This document shows, one piece after another, positions 1 through 64,000 of a DNA stretch of 64,000 nt. The stretch lies in contig CAUJNA010000474.1 of the NCBI GenBank assembly GCA_963377175.1, positions 148,836 to 212,835 on the forward strand. Direction: 5' to 3'. Position 1 is the first letter of the stretch, and each line of letters begins with the position of its first letter. The translations under genes were made by a program, and so were the position numbers. Source of the stretch: Effrenium voratum. Taxonomy: Eukaryota > Sar > Dinophyceae > Suessiales > Symbiodiniaceae. A model generated the notes under the pieces. It was not told where the DNA came from and did no database searches. It saw only the letters and a program-made list of their open reading frames with translations.

Positions 1-424
1 CTTTATCTGTATGGATTACAAAAAAGTAAGAAATATAGTTACACCTTATAGTTATATTATTTGTTTTTAATGAATAACTACAAGTAAAAATACTGTTTCC
101 ATCGGTCCCATTGGTGGCAGTGTTCAATTTATTTTGTAATTCGGTTGCTAATTCACTACCTACATAACTACCTTTATCATGTGCTACAATAAGATAATAT
201 ACTGGTGCTCCTATTAATATCCTTCCTAATGTTAAATATAATCTGTTATTTTAATTATCGTCAATTGGGTAAAATGAATTAGCGATAGATACTTCGTGAC
301 AAATCATTTTAGTATTTGGTCCGCATTCTTGTTGCTCTCTTAAATTAATAATAAAATCTGATGTTGACTGACTGTCATTTAAATCACGATAAGCACTGTT
401 GATATTTATTTTTCGAAATCTCAT
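1..424 (-). pseudogene. PLV minor-capsid-like virion protein, 3' end outside window
   Basis: A minus-strand reading frame starts at 422-424 and begins MRFRKININSAYRDLND. It meets a stop at 251-253, but similarity to virion proteins appears to continue in another frame to the window edge, including a stretch reading KGSYVGSELATELQNKLN. An N-terminal basic start with a short INS/IDS-x-x-RD motif, followed by a 'G-x-Y-x-x-x-E-L-A' segment, is what I associate with minor capsid or vertex proteins of polinton-like viruses and virophages; this is recall of family style, not an alignment. One frame change near 250 and the missing end make it a broken fragment. It is divergent from the lipase-like gene at 514 with an AT-rich spacer between them. 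Confidence 0.4.
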
Positions 425-513
425 TATATTAATTATTTAGATAATGTTCTATTTAATAAAATAGTTATAAAGTAATGAAAAAATAAAAAATAAAAATATC
501 AATAATTAATATA

Positions 514-1171
514 ATGAAATATAAATATTATTTAAAAGAAGGAACATTAAAATCATACAATCCACTTCATCAAGGTCATAGCACAATGTACAGAAAAATA
601 ATTAATGAAATTCAACAAGAAAAATCATTATTCAAACCTAAATATAATAATTTATCTGACACAGAAGGATTAAACAAAGCATATACAAATGGTAAAGGTT
701 TCTTTATTGATGGTAATAAACTCTATGTTGCTGGGACATTTGGCAAGAATAATATTAAATCAAATATTAATGATATTTTAAGCGATATTACAATTCCATT
801 TGGTTTAAGTTCATACAGTGAAAGGTATAGAGATATTTAGTGATATACTTCATGAAAACCATAATATTAGTGAAGTTATTAGTCATTCATTGGGTAGTAG
901 TGCGAGTGCTAAATATTTACAAAATAACCCTGATAGAAATATTCGTTTGACAACTTACGGCGCTCCTTTTGTTTCAATGTCAAACAAAAATAATGATAGT
1001 TATACTAATTTTAGACGTATATTAGACCCAATATCAGTGGCAGACCGTGGAGCAATTACAGTAGCAACTGGAAGTTTAAACCCATTGATAAATCACGATT
1101 ATAAGACTGGTTATGGCGATGCTGGTAAAGATGTTTCAAGAAGTATTGAGCCTGTAAAGGAAATTTTGTAG
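514..1171 (+). pseudogene. Lipase/esterase-like alpha/beta hydrolase (frameshifted)
   Basis: Two overlapping frames (514-840 and 818-1171) together give about 215 residues. The second carries the sequence SHSLGSSASAKYLQ, which matches the nucleophile-elbow pattern G/S-H-S-L-G of class-3 lipases, followed by a strand and TTYGAPFVS, the typical 'yGxP' segment after the elbow. A later Asp-containing stretch (RILDPIS) and a His (LINHDY) could complete a Ser-Asp-His triad. Lipase-like genes are known from some polinton-like viruses and virophages. The frame changes between about 815 and 838, so the copy is broken unless this is an assembly error. It sits just upstream of a small ORF and the capsid gene on the same strand. 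Confidence 0.5.
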
Positions 1172-1182
1172 TATTATATATA

Positions 1183-1320
1183 ATGCATAATAATTATATA
1201 CAAAATACTATAAATCCTAAAAATAAAGTCAGTTATGATGACATTAAAAAGATTGTAGAAGACGAACCTAATTATAAGGTTGAAAATAACAATATTAAAA
1301 CAAATCTAAAAAACTATTAA
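1183..1320 (+). CDS. Small 45-residue protein, unknown
   Basis: An intact ATG-to-TAA frame of 45 codons, rich in Asn, Lys and Tyr, begins MHNNYIQNTINPKNK. It lies 11 bases after the lipase-like gene and about 100 bases before the capsid gene. No motif is recognisable. In this AT-rich DNA short frames arise by chance, so its reality rests on position only. Confidence 0.3.
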   Translation: MHNNYIQNTINPKNKVSYDDIKKIVEDEPNYKVENNNIKTNLKNY

Positions 1321-1421
1321 ATAAAAAATCTAAAAAAAGAAGTTATAGATTATTCACACTTTAAAATAAATTAATTTAATAATAGAATAATATAATATTT
1401 TCTGTTATTAAATATATACAG

Positions 1422-2845
1422 ATGGAAATTTTAAATGTTGAAGATGTACTCGTAGAGAAGAATTTAAGATTTAAATCAAAAGATGGCGGTTCTTATGTTC
1501 GGTCAAAAGAAGGTAAAAACTTTTACCCTTCATCGGTTTCTACTTATACCGCTGATACAAATTCTGTGATTAGATTTAACATTACTGGACCACCTAATCA
1601 ATGGATTTCACTTCCTACACTATTATTAGGATTTACATTGGAGAATACTGACGACAGCACGAATGATAATGCTGAGCTACGACCTATATCTGCTGGTGCT
1701 TTCTTTTCAAGGGTACGAGTGATGATGGGAGATGTAATAGTATGTGATTTGAATTCTACATCTCGTGCCGATGCTATGAAAGATTTACTGAAAACATCAG
1801 AAGCAAAGCGAGCAGATGAAGTTTTAGGTTTTGAAAATTCGTTTACTATGTTAGATTTCTAACTTATACTCAATTAGCAACGAACCCAAGCGCTAATAAT
1901 GTTGCAAGAGTCACAAGACAAGTCACGGACGATAATAAAAGAGGCATTGCGAAAGGTAAAAGCGCAAATGTATTTTATGATATGAATTTGAAATGCTTTA
2001 AGTCTTGTGAAAACTGGTTACCTCTATCGTACTGCCCTATAACCATAGAATTATATTTAGTGAATGATGCTAAATTACCAATTATTGCACAAGGCAACAC
2101 TTCTGTTTTCACTGCTACAAATACTTCTAACAAATGTGCAAGAAAAAAGCAGGTTTTCAAAGCAAATGTTTATTCTCTTGATGATAGTTTATATGCAGAA
2201 TATGCTAAAATATTAGAAACCGGTTCTCTTCCAATTACTTTTGAAACTGAAACAATGCAAGAACAAACCACATCAGCAACTACTGAAATATTTACAACTA
2301 TCGTAAGGAATGTATCTAAACTAAATATTTATTTCATTTTCTAATACAACAAATAAAGGTTATGTAGGAGGATTTGGTGAAATTCTTAAAGAATACAACT
2401 CACTATATCATCCATTAGCACATCAAGGTAGTGCTGTTGATGTTGGATACTATGACCCCACCTATGATTTAACTGCTTCATTGGTAATTGGTAATCAAGT
2501 TATACCATCGCAAGAAATTCAAGGTGTTCGTGAAGCATATGTTCACTTAATGCATTGTGCTGATAATCCATTGTTAGTTAGAAGCAAGGACTATAAAACA
2601 CAAGCATTTATGTTTGGATTTAATCTACAAAAATTAGAATCAGCATCGTATTCAGGTTTAAATTTAAAGACTACTTCAAATGCAGTAATTAAAATTCGCC
2701 CCCTTGATGGAACTACTTTATATAGTAGTAGTTTTATGCCAACGCGGATGTACATTCATATGGTTCACGAATGTATCCTTGAAATCCGTTCAAATTCTGT
2801 AACATTTTATGATAAAATACAAAATATGATATTATTTATTTTCTA
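1422..2845 (+). pseudogene. MCP: PLV major capsid protein (double jelly-roll), frameshifted
   Basis: Three frames in order (1422-1862, about 1863-2343, about 2344-2845) read as one protein of about 470 residues, the normal length for a polinton-like virus major capsid protein. The middle piece has the segment MNLKCFKSCENWLPLSYCP, a loop-plus-strand pattern typical of the first jelly roll. The last piece carries HLMHCADNPLLVRSKDY, GLNLKTTSNAVIKIRP and a final HECILEIRSNSVTFYD, matching the closing strand of the second jelly roll. It would assemble the icosahedral shell. Frame breaks fall near 1860 and near 2340. Identification rests on recognised pattern and on the packaging ATPase and fibre nearby. 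Confidence 0.7.
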
Positions 2846-2862
2846 ATTACTAATATAATATT

Positions 2863-5505
2863 ATGGGCAAGAACTTAATGAATATCTTCGATATTACAGC
2901 AAATAGAACTAGGCAAGTAAAAGATGGAGCAGTCAATGATATATTACGCGAGTAAATCCGACATTCAAACAGAATTAGACAGTAAAGCAGACCAAGCAGA
3001 CACCTACACAAAGGAGCAGATAAATGCTAATTTTTATGACATAACTGAAACATATGACAAAACAGAAAGTAATGTATTATCAAATAATATTAGTTCAAAT
3101 ACATTTTTAATAGGTATTCTGACAATAACTTCAAATACAAATTTTAATAATATTTCATCAAATACAAATTTAATAAATAATTTAAATTCTACTATGACAA
3201 CTAATTTTAATAGTATTTCTTCAAATACTAATTTAATTAATACAAATTTTAATAATATTTCATTAAATACAAATTTAATAAATAATTTAAATTCTACTAT
3301 GACAACTAATTTTAATAGTATTAGTTCTAATTCTAGTTTAATAACAGGATTAAATAGTACAGTAAATTCACATATTACTGCAATTTTAGATTTACAGAAT
3401 GGAGGTTCATTTAATGAATCAGATTACTATAATAAAATAACAACTAATAATTTATTATCAGAAAAATTAAATACATCAATATTAATTAATACATTAATAC
3501 ATAATATAACAACTACTGCAACTTTTAAAATAGCAGAATTTGGAAATTTTAATAATTTCTTTGAAATGTATAATAATTATTTTGATAGTTATGTTTATGG
3601 AAATTATGTGGAGCAACTATGTTTTTAAATCAACGAGGTTTTGGAGATGTAGAAATTGATAATTCTTCAACTTTTCAAAATGATAAAATAATATTAAATC
3701 ATAATACCACAATATTAAGTAATTTACAAGTATCAGGTTTATTTTCTTGTTCAACTATTTTAAATATAGCAGGTTCAGATGCTCGTTATGTTTTACAATC
3801 GGATGGATTAAGTGGATTAATAACAGGAAATACAAATACAATTAATTCAATAATTACTAGTAATAATTCACAGGATACATCATTAGGACAAACGTTGGAT
3901 AAAATAGATACTAACGCTCAATCAGTAGCAGGTGCCATTAATTTTAGTGATAATACAACTTTACACAGTAATATAAATATGTTGACTACTGGTTCTATAA
4001 TTTGTAACAAGTTTAGTACTACACCTTCGCCTAATTTAGGATTGCAAATGACTTTTCAAATGTTTAATCGTGAATTTAATATTAACAGAGACGGACGCAT
4101 GTGGATGAGTAGCGCAGGAGGTCAATGGGAAACGCAAATCGGAGACGCTAATGTTGGACGTGTTTGGGTAAAAGATAGATTTGGTTTAGGTGCTGTTGGT
4201 GTTAATGGTTATGTTTTAAATTGTGCCGGAAAATCGAGATTTACTGATGCAGTTGATTTTATAGGAACTGACAAGGCAGTAAATCTTAACAATGGTTCAT
4301 ATTTGAATTTTAATAATAATGGTTCAATACGAAGATATACTCCGGATGCAATAGAAGGTTTATATATGTCTCATGATGATTTCGTTGCCATTAGTGTTGG
4401 TGATGTTAGTAATGCTTCTAATCAGTTTATGATGTGTGATGGATTTCTGATATTAATTGTGATAATGTTAATATTGATACTGATGGTAAATTAACAATTG
4501 ATACAAACTGTGAATTATATAGATATGTTAGTGCTTTTTCATCTTTTGATATGAGAAATACCGATGCTAATTCTTCAATTAGATTTATTTGTGGAGACCC
4601 CGCTGTTCAGTCTAACATAGTCGGGGCAGTTAATATCACTAGCGGATGGACTTTTAATACTGCTACTGCTGTTTTTATGGGTAATTTATTTGCTGATGAT
4701 GTTTATATTAAAACTGATGGAGCATTAAGAAGTAATCATTTAGCACCTAACGGAGGAACATTAATAACCGTTGATACTAATATGGCAATACAAAATGCAT
4801 ATTATATGGCAATACAAAATGCATATTTAGCAACTAATACCATTCAATCATTTGATTTAACAACGGTTTCATTTTTGGATAATATTTCAATGACTACTGG
4901 AACTGATATTAAAATGGGAACATCGGAAATATCAACTTATTATGATGGAACTAATTTATCTACAATTGATGTAATATTCAGAACATCAAACACAGCTTTT
5001 AGAGTTTCAGATAGTTCAACTACACCTTCAGATTTATTATCTATTGATAAGACATTTGGAACAACAGTAAATACTGAAAGTTTTACAAATAATGCTCCAT
5101 CAACTTTTAACGAAAATGTAACAGTTGTTAATACAAACACATTATTTGTAAATGATATTCAAGATGCTTCAGGCAATGCTCTTGATATTACCGCTGGAAC
5201 TGTAACCATAATGGAAGTCTAATAGATAATTCTGATGCAAGATTAAAATATGATGTAGATTTACTTAAAAGCAATTGTATTAGTATGATTAAGAAATTCA
5301 AACCTAAAAAACTGAAAAGAAAAGATAGAGACGCTAAGGATGCAATCCATATAGGTTATATTGCTGATGATTTATTAAAAGCAGTTCCAAAAGAAATTAG
5401 TAATGTAGTTCATAGCAATCGTGAATATTTAGGTATTGAATGTACAAAAGTACCAATATTATTACATAAAGCTTTACTGGAAGTAATAGATAAAGTTGAA
5501 AATTA
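2863..5505 (+). pseudogene. PLV fibre/spike protein with C-terminal S74-type chaperone domain
   Basis: A roughly 880-residue protein is spread over five frames (2863-2955, 2924-3628, 3619-4445, 4443-5218, 5215-5505). The N-terminal part has Lys/Asp/Gln heptad-like segments, then near-identical Asn/Thr/Ser-rich repeats (3120-3335; core TNFNSISSNTN) that would form a trimeric fibrous stalk. A beta-rich, glycine-containing middle follows. The C-terminus reads NSDARLKYDVDLL, a basic segment, then IHIGYIADDLLKAVP and a helix; the S-D-x-R-L-K start and G-x-x-A-D-E/D-L pattern are the signature of peptidase_S74 intramolecular chaperones of phage tail spikes and viral fibres, which trimerise the fibre and then cleave themselves off. 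Four frame breaks indicate decay. It probably served in host attachment. Confidence 0.65.
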
Positions 5506-5544
5506 AAGAAAGAAATTAAGGAATTGAAAAAAGAAAAATCTAAA

Positions 5545-5640
5545 TAAATAATTAAATATAAATATATAAATATATAAATAAATAAATAAAAAATTAAATA
5601 AATAAATAAATAACTAATATATCTAGATATATATATATAT
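5545..5640. repeat. AT-rich simple repeat upstream of the 5641 gene
   Basis: A run of TAAA and TATA units ends in an alternating (AT)n tract directly before the ATG at 5641. Similar (TAAA)n plus TATA-rich blocks precede the genes at 7838 and 8216, so it may act as the promoter of the next gene as well as being low-complexity spacer. Confidence 0.6.
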
Positions 5641-5955
5641 ATGGACATTGACAGGAAAGTTAAAATAAAAGCATTATTTCAATATAGTAGTATGAGAGAA
5701 AAAACTTGTTATTGCGGTTGTAAAGTCACTAAGTTAAATAAAGATGAATTTACATTAGATAAATGTAATAATGCAGAATGTAATTTTAATCATTCTAAAT
5801 TTGATGAATATATTAAAGAATTAAACAAACAATCAAGAGAAGAGAGATTCGACAGACTAATAGATAAATATGGTAAGGTAATAAATCCTATTCTTTGGGG
5901 GTTGCTATTTCCTATTTTGATTCCTTTAAATATTTATTATTGCATTATAATCTAA
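5641..5955 (+). CDS. Small Cys-rich protein with C-terminal membrane segment
   Basis: An intact 104-residue frame. Residues about 22-45 hold CYCGC and two further Cys in KCNNAECNF followed by NHSKF, a possible four-cysteine metal site. The last 20 residues are strongly hydrophobic (ILWGLLFPILIPLNIYY) and would form one transmembrane helix, leaving the Cys-rich part on one side of a membrane. It stands between the fibre gene and a predicted myristoylated protein, suggesting a role at a membrane during entry or assembly. No family recognised. Confidence 0.5.
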   Translation: MDIDRKVKIKALFQYSSMREKTCYCGCKVTKLNKDEFTLDKCNNAECNFNHSKFDEYIKELNKQSREERFDRLIDKYGKVINPILWGLLFPILIPLNIYYCIII

Positions 5956-5969
5956 ATAATAATATATAC

Positions 5970-6119
5970 ATGGGTAATTCAAATAGTAATGTTGAAACTT
6001 CAAGTATTGACAAAATCAATGATATTGATGTAGAACAATTAGATTTAAGTAATGATAATAGATTACAGTTGAAAGCAATTAAGCAAATAAGTGAAAGATT
6101 AGAAAACTGGAGAAAGTAA
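5970..6119 (+). CDS. 49-residue protein with an N-myristoylation-type start
   Basis: The frame begins MGNSNSNVETS, which fits the N-myristoyltransferase pattern M-G-x-x-x-S. A longer in-frame version starting at 5895 exists, but the ATG at 5970 follows an AT-rich leader and gives the conserved type of start. The remainder is acidic then helical (LKAIKQISERLENW). A lipid-anchored small virion or membrane protein is plausible; nothing more can be said. Confidence 0.45.
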   Translation: MGNSNSNVETSSIDKINDIDVEQLDLSNDNRLQLKAIKQISERLENWRK

Positions 6120-6210
6120 AAAGTGACAAATTAATATATAGATTACCAGCGTTGAATTTATGTAGTTATAGTTTATTCTGAATTAATATTATTGAGATTT
6201 ATTAATATTA

Positions 6211-6959
6211 TTAATTATTAGGTATCATCCTCTGGTTTAAGTTTTTATAAAGCATTTCTTTTTTATCAGATTTCATTAAATCTACACACATAAACCCATG
6301 TTTTTCATCAGTGGCGGTGTGATATAATTGTAATAATGTTTGTTTATCATATAAGGCACTTAATTCATCAATTATGCTATCTAAATCTTTTTGATTTCTC
6401 AATCTAAATACATATAACTGAGTAGCATTTTTCCTAACTACTGGACTTAATAATGTGTAAGATTGGCGAGCTATAAATGTTGATATAAAATAATGGCGAC
6501 CCTTCACGAATAATCGGATTAGTTCCTTATTCTTACGGGCGACGTCTTTGTTATCACTGAAGTCGTCCACAATTAGAGCAATATTGAAGATTTTACTAAA
6601 ATCACTATCTTTCATATATTTTACTTTTTTCTTGAGTATCAATAATATGTTTCATTTGTTCTTCATTAAATGTATCAAAATAAATAGGGTCATCTTCGGT
6701 ATGTTGTACTTTCAATTTATTTTTGATATAGTCTTTGACGCTATCCCAGTTATTATCTAAATGTATTGTTGGACTAAAAAGAAATATTTTTTTCAAAATT
6801 ATCACGGTATATATCTAATAATAAATTCGTTAAGACTACGGTTTTACCAACTCCCGATGGTGCAGCCAATATCTGACGTGCTGGTAGTTTCCCCACGTGT
6901 TCATATTTTGATTGTTTGCTATTGTATTCTTTGGTTTTATATGGTGTAATATCAATCAT
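6211..6959 (-). pseudogene. A32-like (FtsK/HerA superfamily) genome packaging ATPase, frameshifted
   Basis: Minus-strand protein of about 245 residues in three frames (6774-6959, 6605-6805, 6211-6642). The first piece has a Walker A motif in ILAAPSGVGKTVVLTNLL. The third has Walker B in FNIALIVDDFSD, followed by a long helix and ARQSYTLLSPVVRKNATQLY, the region of the sensor and arginine motifs in A32-type packaging ATPases. Length matches ATPases of polinton-like viruses and virophages. The enzyme would pump viral DNA into the capsid. Frame changes near 6780 and 6620 break the present copy. It is the only long minus-strand gene in this part of the virus besides the fragment at 1-424. Confidence 0.75.
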
Positions 6960-7006
6960 AAATAATGTTGAAGATATTTAGAAAATATTTTATATTTATT
7001 ATTAGA

Positions 7007-7096
7007 ATGGAACATCATTATGTTATGAGTGGCGGTGAAAACCATAATGGAACAGGTTTTCCATTGCTTCAATCAATAAGCATTGAAGATAATTAG
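7007..7096 (+). CDS. Very short ORF (29 residues), doubtful
   Basis: ATG-to-TAG frame beginning MEHHYVMSGGENHNGTG and ending at 7096, starting just upstream of the divergent ATPase gene. It could be a small gene, the start of a truncated one, or chance. No motif apart from His/Gly richness. Confidence 0.15.
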   Translation: MEHHYVMSGGENHNGTGFPLLQSISIEDN

Positions 7097-7223
7097 TTTG
7101 AATTTGTTTGAACCTCGCTTGCGTTGTCCAGTGCAATGAAAACTCCAAGTGCTGTGCCCCCCAATATTCTATTATGCATGAAAAAAATAAGATTAGTTAG
7201 AACAGTTTATCTTATTATTTAAT

Positions 7224-7418
7224 ATGCAAAGGAGTTATTCAGATTATATTAATATATTAGATGAAGTGGAGAATATAGAACAAGTAATAATAACTCATAA
7301 TAAAATTAAAAAATGCTGTTATTATTCATTAGAATTAATTAAGTTAGGAATTCAATATATCAAAAGTAAAAATGTAAATGTTAATATAAATGGGAAGAAA
7401 GAAAAACAAAAAGAATAA
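7224..7418 (+). CDS. Small helical protein, unknown
   Basis: Intact 64-residue frame, MQRSYSDYINILDEVENIE at the start and a Lys-rich end (NGKKEKQKE). Mostly helical by composition, with a paired Cys (KKCCYY) in the middle. It overlaps the start of the next frame (7390) by about 29 bases, as in compact viral genomes. Function unknown. Confidence 0.35.
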   Translation: MQRSYSDYINILDEVENIEQVIITHNKIKKCCYYSLELIKLGIQYIKSKNVNVNINGKKEKQKE

Positions 7419-7754
7419 GACAGAGACTACAGTTTCTTCAACAGATGAAGATAGCGGAGAAATTGTTAAAGAACATCAGTTATTGAGTTTGCTTGCCCAA
7501 TGTGTAAAAAGATGTTAGAAATGAAGAATGAATTAGAAATACAAAAGAAAGGAAACTGTAAATGTTCGTGTATTCCAACCAGTTTCAAAATAAGTAAGAA
7601 TGATAAGAAAATGAATATTGATAAAACTAAAGACAGTATCAACTTAGAAACAGATGTTCATAATATTGCTATTCGCTTTGGGAGGGGAGTTACTCCATCA
7701 GATAATGGTGATAAGGAAACTCAGGAAACTATACGTGAAATGATGAAAAATTAG
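7390..7754 (+). pseudogene. Small basic, Cys-containing protein (frameshifted)
   Basis: An ATG at 7390 opens a very basic start (MGRKKNKKNK). The frame ends soon after 7490, but a second frame (7500-7754) continues sensibly with CPMCKKMLEM just upstream of its first Met and CKCSC downstream, giving a possible Cys4 metal site. The C-terminal half is polar and contains IAIRFGRG. About 120 residues in total. A small nucleic-acid-binding protein is possible from the basic tail and Cys pairs; this is inference. Confidence 0.35.
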
Positions 7755-7796
7755 TATTTAAAGAGTAGATTTAACATAATTGCACTTTAAAAATAT

Positions 7797-7837
7797 ATAA
7801 ATAAATAAATAAATGTATAAACATTTATATAATCATA
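7797..7837 (+). promoter_or_regulatory. Candidate PLV promoter: (AAAT)n plus TATA palindrome
   Basis: A run of TAAA units is followed by the near-palindrome TATAAACATTTATA and then the ATG at 7838. An equivalent block precedes the ATG at 8216. Shared upstream structure in front of two adjacent small genes suggests a promoter. Confidence 0.4.
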
Positions 7838-8167
7838 ATGCCAACTATGAATCGAGAAGACTATAGAATTATAACTTTCGATGATGGAGAAATTAAAGAC
7901 ATATTCAATGGTGATGAACACTTTGCTAAACAATTGAGCGAAGAATACTTTTATTGGTTTGATGCTAAATTCAGTGATAAATATTTTATGAAAGGTATAA
8001 CTCAACCAGAGAAATTTGGTAAAATATTGAAATTTTTTGAAACTATAGGTGACGAGGAAGGTTCAATACAAATGAAAAATAAAATTGATGAAAGACTTTT
8101 AGAAAATAATTTATTTACATACATAAAATTATATTATTCAGGTAAATTGTATAATAAAAACGCATAA
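7838..8167 (+). CDS. 109-residue acidic protein, unknown
   Basis: Intact frame with MPTMNREDYRIITFDDGE at the start and alternating acidic and aromatic residues (SEEYFYWFDAKFSDKYF). It appears to be a soluble helical protein. One of the few viral genes without a frame break. Function not recognised. It has the candidate promoter block directly upstream. Confidence 0.45.
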   Translation: MPTMNREDYRIITFDDGEIKDIFNGDEHFAKQLSEEYFYWFDAKFSDKYFMKGITQPEKFGKILKFFETIGDEEGSIQMKNKIDERLLENNLFTYIKLYYSGKLYNKNA

Positions 8168-8215
8168 TTAAATAATTAAATAAATAAATAATTATATAAA
8201 TATTTATATATAAAA
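8167..8215 (+). promoter_or_regulatory. Candidate PLV promoter, second copy
   Basis: Repeats the design seen at 7797-7837: TAAA units, then the perfect palindrome TATATAAATATTTATATA, then the ATG at 8216. Confidence 0.4.
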
Positions 8216-8417
8216 ATGTCAGAAAATTGTGATTCTACAATTAACGATTTAGTGAAAAAGGTTATAATTATTAGTAAGAATATTAGGCGACCATGAAACT
8301 AAAAGACAATCTTATTTTGAGATGGTGTCCAAAGGGCGCATTAAGAACCCAAAAGAACAAACATTAGAATACTATAAAATCGCGAAAGATGGTGATGAAT
8401 ATAAACTTATGGATTAA
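8216..8417 (+). pseudogene. Small unknown protein, frameshifted
   Basis: The first frame (MSENCDSTINDLVKK...) stops at 8296. A second frame entered near 8285 continues to a TAA at 8417 with FEMVSKGRIKNPKEQTL and YYKIAKDGDEYKLMD. Together about 66 residues. Last recognisable gene of the AT-rich viral segment. Confidence 0.3.
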
Positions 8418-8629
8418 TATAATAAATATCTAAATCGTTCTAATAAATGAATTTATTAGAATTATTCAGTGGCACAGGCAGTGTTGAAACTTGAAATTTG
8501 CAGGTTCATCCAATGACAAATGAGTAAAAAATATGAAACTTAAAATTTTGAAAATAATGAATTTTAAGGGGGAAATCCATAGTTTATAAAATAAATAAAA
8601 CACCAATACATATATATATATATATATCA
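8418..8629. other. AT-rich spacer, no gene seen
   Basis: AT-rich sequence ending in a short (AT)n tract. I see no credible coding frame. It leads into the 22-bp tandem repeat. Confidence 0.5.
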
Positions 8630-8771
8630 GGATGCATAAATACTAAGGTTAGGATGCAAAAATCTTAAGGTTAGGATACAACAATCCTAAGGTTAGGATG
8701 CAACAATCCTAAGGTTAGGATGCAACAATCCTAAGGTTAGGATGCAACAATCCTAAGGTTAGGATGCTTCA
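8630..8771. repeat. 22-bp tandem repeat with internal TTAGGAT/ATCCTAA palindrome
   Basis: About six copies of a 22-bp unit (CTAAGGTTAGGATGCAACAA plus TC); the first copies are diverged and the last four almost identical. Each unit contains TTAGGAT and, five bases on, AATCCTAA, so each can form a hairpin. It lies where base composition changes from the AT-rich viral DNA to GC-rich host DNA. Confidence 0.8.
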
Positions 8772-9400
8772 CCACAGGACGCAGGAAGCGCCACCAAAAG
8801 GCATCTACATGTCTGCGCATCTACCAGTTGCCTGTGTGCATCTACCGTTTCGTTTCTTGTTAGGGTTTATGTAATTATCTATTGTATGGTCGGTTGTTTG
8901 GTTTTTTGTTTGGTTTGTTGCTTGGTGTTTTTTTTTAATTAGTTTGTTTGTTGATTGTTCTGTTTTATGTGGAATGGATGAGGTGATGAATGTTGATGCT
9001 GTTATGATTTTGATAAAAATGAATAAGACGGTATATGGTTAGTTGTTAGGATTTTGATAAAAATGAATGAGGGGGCGATGATTGGAAATTTTAAAATGGA
9101 TAAGGGTGCTAAATGTGAGGTTGTTATAATTTTTATGAAAAATGAATAAGGGTATGTATTTTGACTGTTATGATTTTGGTAAAAAATGAATGAGAGTAAT
9201 AAATAGGGGGCAGTTATAAAATTGATAAAATGGATGAGGTAAAGTATCTTAACTGTTATGATTTTATGAAAAATGAAACAGGGGGTAATATTGCTGACTG
9301 TTATGAAATGGATTTTAGAAAAATGAAGACACCTGCCATTGCTTGACTGATAGAAAATATTTTTGAGTTTTTCTTATACTGTTATGAAAAATTTAGAATC
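8772..9400. repeat. T/G-rich spacer with degenerate ~60-bp tandem repeat
   Basis: From about 8990 to 9400 a degenerate unit recurs seven or so times, built on GTTATGATTTTGATAAAAAT followed by a G-run (GAATAAGGGGG-like). No coding frame. It may be diverged viral end sequence or a host satellite. The first 200 bases hold only a T/G-rich low-complexity stretch. Confidence 0.55.
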
Positions 9401-10488
9401 CATTGTAGAATGCCCGATTTACATATTTTTTGGGTGATGCTCCCAAATCTCAACAAGTTGTCCGTTAGTGGGGGGAAGACGGTTGCTTCTAGCGCTGTAT
9501 CTTCTCCCGCGGCAAACGGTGGATGGATGACTGGGGGCACACAGTCATCTTTTACTCTACCTCTCACCACGGGCAATATGCAAAGGGAATCCGAGGGGGA
9601 CGGGGACGGCTGCCTTGAGCGCTGTATTTCAGACCCCAAGAAATCTGCAGAAAGGACCACCGGAAGGATCCAACGAAAATCCACGGACACCACGACCGAC
9701 AAAACCGGGACGGGGCTTGGAGGATCAGAAGGCGCCCCCGAGCGCTGTGTCTGTGGCGCCTCCTACCCCAGCGGCGGAACCACAGAGCGCCCATCAGGCC
9801 ACCGTTCAAAGCTATGGAGGGCGGCCTCCTGACCTGGCAAGACATTTTACATGCGCTTCCCACCCAACACTCCTACATCGGCTGCCTAGCCGCCCGGTCA
9901 CGCGGGTGAGGGACAGCAGCACCAGGGCAGCCATTCGGCATGTGGCTCATCTTGACTGGAACTGGAAAATTGCAGGGACAAGGTCAACCATGATGTCCTA
10001 CGTGATGAGGTCTGTGGAATGATGGTGGAGATGGCAATGGAAGGCAACCTACTTTTGGGGGTCCCAAACTGCAGATCGACCACTGTTGCTGGGGGGGAGA
10101 GGCCCCCCCCCGACTGTGGTTTGGTCGTATGGAACCTAGGCCGGCTGGCAGGACCGCCGTAGCCCAAGGGGCACTCCCATGCTGGCCTAGGTTGCCTGGG
10201 ACTCCATGGTAAGCAGGGCTATCAGTACCTACTATGTTGTGGTTCTGGGTACTCCCTGCAACCACCGTTGTACTGGTTTTTATTTTACGCGGATTCACGA
10301 GACCAAAATTCTGTTGAACACGGACTCACGCGGAACCTGGGGTATGTGAACACCCTTAATCCGGGACTGGGGCCGGCAGGAAGCAGACACAGCCAACAGG
10401 CTGTGTTTGCTGGTTTGGGTTAATTTTGCCACCCTCGCGGTCTCGGGGTAAAAGTGCGAGGAGTGCTGCAGACTGCGCTGTGACACGC
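9401..10488. other. GC-rich host sequence, no convincing gene
   Basis: Open frames exist on both strands (for example 9410-9832 on the plus strand) but they overlap each other, have biased composition and contain no motif. A G-run and C-run near 10080-10120 and frequent in-frame stops follow. I treat this as non-coding or as an unrecognised decayed element. Confidence 0.4.
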
Positions 10489-10760
10489 AAGCTCAGAATC
10501 AAACGAAATTGAAAGTCTAGACTGCTGCTGCTGAGTCTTGTTTGTGCGACAGCATATGGAGACAAGTAAGCTGCCCCTGCCTGTGCTTTTGCGCCTTTCT
10601 TGTTTGCGCCCGCTTTTACCTGTCTCTTGACCATCCAGCTTTGCGGAGGGTCAGAAGAGAGCACTCAAGCGTGTTTAGTTTCCTTCGAGGGGGCGCTAAG
10701 CAGAGGGTTTCAATGCTTCAGTTGCCTGAGGGCCGCAGACGGTGTGTGTGTGTGCGGAGT
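10489..10760. repeat. Dispersed host repeat family R1, copy near Copia element
   Basis: This segment (contains GACTGCTGCTGCTGAGTCTT and the later CGAGGGGGCGCTAAGCAGAG) is almost identical to 62870-63140 and recurs at about 54045-54300, 58480-58790 and 60285-60620, with more diverged copies near 18050-18350 and 19375-19620. No coding function is apparent. Confidence 0.8.
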
Positions 10761-11015
10761 GACAGAATACCCTGTCACCAACATCAAGTTTTCACCTCTA
10801 CAGCAGGGGGCTTGAGGCTTCTCATCAGGACTCAGGCCAACGAAGACCCCTGATCTGCAACGGTTGTGCAATGTCCACTTGGCCCGTTGTTTCTCTCGCT
10901 GTGTGTGTGCTTCATGTTGAATTTGTAACGTTTTCGCTGCTAGACGGAAACCAAGTGACTGCAAGCCGAAGATAACCTTACTCCTAGGTCTAAGGCCATC
11001 AGCAAGACAGCCAGT

Positions 11016-11285
11016 ATGACCGCGGCAGAGAAAGCCAAGACGCCATGCATGTTTTATGCCTATAATTCGTGCAAGGCCAAGCAGTGCGCATTTCTCCACA
11101 GTGATACCAACAAGTACACTGGTCCCAAGCCCAAAAGTTTGTTGTCACCGCCGCCGCCAAAGGCGAGTGCAGCTGTTGCACAGCTCATTCCGGCAATGGC
11201 AAGCGTCGCTTCTGACGACAAGCATCAGTTGGCTTTGGGATACTGCCGCAGGGAGACACTTGATCGGACGTCAAGCTTTGAATAG
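11016..11285 (+). pseudogene. Copia gag C-terminal part with CCCH zinc finger
   Basis: The frame has TPCMFYAYNSCKAKQCAFLH, a C-x7-C-x4-C-x3-H finger of the CCCH class. Such a finger is the usual nucleic-acid-binding module of gag in dinoflagellate Copia elements, in place of the CCHC knuckle. A Pro/Ala-rich linker follows, leading toward the protease, which is read in another frame. The upstream gag body is not visible. Confidence 0.6.
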
Positions 11286-11440
11286 CAACATGATCAAGTG
11301 CGTGCGCGAGAGCAGCACACCCGTATAGGTTTTGCGACTGGGGGTGGTGCCCAACAAGGCACCACTTCATTAGGGTTCGAGGACAGCCGAGTGATACCTG
11401 CTGAAGAACAGGTGTACGTCCTCCGTGATTGCCCACCAGC
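11200..11440 (+). pseudogene. Copia aspartic protease, frameshifted
   Basis: One frame contains WLWDTAAGRHLIGRQAL, with DTAAG at the position of the retroviral D-T/S-G-A active site. The next frame (about 11328-11440) continues with IGFATGGGAQ and EEQVYVLRDCPPAQS, matching the flap and the conserved YVL-D-x-P end of Copia-type proteases. The enzyme would cut the gag-pol polyprotein. At least one frame break separates the halves. Confidence 0.6.
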
Positions 11441-13648
11441 GCAATCCATGTTCCCCCAAAGGACATCAGTAGATGCAAGATTAACGTGCCCCGCAATGCG
11501 CGCATTAATGCATCTAGGGTAGTGGAATACGTTCCCCAGTATGATGAGGCGGTAAAGCCCAAGTTGGCAGAGTCGTCAACTCACCTCTGGCCGATTGAAG
11601 CCGCTGCTATGAGCGCGGCCGAAGACGATGTCGTTTCTTTGTGCGATGACTCGTGTCAAGCGTCAGATGAAGGCGAGCCAGATCAGGTTCCTGTGAATAT
11701 GCTAGCGGCCGAGGAAGCCCCTCCTCCCGAGGACGAACTTCCGTTGATCGCCTTCGGGGATGGTGACCCGACACATGATACTGCGTTGAAGGAGCAAGCA
11801 AAATCTCCTGAGCACATGAGGTCCCATTTCCCTAAGAACCCGTTTTGCAAGGTGTGTTCAATCTCAAAGACCACTTCTGCAAGGGTAGCACACAAAAAGG
11901 ATGCCAGATCAGACGACAAAGTCGATGTCCCAACCGCACCATTTCAACAGTTGGCTACCGATTCCGTGATTCTTGCCATGGGCGATGAACATCTCGGAGT
12001 AGGTTTCGGAGGAATCAAATCCCACCATGTAGTACGTGATGTTTTCTCAGGCGTTCGCCTCGCATACCCTGTGAGTAGGCGGGACACGCAAGCGCATGTT
12101 AAAAACTTCCGTCAGTTCATGGGCCTTCGGGCCACTGATTCGCCGCCAGCATGTCTAATAAAAATGGATGCAGCAGGAGAGCTCGAAGGAGCGGCCCACG
12201 AAGTCGGTCTCGTCCCAGAGACAAGCTTGCCCAACAGGTGGCCACACAACACCGTCCTGGAGCGCGACATTCGCGAAGAGAAGGAATGCTGTCGCAGCAT
12301 CCACTTGCAATCAGGGTTGCCCTATTCGTTGCACACGTTTAGCTACCCATTTGCATGCCTCTCCATGTCGTTCGACAGGCCTGCTCCATTCAGCCCCGGT
12401 AAAACCCAATGGGAAGCTCTCACCAAGGAAAAGTTCCAAGGGAAGAGATGCTGTTTCGGGCAACTGGTTTGGTACAGAACCAAGACTCCTGGCAAGCGCA
12501 CTCTCGATCCGAACATGGCGCCAGCGCTCTTTCTGGGTTGGAGGGTCGATCCGGGGTTGCGGTACCGTAATGTGGTCAAAGTCATGGACTATGAAGCCTT
12601 CCGTAAAGATGGTTCCATTTCCGTTCACGACGTTCCTGAACCGGAATTGTTCGTTGAGGACGGACCCCCAAGCTTCCCGATCGCAGCAGCAGCAGATAGA
12701 GCATTGCATGGTGGCAAGACAGACGGGTCAGATCCCCCAACTTTGCCCCTGCGGGAGGCCCCCTTTGGTGCCCCACCGACTCCATCCGCTGTCAAGTCAA
12801 AATCCGTGTACATAACTGTTGAGAGGATCATCAAGTTCAAGGAAACGCCAGGTTGTCGTGCATGCACCGGTCATTCCAAGATTCACAGTGCCGAATGCAA
12901 GAAGAGGTTCTCCGAACTTGTTTCTGCAGATCGAGCTGAAGCAGCTGCAAAAAGCGCTGCCAAAACTGAATCTAAGGAACCCATTCCCATTGTTCATACC
13001 GAAGGGGATGAGGAGCTAGCCAGAGCAATCCACGCATCTGAGCATGAGGAGGATCCTCAAATCGCAGTTAGTGCAGAAGACGTTGCGCATGAATTTGATG
13101 CAGCCGAAGCCGGGGAGCCCGCTCCCTCAAGACCCGGTGCCTCATTTTTCGATACCGCGCCAGCGACAGCCGCTACATCGCAAGGTGAAGATTTTTGGGT
13201 GTTCAAAGAAAATGCCAACTGTTTGGTTCGATGCCATATCATGCCAAGGCAGAATCTTTTTACCCCGAAGGAGGTCGAGGATTGCCCCGTTTCCCCAGAA
13301 AGATTTACTGCAGCTCGCACGACTCGTGCCGTGTTTCAGGGGGGCAAAGCGGACAACATTCACGATGGTTGGTTTGGTAGCCGACATAACCGCTCACTTG
13401 GAGATCCATGGACCAGGTTCACAGTGTTCAAGTTAAAACCCATGCAGTCCGATTGCGTTATCGCCACAGGTGCAGCCGTGATGCCGCCGACACCTCTCAC
13501 CGAAGCGTCAAAGAACGGCCGTCCAGACACATTGCCAATTTTTGGCATGCCGTGCAGCGCAAAGGTTGAAGCTCCGCAGCCCAAGCAGTTTGAGGTAGGA
13601 AATCATCGTGCCCGCAAGCGACAGCACGCATTGATAAGTTGCCTGTGA
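11429..13648 (+). CDS. Copia integrase region of pol
   Basis: A 739-codon open frame. Residues about 128-145 hold the HHCC zinc-binding motif (HMRSHFPKNPFCKVC). The catalytic core follows: first Asp in QLATDSVIL, second Asp in LIKMDAAGELE (corresponding to the usual K-x-D-x-G-x-E-F), and the Glu in LERDIREEKE, giving a D,D-E triad. Further on, KRCCFGQLVWYRTK and ALFLGWRVDPG match the C-terminal region of Copia integrases ('fG...y' and 'FLGW'). The long acidic, Pro-rich tail is typical of dinoflagellate elements. The frame is open throughout but is not linked in frame with protease or with the connector downstream. Confidence 0.75.
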   Translation: MPTSAIHVPPKDISRCKINVPRNARINASRVVEYVPQYDEAVKPKLAESSTHLWPIEAAAMSAAEDDVVSLCDDSCQASDEGEPDQVPVNMLAAEEAPPPEDELPLIAFGDGDPTHDTALKEQAKSPEHMRSHFPKNPFCKVCSISKTTSARVAHKKDARSDDKVDVPTAPFQQLATDSVILAMGDEHLGVGFGGIKSHHVVRDVFSGVRLAYPVSRRDTQAHVKNFRQFMGLRATDSPPACLIKMDAAGELEGAAHEVGLVPETSLPNRWPHNTVLERDIREEKECCRSIHLQSGLPYSLHTFSYPFACLSMSFDRPAPFSPGKTQWEALTKEKFQGKRCCFGQLVWYRTKTPGKRTLDPNMAPALFLGWRVDPGLRYRNVVKVMDYEAFRKDGSISVHDVPEPELFVEDGPPSFPIAAAADRALHGGKTDGSDPPTLPLREAPFGAPPTPSAVKSKSVYITVERIIKFKETPGCRACTGHSKIHSAECKKRFSELVSADRAEAAAKSAAKTESKEPIPIVHTEGDEELARAIHASEHEEDPQIAVSAEDVAHEFDAAEAGEPAPSRPGASFFDTAPATAATSQGEDFWVFKENANCLVRCHIMPRQNLFTPKEVEDCPVSPERFTAARTTRAVFQGGKADNIHDGWFGSRHNRSLGDPWTRFTVFKLKPMQSDCVIATGAAVMPPTPLTEASKNGRPDTLPIFGMPCSAKVEAPQPKQFEVGNHRARKRQHALISCL

Positions 13649-13900
13649 TGTTCGAATACGCATGTTCACCAGAGTCCAATATGGGTCGCGTGTTTGAAGG
13701 TCTTGGCATACCTCATGTTAGGCTGGCTAAAGAGTTCATCGACCTTAGCACAGATGAAGGAGAAATCCAGTTGCAGTCGCAGATTGAAGGTTGTGATAAA
13801 CCCAATCTCTGGGCTGCAATGCACTGCACATCAGGTTCAGCATGGCAACGCCTTAATAAGGCCAAGTTAGGAAGCCAGTTCAAAAAGAAACTGAAGCAAA
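13639..13900 (+). pseudogene. Copia pol connector before reverse transcriptase, cut by assembly gap
   Basis: Frame +1 relative to the integrase. It reads FEYACSPESNMGRVFEGLG, then HVRLAKEFIDLS and LWAAMHCTSGSAWQRLN. This 'C-S-P-x-S-x-M-G' plus 'L-W-x-x-x-x-C-T-x-x-x-x-W-Q' block lies between integrase and RT in dinoflagellate Copia polyproteins as I remember them. It is cut by the N run at 13901. Confidence 0.5.
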
Positions 13901-14000
13901 NNNNNNNNNNNNNNNNNNNNNNNNNNNNNNNNNNNNNNNNNNNNNNNNNNNNNNNNNNNNNNNNNNNNNNNNNNNNNNNNNNNNNNNNNNNNNNNNNNNN
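13901..14000. other. Assembly gap (100 N)
   Basis: Exactly 100 unknown bases, a conventional gap length, so the true distance is unknown. Sequence right of the gap is a host repeat found elsewhere, not the continuation of the Copia gene. Confidence 0.99.
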
Positions 14001-15780
14001 CATCCAACAAATGAATCCAGCGCGCCCATGGACTGTGGCCACCCTGTCAGAGGCCAGTACTCAAGCCGCCCGAGTCCGAGTCATGCCCTTGGCTTTTCGG
14101 TGATCCTTGGAATTGACAAGAATCATTTCCGTTGAAGCGGAAGTTTCGACAACTTGGAATGGACATTTGGCGCAGCAGAAGGTTGCTTGAGCTTCAAGTT
14201 TGAAGGTGGCTTTCCCACGCATGTCCGTCAACCGAGCGAGGCTGCAACCTTCCTCGCCATGGCAGTTGACCTGCAGCCGTGCTTCGCCAGGCGCCGGAGA
14301 ACGCTTGACACTGCAGTCAGCTTCCTCCAGCAATGGCCCAGTGGCCAAGCTTGTCGAAGGAAATTTCGCTCACGAAACTGCCAGAGCCAAACAACAGGAG
14401 TTCTGCTCCGCAACGGAGTGTCTCTTGCTTCCTTCGGCGGGGCCTTTCCGAGCCTTTCTCCAGCTTGAAAGTCTTTGCAGACTGAGCCAATGTGATTACT
14501 TCCAGGGCATAGCTAAACAAGCATCTCATTCAGCAGGTCGTGCGCACCACACCAGTCCATACGCGTTTGAGTCCGTGGAGAGGATGGTTCCGGAAATCCT
14601 TAGCGCCCTCCTCTTTCTCACCTTGACTTGAACTGGATCCTCTATGGTGTTCTCGTTGATGCAGCTGGCGAGCGGCCCCAACTTTCTTCCACCTTCCCAT
14701 CTTGGTTTTCACCTTATCCTCAGGCCTGCGTCAGTAGTCACACGTGCAGTCGGCCCAGCCAGGCCTCACGCTATCTTCCGCGTTTTTGTTTTTCCTTGCC
14801 GCTCATTCGCAGCCGCATCCCATTGTGTTTGCTTGATTCAGCAGGTGGCATCCTTCGGCCAGCTTTCCTCACCTCAAGTCAAGGCTCGGCCATCCTCCAA
14901 TCCTCAAACTTTAGGCGCGACGCAAGCGGATTCTTGGCCTCCAAGCAACAAATTGCTGCGTGCCCAGAACCTATGAGGGGGGATATTGTTGCTGAAGGCC
15001 ACAGGTTTCAGCCGGCGTTCCAATTCTGCTCTAAAACAAGGACAGCCACATTCCTGGTCAAATTGATGAATGCACCTGCTGGGAAGGTGGAATCCTGGGT
15101 TCCATAGAACAGAGAAGGCAGATTTCAATTAAAATGGTAGTTTTGCAGAGAATGAGGTCGTCTGAGGCTTGAGGCTAGATGTTAGTTTCCCGAATCACGT
15201 CAATAGCCAATTGCGCCACGCACCTCCCCACACACCTTCGCTGCCACCTCCGCGACCAGCTGCCTGCCTCCTCAGCGCATTTCCCATCTCCAAGTAACTA
15301 ATTACTGCGCCGCGCCCCAGAACATGCAGGGAACGCCCAAGCCAGACCAAGCCGGCAAGGCAAGTTTCCATTTCATAGGAGGAGCCTTGTACTCATATAC
15401 GCTGATTTCAATACCATTAAGCATGTGTTGCAAAGGACCCAAACCTAATCCGTAATGATTAGCGGATTACGGATTGCGCGGTTTACGGAATAGACTGTTT
15501 TGGTGCAGGACACCCAACTACATTGCGAGGTTTCACTAGAACAACACGCTTGGCAGCCTGAGGCTTTGTCAGGCCCACTTGGAATGGCGATAAACCGCGC
15601 GGATTGCGGATTAGGGGGTTTACCAGCTAAAACGCGGATTAAGCGGATTCGGGGATTTCGAAGAGGCTCTTGCACCAAAGTTCACTTATGTTCGTTTGTT
15701 GGACCATTTACATGTACTCAAACGCTGCAACGCGAGTGTCCGCAATCCAGGGAGGTCATCAGCCCAAGCCGTCCGCCCCC

Positions 15781-15890
15781 GAGGTTCGGATGGCGCCCGG
15801 GGCCTGGCAGACGGGCTCCAAGGCCTGGCACAGCTGCAGCAGCTGACGCTGAATCTGAATTGGAACGGCATCGGCCGGGCAGCCCAGACG
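15781..15890 (+). pseudogene. LRR exon-like copy 1
   Basis: Translates to a single ribonuclease-inhibitor-like leucine-rich repeat (GLADGLQGLAQLQQLTLNL, then N-G-I-G). It is preceded by a CAG/GAG acceptor-like end and followed by repeat DNA. No start codon or complete gene accompanies it. Confidence 0.6.
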
Positions 15891-16233
15891 GCAGAGGCGC
15901 CGGGGCCAGGTGCAGCTTAAGCTTCGCGGTGCGGTGCGCCGGGTCAAACGGAAGCTCGATTTGTGTTTGCGTCGGGCCTTTCAGGGAATGCCAAAGTCAG
16001 ACCAAGCTGGCAAGTTTCGATTCGGAGGAGGACCCTTGTGCTCGCGTTTGCTGATTTCACAACCGACAGGCTAAGCATGTATTGCAAACGAAAGGCCTTG
16101 TGTACACGTTGACTTGCCAAACATGCATTCATGTTTGTTTGTATGTTAGACAATTTGTCCCATTCACATGTATTCAAAAGCTGCAGTGTGGGTGTCCGCG
16201 TCCCAGGAGGTCATCAGCCAAGCCGCCCGACCC

Positions 16234-16350
16234 CGAGGTTCGGATGGCGCCCGGGGCCTGGCAGACGGGCTCCAAGGCCTGGTGCAGCTGCAGCAGCTGA
16301 CGCTGAATCTGAGAAAGAACGAGATCGGCCGGGAAGCCCAGGAGGCAGAG
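16234..16350 (+). pseudogene. LRR exon-like copy 2
   Basis: Same repeat, reading GLVQLQQLTLNLRKNEIGRE. Only about 340 bases separate it from copy 1, so spacing is not constant. Confidence 0.6.
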
Positions 16351-16921
16351 GCGCCGGGGCGAGGCGCAGCTTGCGCTGCGTGGTGCGGTGCGCCGGGTGG
16401 GGCGGAAGCTCGATTTGTGTTTGCGTCAGACCTTTCAGGGACTCCTGGAAGAATACTGGTGCTGGAGGCCATGGGTTTCAACAGCAGCACAGCCACATGC
16501 CTGGTCAGAACAAGAGAGATTGATGAAACTGCTGCCAAACATGAGTTTGAGGGGCCAAGTGCTTTGGCCTACACCTGGCCAGGAAGCTGGATGTTAGTTT
16601 CCCAAATCATTTGAATAGCCAATTGAGCCTTATCGGAAGACACACACCTCCCCACGCACCTCTCCTTCCACCTCCGCCACCAGCTGCCTGCCTCCTCATG
16701 AGCAAACAAATTTGCTGCCTCCAAGTAACAAATTACTGTGCCGCGCGCAGAACACAAGGGTGGCAGCAGTATCTCATGCCGCATGCCGGGAACGCCCAAG
16801 TCAGACCAAGCTGACTTGCACAAAGTGCACTTATGATTATGACTGTTGGTATGTTGCACCTTGCCAGTCTAATGTACTCAAAAGCTGTCCCAGGAGGTCA
16901 TCAGTCCAAGCTGTCCGCCCC

Positions 16922-17030
16922 CGAGGTTTGGACGTCGCCCGGGGCCTGGCAGACGGGCTCCAAGGCTTGGTGCAGCTGCAGCAGCTGACGCTGATTCTGC
17001 ACGAAAATAAGATCGGCCGGGCAGCCCAGG
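16922..17030 (+). pseudogene. LRR exon-like copy 3
   Basis: Reads GLVQLQQLTLILHENKIGRA. Preceded by the same CAGGAGGTCATCAG leader as the other copies. Confidence 0.6.
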
Positions 17031-17298
17031 AGGCAGATGCGCCGGGGCGAGGCGTTGCCGTGCGCCGGGTGGGGCTGAGGAAACTTGATTTGTGTTTGCG
17101 GCGGACCTTCCAAAGACTCCCTGAAGTCTCCCGTTGCTGGAGGCTATTGATGGGTGTTACATTGCGCAATGCACTTCTTCGCAGGAACACGACAGATGGA
17201 TGAAAAGGTTGCTTCAAGCAGAGGAAAATTTGAGTACGCGTTGACTTGCACAAAGTGTCCGCATCCCAGGAGGTCATCAGCCCAAGCCGTCCGCCCCT

Positions 17299-17405
17299 GA
17301 GGTTCCGATGGCGCCCGGGGCCTGGCGGAGGGCCTGCGCGGCCTGGTCCAGCTCCAGCAGCTGCAGCTCAATCTGCATGAGAACAAGATCGGCCGGGAAG
17401 CTCAG
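17299..17405 (+). pseudogene. LRR exon-like copy 4 (diverged)
   Basis: The Leu pattern is still readable at the DNA level, but Arg/Cys changes appear and the best frame differs; a more decayed copy. Confidence 0.5.
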
Positions 17406-19028
17406 GAAACAGAGGCGCCGGGGCTTAGCAGGGGACCTCGTTCGCGTTGGACCTTCCTGGGGCTTCCAGGAAGATCCTGTTGCTGGAGGCCGCGGGTTCG
17501 AGAGCTCCAGAAGCAGGACAGCCACATGCCTACTCACACATGCGCCCAGGAGCAAGACAGATGAATGAAAGGGCCGCTTCAAGGAAAGCATTTCAGGGAT
17601 TTGGACATGGCGGAGGCAGCGGTTTTGCCGTATAGTCGGACTGAAACGAAGCTACTGCTGGGTGTTTATTTTCATTGTGCAATATACTTCCTCGCTAGTT
17701 GGTCTCGCGCCTGTACCAGGTTTTGTCAAGCGCAGGCAAACTTGAAGGCTATGTGCTTTGTGCTCATGTCGCGTATCATCGGCAGTGTGCTCGGTTTCAT
17801 CATGTTTTCTAAGAGGCATGGAAGGCGGGAATCTGGGGTCGTTTTGTTTGAAATGCTAGTTTTGCAGATGAGGTTACCTGAGCTCTCTGAATCATGGCAA
17901 TATCCGAGCAGGCCGCGCTGTTTCAGAAAATGAGCAATCTTTTGCCCTGTCAATACGATTGGCCTTGTGATGGCAACCTGATGTGAGATAGATTGGCCTT
18001 TGATGGCCTTTGGCTGGCACACCTTCTTCAGATTGGAACGCCCAATCTTGTCGCCTGCAAGCGCGGAATCACATAAATTTGAAGGTCTAGACTCCAGATT
18101 GCTTGCTGCTGACAGTATTGGTTTCTCCTTAGGATTTCTTCATTTTTCTTTGGGAGCAGCTTGGAGTGACTGGACGTTTGGAGCTCAGTTTCGAAGGCCC
18201 AGCTGCCCCTGTCCGTGTTTTTCGCCCTTCTTGTTTGGCCGCTTTCACTTGTCTCTGGACCATCCAGCTTCGCAGAGGATCAGAAGCAAGCAATCGGGCA
18301 AGGTAAATTTCCTTTGAGGGTGCACTGAGCAGGGTGCGCCTTTCTTCAGCTGTCATCCTGCAGAGCCCAAGTCAATTGACTCCGCAATTGTTGTAGCAAA
18401 GAGCGGTGCTCAAGCCAAGTCCACTGTTGAGTGTTGCGTTGCGCAATATACTCCTCGCCTGTCGAGGTTTTTCTTGCGCCCGTGCCAGGTTTTGTCAAGC
18501 GCAGGTTTGTGCTCTCGTTGCATATCATGGGCTCCGTCATGTAATTTTCTGTGTGTTCGGTTCCAACACGTTTTTGCCCTGGCTTTGCAACACAAGGCAG
18601 GCTCGGGGAAAGGGGATCCTGGAACCCTAGCGCAGACAAGACAGATTTCGGTGGCCGTTTTGCGGTGGCCGTTTTGCAGTTTTCCGCTCGCAGGCTCGGA
18701 ATCGTGAAATTTGATATCTGCAGCAGTTCTTGAAGCCACACGTAGGTCCTGAGTCAGACCAAGCTGGCAAGTTTGGATTTCAGAGGAAGATGCCTTGTGC
18801 ACCTTGTGCATATGCTGATTTCAATAGGCTGTGTTGCAATGCAAAGGCTTTGTGTGCACGTTGACTTGTGAGAAGTGTGTCCTCATCTCCTCCTGCGGCG
18901 CTTATCCGAAACATGTTTGTATGTTGGACCGCTGTGTTCACGTTAAAATGTGCCACTCAAAAGTTGCAGCAGGAACGTCCGTCAGTCCAAGCCGTCCGCC
19001 TCGCCCTCCCCTGCCCTGCTCGCCACAC

Positions 19029-19136
19029 CAAGGTCTGGATGGTTTGCGGAGCCTGGCAGAGGGGCTCCGAGACCTGGCGCAGCTGCAGCAGCTGACGCTG
19101 GAGTTGGAAGGGAACGACATCGGCCGGGAAGCCCAG
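19029..19136 (+). pseudogene. LRR exon-like copy 5 (best preserved)
   Basis: Reads LRSLAEGLRDLAQLQQLTLE followed by G-N-D-I-G-R-E, the cleanest match to an RI/NLRC-type LRR consensus in the window. The upstream leader differs, so it may be from another lineage of the repeat. Confidence 0.65.
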
Positions 19137-20311
19137 AGCAAATTATATGTGTGTTCGGTTTCAGCATGTTTTAGAAGAGGCGGGGAAGGCGGGAATCTGG
19201 GGTCGTTTTGTTTGAAATGCTAGTTTTGCAGATGAGGTTGCCTGAGCTCTGTGAATCATGACAATATCCGAGCCGCACTGTTTCAGAATAGCCGCAAATG
19301 TGTGATGGTAAGCTGATGTGAGATAGATGGGCCTTTGGCTGGCGCACCTTCTTGGGGCGGATTGGAACATATTTTGGACTAGACAGTTCAAATTTTTTCC
19401 TGTAGGATTTCTTCTTTTTTCTTTGAGAGCAGCTTTAAGTGACTGGGCGTTTTGGAGCTCAGTTTGAGACCGAGCTGCCTTTCTTGTTTGTCGCGTTTAC
19501 CTGTCTCTTGACCACCCAGCTTGCAGATGGTCAGAAGCAAGCAATCAAGCAAGTCAAGTTCCTTTGAGAGGGCGCTAAGCAGAGGGTTTCAAATCTTCAG
19601 TTGCCTGAGGCTGTAGCAGGAGCGCGTTCGCAAATTAGGATCAACACTTTTTAGGTTTGTTTCGGAAATGATGAACCCGTATCAGATATCCCTGTCCCCT
19701 AGCCGCAGGCCCTGGCTAGTTTGCCCGGGATTGGGTGTATTCGCTCACCAGTTGGCACCCCGTCGATATCTGATGGGAGTTGCTCCGTTGCCAACGTGGT
19801 CTTTGACCTGGGCCGAGGTTTGAAACAGAACCGCAGTGAGGATGAGGTCCACACTTCTGTCGAAGAAACATCCAACACTCCCAAACAAATGGACCATGCC
19901 CGTGGACTTCTGGCCTGAACTTCTGTCATGCCTGTTGCCTCGATAGACCCACGAGGTGCGCCTTTTCAGGTGTCATCCTGCAGCGCCCCGTTCAATCGAC
20001 TTCGTATTCTCGTTGTTGCAGCTGGCGGGCGGCCCCTTTTGCTTTTGCCTGCGCCTTTGCTTTGGGGCTCTCCAGCAACTGCGCCACATCATAACCGACC
20101 TGCGGTGACACCAACAGTCACTATCTTCCGTGTCATTCTATCTACTTCCTTGCCGCTCACCTCCTAGGCACCTTTGATGTGCGCGCTATCTCAGCTCCTG
20201 CCCAGAGCCGTCATCCCAAGTTGTTTAACACAGCTTGCGTATGCTGATTTCAAATGCCAGCAGGCGAAACTTGGTGCGCAGGAGCCGTATCAGCCAAAGC
20301 CGTCCGCCCCC

Positions 20312-20400
20312 GAGGTTCGGATGGCGCCCAGAGACGCGGGTTTCAAGGCCTGGCGCAGCTGCTGGGTCTGCAGGGCAACAAAATCGGCCGGGAAGCCCAG
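20312..20400 (+). pseudogene. LRR exon-like copy 6 (internal deletion)
   Basis: About 18 bases shorter than other copies, missing part of the L-Q-Q-L-T-L segment; still ends in the NKIGREAQ-coding sequence. Confidence 0.5.
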
Positions 20401-22008
20401 GGGGCAGCGGCTCCGGGGCGAGGCGCAGCTGAAGCTCCACGGTGCCGTGCGCCGGGCGGGGCTTTGCAGGAGCCTCGCGAAACAAAGAAACTTGATGTGT
20501 GTTTGCGTGGGATCTTTCCGAGGGACTTCAAGACAGTGTTCCAAATTGAGCTTCAATCTTGTGCCTGTACTAGGTTTTGTCAAGCGCAGACGAGCTTGAG
20601 GGCTGAGTGCATGTGCTGACATCCTATCATGGGCGCCCATTTAATTTTCTATGTGTTCGTTTCCAACACGTTTTTGCTCCTGGCTTTTCAAACGAGGCCG
20701 GGCAGGATTTTTTTTGTCCATAGCGCAGAGATTTTTGCAGTCGCCCTGCAGAGGCCTGAGGCTTGAGGTGGCTAGAAGGCAGCCTTTTTGAATTGTGTCA
20801 ACAGCTAAGTCAAAACCAAATTCCCACTGAGCAATGTTGGGCCTTGTGATTGGAAGATGATATGAGATTGATGGGTGGCCAGCGCACCATCTTGGGGAGG
20901 ACCGGAGTTCGGGGTTGGGGCTGGGTAGTTTTTGCCAAAGGAATCGTGGAATTTGAATGTTTGGAATGCTTCGATACACGGACGGGCGGCGCCTTTTCTT
21001 TAGCTGTCATCCTGCAGCGCCCCGGTCAATTTACTCTGCGATTGTCGTAGCAAAGAGCCAGCCGTCTGAGTGTTGCCTCTTGGCGTCTCTGTGATCCTTT
21101 GAGCTGACAAGGCAGATTTTCATTGAAATGGAAGTCTTGCGCAGCATATGGAAGTCCAGCATGTGTTTTGCAGCTATCTTTTAAGAGGAGGGGGCCGCAA
21201 GTCGACGCGTTGTGGGAATTGCGCCGTTGCCAGCATCGTCATCGACACGGGGCGGAGGCTTGAAGACGGAGCCGCAGTGAGGATGAGGTCCACGACTGTC
21301 GAAAGGCATCCAACAAATGAATCCACCGTGCCCATGGACTTTGGGCACCCTGTCACATCGATATAGACAAGGCACGCCGCCTTCTCTGCTGTGATCAGCG
21401 GAGGCCAGTGCTCAAGCCGTCCGAGTCCGAGGCTGGCCCTTGGCTTCTCTGTGATCCTTGGAATTGACAAGGCTCATTTCCATTGAAGCGGAAGAAGTTG
21501 CGACAACTTGGAATGGACATTTGGCGCAGCGCGGCGCAAGCAGAAGGTTGCTGGAGTTTCAAGTTCGAAGGTGGCTTTCCCACGCATTTCCGTCAACCGA
21601 GCGAGGCTGCGACCCGCTGCATGCCTCAATCTCAGGGACGGCCTTCGTCGCCATGGCAGCCGTGCTTCGGATGCCAGGCACCAGGCCTTCCAAGTCGCTC
21701 GACACCGTAGTCAGCTTTCTCCGGCAACGGCCCAGTGGCCAAGTTGGTCTCTTGCTTCTTTCCATGCGTTGGCCTTTCTGAGCCTTCAGCCAAACAAGCA
21801 ACTCGTTCAGCAGGTCGTGCGCGCAACTCCGTTTCTTTTCTTTCAGACCGTTCAGATTCTTTCTCATCTTGGCGGGGAGAAAGGTGCCTGAATCCTCCAC
21901 CCAGAAGCCTTGCTTGGTGTTGTTGTTGATGCAGCTGGGCGGCCCCAAATTACTTCAGCCTGGGCGCTTTCGTCCCTTCAAGAGGCGCCTCCCCTCGCCA
22001 ATTCCTTC

Positions 22009-22013
22009 ACTTC
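22009..22013 (+). repeat. Target site duplication, left (ACTTC)
   Basis: ACTTC directly before the left LTR is repeated at 52583-52587. An uninterrupted host copy (around 55012-55040) reads CCTTCACTTCCGTCGCATCG, giving the empty site. Confidence 0.85.
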
Positions 22014-22431
22014 TGTTTTTGGGGGCATGCAAATTCATCATAGCATGTTTCAACGCCACAGCCAATGCGCTGCTTTGGCTCAAGTTTTGCATCCGGCATT
22101 CATCGTTCGCCATCTCGGCGGGAAAAGTTCACGGCGCATCTGCACACCGGCCGCGTGGCTTCGCGACCGTTGTGTTTGGGGCGGTGTTCTTTGTCCTGGA
22201 GGTGGGTCGGGCTATTGTTTGGGGTGCGCTGCTTCTGCTCGCTTTGCGCTGTGCTGTGCTTCTGCTTGGTTCCTTCTTGTTACAAACGAGGCACCCCTTT
22301 TGGTTCGTGTTAGTGCCGGCCGGGGGCAACCGCTTTGCCCTTGGGACGGGGGGGGATAAGGTGGTCTCTTCTTGTTGGTGGGTTAGGGCCTGTTTTATCC
22401 ATCCCGAAACTCTGTTTCAAACCCTTTCGCA
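22014..22431 (+). repeat. 5' LTR
   Basis: Starts TGTTTTTGGGGGCATGC and ends CCCTTTCGCA. It matches the 3' LTR (52123-52582) with about five substitutions and lacks 42 bp present there; the missing part lies between two GCTTTGC copies near 22240, so it is explained by slippage or short-repeat recombination. It contains TTTGGCTCAAG at 22074-22084, the last 11 bases of the dinoflagellate spliced leader. Open frames inside it are by-products of GC composition. Confidence 0.92.
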
Positions 22432-22452
22432 GGTTATCAGCCGTAGGATTCG
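22432..22452 (+). promoter_or_regulatory. Candidate primer-binding site
   Basis: Directly after the LTR the sequence GGTTATCAGCCGTAGGATTC begins. Its reverse complement starts CGAATCC (T-loop/T-stem-like) and ends ATAACC, as expected for a tRNA 3' end, but spacing is one base off a standard tRNA and I cannot name the primer tRNA. Confidence 0.4.
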
Positions 22453-22528
22453 TCCTCGGTTGGCACCGCGAACCCCTTTTTAATAACAACCCTGCAGGCG
22501 CCGTTTTCCATAGGCTACTGTAGGTCTC

Positions 22529-24066
22529 ATGGCGGAAATCACTGAGGATGGACCTCATGTGGTGACCGATGAGTGGGTTCTCGGCCAGGCCGGAATCTTG
22601 GACGTTGTGAATGACGGCCAGGTGCCCGGACAGCCGATGTTTTCGGGTCCTGACTTTTTGTCAGACCACACTTTCTCCGAAGCAATGCCTTCAGAGAGGT
22701 CCAGTGCTACTCGCACTGATGATCTATCGTCTAATGCCTCAAGAGCTAATCGCTCTCAGGTTCGTGGGACTAGTCGTCCTGACCATGATGATTCCGTCTC
22801 AGGACGTGATGATGACGAGCCCGGTATTTGCACCTGGAGCTCAGTCCTCATCTTTCCCCGAGCTGATGAATATTGGTCAGTCCGAGGTTCGTGACTCCCG
22901 AGGCAGCAGTAGACCTGTGCCAACCAGTAGCATAGCTTTTCAAGTGCTCGGTAATCCCGAACCTGGTAAATCCAGTGGAGTTGCATTTGATGTTCATCTG
23001 CCAACCGAATCCGGTGGGCTAGATTGGAGAGCCTCATGGCCCAACGACGGAAACATTTTTGGCATGGATTTCGCCGCATGGATGCCAGGGCCACCCGCCC
23101 CGTCATCTTTCCCGCAATTCCAAAGCCCAAAACGGGCTGCTGGAAGCGATGAATTCATGCTGCCGTTGTCGATTGAGAATCTCAATCCTGATGTGGCCAG
23201 CCGTAACGTCAGGCCAAGGCCGTCGGTAAACCCGACCATGAGGAACATGTCCCCTCCCCCAGGACTTTCAGGATTTGAGAGCCCTAGGGAGCGAAACATT
23301 GTAGACAGTCCTACCCCAAGCAAGCGATCAAGGTCAAATTCGACTGGAAGAGGAATGGATCGGGAAACTGCCCACAGGGGAAACCCCAGTACGCGGGACT
23401 CAGGACGCGGTCGATCAGGTGACCCAGCGTCGATCATTGGTAGGGACCCGCTAAACGCGGACACACTAGTTAACGTGCTTGATGGGATCGAAGCGTTCCA
23501 GGAGGAATTTGGTAAGTCGTCGAGTGGCTCGAGCGTACAAAGTTTTCGCCCTACGCCCAATGCGGCCTCCTTTTTCGCTTTGGACAACATGGACGGGGCC
23601 AATGTTCCAATAGAATCTGAGTCCATGATGGCATCAAGTTCTAGTCGCAATCACACCATCAGTAATGCCACTGATATTGAATCAATGTCTGAATCTAGAG
23701 TGTCCAATGCGACCGATTTGAATGACATTGTCATTGCTGACTCGTGGCCAAAGGCCTGGGCATGACACAACCTTCGGCGGTTCGTGATGCTAGGAGATCT
23801 GCGCCGTATCAGAGTCAATCTCCTAATCGGAGTGAGTTCCCACGGCCATCAACGGCCGTACAGGATGATTTCAGAACTCCTCCAAAATCTAATCCAATCA
23901 TGAGTGATCTGTCCACTCCTCGGGACCGTGGATATAGGCGTAGCCCCATGGGCGAAGATCAGCCCAATGAGGTTGCTGATCTTGTCACGGCCCTTGAAAG
24001 AGGGCCAACGCGTCCAAGTGAACAATACATGTACACAGGCTGCAAACGTGTCAATGCAGCTTTCAC
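22529..24066 (+). pseudogene. LTR-element gag-like protein, N-terminal disordered segment
   Basis: The reading starts with MAEITEDGPHVVTDEWVLG about 100 bases after the left LTR, in a normal place for gag. The frame changes near 22857 and 23755. Residues are Ser/Pro/Asp/Arg-rich with low hydrophobicity (SSNASRANRS, KRSRSNSTGRGMD), so mostly disordered. No enzyme motif. Each frame takes over where the previous one stops, suggesting one ancestral protein with single-base indels, or sequence errors. Confidence 0.45.
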
Positions 24067-24800
24067 AAGGGGCTAGGGACGTCGTAGCCGAGCTTGGCCA
24101 GCGAGTCAAGATCACTTCCGATCGTATGACTAGCTTAGGCGATGCCCTGAATGAACGGGCCAGCTACGACGACGTCGCTCGCTCGATCATCCAAGTTCAA
24201 ACTGTTTTTGAGTCTCTTTCTGATCGAGTTGCCGAACTTGTTACTCGTGTTGAAGCAATCGAGAGATCCCTTGTGGAGAGTCAATCCAATCATCCTGCAA
24301 TTGGTGGTGTGAACCTCAAAATCGAGGACTTGTCCGCCAGAATGTGTAACATTGACAGGATGATGCAAAATGCCGAGCAGTGTTGGGTTACCAACAAGGA
24401 AGGCATAAAATGGATTAAGGACCAACTCTGCGAAACGCAGACCAATTTAGAGGTCAAATCGAGGGACTGCAAGTCCTACACGGACAAGCAGAATACTCAT
24501 AACATGGCTGTTTCGACTACACTCAACAGCAAACTTGAGCAGATGCTCAACGTGCTATATAGCACGGCCCAGAAAATTTCAAAGTACTCGAGGCAAGCAT
24601 CGAGTAGTGGATTGAATGATCACGCAGGAGGAAGGCGTGCCACTTCCCGTACTCCGGATAAGCGGCCACCTCCGCCTAGCCCTCCTGACAATGATCCTCC
24701 ACCACCGCCTCCTCCTGACCGGCAAAGCCCGGGAGGAGGGGGGAAGAAGAGTGCTGCTGGTGGAAATCCTGGCGATGCTGGTGAACCCAGATGTAAGTAA
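24030..24800 (+). pseudogene. LTR-element coiled-coil segment with polyproline linker
   Basis: A continuous helix-forming region of about 170 residues with heptad spacing (DVVAELGQRVKITSDRMTSL; RVAELVTRVEAIERSL; LEQMLNVLYSTAQKI) is followed by a Pro-rich linker (PPPPSPPDN, PPPPPPPDR) and a Gly-rich end. A coiled coil could drive multimerisation of a gag-like shell protein. The frame then shifts into the Cys-rich module near 24790. Confidence 0.5.
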
Positions 24801-25550
24801 ATACATGGGTGATGGGCGCATCCACCTCGTTGCTGAATTTCGTTGTAAGGGATGCAAAGGTGCGATTTGCGAGTACTGTTTCTCGTTCAAGGAGGATCTA
24901 TGTGAAGAATGCTCCCGTGACGGACCCCGATGCGGTGTCTGTAGGGAGAGTTCATTCTTGACCAAGGGAATTAACTGTCAATTTGTAAAACCTACTACTG
25001 CACTAGGCATTCAGCTGGACAGGATGACTACAGGAGATTTGGATTCGTCAAGGGACCCTGTTGTCTTGACGAAAGCAGGAGGAGAAGGGACCCCGATGCT
25101 ACTCGGATCAGGAATAGGTCCCCTACACCGCGCCTGAGACGAACCCTATACTCACCGCCTCTGCGACTGGCGAGCTCTCAGGGTGCCCCAAAAGCAGCCC
25201 TGGATAAGCGTGAAACCGGGTATTACCCAGGATACGATCCTAATGGTGCAAGACCGAAGGATCCTTCAGGTCTTGACCCGCCAATCATGCGTGGTCCTGA
25301 TCCTCCCGACAGGAATTGTCGTATGTGTAATCGGGACATTCCTGACCCTAGCAAAATTGAGGATTGTAGGATATGCATGAAAAGGGCATGTGACATTTGC
25401 ATTCCAAAGGCTACTCGCCTATGCCCTGTGTGTGCAATGTCTATATCGGTAGTTCGCAGGTCCCACAGCACCTTTTCGGAACAGGAGGTGGCGGATACAG
25501 TGGCCACCAGGATCCGAACTGTACAGCTGCAACCAAGTGTATTCCAATAG
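24790..25550 (+). pseudogene. LTR-element double Cys-rich (B-box/RING-like) module
   Basis: Two adjacent Cys arrays appear in different frames. The first (24790-25137) reads FRCKGCKGAICEYCFSFK, then LCEECSRDGPRCGVC, four CxxC-type pairs. The second (25287-25550) reads RNCRMCNRDIPDP, then DCRICMKRACDIC and RLCPVC. Spacing is compatible with two cross-braced zinc-binding folds of the B-box/FYVE/RING sort, but the exact family is not clear. This replaces the CCHC knuckle one would expect in a gag protein, so RNA or protein binding is possible. Confidence 0.5.
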
Positions 25551-26296
25551 ATCTTCCGTCGGAACCCGACGCGGCTGGACTGAGGGTATGGATAGCCAAT
25601 ATGAAGGAAGCTGTTAGCAATGCCTACAGCTATGATGGACTTTACGTCATCAATTGGCTAACTGAAGTTGAAAAGGCAAAGTCCTTTGAAGAACTGAATG
25701 GAGAGTGTAGATATCACGTTCTTGAAGCTAGGTTCAATGCAGCCATTCGAAAGTGCGTTGCAATCATGGACAAGATAAATCGTCTCACCGAGGCTGCTCA
25801 ACGCGCCAACAACCGTATCAAGAGTAGGCAGATCCTGTGGCTCTTATACGACCACTTGAGAACTGCAAACATTGGAGAGCAATCATTTAGAATAATTGAG
25901 CTCTCGAACCTGCGGTGTAGCGTTTCGACTTTCTATGCAGAGGAGGAACGACTCGAGCGGTTCATCGCGAAGTGGGACCACATTCTTGCGGGCCTCGATG
26001 AACCGTTGACCGAACAGGTGAAACGGTCGCTATTCAGTGAGAAGGTTAGACACCTCAACTGTTTAGCGCATGATATCAGGGAATGGGATAGAAACATATC
26101 CAACCCTGATGTTTGTAGCTATGAGTGGCTTCGCGCTCGTTGTAGAAACGAGATCGACCGCTGGAGAGTTCCTAGGAATCAAGTCAATATGCACAAGGAT
26201 TTTTACGAGCGAACTCCGTCCAGGGACAGAGCCCAGAAACCTGGTGCTCCTGGCCCTCCTGTCAGGAGGCGGTCGCCATTTGGGGATTCTCAGTGA
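25480..26296 (+). pseudogene. LTR-element helical domain, capsid-like by position
   Basis: About 260 residues, strongly helical, with regularly spaced Leu/Ile/Trp (VWIANMKEAVSNAYSYDG, YVINWLTEVEKAKSF, ILAGLDEPLTEQVKRSLF, CLAHDIREWDR). The pattern of amphipathic helices recalls retroelement capsid domains, but I see no major homology region motif. A basic Pro-rich end follows. Downstream frames (to about 26495) continue with Arg/Pro-rich sequence. Confidence 0.35.
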
Positions 26297-26442
26297 TCAA
26301 AGAAAGAAGAATGGTAATACCCCGAGTCGGATAGATATTCTCCGAGGAATCGGGATCAGGACAGGAGGCGAACGCCCTGCCCCAGGGGCGAAGCTCCAAG
26401 GAGGCCTAGATCTACGTCACCCGGTGCTCCGGCAATCGATGC

Positions 26443-27399
26443 ATGCAGGAGCAGTGGACGACCATCAGGACAAAGCTCCCGGCCAAGACTGGTGAATACG
26501 CACTGGAGGTCGTGGAGGTTGACGAGGAGAGTTCGATATCTGAACTCCTTCGCACGGTGGTCGGGCCCAAGCTTGCGGACCCGGTGCACGCCGGTGCGCC
26601 TGCAAAGGCGAAGGATGACATATTCGTCATCTTCACCAAATGCGTGCGGTTGACCGAGTGGCTCAAATTTGAGAACACGTACGGTCCCAACCCCGAAGCG
26701 GGTAGGATCATCGATGAAAGCATCGATGCGTTGAAGGCATTCGCCAACAAAGGTGGGCGAAGCCAGGCGCCGACAATAGTCTTGTCTGGCCCTGGATTTG
26801 TTTGGCATGGCACGTCCATGCAAAACGTTGCAACTGCATTTTTCAGGAAATGCCGCGATGCCGGCTTTCCCGCCTACCCGTCCAATGCGATGTGGTTTGG
26901 CTGCTCAAAGAAGAGCTCAAACGGTGGTGTCGTCGGCATCGAAAGAGGCGGACACCAATTCATAGGTCTTGTGTCGGCTTTTACCGACCTGACCTCGATC
27001 CTGAGGCGCGAATACGCCTTGAGTGGTGAGATCCAGGAAACCCTGGCAATTGCCATGAACTACTTGGTCGAAGAGGGCAAATTGGTGAATCCACCAGAGT
27101 CCTACTTCAGTGCCGTTAAAATGTGCGGGGCCAAACGTGCCTCACGCCGGTGCATCGGTGGTCCACTTCCGAGGATACACCATGGGCGGAGGTTATCTCT
27201 GGCCCCAGAGCGGTCCGGTGGCCAAGGCGCCAGGACACGTTCAGTGTCGGCCAATGCGCCTAGAACAACCAGTGCACGGAATTCGGATCCTCAGTCTGCG
27301 CCAAGCTCCAATGCGGGCGGTGGGCAGCAGACTATGGCCCAACGCGTCCAGTCCTCAACTCCACCTGCAACAGGTAAGCAGAGGCTGGGCCATGGCTAA
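26443..27399 (+). pseudogene. LTR-element domain of unknown fold (VWHGTSMQNV motif)
   Basis: An open frame of 318 codons, the longest clean globular region in the left half. It contains TIVLSGPGFVWHGTSMQNVA and later GHQFIGLVSAFTDLTSI. The G-x-x-W-H-G-T-S pattern superficially recalls the first motif of ADP-ribosyltransferase folds (H-G-T), and a similar HGT motif occurs in the nested element, but the other catalytic motifs are not evident. The C-terminal 90 residues are Ser/Arg/Gly-rich and disordered. Confidence 0.35.
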
Positions 27400-28042
27400 T
27401 TTTGGTCAATCGGCCGCTAATCGCAGTCTTTCACCCACCCACAAGGGAACCCCCTTAAAACCAACACCTGCGTGTGGGTATACCCCATCCACGTCTGGTG
27501 CTCCGACGAAATCTGGCGGCCAAAGAGTTGCCTTGAAGCTCAACACTGGGAGGCAGATTTTTGTGGCTAAGCCCAAACCTCCAGAGCTTCCCAAAGACGC
27601 ATATGGTGATGATTTCCCGACTCTATCTGGGCGTGAAACCGCCAACAGATGGGGTGGTGGAATCGCCAAGCGTGCCGGTGGAGTGCCGCCTAAGGAGGGG
27701 GGACCGGTGTCAGTCCAGTCCTCGCCCACTGGCCCTCCGCCAAAGAGCGCAGTTCCGGCCCAAGGTCGATGCGCCTAAGGTCGCAAGTATGCCAGTGCCC
27801 AAAGCGGCAGGCGCTGATGCTGCCAGCACTGGTGGCACAGGGGGATGCGTTTCGTAGATAGTGGGATCACGCACCCTCGGCCTCAGGTTCCGCCGAGAGC
27901 TATTAGGAGCGCTCCGGCTGGTCCTTCCATGCAGGCAAAGCCCTGTAAGGGGAGCTGCAACCCGGACAGGGGGGCAATGCTCCAAGAGTTACCGGCGAGG
28001 ACAATCCTCAGCCGGAGGATAATACCCCATCTCTGTTGACCG
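27394..28042 (+). pseudogene. LTR-element Pro/Gly/Lys-rich linker region
   Basis: Frames 27110-27778 and 27561-27857 read as low-complexity Pro, Gly, Ser and Lys (for example LPKDAYGDDFPTLSG within otherwise disordered sequence). Stops and shifts are frequent. Likely a flexible connector of the same long protein. Confidence 0.35.
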
Positions 28043-29437
28043 ATGCGTCAACGGGGGTATCATCCTGAAGTGTCCAAACCTGCGGGCCAGGACACGCAGT
28101 CTGCGCCTGCGGATGCAGGTGGGGTCAAACGCGCATCACCCAGCCAAGGCGCTGGGGGAAGCGGTGGCGGGGCTCGGGACGATGCTCCTACATCCCCGGC
28201 CGATGAACCGCCGGGCGACGATGACCCTATGGGCGGGAACAACGCCGGTGGCGGTGGACCCAGTCCTCCCGGCGACGACGGTGATCCACCCGATCCCGAC
28301 GATCCAGAATTCGGCCCAGAATCCGAATATTTTGCACCCGCTGCAAGCGCTGATGCTTGCATTGTTGTGCATTTCCTGTACAGGAGAGCAGGCTTCTCGC
28401 CAGCTGTGGCGGCATGGAGGAACGGGGCATGGCCAAGGCGCCTCCTCCGTCCCGACAAGGCGGAGTCTACTGAGACTGCCCTCGCTCTCTCCCTCTGTGG
28501 CAAGAGCTCACAGAGGATGCCTTTTTCCAGATGCTGGACGATGCTTCAGTAATCGACCGCCGGTTCGGTGAATACGACTGGCACTTTTTGTCAAAAGTCG
28601 TCGTGTCCGACACGATGAATGCAGATGAAATTCATCATGCAGGAGCCAAAGCGCTCGCCGAATGGGCTGAGGAAAATCTTGGTCCATTGTCGATTGCCCT
28701 TCAGGCGGGTCTAGTCGACCGGTACCGACAAATGCACCCCAATAGGGAGGCAGCAAATGAATCATGCGTCAGTTTGAGGAGGCGATACGCTCCCCGCCCT
28801 TCTCGGATGATCAATCCAATTCGAATCAAATCTCGGCTGACGTAATCCGTGGCCGGGAGATCCGTTTAGGGTTCACCATGCCCGATTCCCAATTCGGGGA
28901 TGATGAGGTTTATGCGCAGGACCCGACGTGGACCGTCGAGTACTGCAACTTCTACAAAGCGGCCGCAAATCTGTGGCGCGCGCGATCGTGTTTGCGCGAA
29001 GCCGCACAATGCATGGCCGAAACAGGGTACATTCACCCTCAGATGGCTGCAGCCATCGCGGCGACCGAAAAGGTCGAAAGGTTCTGCAACGTGCTTCGAG
29101 CAGCCAACCGCTATGCCGGGTTGGGCTCGTATCGTTTTAATGACATCGTAGGCAGAAACCTGCTCGGTGGATACGACGCATGGAGGACTGCTCTCAAGGC
29201 AGAGGATCATCCTGAATTCTTGGCCCGAGAGGTCGAGGATGTTTTCCGTTCCTACTGCGCAGGTCTCGCGAGGTCAGATAATTTTGACCTCAGGGCTTGT
29301 GTCATGAAGCCGGAACCGGCACCCAAGGCGGAGCCGGCCCCCAAAATGAAACCACCTCCTCAGGGTGTTGTAGCTAGCAAGAGCCACCCTAGGCGGTCCG
29401 CACCTGCAGTGCATCCTGGCTCAGCTCACACCGCCAA
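28043..29437 (+). pseudogene. LTR-element acidic linker followed by helical domain
   Basis: The first 130 codons are Asp/Pro/Gly-rich (DEPPGDDDPMGGNNAGGGG; PSPPGDDGDPPDPDDPEFGP). A helical region follows, read in two frames (28531-28760 and 28764-29430), with LSKVVVSDTMNADEIHHAGA, YCNFYKAAANLWRARSCLRE and TEKVERFCNVLRAANRYAG. An Ala/Pro/Lys stretch (EPAPKAEPAPKMKPPP) closes it. No catalytic motif. The alternation of disordered and helical blocks resembles a structural scaffold rather than an enzyme. Confidence 0.4.
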
Positions 29438-30123
29438 GTGTCAGGTTCGTATGCAGGCAAAGCCCGTACAAAAGAATCTCCCATTAAGATTCCCGAGCCG
29501 CCAATGGGCGGGGCAAGTGGGAGCGGGCAATCGTCTGCGATGGACGTGGACAATGAAGGGAGTAGGGGTGATGGCAAGAAGAACAAGGCACCCAAAGAGG
29601 CGGCCAAAGCGTCAAAGGGCGCAGCGCCATCTCCCGCAAAGGCGTCGCAACCGGAGGCCCAATGCGGCTTCTTGGATGCGACGCTCATTAGCGATGTGCG
29701 GGAACGTGATAGGGATATTCCCGATGACGAATATTCTCCTACCAACGTGTGCATTTTTCCCGAGTCCTGGGAAGACGCTATGCCGTCCTCAGTGACTACC
29801 GCACCGCGGGATTATGAGCAACTCAGAAATGAGCTCATGGGAATCCAGAAAATCCTGGACTCTCCGGCTCTGGTTGACCTCGATGAGGTCGACCTAAACG
29901 AACTGGGCGAGCCGCCCAGGGAGTATATCTCGGACGAAGACTTCGAAAGTCACGTCGAGGACGATGGCATTGGGCCATTTGTTGCCAAGTTCTCCGAAAT
30001 GGAGAATAGAGATCTGATTCCCTCAAAGCAGGAGCCGCCGTACTATGAGGCGAAGGCCTGGCGTACGACAAAAGAGGAAATTGAAAGGATGAAACGTTTG
30101 TTTCCTCTCTTCCGCGCCAAAAA
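29438..30123 (+). pseudogene. LTR-element protein segment, 5' half interrupted by the TIR transposon
   Basis: Frame from 29438 reads through DERDRDIPDD-like acidic sequence, DYEQLRNELMGIQKIL, then DLDEVDLNELGEPPREYISD and EEIERMKRLFPLFRAKN, where it meets the TIR element at 30124. The codon phase at 30122-30124 (AAC) equals that at 48740-48742 (AAC), so the gene continues at 48743 once the insertion and one duplication copy are discounted. Function unknown. Confidence 0.6.
30120..30123 (+). repeat. Target duplication at left end of TIR element (AAAA or AAAAC)
   Basis: AAAA here and at 48738-48741. If the outermost C of the left end is assigned to the target, the duplication is AAAAC (5 bp). 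The A-run prevents an exact choice. Confidence 0.6.
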
Positions 30124-30272
30124 CTGGCCGGTCATTAAGGACATGCTTTTTATGCTTTTTTTGGTGCTTTTTTTGGACCGAAAACCTTGTTTTTTCGCGT
30201 GCGCGTTCTTTGTCAAAACAATCCGTTTTTCGGAAGTGTTGTTTTTGCCGAAAATCTTGGGGAGGGAGGGGG
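30124..30272 (+). repeat. Left terminal inverted repeat
   Basis: 149 bp; contains GGACCGAAAACCTTG and GCCGAAAATCTTGGGGAGGG, both present in inverse orientation at 48586-48737. Several T-run length differences and substitutions separate the two ends. Confidence 0.88.
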
Positions 30273-30527
30273 AGAGGGGGGAGGGGGGGAAGAATTTTGG
30301 GATGCGCTCTTACTCCGAGGTGGCTTGAACTTGACTTGCGTTGGTCCCGGTTCGGGCCCCGAAAAGTCGTATACCATTCGGGTCCCGGATTCGGGCTCCG
30401 AAAAGATGTTCCATTTGGGCCCCGGGTTCAAGCTCTAAATTGTTTTCAAGCTGGAAAAACTATTCGTGTTGGCTCCGAAGACTTGTTCAAAATTTGGGCC
30501 GGGTTCAGGCCCCGAAGTTGCCACAGA
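30273..30527. repeat. G-rich tract and subterminal repeats
   Basis: A G/A-rich run (30260-30295) is followed by four or five copies of a short palindromic motif based on TTCGGGCCCCGAA (30352, 30384, 30417, 30510 regions). Subterminal repeats are typical transposase-binding regions. I see no equivalent array at the right end. No gene. Confidence 0.5.
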
Positions 30528-30625
30528 GGGAGCAAGGGACAGTGGCGCAATGGCAGCGCGCCCGAACCAACCTGCGGACCCGCAGTTGGTAGGGAGGTCG
30601 CGGATTCAAATCCCGCTTGCCCCCA
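30528..30625 (+). tRNA. tRNA-like sequence with a hairpin inserted in its anticodon region
   Basis: The D-arm region reads GTGGCGCAATGGCAGCGCG, very close to a eukaryotic B... A-box type D-arm, and the T-arm reads GGTCGCGGATTCAAATCCCG, a near-canonical B box. The 3' end TTGCCCC pairs with GGGAGCAA at the 5' end with one bulge. In place of a normal anticodon arm there is the imperfect hairpin ACCAACCTGCGGACCCGCAG of the element's hairpin family. More likely a tRNA pseudogene or tRNA-derived element than a working tRNA; no anticodon can be assigned. Confidence 0.4.
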
Positions 30626-30950
30626 TCTTTTGCGCAGAGTGACCCTCGGGGGGCTTCAACAATTCAATTGCCGAAAGGAGCTCTGGCGCCTCTGGCAGGC
30701 ATGGCTGGCCTTGTGATGTGGAAGGTCTGAGAAACACATGAACACGCAGTGGCTGTTGAAACTCACGCGGGCTCCTTTTTCAGACTCTCAGCTTTCCCCG
30801 CGACATGTCAATTGCATGTCTCCCCGACCATGTTGCTACTAAGAAGCAAGCAGCAATTGCAGCTTGCAAAAACCACCGTTTGGGAAAACAGCAAGGCATC
30901 CAACTGCGGGGGCGCAGTTGTTTGAACACCTGATCCAATCTGTACTGGAG

Positions 30951-31529
30951 TCAAAGTCGATCAGGGCTGAACTGCTCCCAAGCCAGTGTTGTTTGGCTTC
31001 CGGAAGAGGCATCGTCGGAGGATGGCTCAGTTGTTGCATCGCAGCTGGGCGAGACATCAGGTTGCTCGGAATCTTTCTTCTGCTGCCACTTCCTTGCCAG
31101 GACCTGGGCCTCTGCCCAAGCCACTGCGACAAGCCCTGGCATAACTCGCTCACTCAGTGGCAAATCGTCGGCACTCCCCACGTAGAACTTCATCCCGAAG
31201 CCAAACTTCTGTGATTGTCCAAGGCCTTTCACCACAAAGCTTGAGTTGTCCAGCTTAACCATAATCTTGCAGCATCCTGCAGGCTTGACCGTGTAGGAAT
31301 GGTTGCCAACAGGCGGTGTCTCAGGCATGGCATCCGCAGGTAAATGGAGGAGCGTGGGGTAATACTTCATCAAAATGTTTCCAAGCCGCTCCTTCTGCTG
31401 CAGAATGCTCCGCAAGTCTGGGTGGCTAAGCTCGTCCCAGTCCCCCGACTCATCACGCTTGCGTTTCCGCTCTGCGCGAAGGTCAGCCCGACTGCCGAAA
31501 ATCACCGTGCTCTCGTGTTCAGACGACAT
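30951..31529 (-). CDS. Unknown protein, last gene of the TIR element
   Basis: A 192-codon frame with MSSEHESTVIFGSRADLRAE at the start, a basic patch (ERKRKRDE), then SILQQKERLGNILMKYYPTL and a beta-rich middle (SYTVKPAGCCKIMVKLD, FGFGMKFYVGSADDLPL). The end is acidic and Ser-rich. A hairpin lies 30 bases after the stop. No family recognised; the basic patch may be a nuclear signal. Confidence 0.5.
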   Translation of the reverse strand: MSSEHESTVIFGSRADLRAERKRKRDESGDWDELSHPDLRSILQQKERLGNILMKYYPTLLHLPADAMPETPPVGNHSYTVKPAGCCKIMVKLDNSSFVVKGLGQSQKFGFGMKFYVGSADDLPLSERVMPGLVAVAWAEAQVLARKWQQKKDSEQPDVSPSCDATTEPSSDDASSGSQTTLAWEQFSPDRL

Positions 31530-31764
31530 GTTTGGAAACCTTCGGCAAAACTCGGGCCTTAATGACTGCGGCGATGCAAGTCAAGGGCAGGACGACAAGC
31601 AGCAGCAATGCCCGTGCACTCACACAACAACAAAGCCTAGCAGTGCTCATGCACATGCGAACACCACACTCCGTGGCTCGATGCATTTTTTTCAATCCAA
31701 GGCCACACAACTTCAGCCTCAAAAACACTGTGCGTTGTGGCTGGCGGCGGGCCTGTCTCAGTCT

Positions 31765-32701
31765 CTACTCAGAGGAGAACACAGTGACTGGTTTTGAAGT
31801 TCCAGCTGCGTTTCCGCAGCTGGCGGCAGCACGCTGATTTGCGCGCTGATCTTGGTGCCATGGCGAACTGTTGATGATGGGTCCAACTTGGACACGGCCA
31901 ATTTGATCGAACTTGGTGCCAGGGACCTGGTCGGCGGTGTCGACCAATAGAAACTCCGAATCCTGAACCTGCATGTCAGCGTCCTCTCCTTCTGCATCAG
32001 ATTCATGCTGTACTGCAGTCATCTGCTCGATGTCATCACGATGCCAGATGGCGTTGCCAGGAAAGAGAGAAAGTGGCATGAACCTGCGAATCATGTCAAC
32101 GTCTCGTCTGTAAAGGGCCTTCAGCATCACCCGTAGTTTTGGCACGGGGTCACTGATTGGCAGGCAAAGTATCGAGGAATAGTCCTGGGACCACTCAACC
32201 AGGTCAGGCACGCGATCGAGCTCGTCCTGCCAGCCCCAAATCATGAAGCGCTTCTCCCAGGAAGCATGGCCAATCGGCCCATAATCTCCACCATAAGGGG
32301 CACGTTGAATGTCATACACCACACACCGCAACTGATAATGCTTCCTCTTGTACTCGTTGATGCTTCGTGGGCCCTGGCACCAGCTGAACCCAAGGCCGAT
32401 GCTCGATCCACTGCTGCACTGAGGAAGTGCGAGTTTCGTGATTGCACCAGTCTGCAGTTTCCTTTGTGTAATGTCTTTCCAGATAATCGTCGCTGTTCAC
32501 ATGAATGAACACTCGCAGATCCCTGAACTCCTCCATGCAGATGGGGCTCCCTTTGCGAAACACGATGGCTTGCTCCAACTTTTCCAGTATCTCCGAATGA
32601 AGCTGATAGAGCGGGAAGAAGCTGGACTTCCACGTCGCCAAGCAAGCGTGGTCGCCTGGCTGAAACCGTGCACTGTCCATGTCGGCCAACCATGACGACA
32701 T
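31765..32701 (-). pseudogene. Unknown protein in two frames
   Basis: The likely start is the ATG at 32699-32701 (MSSWLADMDSARFQPGDHA), two bases downstream of a hairpin in the direction of transcription. The first frame runs to about 32312; a second (31765-32331) continues with VVYDIQRAPYGGDYGPIGHA, FMIWGWQDELDRVPDLVEW and AIWHRDDIEQMTAVQHE. The change near 32320 could be an intron or an indel. Trp-rich, globular, roughly 310 residues. No motif identified. A hairpin lies close to the 3' end (31801-31822). Confidence 0.45.
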
Positions 32702-32724
32702 AATTACTGTGGTAGCACAGTAAT

Positions 32725-33078
32725 GTCTGTGGGAAGTGGGACTGACGCGCAGTAGCCTAGATGTGAAGCGAAAACATCTGCAGGGCAATAACATCAATCA
32801 ACAACATGGCAACTTTCAAGGACAGTCGCAACTTTCAAGGTCCAACACGCAATGCTTGCTCTTTTGTTTCTTTGCCCATCACGCGATGCCATGGTCTGCT
32901 GCGCGCCCGCAGCAGACATTGCCACAAGGTCTAGTTTACATCATCAGCGGGAGGAGGTTTCACAAATTTGCGTTGCCTTCTCTCAGGACTTGGCATTGAA
33001 GCTGTGATTGCTTCGCTGCCAACAGACATGTCCCGCTATCATCATTATTGTCATGCGCTGGCTAAACAAAAGAATGCA
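32725..33078. other. Spacer bracketed by two hairpins
   Basis: Between the hairpins at 32703-32724 and 33079-33100 there is no credible coding frame. This is the clearest example of a spacer whose two ends are both marked by the hairpin family. Confidence 0.6.
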
Positions 33079-33101
33079 CAAACTGTGGCACCACAGTTTG
33101 T

Positions 33102-36100
33102 TTAGTCATCACTGCCCACAGAGTCTTCACTCAGATTCTCCTCCTCGACGTCCTCTTCATCTTCAATTTCTTCGTCTTCTTCGTCTTCTTCAATCAGATT
33201 TTTCTCCGACTTCTTCTTCGGAGCCGCCTTCATCTTTGCAGCCTTCTTTGGCTTCGGCTTTGCATTGGCACCTCCCCGCGACTTTCGCTTCTTGCCTGTC
33301 ACCGTGGACGTGGAAGGCTCAGGGGTGCTGCTGCTCTGCGGATGCGGAAGGTGCAAAAGTTTTCCCAGCTTTGCGTTGAAAATCTTGTCGTTGGCAGGGT
33401 CAGTCATCGCCGCGAGGAGCTGTGTGCAGACCTGGGCCTTGAACCACTTGGCGTGCTTTTGTGAGAAGCCTGGCGTGCTCTTCTTGGGCACCAGAACCAA
33501 ACTCGAGCAAAAGGACATCAAACTGCGATGCAGCCAAGGAGCAAATTGCTGTCACTGGAATTCTTTTTGTCAAAATCACGCTGGCTGTCGCAGGCTCTGC
33601 TGCTGTCATGAGTGTGACAGCCCGTGGCCGATACCGGTGCAACAATTCCTCGATCATGTGCGAATGCCTTGGATTCCAAGTGATCGGTTCTCCTGCCACG
33701 TTGTCCTTTGCACTTCCATCTGTTCGCTGTTGGTTGTTCGGTGCACCAGCCACGCGGAAGCTTCCAAGCAACTCGTGCTTGAACACAGGTGCCAGCCTTG
33801 TCAGCCCTGCCAAATCATGCCGGGGGACCCCGTAGACCTCAGAAACTCGCACGCAAACAAGGGGCGCAAGCTGAGCGCGCCAAACAACCGCGCACTGTTT
33901 GGTTTATCCAAGGCGCAGCATCTGAACACACGGTCCCCTCAAAATGTAGGTTCTTCCGGCTTCCCGTGATAGCTTGCAGCTTTTGCGCATCCGTGGTGGT
34001 CACCAAGACCTTTTCTGCCAAGTTAATCACGTTGACCTCATTATCAGCCCCCGTGCCTCCGAGGAAATCACATTAAAACGCTGAGGCCCTGGCCCCACGC
34101 TCAATCGCCGTCCCTGACAGATTCCTGGCCTTCCTGTTCGCAGTTGTCGAGTCCTCAGTGTGGATTAAATGCCACATCTTAGTCACGCCGATGCCCTTGA
34201 ACAGGTTGTTCCAATGAGAATGCAGGCCTGACCGGCCTCCGTCAAAGAACAAGAACCTAAGATGAGCAACGCATGGACGGCGCACGCATCCTGTGTTTAT
34301 GTAATAAGCTAGGCAACACATCCGAAGCGTCTGGGGGAGGCGGCCCGTCCGAGTCGTCAAAGGTCAAAGTGGATTGCATGTTTCGTGCAAAAAGCACGCC
34401 CTTGACCACTTTCTCGAAGTGTTCTTTCTGAAACGGAGGGGGTGACCTCCGAGCGTCGGTTTTATGCTCTCCTGCCTGCTCAACGTCCCAAATGAAAAGT
34501 TGGGAACCCTCCTGGCTTCGCGTCTTTAGGAATTCCACCTTCGACAAAGCAAGGATGAGTTTGTCAATCTCTTGGTCAGCCACCGCGACCTGCAAAAGGG
34601 AATTGACAAGGTCCTTGGCGGTTGTCTCAGTTTCTAGCAGAAACTCTTTGTCTTCAGTCTTCAGAGCTTCAACTGCATGGACAGCCTCAGTTGCCTTGGC
34701 TTCATTGGGCTCTGAAAGGCGGATGGCGGCTTTCACAAGGGCGGCGTCATCCAACGCACCTTCGTCCGCTGACTCCGCCTGCGTTGCCGCAGCCGTTTTG
34801 TCGTCTTTCTTGGTTAGCTTGTCCCAGATGGGCTTGAGCGCCTCGCGCTCGAGAAGGGCATTCACGTCAAAGTTGGTGTGCAACACGCTCTTCACCTTCT
34901 CGTCGTACTTCTTGGTGTAAATGAGATCTGCCAGAAATTCCGCAGCCTCTTGACTGGCTGGCTGCAGCGCCCCCAGCCACGATTTGTTGGCCACGACTTT
35001 CACGGATTTGCCTCGGCGCCATGTCCAGATCATTACAATGTCATGGGCGACACTTGAATCACCAATTGCAGTCAAAATGCTAGGGTCAAGTTCATTGTCA
35101 GGGATATTGTCGAGCGTCTCCCGCGAGAAGAGAAGGCCACCAGCCATTGCCTTGCGCCACGTCTCCTGAGTGGAGAGTTTCTCCCGGATGCGTTTTGCGT
35201 CCTCACATGGCAGGCTCTTGTGAGCCAACAGCATGTCCAGGATCTCATCTTTCAGGACATACTTCCATGCCCACATATGGAACAGCCTCAGAAGCAGTGC
35301 GCCCCCATCAATCAAGGCAAAACCTAAGAAAAAGCAGCAGTGCTAGGAGTCAGGCCCTTTGGAATTATTCCCACGGGGGTTCTTGCCGGCCAACGCCTGG
35401 GGTTGAGCTCGCCTTGCTTGAAGATTTTGTTCAACGCCGCATCCATGAGGGCATCGAACACCCACTTCACGCAAGGCGGTTGCTTCTTGCAAGCAGTGGC
35501 AAGGTCTCGCAAAACATATATGGACTTGATGGGACTTCGCTTTCCGAAGAGCTCCTCAGAAAGCAGGACTTCCTCTCGGAAAGAAGTGTCGCTCAGCAAG
35601 GAATTCCACAGAGCCATCAAGACTTCGAGGAAGGACTGCGTCACTGCCTCCCCCGATGTCACCGTCAAGTTGGCAGACAAGATCTCGAAAAGCTTCTTAG
35701 TCGTCAGCTTGGTCTTGGAAGCTGATTCGTGATTCAACTTGAAGGACACTATTTGAAAGATGCGTTGCACAGGGCTGTAGTACATGGTCTCGTATCTGGT
35801 CCCAACATCCTTTCTTTGCTTGGCCGCTTCCCAGAACAAATTCAGCCCGGGCTTGAAGCGGCAATCGATCGTGGAAGACAGCCACGCCCTTCTCCATTCC
35901 TGCGCTGGCAACTCAATGCTTGGCTGTATTTAGGGGCCAAGACAGCGACGGCGCCGGCCTCCTGGAACTTGTCTTGCTGCAAGTCCCTCGCTGTGGCCAA
36001 GATGAAGGCGTGATGGTCCTCCTCCGGACTGATCCTCTTCATTTGCCCATTTTTCTGGTCCATAAACAAGTCATCCACTGCCACCACCAAATTTATAGGC

Positions 36101-36423
36101 TGGGGCTTCTTGTACGTGGTGTGCATGATCCACTTTACGCTGCTCTTGTACACTGGCACACTTGCAGTCGAAGACCATGACCAGCTAACCCACGCTACAT
36201 TGCCGCCTGCAATGTACTGGTCAGTAGTGGAATCTCCCTCCTTCAAGGCCTCCATCATGGACTGCAACTTGCGATTGTCGAAGGGGTCTTGACGACCGCC
36301 CTCCTCGATCGTTAAGGGCTTCATTGACTCAAGGTCCCTGAAAAGATCCGTCCTGAGCAGCAGCGCAGTACTGACTGATGGCATCTCTATTACTGAGGCC
36401 CGCGCCCCACAATGAGTTCCCAA
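33102..36423 (-). CDS. Large multi-piece protein of unknown function with basic/acidic tail
   Basis: Reading pieces in order (35842-36423, 35324-35911, 34257-35315, 34073-34360, about 33840-34030, 33400-33852, 33102-33521) suggest one protein of about 950 residues with introns or indels. Recognisable segments: AVDDLFMDQKNGQMKRISPE; a helical region (LLRLFHMWAWKYVLKDEIL); a Lys/Ala/Glu-rich helical middle; FLFFDGGRSGLHSHWNNLF; and RPRAVTLMTAAEPATASVIL, which looks like a Rossmann-type strand-helix-strand. The C-terminus is a Lys-rich segment followed by an acidic run, typical of chromatin-associated nuclear proteins. The stop codon (33102-33104) abuts a hairpin. Function unknown. Confidence 0.45.
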
Positions 36424-36819
36424 GCCTTCCTCACGTCATCGTAGTGGGAAGCGCTTATGTTCCGGCATTGCACCGGGGTTGAGCTTGCCGAGGATGTTGA
36501 TTGAACCATAGCAGTCTGCACCTCGCTGCGGTTACGCAGCTGGCACCGGGGGCCTCAAATAAAAAACACTGCGGATGATCCTTAATCTGAAAACTGCGGA
36601 TGAGCCTTAATCTGAAAGCACGGGCCACGCTCTGTGAAAAGTCGAATTTGATCCGCGTCAGCAACGCTTCCGCTTTTGTTTACCCCAGTCAATTGTGCCT
36701 CACTGTAGATTCACACGCCCCTTGCAGTCGCGGAGCACCAACCCAAAGCAGGACCATCGTCCCAGCAAATTAAACAGGAGCAGCTCTTGTCTTAATAACT
36801 GTGGCTCCACAGTTACTAG
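36424..36819. other. Spacer between methyltransferase and large protein gene
   Basis: Holds hairpins at 36525-36540 and 36796-36815 and a duplicated short segment (CTTAATCTGAAA at about 36580 and 36607). Otherwise no gene seen. Confidence 0.5.
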
Positions 36820-36821
36820 GC

Positions 36822-38085
36822 CTAGCGGATCAACCTAGCTGCCGTGAGCACCGCCCTCATTGCCTCCCTCAGGACAGGAACCGACATGGCGTTGCCCACC
36901 ATTTTGCCTCTCTTGGCGCGGGACACACTTTTGGGCCAGCGGAAGTTGTGGAATCCCTGCAAAACCGCCAGCTCCTTGAGTCTGAGAAAGCGACTTTCCT
37001 TAGCACAGGCTGTAAGCGGGCTGCGGGCTGCGCAACTCGCCACACTTGATTATTTGCACTCGCTAAATCTGGTTTGGACAAGAATCGTTGTCGAGCCAGA
37101 AGTTGTCGCCGGAGGCTCGTGCACATGTGATTGTGGGAACATAGCCCGAGGTGACCTGCCGGAAGTTTTTCCCGGCTCCTGCGTCGATGATGTCCCTGTC
37201 CAGATTCCAAACACCCTTCGCCTTGAGCTTCTTCCTTCCTGCCAAAATGTTGTTCCGCTTGGTTTTGCAAAGCTTCTTGATGTCCACCTTGGGAAGCCCC
37301 TTCTCCAAAAGTCGTCCAGGCAAGCGAACTTGCTTTCAGGCAGCGAGTGGACCATATTTGGTTTTCTGGTTTTCACACCCTTGCGCGTGGACCTCCTGGC
37401 GCCCATGATGTAGATCCTCTTCCGGTTCTGCGGAAGCCCGAAACTGCGGGTGTTCACCATTCGCCAGCTCACAGCATAGGCCCGCTTCTGCGACCCAGGG
37501 AGCCGACATTCCTTGAGCTGCTGCAGAAGTTTGTTGAAGTGCTTCCTGTGCTTCATATTCCGGATGCCCGTCACATTCTCCAGCACAAATCCACGCGGTT
37601 GCATGCGGCAGATGTAGTCCACCACAGCCTTTGATAAATCACGTTGGTCGCATTTCCCCTGCCCGACGCCCGCCGTACCTCGGAAGGAGCAGACTAAGCA
37701 AAGACCTATGTGCAAAAAAACAGAAAGTAACCCAAACTCGGTTGAAAACAGCTACTTGTTCTGGCAGTCTGCTGTATGGTTGGCACGGAAACCCAGCTGT
37801 GTACAAGTCACACTTCTCGCAAACATTTCCAAGAGCATATCCAAGACTCCTCGGTCCCTTTTTGTGGGAAAGAATCACCTTTCGGCAATCTGGGTCCACA
37901 TCGGTGGCAAACTGAACCATGAACTCAATCCCCAGTTGCTTCGCTGCCACAACATCAGTTCCCATGCCGCTGCAGTCGCTCCCAAGCATGATTGGCCACT
38001 TGCGATGGCAATGTGACTCCACCTTCTCCACGCGAGGAGGCTTCTTGATGCCAGTTTTCTTCACCTTCAAGGATGTCTTCCCCAT
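36822..38085 (-). CDS. DNA (cytosine-5) methyltransferase
   Basis: All key motifs occur in order on the minus strand: motif I (MLGSDCSGMGTDVVAA), motif IV with the catalytic Cys (TAGFPCQPYS), motif VI (GFVLENVTG), motif VIII (LPQNRKRIYIMGAR), motif IX region (YVPTITCARA) and motif X (KMVGNAMSVPVL). The start at 38085 lies 14 bases after a hairpin. The coding sequence is split by a probable intron between motif IV and the Gly-rich GTAGVGQGK (about 37690-37780), one frame change near 37315, and another probable intron near 37050. Total about 380 residues, as for single-domain Dnmt2/bacterial-like C5 enzymes. The stop (36822-36824) is followed within 7 bases by a hairpin. It may methylate the element's own or host DNA. 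Confidence 0.85.
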
Positions 38086-38393
38086 GCTTCACGGACTTTC
38101 TGCGGCAACGCAGCAAGTCAGCTGAAGAAGCAACTGGAGGAAAGCTGGCTGCGGGGCGAAGCGTGAAACGGCTTGACGGGCAGACAGAACACATGAGCAC
38201 ACCAGACAAAAGACAACAAGACGTAGTAGTCTTGGCTTGGGGCTTAATTGCACATACCCCCCAAAACAAATAGCAGGTCAGCCCGATTTTGAGCCGCAGT
38301 GCCAGGGGGTTCCGTACCCCCTGGCACTCGGGCTGTCGGGCCCAAAAGAGCCCGAGGACCCGTTTGAAAAAGCATAAACAACTTAGACTCAAG
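38086..38393. other. Region upstream of methyltransferase with a 13-bp-stem hairpin
   Basis: Contains the family hairpin 38100-38113 and a distinct strong palindrome at 38298-38328 (AGTGCCAGGGGGT, loop TCCGT, then its complement). No coding support. Confidence 0.6.
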
Positions 38394-38510
38394 AATCTAG
38401 TGCGTCAAAACTCGCAGGGGCCCAAAATCTAGTGCATCAGAACTCGCAGGGACCCAAAATCTAGTGCATCAGAACTCGCAGGGGCCCAAAATTCTGATGC
38501 ATCAGAATTG
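38394..38510. repeat. 32-bp tandem repeat, about 3.5 copies
   Basis: Units begin at 38394, 38426, 38458 and 38490 with AATCTAGTGCATCAGAACTC and then GCAGGGGCCCA. The last unit is partial and carries TTCTGATGCATCAGAA, a palindrome. Confidence 0.8.
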
Positions 38511-38796
38511 TTCATTTGGCAGACACAGGGAGCAACACCAAAAACCAGGCTTGCGTGGCAGAAAGCGCTCAAACAAAACTCCCACAAAATGGAGGATTTT
38601 TCGGCTGACCGGACCCGCGCATCAGGTTCCCTCCACCCCCCCCGGCTTTGTACACTGTTTAACTCCCAGCGCTTCAAGAAGCGCTTTCCGTCATCAGACA
38701 GCGAGCCATCGCATAGACGTGTTTCTCTCTGTTATGACGCGAGGCAGTGGCAGCCCTTTCCCCAGTCTGCAGATTCTGTGCAGCGACCAATGCTCG

Positions 38797-39411
38797 TCAT
38801 TGGCGGCTGTGACCCAGGCAGAATCGCTCTATTGCCCCAAGAGCTCCCCACTGTACAAATGTATGGGCGTTGAACATCTTTGTGGATGTCAGCACGGACT
38901 TTTCCTGCACAAGTCCTACACTCACATAGTTCTTCTTGGTCTTGGCAGCTTTGGCTGCGTTCACCCAGGTGGCAGCCTTGTCCTCAGTTCTGTTACCAGG
39001 GGCGCGCCGCTCCAAACAAGGCAAACGGGACACGGACAGGACGACAAGTGTGCCACAGCCAGCCAAGGCCCGCACGTACACTTTCCAGTTGAGCTCTTGC
39101 ATGCGTGTTTGTGCCAAGACAGCGAATCGCGGATGACGTTTGCGAAATGATGGCGTAATGAGCACATGTCTTCGGGTGCCCTTGGCTGGCCCTTTGTATT
39201 TAACCCAAGGCCCAAACCCGGTCTTGATCGCAGCTTGGCTTACGATAAGACCACCAGAGAGTCGCATTAGCCATGAAGCTCGAGAGCCAGGTTTTGCGAC
39301 ATTGTTCACCACAACGCCTTCAGCCAAGAGATAATCATTGACCACCAGGGCACCCAAAGAGTGGAGTTTCTGGTGCAAGTCAGTAGAGTCTGCCTCCTCT
39401 TTCGCGAGCAA
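38797..39411 (-). CDS. Unknown protein next to transposase gene
   Basis: An open frame of 204 codons (MLAKEEADSTDLHQKLHSLG). It includes VSQAAIKTGFGPWVKYKGPA and RRHVLITPSFRKRHPRFAVL, then an Ala/Lys-rich stretch. It could be a separate small gene or a 3' exon of the transposase gene immediately upstream. A hairpin lies 95 bases before its start. No family recognised. Confidence 0.4.
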   Translation of the reverse strand: MLAKEEADSTDLHQKLHSLGALVVNDYLLAEGVVVNNVAKPGSRASWLMRLSGGLIVSQAAIKTGFGPWVKYKGPAKGTRRHVLITPSFRKRHPRFAVLAQTRMQELNWKVYVRALAGCGTLVVLSVSRLPCLERRAPGNRTEDKAATWVNAAKAAKTKKNYVSVGLVQEKSVLTSTKMFNAHTFVQWGALGAIERFCLGHSRQ

Positions 39412-39453
39412 TCGCCTAAGAAAACTTGCAAGAACAAAGGCGCAAAAGCAAAT

Positions 39454-42162
39454 TCAAACGCCAAGGCGCATATTGGCCAGAGCTGGAAGTTCAGGCTGAC
39501 TCCGCCTGCGTTTCCGCAGCGAGCTTTCGAGCTGAGCTTGGTGGTCAGCTTTCCTCCTACGCTCCAAGCATTGGCTGTGCTCTGCTGGACGAAGCTGCTC
39601 TTGCCGCAGCAGCAGGTCGTCTTGCTGAGCTTGAAAGCACCGTCTTTTCTTCAGCTCCGACAACTTTTTGGTCGCTTCCTCGTGCTTTGTGGAAATTGCA
39701 TTTCCAGCTGCCTTGCGGGAACTTTTGCTCAGCCGCAGCATGTCCCGAGGGGCATCGTTCAGCTTTAAGCATCGCTTCACACTCTTCCGGCGTCGAGCTA
39801 TCCACGCGGCTTCCGAAACAGGATTTCTTGTTCGTGCCTTGGCCGGCAAGGTGTGCAAAGCGAACTCCGGCAAGTTAAAAAAAGCTATGTGCCGCCAAGC
39901 GTCCTGCCGGCTTGCTTCTAGTCGAAGACCGGAAACAAACTTAGGTTTGCGAGCGGACCCAGATGATCTTTCAGAGCCGAAGCCTTCCTGCCAAATCTTT
40001 TGGGCAAGCATAGCAACTGCACCACGAAGACTGTTCTTGTCCCACTGGCGAAGCCGCCTCTCGAACGCCTTGAAGTAAGGGCCTAAGAAAGCCCTGTCGC
40101 GTGCAGTGTGGTACTTGATATCTGCAAAGTCACGCTCGCTCTGCGCAGTTCCAGCCGCCGATGCCAGCAAGACACGGGCAAGTGTTTTAGACATGTCCGG
40201 GCAGCGGCCGCTGAAACTTGACTCTGCCAAGGTCCAGGCTTGCAAATCACCCAACTCTTCCGACTTGGACAGTTGTTCTCCTGGGCAGAGCATTGGAAAG
40301 CGACAAGCAAAGCAGGACAAGCAATATGCACCGTTAAACAGACTCAGAACCAGTCGGTGGCGTTGGGCAGTAGGCTTTAAGTCTTGGAACTGTTCATAGA
40401 GCTGCTTAGAGTTCGCGTCGAACATCTGGGAGAGCCATCCTTGCAAAGCACCTGTTGAAAACGATCGGCGAAACGCTGCCTCCCACACTCCTGTGCCCAG
40501 CGCCCAGTTGAATCAAACGAGGTCTTTCCAGCCACTTCAGCACCTGGCAGTCAGATCAAGTCTTTGAAGCTCTGAAAACTTATCACGGGCTTCGCGACTC
40601 AGTGCTGTCTAGAAGCGTGCTGTGTGTAACCACTGGAGGTGGCTGTTTTCTGCACGAAGAGCACATGCAGCCTTTGAGCAAAGGTTGTCAAGCAGGTTTG
40701 CGCTGCACTCATGTCCATCTGGCTCTTGTCAAATCTGCGTAAAATTCTGATCTCCTCATCAGCAGCGTCAGCCATCATAGCCATTTGCAGGTACACCTCT
40801 GTGGATATAGACTCCAGGAACTTCTTGGCAACCCTTCGGGGTTTCGCGTTGGTCTTTACTCGCAATATCCTTAGATTTGCAACACAGTTTTTCTTTGAAA
40901 TGGCGACATACTCAAGCAAGCCTGATGCCTACTAAGTCTCTCGTGAGCTGTGGCCAAGAACGCATCCGCAAGAAGGATAAATCGCCCCATCGGCTTCTGC
41001 AGAGAAGAATGACGATGCTTGGCCGACTGCAAGTCTCTCATGCCACTGTGACGCAGAAATTCGGCGTCCATGTGCCGAACCTTAGCGCGACGAGACACTA
41101 TGGCCACACTTGCGGCATGTGTGTTAAAACATGTCCACTTTTGAGCCTAGCAACATGCTTCGCAAACATCACCTTCAAATCTGGCGAATGCCAAATCAGC
41201 GCAGTCATAGACTCCTTTCCAGATATGAATTGCTGCATGTATTCCTGAAGCGTCTCGTCAAGATGCCATTTCTTTGCAAACCTTAGCCAGCAAGGCAGCT
41301 GTCTGTTAGTTGTCCGTTCCGCGCAGGGTTGTTTACTGGGAATGCAACACGTGAGGACTGCGCTGAGTTGCCGCTGGACAGCATGCGCGCTGTCGCGCAG
41401 TCGAATCTTCATAGCTGGAAAAGTCTCGGCAGGAAAGTGGTCCCGAAGTGAGAGTAAACGGCCGGCTCTCAGTTCATCAGCGGCCGCATCCGAAGCAAAC
41501 ATTTCCTCAGCAGCGTCAGCGTCAGGGAGAAGCATTTTGTTTTGAAACATGGAGCAAGCAAAGCTTTGCCGCCTAGGTTCCACCCTTCTGCGAAAATGCT
41601 GCCAAGCCTTTTTGTAAAATGTCGGCGCCTTCCCGCACCACCCAGACGGAGGTTTTCTTCTAGCCTGAAACATAGTTTTTGCAACTTGCAGCGTTGTCCT
41701 GGCAAGCCTTCGGGCGCCGCAAATTTGGCCGTGGAAGAGCCCCAAGAGGCCTTGATGCAGTTCAAGTTGACCGCGCTGTGGTTTCGCAGCGCGGTTTGAC
41801 ACACAGGCAAATCTGACAGAAAGCATCGGCCCTTGCGCATCTTGCGAAATCAGAGCTACCTGGCACTTCCCAAGTTTCTTCCGCTCCATGTCCAACATAG
41901 CCTCATTCAAGCACCATGAAATCTTCTTTTCCTTGTAGCGGCCAAGAGGAGATTTTCGAAGCGATTCTCCTTTCAAGCGGCGCTCCACAACACCCAGAAA
42001 GGTGTCCGGGGTGCCACGCTCATGTTGTTTCAAGTGCGTTGTTCGCAATCCTTCCACTGAGCGGCTGAAGCACTTGCAGTACCGGCACTGCACATTCGAC
42101 TCAGTCAGTTTTGCCCACTTGAACAGTCTTCCCCACTTAATCACGCATTTGGAAGAAGGCAT
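39454..42162 (-). CDS. BED-finger / hAT-like transposase in several pieces
   Basis: The N-terminal piece (41098-42162) has a BED-type finger, VQCRYCKCFSRSVEGLRTTH followed by L-K-Q-H, then an RNase H-like first strand with Asp (ISQDAQGPMLSVRF) and RLRDSAHAVQRQLS. The next pieces (40871-41107 and 40599-40919) read LQSAKHRHSSLQKPMGRFIL and ADEEIRILRRFDKSQ. The C-terminal piece (39454-40488) has SAAGTAQSERDFADIKYHTA and a helix, resembling the hAT dimerisation motif (SAxSER-F). Lys/Arg-rich tail. Breaks near 41100 and 40500-40600 may be introns. It is the obvious candidate for moving the 18.6-kb element, although the 4-5 bp target duplication is not the 8 bp usual for hAT. Confidence 0.6.
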
Positions 42163-42415
42163 GGCGCCATCCGAACTGCGTTGCCGCAGTCGGTGCAGCA
42201 GCTGCCGTACAACTTGAGCATGTTTCGACAGGCGTGATCAACGATTAACGATGCCGCAACATGAACTGTGCCACGACAGAAACACTCAGGCAAAACGGAC
42301 GAGCCCTTTTTACATCTGCGGGACTGTGTGCTTGAAGTGCGACCGCTTCCGAAGCCGTCAGCTGTACAAAGGCTTCGGAAGCAATGATTCAAAAGACTGA
42401 CTGCGGCGACGCAGT

Positions 42416-44964
42416 TCAGTTTTTGACCTTTTTGAGGCCCAGGAACCATTCCTTTACGTCAGCCAGCTGCTGCTTTGTGCATGGATCATCAGTCCACCAC
42501 TCAATGCCGTCGTTGAAGGTGACTTTAAGCCATTGTCCCCGGTAGTTGTACCAGCGTTGGCCCTTGGGGAATTTTGGCGCCCGTGGCAGCCGGCCAAACT
42601 GCGCGCCAATGTATCCAGCAGCGACCCATTGTGTATATGTGTAGGTGCCGCTAGAGTGCATCCTGTGCACCGGCGCCAGTCTCTTTGTCGCTTTCATGCT
42701 TCCCCGAGTTCTGAAGGGCAGCCCAATCACTCGGGATCTCTTGAACCTTGTTCTCACGCGCGACCGCGTCTTCTGTTGTCGAGTCCTGGATAGCCCCGCC
42801 GCAATTCCACCATCCGGGTCAGGCATGTTGTCATAGATGCCTGTCGCAGTGACATAGGCCGTCTCCGCTGCTGTAATTTGTGTGTGGAACCAATCGCCTG
42901 CCTCAGTGCCGAGCTTTGGGAACCCGGCGTCCTGCCACTGCCTCTCCAATCGCAGCAATTGTGCTCCTTGCCATCGACCTGACTCAAGCGGCATCCACCG
43001 CCACTCATCTTGGTCCTGGTGCTCATCTTGGTCCTCGTCCTTCTGTGACATTTTGTCATCCGGCTCCTCCTCATCATCCTCATCTGAGATTCCGCTCAGC
43101 TCAGAGTCAGAATCACGAACATTGACACGGTGCAGGGTCATTGTCAGGTGTTCCGCACGCTGGAGTTGTTGCTGCAGCCCGTCGTCATCCTCAGATTCAG
43201 AGACTGATGGTGTTTGGGGCCCCTCGCATGGAGGCTCATCAGCCGGCGACGTTGGCGAATAGTTGAACCAGGCCGGAACTTCTTCTTGCTCCTTGTCCAT
43301 GTCAGTGTCAAGCTGCGTCGCCGCAGCTGATTTTGGCATGGGCAAAAACGGAGTTGGGCTTGCCGGCTCCTGCTTGCACTCCTCCACCGGCAGCTGGGTG
43401 ACAGTGGGCTCCTCCGGCTGCAGAGTTGGAGTTTCCTGCTCCATGCTCGGCACCGCAGTTGGCGTCGGCGCAAGGCTGCTTGACCCGCCTCGCGGGCTGC
43501 GTGACCGGCAAGCGATGAACGCAGCAGCTCTTGCCTTCACGTTGGTGGGCTGAGGAGCCCAGGGGAAGCAGCAGCTCAAGGGTGTGAGCTTCTTCACCTT
43601 GTCATAGTCCATGTGAAGGAACCACTCCTTGTGTGGGACGTAGTCTTCTTCCCAGTGAGGGGTGTGGGCACAGTCGTGCCACCTGCTTGCTGCAATCTTT
43701 TCGTATACGGGCACCGCCACGTGGTCCCCCTGCAACTCTTTCGGCAGCAGGCGGCATTGCGGCTGGAAATTCCGCAAGCACGCCTCGCCCTGCTGGACCC
43801 GCATGTTGTACCTCACGATCACCTTCACTATCACGAGGTCCTCCGCATTCCACACCAGCTCTGTGCCACGATGCATGTTAAAAATCGTCCTGGGGGTGTG
43901 GCCCAGAAGCTGGAAGCCCAAAGCGTAGTAGACATTGTTGCCGAAGACATTTGTCTTCCACGCGTAGTGGTCGAAGACGTGCTCCCAGTCTTCTGCTGTG
44001 TACCTTGGCGCACAAGGTCGGCAAGGCACGAACAGGCAAGACTACAACAACCAAGGACTAAACATTCAGGAATCATTACCAAACACAAATTTCTTGGCAA
44101 GGCGCACTCCGACTCCACGGCCTCCTCGGCCGTGATACTCGCGTGCCCCCAGCCCGGCGTCGTTATCTGACGCAGTCAGCTTTCCCTGTCTCAGGATTGC
44201 CGGGGCACATTCCCAGTAGGTGCCGTGAACCACCGAGTGCAAGTGGATGCCATCTGCGTTTCCGCAGATGTCTTGAATACGACGCTGCCACTGCACAGAG
44301 TGCTGTCTGTCCGACTGCAAGTAATCGAATTCGATGTGGCCAGAACTTCTGGAGGTCTCCTGGGGGAAATGGCGGCATTGGCCCAGAGAGTCGCAGACTC
44401 CGTGGACGTGCGCCCAGTGCCGCACCATCATCTCCACCAATGCTGGGTCCTTTGCACAGGGGTGGTTGCTCTGGCTCCTCCCACATTTTTCAAACTTTGA
44501 ACGCTTGGTCAATCTCCCGATGTTGTTCCTCAGGACATCATACGGGGCTTGCACCAGACTTTGCGCCAGCCACATGCGACAGCTTCAGGAGATTCGCCAG
44601 CATCTCGCTCGTGATGAGGACCGACTTCAGCGGGAGTCGTTCAATGCTTTCCAGTGCCCTGTGTGATGGCCGCTGTAAGGCCACAGCGGCTTGCTTCTCT
44701 GTCCAGGAAGTCTGCAAGCGGAGTCCTGCAAAGGTCATAGAGGTCGCGATGACTCAGCATCGTGTTGACCTTCACCCACTTGTGCCTGGAATTCTTCTCC
44801 ACCGGCTTTGTTGGGATCCCCTCCACATTGGCCATCCCGTGTGGCAGGAGCTCGGGTTTGTGTTGAGGGCCATGGACCTCTAGTGTAGCTTGGCAGAAAG
44901 ACGGCAAGACGAAGCCGAAATTAATGTGGTTTACGTTTCTCCGCTTGCCTTCCTGCAGGGGCAT
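42416..44964 (-). CDS. Possible ADP-ribosyltransferase-like protein with long acidic linker
   Basis: Pieces 44641-44964, 44066-44575 and 42416-44029 read as one protein of about 850 residues. The first part contains WVKVNTMLSHRDLYDLC. The second has HSVVHGTYWECAPAILRQGK, an H-G-T-x-x-x-x-x-x-x-I-L-x-x-G motif like the NAD-binding start of PARP/KptA-type folds. The third starts PRYTAEDWEHVFDHYAW and has YYALGFQLLGHTPRTIFNMH. A 170-residue acidic Glu/Asp/Pro linker (DEDDEEEPDDKMS) follows and then a compact Tyr/Trp-rich end (PKFPKGQRWYNYRGQWLK). Enzyme assignment is tentative. The stop codon 42416-42418 touches a hairpin; two more hairpins lie inside. Confidence 0.4.
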
Positions 44965-45559
44965 TGCTTGAACAGTGTTTGCAATGGTTAGAACAAACGT
45001 ACAGGAACATGCAGCTTTTCACACGTCCCAACCCCATGGACTTTCCCAAGCCTGCCTGAAATTTCTGGTTTATCAGCGTCGTGTCTTTTGCCAGCGTGAA
45101 AAAGTGGCCCGTAACGTTGGAGTCCAGATGCAACCCAGCCTCTTCTCGCAGTTCCCTTAAGGCGGCATTCTGGGCCGCATCTTGCTGCCAGTTCCACCAC
45201 CTTCGGTGCGCCAAGACATGCCAGTCACCATTGACATTTATGAACAAGTATAGCGCCACACTGCCACACTCGTCGGAATGTCGCGGCATGTCCTGCTTTG
45301 TTGCCAAAGCAGTCTTCAATCTGCCCTGCCCTTGCTTGAAGCCAAGGCTGGCGCGCAAGCAGTGTGAGATGCAGTTGTGTTTCATGATCACTGAACGGCA
45401 ACAACATTTGAGAGCTGTTTTTTCCACTAGCAGCCTGAGTAAGTAAGTTTGAACAACCAAGGCAAGGAGCTCCAACAAATAGATCATTCGACAGCAACTG
45501 TTCAACTGCAGGTGCAGAGCTGGTTCTAGATGCAGCTTTGTCGACAATGTGGTGCGCAT
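44921..45559 (-). CDS. Nudix hydrolase-like protein
   Basis: A 212-codon frame whose second half reads VALYLFINVNGDWHVLAHRR and then DAAQNAALRELREEAGLHLD. The R-E-x-x-E-E-x-G-L core of the Nudix box is intact; the leading Gly is Trp and the first Glu is Asp, so metal binding is plausible but the box is atypical. A beta-rich C-terminal part follows (GHFFTLAKDTTLINQKFQ). Nudix enzymes cleave nucleoside diphosphate-linked compounds such as ADP-ribose, dNTPs or caps. The N-terminal 70 residues are Leu/Cys-rich and may be non-coding. Its 3' end overlaps the start of the next gene. Confidence 0.6.
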   Translation of the reverse strand: MRTTLSTKLHLEPALHLQLNSCCRMIYLLELLALVVQTYLLRLLVEKTALKCCCRSVIMKHNCISHCLRASLGFKQGQGRLKTALATKQDMPRHSDECGSVALYLFINVNGDWHVLAHRRWWNWQQDAAQNAALRELREEAGLHLDSNVTGHFFTLAKDTTLINQKFQAGLGKSMGLGRVKSCMFLYVCSNHCKHCSSNAPAGRQAEKRKPH

Positions 45560-45865
45560 GGAGTTGCGGAAGCTTTATGTTGAAGAGGCGAAGGGCAATT
45601 CCTGCTGTCGCCAACGACAACACAACCGAAAAAACAAAGTCGTGCAGTGTTACCAGATGCCTGCATACCCTACTCGAAGAGCTGCGCAGCCAACCCAGGG
45701 CGGGCCCTCATGGATTGACAAAGCATTGCGCTGCGTTTTTTTTCTGGCTGCAAAATGTGCGAAGAGACTGTTGCGGCAGCAATTCAAGTGAAACACTGGC
45801 AAGACTGCGTGGCCGCAGTTTGCGTCTAGCGATGCTCGAAGACTGTCTCCTTGGGCTGTCTGTGT

Positions 45866-46417
45866 CTAGCAATGCTTGATTGTCTCCTTGGACTCATTCT
45901 TCTGATTCAGCAGCTTAATAATCATCATCTCTATCTTGTGGACACGGCCTTGCACCCCTGTCAGCTCGTCCAAGATATCCTTAAGCACTTCCTCGGGCGG
46001 GAGCGGCGGCGGACTCTGCCACGGCGGCGGCGGGGAGGTGCTGGTCCACGCCGAGGATGCCTGCGATGATGGCGGCAAGCGATCATACTCGGCGCCCACC
46101 CAGTAAGTACACATCGGCGGTTCGCATTTTTCGGACCGAACTTTGAAGGCCTCATCCCTGGTGTAGCACCAGCTGTGCTGCAGGCCAGCCTCAGCCTTTC
46201 CCTCCAGCAGGCACACGCAGCAAAACACCTCAAAGTTCTGACCGCAAACCATCACACCGCTGTCTTTGAAGGCCTTCTTCTTGAAGAACGGGGTCTTGTA
46301 TATCCATCCGCAGACATCGGGCCTGCCAGTCAGAATTCCACGGCATTGTCTGACTGACAGCTGCGTTTCCGCAGATGTTCCACAGATGTTCCTTAACAGC
46401 TGCGGCGGGCAATTCAA
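45866..46417 (-). CDS. Cys-containing protein with Pro-rich and coiled C-terminus
   Basis: A frame of 183 codons. The middle reads DVCGWIYKTPFFKKKAFKDS, then FEVFCCVCLLEGKAEAG and QHSWCYTRDEAFKVRSEKCE, with Cys/His spaced as in a small metal-binding or secreted-type fold. A Pro/Ser linker (SPPPPWQSPPPLPPEE) leads to a helical end (LKDILDELTGVQGRVHKIEM). A hairpin overlaps codons near the start (46361-46374), so the true first codon could be downstream. No family recognised. Confidence 0.45.
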   Translation of the reverse strand: MNCPPQLLRNICGTSAETQLSVRQCRGILTGRPDVCGWIYKTPFFKKKAFKDSGVMVCGQNFEVFCCVCLLEGKAEAGLQHSWCYTRDEAFKVRSEKCEPPMCTYWVGAEYDRLPPSSQASSAWTSTSPPPPWQSPPPLPPEEVLKDILDELTGVQGRVHKIEMMIIKLLNQKNESKETIKHC

Positions 46418-46705
46418 CCATCACGACATGAACACAGCATCCCTGACACATGTTTCCAACTGTTCACAGGCGCGCCCAAGCAAACGCAGGCGCGAATCGA
46501 AGACTGCAGCTCTACCACCATTAGCCTTGCGTAAGAGGGTCTTTTTTTTGTTCCGACCTTGCGCCCGAAACGTGTAAAGTCAAGACTAAGCTACCGTTGG
46601 AATTTGCAGAGGTGTTGGCCATTAACAAGAACCAACTGCGGGCACGCAGTTGGTTTTCGCGGCAGCAGCGCTGCGTGGAACTCCGGCAGTATAAACATGG
46701 GACAT

Positions 46706-47264
46706 CTATCGCCGGCGCAATTCAGACTCTAACTTCTCCAGCTCCTGCGTGCTTTGCCACAACTTGTGATCGATGACCTCCGTGGTGTCCATTGCCGTCT
46801 GCCACATGCGGAGCGACATCCTGCGCATAGACTCAACCTGAAAAGTCTCTGCCCCTCTCAGAATCAATAAACAGCTGCTGCCTGCCATTGCGCGTGTTTT
46901 GGAACTCCTCGATGAGGTCCAGCGCCGAATCCAGATTGTGGTACTCCTGCCTCATCAGGATCTCAACAGCTACCACCATCTGCAACTCTTCCTTTAGGTG
47001 TTCCATTTGCGTTTTCAATGCCTCGATCTTCCGTCGTCGAGCCCCAGCCTCGGTCATGGCGCGCAACGCAGGTGACTGTTCCATCATGGCTCCCCTAACA
47101 AAAGGCCAGTTTGGACCAGAGCGCTGCAAAGTAAATTGCACAAAAAGCATCTCAAATTGACAAATATTGCCCCAGGTGCTCTTTTTCTTGCCTGCAAACA
47201 AGCATGCGGCAGCAAACACATCGTTTCTCAGGCTGCAGCAGCCCCTCAAGCTCAGCCCAAACAC
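46706..47264 (-). CDS. Coiled-coil protein
   Basis: Frames 46833-47264 and 46706-46888 together give a protein whose likely start is MMEQSPALRAMTEAGARRR near 47087. Long heptad segments follow (KIEALKTQMEHLKEELQMVV; YHNLDSALDLIEEFQNT) and, after a frame change near 46850, SMRRMSLRMWQTAMDTTEVI and LEKLESELRRR at the end. No other domain. A hairpin lies about 50 bases after the stop. Confidence 0.45.
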
Positions 47265-47990
47265 TCACTGTGTTGCCGCAGTGTGTTCGTATATGACTTC
47301 TCGAAGCACCAGCTGCAAGTCCTGTATCAGGACATGGACTGGCCAGAGTATGGCCAGAAACACACACTCTGCGTCGTGGCCAGCGGCAAGACCGCCCCAC
47401 ACATCCAGGGCCTCGCTCACCTGCAACATTTGGTCATGGAGAGTGCGCAGCTCGTCAAGCTTAACCTTGTTCAGCTTCCCCTTCATCGGCAGCAGCATCT
47501 CGTACTCATCAAACATCCACAAGCCGTCCTTGTAGCGCACATCAGTCACCTGTGTCTTGTGGCGGAAGAAGTGTTCAAGCACAGCGCATGTGGCGCAGCA
47601 CTTGCTGATGATCTTGGAGTTCATCCGGTTGTCTTTGTACAGAGGGCCCAGAGTCACGCAGACCTTGATGAGCATCGAGAAAGGGATCTTGTCTGGTTGC
47701 CCGCAAGTGATTCGTTGGATGTCTTCCGCCAACTTGTCTAGGCAATTCCCCCGCACAATGCCAGGTGAGCCCTCCTCCAAGAACCTGGATGCCATGGCTT
47801 TGCCAGCTTTGGTTACAAAGCTGGACATTTCAACGAGTTGAAGCCGAACCGAAGCTGAGCCAGTTGAACCGAATGGGCGGGCGGCGGGCGAAAACTCACT
47901 GAGCCGCACGCAACGCTGGCAGCAAAACAGACACGCTTTTCCTTGTGCTTTGTAAAACTCAGGAGTTGCCAAACTTCTCAGGCAAAGCAA
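47265..47990 (-). CDS. Helical protein of unknown function
   Basis: Open for 241 codons; the best start may be the internal Met at 47828 (MSSFVTKAGKAMASRFLEEG), since the upstream part is Cys/Arg-rich and irregular. The rest is helical with CLDKLAEDIQRITCG, PFSMLIKVCVTLGPLYKD and KVKLDELRTLHDQMLQVSEA. No catalytic motif. The stop overlaps the hairpin at 47266-47283. Confidence 0.45.
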   Translation of the reverse strand: MLCLRSLATPEFYKAQGKACLFCCQRCVRLSEFSPAARPFGSTGSASVRLQLVEMSSFVTKAGKAMASRFLEEGSPGIVRGNCLDKLAEDIQRITCGQPDKIPFSMLIKVCVTLGPLYKDNRMNSKIISKCCATCAVLEHFFRHKTQVTDVRYKDGLWMFDEYEMLLPMKGKLNKVKLDELRTLHDQMLQVSEALDVWGGLAAGHDAECVFLAILWPVHVLIQDLQLVLREVIYEHTAATQ

Positions 47991-48056
47991 AAACCTAAGC
48001 TGAGCCGGGCTCTCAGGGGAAAGGCTGTGTTTCCGCAGCCTTTTCTAGATGCAAGT

Positions 48057-48503
48057 TCAGTCAGAGTTCAAGGGTAAACAGACAAGCTTACGCAAAGTCA
48101 AATAAGCATTGTCCAACAGCATCTTTAATGGTGTAAAAGGTTCGTTAATGTCGGCCAGTTCGTTCAAGAAGTGCAGAACCTGGGTCGACTCTTCCACAAA
48201 GGCCCGCTCTTCAGCAGTGACGCGTGGAAGTTGCGTTGGTCCTGGAGAGCCTGGAGAGCACAAATCCCGCACAAGAGGCTCCCTGGCCATATCATCAGAA
48301 GGCAATGGCGAAATCAGCGCGCGCTCCATACCAGCAAGAACGACTGCGAAAGGAAACATCGCGGCTCTTCGCCCAGTTCTTTCCATGATCAACCGCAGGA
48401 CCCGGCTGCATTTCCTGACAATAATCTCGTCAATCTTCATTTCAATGACATGCAGCGCCACGCAATGCGCGAGCTCGTCAGCGTCAACCCCGTAAATGTC
48501 CAT
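48057..48503 (-). CDS. Helical protein, first gene of the TIR element
   Basis: The start is set at 48501-48503 (MDIYGVDADELAHCVALHVI) because an in-frame extension would run into the terminal inverted repeat. Helical, with EMKIDEIIVRKCSRVLRLIM and AEERAFVEESTQVLHFLNEL. About 148 residues. Composition is like the neighbouring gene at 47265-47990. Hairpin 48020-48043 follows the stop by 13 bases. Function unknown. Confidence 0.45.
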   Translation of the reverse strand: MDIYGVDADELAHCVALHVIEMKIDEIIVRKCSRVLRLIMERTGRRAAMFPFAVVLAGMERALISPLPSDDMAREPLVRDLCSPGSPGPTQLPRVTAEERAFVEESTQVLHFLNELADINEPFTPLKMLLDNAYLTLRKLVCLPLNSD

Positions 48504-48585
48504 GGCAGCACGTGCGCCAAGTTTCACTAACAGCTGACATAGCAAAAACAACTCTCTGAGCCACCGGATTGTCCAAACATCAAGG

Positions 48586-48737
48586 CCCCCCTCCCTCCCC
48601 AAGATTTTCGGCAAAAAAACCTTTCCGAAAAACGACTTGTTTTGACAAGTATGCACACCCGAAAAAAACAAGGTTTTCGGTCCACAAAAAGCACCCAAAA
48701 AAAAGGCCTAAAAAGCATGTCCTTAATGACCGGCCAG
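48586..48737 (-). repeat. Right terminal inverted repeat
   Basis: 152 bp, inverse of 30124-30272 with several substitutions and T-run differences. Ends GACCGGCCAG at 48737. Confidence 0.88.
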
Positions 48738-48741
48738 AAAA
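48738..48741 (+). repeat. Target duplication at right end of TIR element
   Basis: AAAA (or AAAAC to 48742), matching 30120-30123. Confidence 0.6.
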
Positions 48742-48742
48742 C

Positions 48743-49204
48743 TATCGGCGAATGTCTGCGGGGAATGCTCCGAGTGATGCCAAAGCGCATGAGTCCGGTC
48801 TTCTCCCGGTTGGTGCATCGCTTGAGGATGCGGCAATGGTGAAACCTGCCGTGTGTCCGATTGCGAGCACCTACAATTTCGCTTATGAAGGTGAGGAGGT
48901 TTTGCTGGACCCCTCAAGCAGGACGTTTGGCAGAATCGCCTGTCCTGCTGGGGGTGGTATTTTCGAGTATTTCCCCGAGATCACCGACCCAGCTACGGTC
49001 ACTGGACGATGCTCCAGAGAGGCGTATATGCTTCTAGAGGTGTTGTCAGGCTCCACGGACCCAGGGATGGTAAGTGTCAAGCCTTATGAGCCGTCTTTTC
49101 GCTTGTGCGGGACGGTTCCCGACATACTTGGAGGTTGGATGTCAATGCCCCTGATCTCCGCTTTTCGAGGCCCTACACGGGATTGTCAAGTGCACAGGCC
49201 TTGA
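48743..49204 (+). pseudogene. LTR-element protein segment, 3' half after the TIR insertion
   Basis: Continues the frame of 29438-30123 with YRRMSAGNAPSDAKAHESG. The segment is a compact beta-rich region (STYNFAYEGEEVLLDPSSRT; GRIACPAGGGIFEYFPEITD; LRLCGTVPDILGG-like). The frame ends at 49202-49204 and sequence seems to continue in another frame. It shows the target gene was one unit before the insertion. Function unknown. Confidence 0.6.
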
Positions 49205-49322
49205 CGTGGCAAAATGGGCGGGTGCTCGGGGGAAGACGATCCAACAGAGGTCACAAGCGAAGTGATCTTTGCGCGTTCCACCCTAATCGGGAGGGACGTG
49301 CCATATAAGGTTTTCAAGCGCA

Positions 49323-50366
49323 TTGCGCGATCGTACTCCGATCGGGCCCTTGCTAAGGCCAATGGATGCAGCAGAAGTCCCTTATACGGGATATGTGCTG
49401 CTTTCCATGCCTGAATATAGATCTGCCCTCAAAACGAGGTGCATCCGACGCCCCGGCAAATTCGCCATTCAAGTCTTCACCATGCGACCTGACAAGATCT
49501 GCAGGGGGGAGACTCAAATTGGCATGGAAGGCGCAAAGGTGCCGTTCCTAAAGCTGCCGAGCCCTAACAATGAGGGCGAGTTTTACGTCGATGAGCGTGT
49601 CGCATACATGGACAAGCGCCTTGTTGTCGTGGCGATCGACCTGAAATGGTTGGCGATTGAGGGCGCCGCAAGCATATACAAAACCCGACGCGGTTTCATT
49701 GCTGTGCGTGAAGAAATTCACGCTCCTTTCTGGCGTGCATGTTACTTGCACCAGGAAGGCGATGTAATATACATCCGACCATGGGCGATCCGGGCTTTGA
49801 TTGCCCCGGGTCCGCCGCGAGGGGAGTCATTCGCGTGGGACAAAGCTCCCACGCATGATTATTGGTGCCCTCGTTGCGCACATTTAAACATGTACGGCAC
49901 CATTCTATGCAATGGGTGCCATTTGCCTATTTTCTATCGGGAATGGGTGCCCGGGACTTCTCAGTCTAAGATCAGGCGTGGACAGCCAAAATGGTTGGAC
50001 GGACTCAAAGCAGTCATGCCCAACAGCTGGTACTACGCGGAAACATGCAGCTGGGCCCCTCTGATGGCGTCGGTAAAGCTGATCCGTGAGGTGGTCAGTT
50101 GCATGATCTCTGGTCTGCGCTGTGCGCTATACCTCGCACACAATCCCAATGCGGATATCGTACAGGCATTCCATGAGGTTGAGAAAGTCACCAACATGGA
50201 CACTCACTCGTGTGTGAGAGCGAGTGATGAAGCGCTTGAAAGATGGGTGGCAAAGCAACTGAGCATCGAGGAAAGCGAAACTGGAAACCCAGTTCCTGAG
50301 GGTTTGACAGTGCTCGCATATTTGATCAACAACCCGCAACAGCGGCGCAGTGGGGACGCCACATGA
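49323..50366 (+). pseudogene. LTR-element globular domain with RanBP2-type zinc finger
   Basis: An open frame of 347 codons. The first 170 residues are globular (GYVLLSMPEYRSALKTRC; RLVVVAIDLKWLAIEGAAS; EIHAPFWRACYLHQEGDVIY). Residues about 178-205 read DYWCPRCAHLNMYGTILCNG then C, that is W-C-x2-C-x3-N-x6-C-x2-C, the RanBP2/NZF finger pattern, which binds single-stranded RNA or ubiquitin in other proteins. A helical end follows (ASVKLIREVVSCMISGLRCA). RNA binding would suit a gag-like role. Joins the previous segment through poorly readable frames at 49105-49320. Confidence 0.5.
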
Positions 50367-51347
50367 CAAGGAAGGGCAGTCTACAATCAGCCTTTGCCTT
50401 TTACCTTTCTGTATATATTTACGATGCATATCGCATCGGAGTTGAGGACGGTTTTCTCGTCCCGCTGTACGGCCTAGGCGCCTCTCGGGATGACGTGATC
50501 GTGTCAGTGGTCCAAGCTGAGCGACGCCTCGCGGACTTCAACAGCGAAGACGCTGATTTTGACATCACCGAGACCCTCAGGTTGAGCATAGAGTCCCTGA
50601 GGTGCAGTGGTGGGACGATCACGGCCCCAATTGAGTATGCTGAGGCATACATCTACACCGACCAGAACAAGGTCGACATGGTTCCTGCTGGGCAGCGTGA
50701 ACGTTTGCAGATCCTCCATCTGGTAAGCATCACAAGCGGGCGGCGACACCTCGGGGTGATCATCGCTCCGCTTCGATGCGACCGGATCAGAAGGGCAAGG
50801 GGGATACTCGGAAGGGCAATGCCCCTGCGAGCCCCTGGCCCAAAGGCGAGGGTCCCAAAGGGGACCCGTATGCAAGTAAGGGTCACAAGGGTCACAAGGG
50901 TGACCAGCACAAGGGTAAGGGCGGCCTACACGGCCAGCAGTACGGGCAATATGGCCGTGGCGGATCCGCCCGGTCAAGGACGCCGACAGGCGGCTACCAG
51001 CCCGACGCACGCGGCTCGGGAGACAAGGAATGTATCCCACATTCCCGATGGGGGGCTTCATGCAACAGCCCATGGCTGGCATGATGCCGCAAATGTGGCC
51101 TGGCGCAATGCCGCAGGGTTGGTCGCAGTTTCCGCCGGAAAATCCCGGCGCATACATGAACCCTCATTCACCTCACACCCCGACTTGGGGTGATGATGAC
51201 GAGTTGGCTGAAACCGAGCCTTCTCATCCCCCACCCGGGGACTGGAACGATGGGAAGGGAAAGGGACGGCGCGGCGGCGGAAAGGGCAAATGTTCCGCAC
51301 GTGCTGCGTCGTACCCAAATGTGCCAAAGCGCACTCGCAACTTTTGA
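50363..51347 (+). pseudogene. LTR-element C-terminal region with Lys/Gly repeats and Met/Pro/Gln-rich end
   Basis: Overlaps the previous frame by four bases (ATGA-type overlap at 50363). The first 130 codons are helical (SAFAFYLSVYIYDAYRIGVE; AERRLADFNSEDADFD). After frame changes near 50790 and 51030 come a basic Lys/Gly segment (GHKGHKGDQHKGKGG), a Gly/Arg/Ser part, then a Met/Pro/Gln/Gly-rich segment (FPMGGFMQQPMAGMMPQMW) and a final Gly/Lys/Arg end (GKGKGRRGGGKGK). The basic tails are well suited to packaging RNA. Translation ends at 51347. Confidence 0.45.
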
Positions 51348-52108
51348 TGGCCTCATCATAAATTCAATCATTGCATGATGACACATGCAGGACAATGCTC
51401 CTGGTGTCAATCCATCAAATCGGTTATTCTCCGAATCACAATTCAAATGCACGCGTGGCTGTGCGCTAATCGCGCCGGTCACATTATCCTGCCAGGTACG
51501 TCTTGTCACCACGAGGCAGTCATCCTCGCCGGTGTCTATGGCCGCTGGCGACCTGCATCCTTCCGCACCGCTGATGCAACCGGCGAAGGAACTCACCGAG
51601 GTGCTGAGGTGAGGATCACGATCGGGCCGCACCGCTGCCGGCGGGGTCCTACTCGGACCTGAACCGCTGATTGCTGCCGGCGATGCTCATGCCGGCCATC
51701 TTCGAGTGACCGCGCGCCTAGACGGTGCCATTTTAAGGCCGCTGACAACTGGTCAACGCACCACGTTTCAATCAACCGGCCAAAGCGCCCAACTCAATAA
51801 TTCAAAATTAAATCCACTTGATTCTATTGGTTCAATGTGGTAGCAATGCAAACGTCAGTTATTTAGCTTCATGCCTGCCATTCTGGAGTTGAACCTTTGT
51901 TCTTTTCTTTTGTTGTCTTCTCTTGGCTACCGGCGCGAATCCGCCCCATACCCGTAATTCGGGGTGGTGGCGGGATCCGGGCACCAATGAGTGCCCGGGT
52001 ATGGGGTCGCGAACCCTGGTAGCCTAATCGTCTCTGTTTTCTTGTTTAATGGTTTTCAACTTCAACATGGCCAATGCGCCCTTCCAAATTCACTCCATCT
52101 CTTTGTAC
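51348..52108. other. 3' untranslated part of the LTR element with a strong secondary structure
   Basis: No coding frame. At 51926-52024 an imperfect palindrome can fold: GGCTACC with GGTAGCC (ends), CGCGA with TCGCG, CCCCATACCCG (51945-51955) with CGGGTATGGGG (51996-52006), and an inner GCAC/GTGC hairpin. It lies about 85 bases before the purine tract. Confidence 0.6.
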
Positions 52109-52122
52109 AGGCGAGAGGGGGG
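52109..52122 (+). promoter_or_regulatory. Polypurine tract
   Basis: The bases AGGCGAGAGGGGGG abut the TG of the right LTR and are nearly pure purine, as required for plus-strand priming. Confidence 0.8.
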
Positions 52123-52582
52123 TGTTTTTGGGGGCATGCAAATTCATCATAGCATGTTTCAACGCCACAGCCAACGCGCTGCTTTGGCTCAAGTTTTGCA
52201 TCCGGCACTCATCGTTCGCCATCTCGGCGGGAAAAGTTCACGGCGCATCTGCACACCGGCCGCGTGGCTTCGGGACCGTTGTGTTTGGGGCGGTGTTCTT
52301 TGTCCTGGAGGTGGGTCGGGCTATTGTTTGGGGTGCGCTGCTTCTGCTCGCTTTGCTCGCTTGGTGCTGCTTGCCGCTGGTTTGCTTGCCTGCTTTGCGC
52401 TGTGCTGCGCTTCTGCTTGGTTCCTTCTTGTTACAAACGAGGCACCCCTTTTGGTTCGTGTTAGTGCCGGCCGGGGGCAACCGCTTTGCCCTTGGGACCG
52501 GGGGGGATAAGGTGGTCTCTTCTTGTTGGTGGGTTAGGGCCTGTTTTATCCATCCCGAAACTCTGTTTCAAACCCTTTCGCA
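52123..52582 (+). repeat. 3' LTR
   Basis: 460 bp, TG...CA, same sequence as 22014-22431 apart from five substitutions and 42 extra bases. Carries the same TTTGGCTCAAG at 52183-52193. Confidence 0.92.
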
Positions 52583-52587
52583 ACTTC
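52583..52587 (+). repeat. Target site duplication, right (ACTTC)
   Basis: Matches 22009-22013; host repeat sequence CGTCGCATCG resumes directly after it. Confidence 0.85.
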
Positions 52588-53266
52588 CGTCGCATCGCGC
52601 CCTTGCGCCCCGCAGGTTTATTCTCAGCTTTTACCCTGTCCTTCTCCTGCCCTTTCCTCCGCCCGATCCCAAACCCCAACCGACCAGCGGCAGGCCTGTG
52701 TAGCCAGCAGTCACTTGCCCAACCCCGCAGTCGGCCCGGGCCTCACGTAAGCCATCTTCCGTGTCATTTTTTTTCTTGTCGCTCACCTTCTGGGTGCCTC
52801 TCATGTATACACCCTGTCCACAGCCGTCATGCCAGTCTTTTTTTTGAAGGCTCGTAGACCACTTCCTTCAAACCTCAAGCTTCAGTGCTCGGGTCGCAGA
52901 GCTTGAGGCTCGACCTGTCCGCCCCACCTCCCTTTCCACCCTCATGAGCAAACGGATCTGCCCGCCTCCAAGAAACTAACTACTGCGTTGCGGTCAGAAC
53001 CTACGAGCAGCCGGACTTAACAAGGGTGTGTAGCAGTATCTCACGCCACACGCAGGGAATGCCAAAGTCAGACCAAGCTGTCAAGTTTCGATTTCAGAGG
53101 AGGACCCTTGTTTTTGCGGGCTAAGCATGTATTGCCAAGGAAAATGCATGTGTATGCGTTGACTTGCACAAAGTGCACTTCTGTTCATATGTTGAACCAT
53201 TTTGGTGCGTTTCTATATGCGAGTGTCCACATTTCAGGAGGTCATCAGTCCAAGCCGTCCGCCCCC

Positions 53267-53373
53267 GAGGTCCGGATGGCGCCCGGGGCCTGGCGGAGGG
53301 CCTCCGCGGCCTGGTGCAGCTCCAGCAGCTGACGCTGAATCTGAGTGACAACAAACTCGGCCGGGAAGCCCAG
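53267..53373 (+). pseudogene. LRR exon-like copy 7
   Basis: Reads GLRGLVQLQQLTLNLSDNKL in frame, then G-R-E-A-Q. Uses GAGGTCCGGATGG where the left-hand copies mostly have GAGGTTCGGATGG. Confidence 0.6.
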
Positions 53374-54290
53374 GAGGCAGAGGCGCCGGGGCGAGGCACG
53401 GCGCCGGGTGCGACTTAGCAGGGGACCTCGTTTGAGATGGACCTGCCTGACACTTCCAGGGAAATACTGTTGCTGGAGGCCACAAGTTTCAAGAGCTCCG
53501 AAAGCAGGACAGCCACATGCCTGCTCACGCATGCGCCTGGGAACAAGACAGATTGATGAAAAGGCCGCTTCAAGCAAAGAATTTTAGGAGTTCGGACATG
53601 GCGGAGGCGCCGTATAGTCGAACTGAAGCGAAGCCACTGCTGGGTGTTTCATTTCACTGTGCAGTTTACTTCCTCGCTAGTTGGTTTTGCGCGTGTACAA
53701 GGTATTTTCAATCGCAGGCCAGCTTGAGGGCTAAGTGCTTTGCGCTCACGTAGCGTACCATCGACGCCGCCATGTATTTGTGTTTTCGGTTCCAGCATGT
53801 ATTTTGGGCCAATAGAACAACAGACCAGGCAGATTTCGCTTGATATGATCAGGTAGCTTTGCAGAGGATGAGGTAAGGCGGCTCTCCGAATCATGTCCAT
53901 AGCTGAGCAAGCCCCCGCCTTCCGACCTGTTGTTTGAGACATGAGCCATCTTTTGCCCCGGCAAAAATCATACATGGTTGGCCTTGTGGTGGCAAGATGA
54001 TGTGAGATAGATGGGCCTCTGGTTGGTGCATGGTTTTGTCTCTTTCAAGCTCGGAATCAATCGAAATTGAAAGTCTGGACTGCTGCTGCTGAGTGTTGTG
54101 TGTAGCAATCGTGTTTCTTCTCCTAAGGATTTCATCAAATGTGTTGTGGAGAGGGACCAGCTGGGAGGGACTGGACGTTTTGGAGGTCAGTTTCGAAGGC
54201 CAAGCAAGCAATCAAGCATGTTTAGTTTCTTTTGAGGGAGCACTAAGCAGAGTGTTTCAATGCTTCAGTTGCCTGCGGCTGCAGACGGTG

Positions 54291-54886
54291 CGTACCCAGT
54301 CAAGCAGATATGTTCGCTTGGTATGACCGCAGCTTCCAAGCTTTGTTTCAGAAATGGTGAACATGGTCTTAACCGTCCCTGTCTCTTAGCCGCAAGTCGA
54401 CGCGTGATGGGAATTGCGCCGTTGCCAACATTGACACGGGGCGGAGGCTTGAAGACGGAGCCGCAGTGAGGATGGGTCCACGACTGGCAACAGGCATCCA
54501 ACAAATGAATCCACCGTGCCCATGGACTTTGGGCACCCTGTCGCATCGATATAGACAAGGCGCGCATTCTCTTCAGCCGTCATCCTGCAGCGCCAAAGGT
54601 CAAGTGACTCCGCGCTAGTCGTAGCGGAGGCCAGTGCTCCAGCCGTCCGAGTCCGAGTCTTGCCCTTGGCTTCTTTGTGATTTTTAAGGTGCCCAGAAGT
54701 GGGTTTCTCTTGCTTCTTTGCATGCGTGGGCCTTTCTGAGCCTTTAGCCAAACAAGCAACTCGTTCAGCAGGTCGTGCGCGCAACTCCGCTTCTTTTCTT
54801 TCTGGCCCAGTTCATACGCGCTTCAGTTCGTGGAGAGGGATGGTTTGTAGCTGGCCCCAGACCGTTAAGATTCTTTCTCATCTTGG
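54291..54886. repeat. Recent tandem duplicate, copy A
   Basis: Nearly identical to 56596-57190 (offset about 2.3 kb); I see only isolated differences such as GAAGTGGG versus GAAGGGGG. Confidence 0.85.
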
Positions 54887-55660
54887 CATCCTCCACCCAG
54901 CAGCCTTGCTTGGTGTTCTTGTTGATGCAGCTGGCGGGCGGCCTGGGCGCTCTCGCTTTGGGGCCCTTCAGCAACTGCGCCACATCGTCGTCCAAAAGGC
55001 ATCTCCTGTTGCCAATTCCTTCACTTCCGTCGCATCGTGCCCTTGCTCCCCGCTGGCCAACACCTCGGCTTTCACCCTGTCCTTCTCCTGCCCTTTCCTC
55101 CGCCCGATCCCAAACCCAAACCGACCAGCGGCAGGCCTGTGTCGCCAGCAGTCGCTTGCCCAACCACCCGGGCCTCACGTAAGCCATCTTCTGTGTCATG
55201 ATTTTTCCTTGTCGCTCACCTTCTGGGTGCCTCTCATGTATACGCCCTGCCCACCGCCGTCATCCCAGGTTTCTTTTCCAGGCTCGCAGCGCACTTCCTT
55301 CAAACCTCAAGCTTCAGTGCTCGGGTCGCAGAGTTTGAGGCTCGACCTCGTCCGCCCCACCTCCCTTTCCACCTCCATGACCGGCAGCCTGCCTCCTCAT
55401 GAGCAAACAGATCTGCCCGCCTCCAAGTAACTAACTACTGGGCCGCGGCCCAGAACCTACGAGCCGCCTCGGGACTTAACAAGGGTTTGTAGCAGTATCT
55501 CACGCCACGCAGGGAATGCCAAAGTCAGACCAAGCTGTCAAGTGTCGATTTCAGAGGAGGACCCTTGTATTGCAGAGGAAAAAATGTGTACGCGTTGACT
55601 TGCACAAAGTGCACTTATGTCCGCATCCCAGGAGGTCATCAGCCCAAGCCGTCCGCCCCC

Positions 55661-55767
55661 GAGGTCCGGATGGCGCCCGGGGCCTGGCGGAGGGCCTCCG
55701 CGGCCTGGTGCAGCTCCAGCAGCTGACGCTGAGTCTGGGGGGCAACAACATCGGCCGGGAAGCCCAG
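55661..55767 (+). pseudogene. LRR exon-like copy 8
   Basis: Reads GLRGLVQLQQLTLSLGGNNI. Sequence and flanks nearly match copy 7 at an offset of 2394 bases. Confidence 0.6.
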
Positions 55768-56595
55768 GAAGCAGAGGCGCCGGGGCGAGGCACGGCGCCG
55801 GGTGCGACTTAGCAGGGGACCTCGTTTGAGATGGACCTTCCTGACACTTTCAGGGAAATACTGTTGCTGGAGGCCACAAGTTTCAAGAGCTCCAGAAGCA
55901 GGACAGCCACATGCCTGCTCACGCATGCGCCTGGGAACAAGACAGATTGATGAAAGGGCCGCTTCAAGCAAATAATTTCAATCGACGGAGGCGCCGTATA
56001 GTCGGACTGAAGCGAAGCCACTGCTGGGTGTTTAATTTCATTTTGCGCAGTATACTTCCTCGCTAGTTGGTTTTCGCGCGTGTGCCAGCATTTTGAATCG
56101 CAGGCCAGCTTGAGGGCTAAGTGCTTTGCGCTCACGTTGCGCACCATCGCCGCCGCCATGTATTTGTGTTTTCGGTTCCAGCACGTGTTTTGCACCTGCC
56201 TTTTCGGAGGAATTTTGGGTCAATAGAACAAGAGACCAGGCAGTTTTCGCTTGATGTGGTCAGGTAGTTTTGCAGCGGTTGAGCTAAGGCGGCTCCCCGA
56301 ATCATGTCAATAGCTGAGCAAGCCCCCGCCTTGCGACCTGTTGTTTGAGACATGAGCCATCTTTTACCCCGGCAAAATCACACATGGTTGGCCTTGTGGT
56401 GGCAAGATGATGTGAGATAGATGGGCCTCTTTGGTGCATGGTTTTGTCTCTTGCAAGCTCGGAACCAGATGAAATCGAACGTCTAGACACCAAATGTGTC
56501 GTGGAGAGGGACCAGCTGCGAGGGACTGGGCGTTTTGGAGGTCAGTTTCGAAGGCCAAGTAAGCTGTAAGCAGGGTTTTAATGCTTCAGTTGGCT

Positions 56596-57190
56596 GCAGA
56601 CGGTGCGTACCCAGTCAAGCAGATATGTTCGCTTGGTATGACCGCAGCTTCCAAGCTTTGTTTCAGAAATGGTGAACATGGTCTTAACCGTCCCTGTCTC
56701 TTAGCCGCAAGTCGACGCGTGATGGGAATTGCGCCGTTGCCAACATTGACACGGGGCGGAGGCTTGAAGACGGAGCCGCAGTGAGGATGGGTCCACGACT
56801 GGCAACAGGCATCCAACAAATGAATCCACCGTGCCCATGGACTTTGGGCACCCTGTCGCATCGATATAGACAAGGCGCGCATTCTCTTCAGCCGTCATCC
56901 TGCAGCGCCAAAGGTCAAGTGACTCCGCGCTAGTCGTAGCGGAGGCCAGTGCTCCAGCCGTCCGAGTCCGAGTCTTGCCCTTGGCTTCTTTGTGATTTTT
57001 AAGGTGCCCAGAAGGGGGTTTCTCTTGCTTCTTTGCATGCGTGGGCCTTTCTGAGCCTTTAGCCAAACAAGCAACTCGTTCAGCAGGTCGTGCGCGCAAC
57101 TCCGCTTCTTTTCTTTCTGGCCCAGTTCATACGCGCTTCAGTTCGTGGAGAGGGATGGTTTCGTAGCTGGCCCCAGACCGTTAAGATTCT
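56596..57190. repeat. Recent tandem duplicate, copy B
   Basis: See 54291-54886. Confidence 0.85.
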
Positions 57191-59495
57191 TTCCCATTTT
57201 GGCGGGGACAAAGGAGCCTGAATCCTCCACCCAGCAGCCTTGCTGCAGCTGGCGGGCGGACCCAAATAACTTCAGCCTGGGTGCTCTCGCTTTGGGGCCC
57301 TTCAGCAACTGCGCCACATCGTCGTCCAAGAGGCATCTCCTCTTGCCAATTCCTTCACTTCCGTCTGGTTTCTGCTGGCCCCTTCTTTTCAATACAGCCT
57401 CGTGGCATTTCTCTGCCAGCTTTCCACCTTCACCTCAAGTTTCGCAAGGCAAACCTCCCTCCTCCGCCCCACCTCGCTTGCACCTCCGCAACCGGCTGCC
57501 TGCCTCCTCATCAGCAAACGGATTTTCGGCCTCCAAGAAACAAATCACTGTGCCGCGCCCAGAACCTACGAGCCGCCTTGAGACTTAACAAGGGTGTGTA
57601 GCAGTTTCTCATGCCGCATGCAGGGAATTTCAAATTCAGACCAAGCTGGCAAGTTTTGATATGTTTCGATTTCATAGCACAAGCGGGTCGCTTTCGGCCC
57701 TTCAGCAACCGCGCCACATCGTCATCCAAGAGGCGCCTCCTCTCGCCAATTCCTTCACTTCCGTCGCATCGTACCCTTGGGCCCTGCAAACATCTCGGCT
57801 TTCACCCTGTCCTGCTCCGGCCTCTCCCCCAAACCCAAACCGACCAGCGGCAGGCCTGTGTCGCCAGTATTGCCCAACCCCGCAGTCGACCGTCATCCCA
57901 GGTTTCTTTTCCAGGCTCGTAGCGCACAAACCTCAAGCTTCAGTGCTCGGGTCGCAGAGTTTGAGGCTCGACCCCGCCTCCCTTTCCACCTCCGTGACCG
58001 GCCGCCTGCCTCCTTATGAGCAAAACCAACTACTGCGCCGCGGCCAGAACCTACGAGCCGCCTCGGGACTTAACAAGGTTGTGTAGCAGTATCTCACGCC
58101 ACACGCAGGGAATGCCAAAGTCAGACCAGGCTGGCAAGTTTCGATTTCAAACGAGGACCCTTGTATATGCGGGCTAAGCATGTATTGCAAGGGAAAATGC
58201 ATGTGTATGCGTTGACTTGCACAAAGTGCACTTCTGTTCATATGATATGGTCAGGTAGCTTGGCAGAGGATGAGGTTGCCGGCGGAATATGGGTAGAAGG
58301 CAGCTCTCCGAATCATGTCAATACCGGCAAAAACCATACATGGTTGGCCCTGTGGTGGCAAGATGATGTGAGATAGATGGGCCTCTGGTTGGCGCGCCTT
58401 CTTGGGGCGGATTGGAACTTGGGCATTTGGGACTGGATAGTTCAGTTGTCACTTCCATGTTTTTCTTTTCTCTTGCAAGCTCAGAATCAATCGAAGGTGA
58501 AAGTCTAGACTGCTGCTGCTGAGTCTTGTTTTGTACGACAGCATACCCAGGCAATCATGTTTCTTTTCCTTAGGATTTCATCAAATGTGTCGGTCAGTTT
58601 CGAAGGCCAAGCAAGCTGCCCCTGCCTGTGCTTTTGCGCGTTTCTTGTTTGCGCCCGCTTTTACCTGTCTCTTGACCATCCAGCTTTGCAGAGGGTCAGA
58701 AGCAAGCAATCAAGCGTGTTTAGCTTCCTTCGAGGGGGCACTAAGCAGAGGGTTTCAATGCTTCAGTTGCCTGAGGCCGCAAACGGTGTGAGCCTGGGCG
58801 CTTTTGCTTTTGGGCCCTTCAGCAACTGCGCCACATCGTCAGCCATGAGGCGCCTCCTCTCCCGGCCAAGTACCTCATCCAGCAATATCCTCCTCTAGCC
58901 CTTTCCTCCGCCCGATCCCAAGCCATCACCAGCAGTCACGTGCTCACGCAGGGCATCTTCCGCGTGCTTCTTTTTCCTTGCCGCTCGGCGCGGCTTACCT
59001 CTTACAGAAGTCATCCCAAGTCTTATCAATTCAGCCTGGTGACATCCCTCGGCTAGCAAGGCTTGGCCAGCGCACCTGTGCTCTGGCCGCAGAGCTTGAG
59101 GCTCGACCTCCTCCGCCCCACTTCGCTTGCACCTCCGCAGCCGGCTGCCTGCCTCCTTATGAGCAAACGGATCTGCCCGCCTCCAAGAAACAAACTACTG
59201 CGTTGCGGTCAGAACCTAAGAGCCGCCTCGGGACTCAACCGGGGTGTGTAGTAGAATCTCACGCGACACGCAGGGAATGCCAAAGTCAGACCAAGCTGGC
59301 GAGTTTCGATTTCAGAGGGGGGCCCTTGTGTATGCTGATTTTAAACCAACAGGCTAAGCATGTATGGCAAAGGCAAAGCTTTGTGTACACGTTGACTTGC
59401 ACAAAGTGCATTCATGTTGTTGGTATGTTGGACCATTTGTCGCATTCAGATGTACTCTGAAGCTGTAGTGTGGGTCCCAGGAACTCATCATCACC

Positions 59496-59601
59496 GAGGT
59501 CCGGATGTCGCCCGGGGCCTGGCAGACGGGCTCCAAGGCCTGGCACAGCTGCAGCAGCTGACGCTGAATCTGGAATGGAACAGGATCGGCCGGGAAGCCC
59601 A
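59496..59601 (+). pseudogene. LRR exon-like copy 9
   Basis: Reads GLAQLQQLTLNLEWNRIGRE and continues into a readable downstream stretch (LRGAVRLVGRKLNVCLRRTF), showing that the coding part may extend past one LRR. Confidence 0.6.
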
Positions 59602-60880
59602 GGCGGGGCAGGGCGGGGCAGAGGCGCAGCTTACGCTGCGTGGTGCCGTGCGCCTGGTGGGGCGGAAGCTCAATGTGTGTTTGCGTCGGACATTTCAGGG
59701 ACTTCCGGAGGAATGCTGTTGCTGGAGGCCGCAAGTTTCAAGAGCTCCGAAAGCAGGGTAGTCGTATTGCCTGCTGACGCATGCTCCCGGGAACAAGACA
59801 GATTGATGAAAAGGCTGCTTCAAGCAAAGAGTTTCAGGAATTCGGACATGGCGGAGGCGCCGTCTAGTCGGACTGAAACGAAGCCACTGCTGGGTGTTTA
59901 ATTTCATTGTGCAGTATACTTCCTCGCTAGTTGGTTGTGCGCGTGTACAAGGTATTTTCAATCGCAGGCCTGCTTGAGAGCTAAGTTCTTTGTGCTCACG
60001 TCGCGTATCATCGGCACCGCCATTAATATGAGTTCGTTTCCAGTATGTGTTTTGCACCTGCCTTTTCAACAAGAGGAGAGAGGACTCCTGGGTCAAAGAA
60101 CAGCAGGCCAGGCAGATTTCGCTTGATATGGTCAGGTAGCTTGGCAGAGGATGAGGTTGCCTGAGGCTTATGGGTAGAAGGCGGCTCTCCGAATCATGTC
60201 AATACCGGCAAAAACCATACATGGTTGGCACTTGGGCATTTGGGACTGGATAGTTCAGTTGTCACTTCCATGTCTTTTTTTCTCTCGCAAGCTCAGAATC
60301 AATCGAAGTTGAAAGTCTAGACTGCTGCTGCTGAGTCTTGTTTGTACGACAGCATACCCAGGCAATCATGTTTCTTTCCTTAGGATTTCATCAAATGTGT
60401 CGTGGAGAGGGACCGTTTTGGAGGTCAGTTTCGAAGGCCAAGCAAGCTGCCCCTGCCTGTGCTTTTGCGCCTTTCTTGTTTGCGCGCGCTTTTACCTGTC
60501 TCTTGACCATCCAGCTTTGCAGAGGGTCAGAAGCAAGCAATCAAGCGTGTTTAGCTTCCTTCGAGGGGGCACTAAGCAGAGGGTTTCAATGCTTCAGTTG
60601 CCTGAGGCCGCAAACGGTGTGAGCCTGGGCGCTTTTGCTTTTGGGCCCTTCAGCAACTGCGCCACATCGTCAGCCATGAGGCGCCTCCTCTCCCGGCCAA
60701 GTACCTCATCCAGCAATACCCTTCCCTTCGCCGTCGCATCATAGACTTGTACCCAACGCTGGCCTCTTTCTGGCCGTGCGAACATCTTGGTTTTCACCCT
60801 CTCCTCCCCTAGCCCTTTCCTCCGCCCGATCCCAAGCCATCACCAGCAGTCACGTGCTCACGAAAGGCATCTTCCGCGTG

Positions 60881-60889
60881 CTTGTTTTT
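60881..60889 (+). repeat. 9-bp target duplication, left (CTTGTTTTT)
   Basis: Repeated at 61583-61591. A related empty copy at about 58975 reads GCGTGCTTCTTTTTCCTTGC. Confidence 0.85.
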
Positions 60890-61582
60890 GCTCACGCCGC
60901 CACTAACGGCGCGGAGCAGTCCCACCGCACTTCCCGTTGTTGTGGTCGACGCCTTGATGACTTTTGTGGGGGTGGGGTGGGGTGGGGTAATAACGTACGG
61001 GGCACAATTTGCTCGGATGCCTAGTCACAAGTTTAGTCCCGGGCACCGTATCACGCAGGCCGAATTTGGACTTTCATATTCCCTGGCGTGTGTCATCGAA
61101 CCTTGCTAATTACAACTGGTCCGCCGAAGGCTCCAAGACTATGACGTACACTTCAGTTCTGTGAGTCATAGTTCGCTGCAGTTTTCCAAGAATGTTTTCT
61201 TGCCTCAGGATCTTTGAAAGGTTGGAAAGACGTGCAGCCACCTTATGTCATGCTAAGATGAAGGGCGGGCTGAATCCCGAGCGGTGGCGATACTCGCATA
61301 ACTACCAACGGCGGCACAACATGTGTGATTGTTTGTAGGAAGTAATGACGTAGTTATTTCATGTCCGGAAATCCTGATTGGGCGATTGCCAGGGTTGTGT
61401 CATGCTAAGAAGAAGGGCGGGCTGAATCTCGAGCGGTGGCGATACTCGCATAACTACCAATGGCGGCACAACACGTGTGATTGCTTGTAGGAAGCAATGC
61501 CGTAGTTGCTTCATGTCCAGAAATCCTGGTTGGGCGTTTGCCAGGGTTGTGAATTCCTCCGCGCCGTTAGTGGCGGCGTGAC
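60890..61582. mobile_element. Mutator-like miniature transposon (693 bp)
   Basis: Ends are inverted repeats of at least 24 bp (TCACGCCGCCACTAACGGCG at 60892 and its complement ending 61581) with a 9-bp direct duplication outside, the size typical of Mutator-like elements. It has no transposase. Inside is a direct duplication of about 151 bp. The host repeat copies at 58.97 kb and elsewhere lack it. Confidence 0.85.
61247..61549. repeat. Tandem duplication of about 151 bp inside the miniature element
   Basis: Two copies (61247-61397 and 61398-61549) share GTCATGCTAAGA, GCGGTGGCGATACTCGCATA and GATTG..TTGTAGGAAG with roughly 10% difference. Confidence 0.85.
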
Positions 61583-62150
61583 CTTGTTTTTCCTTGCCGC
61601 TCGGCACGGCTTATGCGCTATCTCAGCCCCTTACAGCCGTCATCCCAAGTCTTGTCAACTCAGCCTGGTGGCATCCCTCGACTTGCAAGGCTTGGCCAGC
61701 GCACCTCCTCCAAACCTCTGGTCGCAGAGCTTGAGGCTCGACCTCCGCCCCACCTCGCTTGCACCTCCGCAACCGGCTGCCTGCTTATGAGCAAACGGAT
61801 CTGCCCGCCTCCAAGAAACTAACTACTGCGTTGCGGTCAGAACCTACGAGCCGCCTCGGGACTCAACAAGGGTGTGTAGTAGTATCTCACGCCACACGTA
61901 GGGAATGCCAAAGTCAGACCAAGCTGGCAAGTTTCGATGTCATAGGAGGACCCTTGTACTTGTATATGCTGATTTCACAACCAACAGTCTAAGCATGTAT
62001 TGCAAAGGAAAGGCCTTGTGTACACGTTGACTTGCCAAACATGCATTCATGTTTGTTTGTATGTTAGACAAATTGTCCCATTCACATGTACTCTGAAGCT
62101 GCAGTGTGGGTGTCCGCATCCCAGGAGGTCAGCCCAAGCCGTCCGCCCCC

Positions 62151-62257
62151 GAGGTCCGGATGGCGCCCGGGGCCTGGCGGACGGGCTCCAAGGCTTGGTG
62201 CAGCTGCAGCGGCTGACGCTGGATCTGAGCGGGAACGACATCGGCCGGGCAGCCCAG
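62151..62257 (+). pseudogene. LRR exon-like copy 10
   Basis: Reads GLVQLQRLTLDLSGNDIGRA. Followed by LRGAV-type coding remnants and then a deletion relative to copy 9. Confidence 0.6.
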
Positions 62258-62869
62258 ACGGCAGAGGCGCCGGGGCGAGGCGCAGCTTGCGCTGCGTGGT
62301 GCCGTGCGCCGGATAGGGCTGAGGAAACTTGATGTCTTTGCATCGGACATTTCAGGGACTTCCGGAGGAATGCTGTTGCGCAAAGAATTTAATGGAATTC
62401 GGACATGGCGGAGGCGCCGTATAGTCGGACTGAAACGAAGCCACTGCTGGGTGTTTAACTTCATTGTGCAGTATACTTCCTCGCTAGTTGGTTGTGCGCG
62501 TGCATAAGGTATTTTCAAGCGCAGGCCAGCTTGAGAGCTAAGTGCTTTGCGCTCACGTCGCGTAGCATCGGCACCGCCATTTATATGTGTTCGTTTCCAG
62601 TATGTGTTTTGCACCTGCCTTTTCAACAAGAGCAAAGAGGACTCCTGGGTCAAAGAAGAACAGGCCAGGCAGATTTCGCTTGATATGGTCAGGTAGCTTT
62701 GCAGAGGATGCGGCTTGTGGCTACAAGGCGGCTCTCCGAATCATGTCAATACCGGCAAAAACCATGCATGGTTGGCCCTGTGGTGGCAAGATGATGTGAG
62801 ATAGATGGGCCTCTGGTTGCATTTGTGGCTGGATAGTTCAGTTGTCACCTCCATGTTTTTTCTTCGCAT

Positions 62870-63140
62870 GCAAGCTCAGAATCAAACGAAATTGAAAGTC
62901 TAGACTGCTGCTGCTGAGTCTTGTTTGTACGACAGCATATGGAGACAAGTAAGCTGCCCCTGCCTGTGCTTTTGCGCCTTTTTTGTTTGCGCCCGCTTTT
63001 ACCTGTCTCTTGACCATCCAGCTTTGCAGAGGGTCAGAAGAGAGCAATCAAGCGTGTTTAGTTTCCTTCGAGGGGGCGCTAAGCAGAGGGTTTCAATGCT
63101 TCATTTGCCTGAGGGCCGCAGACGGTGTGTGTGTGTGCCC
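62870..63140. repeat. R1-family repeat, right-hand copy
   Basis: Almost the same as 10489-10760, including the GTGTGTGTGTG run at the end. The two lie on either side of the LTR insertion. Confidence 0.8.
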
Positions 63141-64000
63141 TGTCAAGCAGATCTGTTCGCAAGTTCTGATCACGGCTGAAGGAGCCTCCACCCAGCTGCC
63201 TTCCTTGGTGTTCTCGCTGATCTGGCAAGCGGCCCCAAACTACTTCAGCCTGGGCGCTTTTGCTTTTGGGCCCTTCAGCAACTGCGCCACATCGTCAGCC
63301 ATGAGGCGCCTCCTCTCCCGGCCAAGTACCTCATCCAGCAATACCCTTCCCTTCGCCGTCGCATCATAGACTTGTGCCTAACGCTGGCCTCGTTCTGGCC
63401 GTGCGAACATCTTGGTTTTCACCCTATCCTCCCCTAGCCCTTTCCTCCGCCCGATCCCAAGCCATCACCAGCAGTCACGCGCTCACGCAGGGCATCTTCC
63501 ACGTGCTTACAGCCGTCATCCCAAGTCTTGTCAACTCAGCCTGGTGGCTTCCTCGGCTAGCAAGGCTTGGCCAGCCCACCTCGTCCAAACGGTGCCTGGT
63601 CGCAGAGCTTGAGGCTCGACCTCCTCTTCCCGACCTCGCTTGCACCTCCGCAACCGGCCGCCTGCCTCCTCATGAGCAAACGGATCTGCCCGCCTCCAAG
63701 AAACTAACTACTGCGTTGCGGTCAGAACCTAAGAGCCGCCTCGGGACTCAACAAGGGTGTGTAGTAGTATCTCACGCCACACGCAGGGAGTGCCAAAGTC
63801 AGACCAAGCTGGCAAGTTTCGATATCATAGGAGGGCCCTTGTCTATTGATTTCACAACCAACAGGCTAAGCATGTATTGCAAAGGAAAGGCCTTGTGTAC
63901 ACGTTGACTTGCCAAACATGCATTCATGTTTGTTTGTTGTTAGACAATTTGTCCCATTCACAAGTATTCAAAAGCTGCAGTGTGGGTGTCCGCGTCCCAG

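Follow-up and report, generated by a model that had tools for sequence, protein, structure and literature searches.

A probable giant cargo-carrying DNA transposon with a hairpin array in the dinoflagellate Effrenium voratum

Several described systems resemble the locus studied here. To our knowledge, the Starship giant transposons of fungi are without long terminal inverted repeats (TIRs). Starships move numerous cargo genes as a single transposable unit and are classified by their tyrosine recombinase (PMC11623301, PMC12134995). Teratorn, as described in part of PMC6431247, is a giant TIR element of 41–182 kb with many genes, formed by fusion of a herpesvirus and a piggyBac-like transposon whose TIRs measure 18 bp. 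Polinton-like proviruses with TIRs of 230–860 nt are described in the dinoflagellate Oxyrrhis, and methyltransferases of the N6 type occur in this group (passages of PMC12721341). C5 methyltransferases have also been captured by mobile elements in Symbiodinium, where the DNMT carriers covered in part of PMC5890265 are LINE and DIRS retrotransposons.

We analysed a window of 64,000 nt, the whole stretch of DNA under study, in which an 18.6-kb block is probably a giant cargo-carrying DNA transposon. It resembles Starships in its many cargo genes, but no tyrosine recombinase was matched in it. Like Teratorn it is a large, gene-rich TIR element, but no viral genes were found in its 18.6 kb. It shares TIRs, comparable size and a methyltransferase with Polintons and Polinton-like viruses, but no capsid, ATPase, polymerase, integrase or tyrosine recombinase was detected. 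Unlike the retrotransposon carriers of Symbiodinium, it places the methyltransferase in a TIR DNA element.

Element ends and the interrupted retrotransposon

The element, its ends and its insertion site comprise the following features.

30124–48737: TIR element, 18.6 kb
30124–30272, plus strand: left TIR, from alignment to the opposite end
48587–48737, minus strand: right TIR, from alignment to the opposite end
30120–30123, no strand assigned: AAAA, left copy of the putative target duplication, directly outside the left TIR
48738–48741, no strand assigned: AAAA, right copy, directly outside the right TIR
22014–22431, plus strand: 5' LTR of the host retrotransposon, TG...CA, with ACTTC directly outside
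52123–52582, plus strand: 3' LTR of the host retrotransposon, TG...CA, with a purine-rich tract before it and ACTTC after it
29393–30123, plus strand: retroelement ORF split by the insertion, left half, joining in frame with 48742–49204
48742–49204, plus strand: right half of that ORF, joining in frame with 29393–30123

As in class II elements, the TIRs lie at the exact ends. They are 88.9% identical over 153 aligned columns (30124–30272 against 48587–48737) and match perfectly in their outer 23 nt, in agreement with an earlier note that had claimed inverted ends of about 150 bp. Within the window, the outer 23-nt sequence (up to 3 mismatches) was found at the element's two ends only, and 100 shuffles gave no match. 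The sole gap in the window is a run of 100 N at 13901–14000; thus, neither junction (30124, 48737) lies at a scaffold gap. AAAA flanks both ends, as expected from the short A-rich target duplication proposed earlier, but the left flank reads AAAAA, so this duplication carries little information.

The host of the insertion is a complete LTR retrotransposon (22014–52582), and the ACTTC on both outer sides of its LTRs is its own duplication. The two LTRs differ by 5 substitutions over 418 aligned sites, plus one 42-nt indel; judged from this comparison, the retrotransposon is young. We compared the insertion with an uninterrupted target by joining the flanks computationally: removal of the element and one AAAA fused the flanking ORFs into a single ORF of 1194 nt (397 codons) with no internal stop, inside the complete LTR element. 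The LTR termini, the ACTTC repeats, the purine tract and the restored ORF bear out the claim of insertion into a retroelement gene. The insertion had also been called frame-preserving. The flanks do share a codon phase, but the gene is broken, since the left ORF runs into a stop at 30328 within the element. This copy sits in a young LTR retrotransposon, which suggests that the element moved recently.

Genes of the element

We identified the following features between the TIRs.

30536–30624, plus strand: tRNA-like sequence (RF00005), its enlarged anticodon region holding the hairpin at 30572
30951–31580, minus strand: coding-like ORF, no family
31765–32797, minus strand: set of ORFs that overlap, scoring weakly as coding and matching no family above cut-off
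33102–36435, minus strand: ORFs of one probable gene, no known family; protein relatives P0023–P0036
36770–38085, minus strand: gene for a C5 cytosine DNA methyltransferase, spread over several frames (PF00145, E 3.2e-19); relatives P0008–P0021
39454–42162, minus strand: candidate transposase, BED-like N-terminus, SERDF motif in the C-terminal half
42416–44584, minus strand: 541-aa ORF and upstream ORF, no family passing the cut-off (Pfam, NCBIfam and PHROG profiles; codon score)
44921–45574, minus strand: Nudix-like ORF, sub-threshold, with a RELREEAG motif (profile and motif scan)
45866–46420, minus strand: ORF, no family above cut-off
46833–47264, minus strand: ORF, no family above cut-off
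47265–48044, minus strand: ORF, no family above cut-off
48057–48707, minus strand: ORF, no family above cut-off

Among element ORFs of at least 100 aa, a codon score above 10 was reached by 12 of 37 on the minus strand and 0 of 41 on the plus strand, in a test that is partly circular (4 of the 12 high scorers include training sequence, and 1 is a shadow frame of another). Coding-like ORFs lie on the minus strand, which supports the earlier claim of same-strand genes. The presence of many genes also stands, but the proposed figure of about twelve is an upper estimate, and we would count 9–11. The tRNA-like sequence scored 35.8 bits (gathering threshold 29); ARAGORN reported no tRNA there.

The methyltransferase, also claimed earlier, is the sole firmly identified gene. 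Its 3' limit (low coordinate) was set by tblastn of relatives, and its frames are interrupted in this copy. A PDB sequence search with its relative P0010 retrieved methyltransferases. When 9 proteins were searched against PHROG, only the two methyltransferase relatives among them matched, hitting two methyltransferase families and one family of uncharacterised function over the same stretch. The enzyme may modify DNA of the element or of the host.

For the gene at 33–36 kb, relatives P0023–P0036 match within 34260–35372, and P0030 matches both that region and 33105–33389; 35373–36435 is probably part of the same gene as 33102–35372. For the 42–44.6 kb gene, a KptA identity was rejected (E 0.18 for one ORF, no match with the two ORFs joined). 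The Nudix match reached E 0.014 and 15.8 bits, under the cut-off of 21.1, and the ORF had no match among NCBIfam and PHROG profiles; the proposed Nudix enzyme is therefore reduced to a Nudix-like match with its motif, and a complete enzyme is not borne out.

The candidate transposase is broken by frame changes in this copy and lacks 44 residues found in its relatives. Its BED match gave E 0.0072 and 16.8 bits (cut-off 20.6), or E 0.025 in joined frames. The hAT dimerisation and DDE profiles gave no match up to E 10, in a search whose HMMER filters drop weak matches, and a PDB sequence search with P0001 returned nothing meaningful. Models predicted for P0006 (candidate transposase) and P0023 (34–35 kb ORF) were of too low quality for use, with mean pLDDT of 35.8 and 37.0. 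hAT elements make target duplications of 8 nt; the single copy studied here shows no more than 4 nt. The element thus resembles BED-type hAT transposons in its sub-threshold BED-like N-terminus, SERDF motif and TIRs, but differs in its 18.6-kb length, about ten genes, 4-nt duplication and lack of a hAT profile match. Of the BED/hAT-like transposase of the earlier note, a sub-threshold BED-like match remains, and the hAT identity is not borne out.

An endogenous virus of Polinton-like or virophage type, whose capsid, ATPase and polymerase genes have diverged beyond detection, would match the locus in size, TIRs, methyltransferase and roughly ten genes, and the Oxyrrhis proviruses cited above provide a precedent in dinoflagellates. 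However, none of 41 distinct element-related Pfam queries scored above cut-off for a capsid, packaging ATPase, PolB, integrase or tyrosine recombinase. Motif scanning of ORFs of at least 60 aa yielded nothing convincing, with two isolated Walker-A-like strings in ORFs of 89 and 97 aa, and the PHROG matches were confined to the methyltransferase relatives. Sub-threshold Pfam names, namely Pox_Ag35 (E 0.014) and Rpc31 (E 0.0071) on the acidic tail of 33105–33551 and N4_RNAP_helical (E 0.057), look like composition or chance. Polymerase, capsid and packaging ATPase were thus not detected by Pfam, PHROG and motif scan, which remote homology could escape; for a tyrosine recombinase (captain), the element ORFs submitted gave no Pfam match, and isolated R..H-type motif strings were uninformative. 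We consider a viral origin of this kind quite unlikely.

The hairpin array

Dispersed short hairpins with paired stems are known from mitochondrial genomes, where they are mostly intergenic and in some genomes lie within genes; in sponges their stems are conserved and their loops are not (passages of PMC2800124). Transcripts of Mimiviridae follow a hairpin rule (PMC4402537). The element holds the following hairpins.

30572, 30904, 31806, 32899, 34779, 36526, 38100, 39506, no strand assigned: exact hairpins CTGCG-N4-CGCAG, first eight of 15
42176, 42401, 43313, 44254, 45805, 46361, 46636, no strand assigned: exact hairpins CTGCG-N4-CGCAG, the rest
32707, 33083, 36799, no strand assigned: variants (CTGYG-N4-CRCAG) with both arms changed
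41776, 47268, 48025, no strand assigned: variants (CTGYG-N4-CRCAG) with one arm changed

The element contains 21 matches to the pattern CTGYG-N4-CRCAG and the remaining 45 kb none; within the window, the hairpins are specific to the element. The earlier note makes no mention of this array. With a spacer of 2–8, CTGCG/CGCAG gave 16 matches window-wide against 0.69 expected, 15 of them inside the element. Exact hairpins span 30572–46649 and variants 32707–48038. The outer stems differ in sequence and keep complementarity. RNA folding covered 6 of the 21 hairpins, chosen for long stems or one changed arm. GNRA loops were found in 9/21 on the minus (coding) strand versus 2/21 on the plus strand. 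For the three variants with one changed arm, the T-G pair formed on the plus strand is better than the C-A pair on the minus strand. These two cues to the strand of a hairpin RNA conflict, the loops pointing to minus and the variants to plus.

Inside ORFs, the hairpin at 39506 lies in codon phase 0, those at 34779, 43313, 46361, 47268 and 41776 in phase 1, and those at 44254, 31806 and 32707 in phase 2. All three phases are occupied, which rules out a protein-coding role. Subterminal transposase sites are not favoured either, since the hairpins spread along the entire element.

We also scored hairpins within 60 or 30 nt of a stop, using 18 hand-picked coding stops, all 37 minus-strand stops and 41 plus-strand stops. 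Within 60 nt of the picked stops lay 8/21 hairpins (shift mean 2.4, p 0.0002), or 5/15 exact ones (p 0.015). The corresponding counts were 9/21 (p 0.027) and 6/15 (p 0.12) for all minus-strand stops, and 4/21 (p 0.80) for plus-strand stops. At 30 nt, we counted 4/21 (p 0.030) and 1/15 exact (p 0.59) for the picked stops, and 4/21 (p 0.24) for all minus-strand stops. A gene-end signal is suggestive only. The array resembles the Mimiviridae rule in having hairpins near some gene ends but differs in that 13 of 21 lie farther than 60 nt from a picked coding stop and several are inside ORFs. It shares dispersal and paired stems with the mitochondrial elements, but those belong to organelle genomes, whereas here a single transposon in the window carries hairpins with variable outer stems and enriched GNRA loops.

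Relatives and probable mobility of the element

Protein-database relatives of the candidate transposase form 7 clusters, 90–100% identical where aligned (largest, 44 members). Those of the methyltransferase form 15 clusters (six of at least 90% identity, eight of 61–85% and a distant one of 30%; largest, 23 members), and those of the 34–35 kb ORF form 14 clusters at 90–99% (largest, 28, 16 and 10 members). The lower methyltransferase identities are partly due to frame differences. Read from cluster member counts alone, with the contig count printed as 1 in 35/36 clusters, close relatives of all three genes appear to be multi-copy.

In three cases, relatives of two genes lie on contigs of equal size, from which, rather than from contig identity itself, a shared contig was judged: 362464 for P0003 (candidate transposase) and P0010 (methyltransferase), 41914 for P0004 (candidate transposase) and P0021 (methyltransferase), and 423565 for P0018 (methyltransferase) and P0032 (34–35 kb gene). 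Between the candidate transposase and the 34–35 kb gene, 0 of 7 x 14 combinations among those listed were equal-sized. These three pairs suggest that element genes travel together; with the two-part gene model of P0030, they make up the evidence for a multi-gene unit. The TIR patterns had 0 matches in viral contigs and prokaryote genomes, which are unlikely places for a dinoflagellate element, and scanning these for element relatives found none. Among the open-licence papers searched, none was found to describe an element or a hairpin array of this kind.

Two other origins were weighed against these data. A smaller, non-autonomous DNA transposon might have gathered genes and be mobilized by a transposase from elsewhere, with the BED/SERDF gene as cargo. 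The 4-nt duplication that does not fit hAT, and a candidate transposase that is broken here and without profile confirmation, point this way, but that gene has the largest single relative cluster of the three searched; we find this origin unlikely. Alternatively, host genes, and insertions that came later, may have accumulated by chance between the ends of an older TIR transposon, in a block that does not move as a unit. The 11% difference between the TIRs, and the absence of a second full copy from the viral contigs and prokaryote genomes, are consistent with such a composite. It is nevertheless very improbable: the small divergence of the flanking LTRs indicates that a recent event preceded the arrival of the block, the hairpins fill the block and stop at its ends, and gene pairs recur on equal-sized contigs.

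A giant cargo-carrying DNA transposon thus remains the probable explanation of 30124–48737, and the overall picture of the earlier note, a large TIR element with same-strand genes inside a retroelement and no polymerase or capsid detected by profiles, is supported. The TIR ends would be cut by a transposase, for which the BED/SERDF gene of the element is the most likely source, and the whole 18.6-kb block would be pasted elsewhere, with a short A-rich duplication left at each new site. The gene set on one strand would travel as a unit, and other copies would presumably hold hairpins as well; the landing of this copy in a young retrotransposon would reflect a recent move. The hairpins would belong to the element's own design, most likely acting in sense-strand RNA, where they would help to form the ends of its transcripts or let a protein recognise them. 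We suggest, as a tentative possibility, that the element represents a previously undescribed dinoflagellate superfamily of giant cargo DNA transposons, carrying a C5 methyltransferase and self-marked end to end by a hairpin of the CTGCG-GNRA-CGCAG type, which a protein of the element might recognise, as RNA or DNA, to distinguish its own transcripts or DNA from those of the host.

Few eukaryote lineages are so far known to harbour large DNA transposons whose gene set is stable. If borne out, this element, with its DNA methyltransferase and its own hairpin array, would offer a handle on the swelling of dinoflagellate genomes and on how mobile DNA fares against heavy cytosine methylation.

Inverted ends and the interrupted retrotransposon

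Alignment confirmed the inverted ends claimed in the earlier note: 30124–30272 and 48587–48737 are inverted repeats with 88.9% identity over 153 aligned columns. Their outermost 23 nt match perfectly between the ends, have no other site in the window at up to 3 mismatches and gave 0 matches in 100 shuffles. As for the claimed A-rich target duplication, AAAA lies directly outside both ends, but it is weak evidence by itself because the left side reads AAAAA. The interrupted target is better evidence for insertion. As had been proposed, the element lies within a retroelement, both flanks being parts of an LTR retrotransposon (22014–52582) with these terminal repeats:

Retroelement LTRs, 418 and 460 nt: TG start and CA end, with ACTTC on both outer sides

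A purine tract precedes the right LTR. With the element and one AAAA removed, the flanking half ORFs formed 1194 nt in a single frame (397 codons and a stop). This restored ORF and the complete LTR retrotransposon around the insertion indicated that the element most likely inserted after the retroelement had landed. That landing was recent, as judged by the LTR differences (5 substitutions in 418 aligned sites and one 42-nt indel). The insertion had also been called frame-preserving; the phase of the flanks is kept, but the ORF was broken by the element's arrival.

The host retrotransposon is complete and has a long coding region, and none of its 8 submitted ORFs had a Pfam match to reverse transcriptase; it may be autonomous or not. 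The sequence TTTGGCTCAAG is present in both LTRs (22074–22084 and 52183–52193), and we take it to resemble the dinoflagellate spliced leader at its 3' end; a scan for it allowing mismatches was not above chance.

Many diverged repeats of about 50–300 nt are common to both outer flanks (10436–21455 and 52901–63922), and among them are two identical 300-nt copies (54277 and 56592). The sole gap in the window is 13901–14000. The GC content of 1–9400 is about 27% (18–38% in 200-nt steps near the region's end) versus 50–58% elsewhere, and the shift near 9400 is sharp and without a gap. No Pfam family was above cut-off in the six ORFs queried from this AT-rich region, which is possibly a chimeric join or an AT-rich island.

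Genes of the element and their relatives

The same-strand arrangement was borne out among ORFs of at least 100 aa: the coding score exceeded 10 in 12 of 37 minus ORFs versus 0 of 41 plus ORFs, with a score trained on five minus-strand stretches, so that four of the 12 high scorers belong to the training set and another is a shadow frame. Three loci were followed further:

39454–42162, minus strand: candidate transposase that begins BED-like and has a SERDF motif in its C-terminal half
36770–38085, minus strand: C5 cytosine methyltransferase
33102–36435, minus strand: probable gene including the 34–35 kb ORF

The methyltransferase identification is firm (PF00145, E 3.2e-19); a motif scan found PCQPYS and ENV in it, and the GNAMSVPV end was found in its relatives P0017 and P0020. 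A Nudix gene stays tentative, its domain match (E 0.014) being under the cut-off. For the proposed BED/hAT-like transposase, a BED finger matched, also under cut-off (E 0.0072), but no hAT profile did at E up to 10. This candidate presumably resembles dinoflagellate hAT-like proteins.

Database relatives of the candidate transposase formed 7 protein clusters with 90–100% identity where aligned (the largest with 44 members), and those of the 34–35 kb ORF formed 14 at 90–99% (the largest with 28, 16 and 10). Copy number was taken from these member counts; the contigs column prints '1' for 35 of the 36 clusters, many-member ones included. The methyltransferase had 15 clusters (largest, 23 members): six at 90% or more, eight at 61–85% and one at 30%. 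Frame differences account for part of the lower identities; P0013, for instance, matched at 72% over one stretch and 96% over another.

Linkage of gene pairs on one contig was assumed from the equal size of each cluster's longest contig. Such sizes were common to transposase candidate and methyltransferase clusters (362464 and 41914) and to methyltransferase and 34–35 kb gene clusters (423565); none was common to the transposase candidate and the 34–35 kb gene among their 7 and 14 clusters. The single gene model P0030 matches both 35264–34641 and 33389–33105; therefore, parts of the 33–36 kb region keep their order elsewhere.

The window's candidate transposase contains frame changes and lacks 44 residues that are whole in its relatives P0001 and P0004 and partial in P0005 and P0007; its other frame changes were covered by none of the relatives found. 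The methyltransferase also has a frame change, which some relatives (e.g. P0013 and P0014) read through. The breaks in both genes reflect either decay or long-read error. Upstream of the methyltransferase, at 38394–38492, a 32-nt unit stands in three tandem copies inside the element.

The hairpin array

CTGCG-(2–8 nt)-CGCAG occurs at 16 sites in the window versus 0.69 expected. The spacer is 4 nt at fifteen of them, every one within the element, and 3 nt at the sole outside site (24428). Spacers up to 30 added one site outside (28080, spacer 10) and one inside (43497, spacer 18). The degenerate pattern CTGYG-N4-CRCAG gave 21 sites in the element versus 0 in 9401–30123, 48738–64000 and the AT-rich 1–9400; it was fixed after viewing the element's mismatched sites (3 kept of 4 with one mismatch, and 3 of 13 with two), and two-mismatch sites overall match the background level (13 within the element versus 9 and 11 in the flanks). 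Because hairpins inside ORFs occupy all codon phases and the array stops at the element ends, they are part of the element's own sequence.

In the 15 exact sites, chosen regardless of their flanks, the outer stems form 27 pairs versus 8.6 with shuffled partners (p 8e-5); in all 21 they form 52 versus 12.3, and 0 of 100000 shuffles scored as high. Since the outer sequences vary from site to site, it is pairing rather than letters that is kept. GNRA loops occur on the coding strand at 9 of 21 sites (7 of the 15 exact) versus a 3.8% background, with p 3e-8 if the sites are independent, which not all are (34779 and 39506, at least, have a 26-nt stretch in common at 96%); the opposite strand has 2 of 21 (p 0.13). 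On RNA folding, six hairpins picked from the 21 fell below the shuffle mean (z −2.5 to −4.9), and two folded one-arm variants have a stem mismatch on the folded strand. The GNRA bias points toward an RNA role. The three one-arm variants (41776, 47268 and 48025) point the other way, so a possible DNA role, as a cruciform or dimeric protein site, is kept alongside it. Just inside the left TIR, a tRNA-like sequence (30536–30624) has an enlarged anticodon region containing one hairpin; ARAGORN made no tRNA call on it.

Classification and proposed movement

The reported lack of polymerase and capsid was upheld: across 41 distinct element-related Pfam queries and 9 PHROGs queries, no capsid, packaging ATPase, polymerase, integrase or tyrosine recombinase reached its cut-off, and none was convincing in the motif scan. 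Because no such hallmark gene passed its cut-off, the element is not filed as a Polinton, Polinton-like virus or Starship, although very diverged versions could escape profiles. It is not filed as hAT because this copy lacks a duplication of hAT length, though it may work like one.

We read the ORF at 11429–13648, which had no Pfam match, as copia-type integrase-like. PMC5890265 describes Symbiodinium retrotransposons as mobile elements that also carry a methyltransferase, a parallel to the methyltransferase on mobile DNA here. This parallel, the copia-type ORF and the interrupted genes make a dinoflagellate host likely. The most fitting name for the element is giant cargo TIR transposon, of unassigned superfamily; a transposase acting on the TIRs would move the whole block, and the gene set would be inherited together with it.
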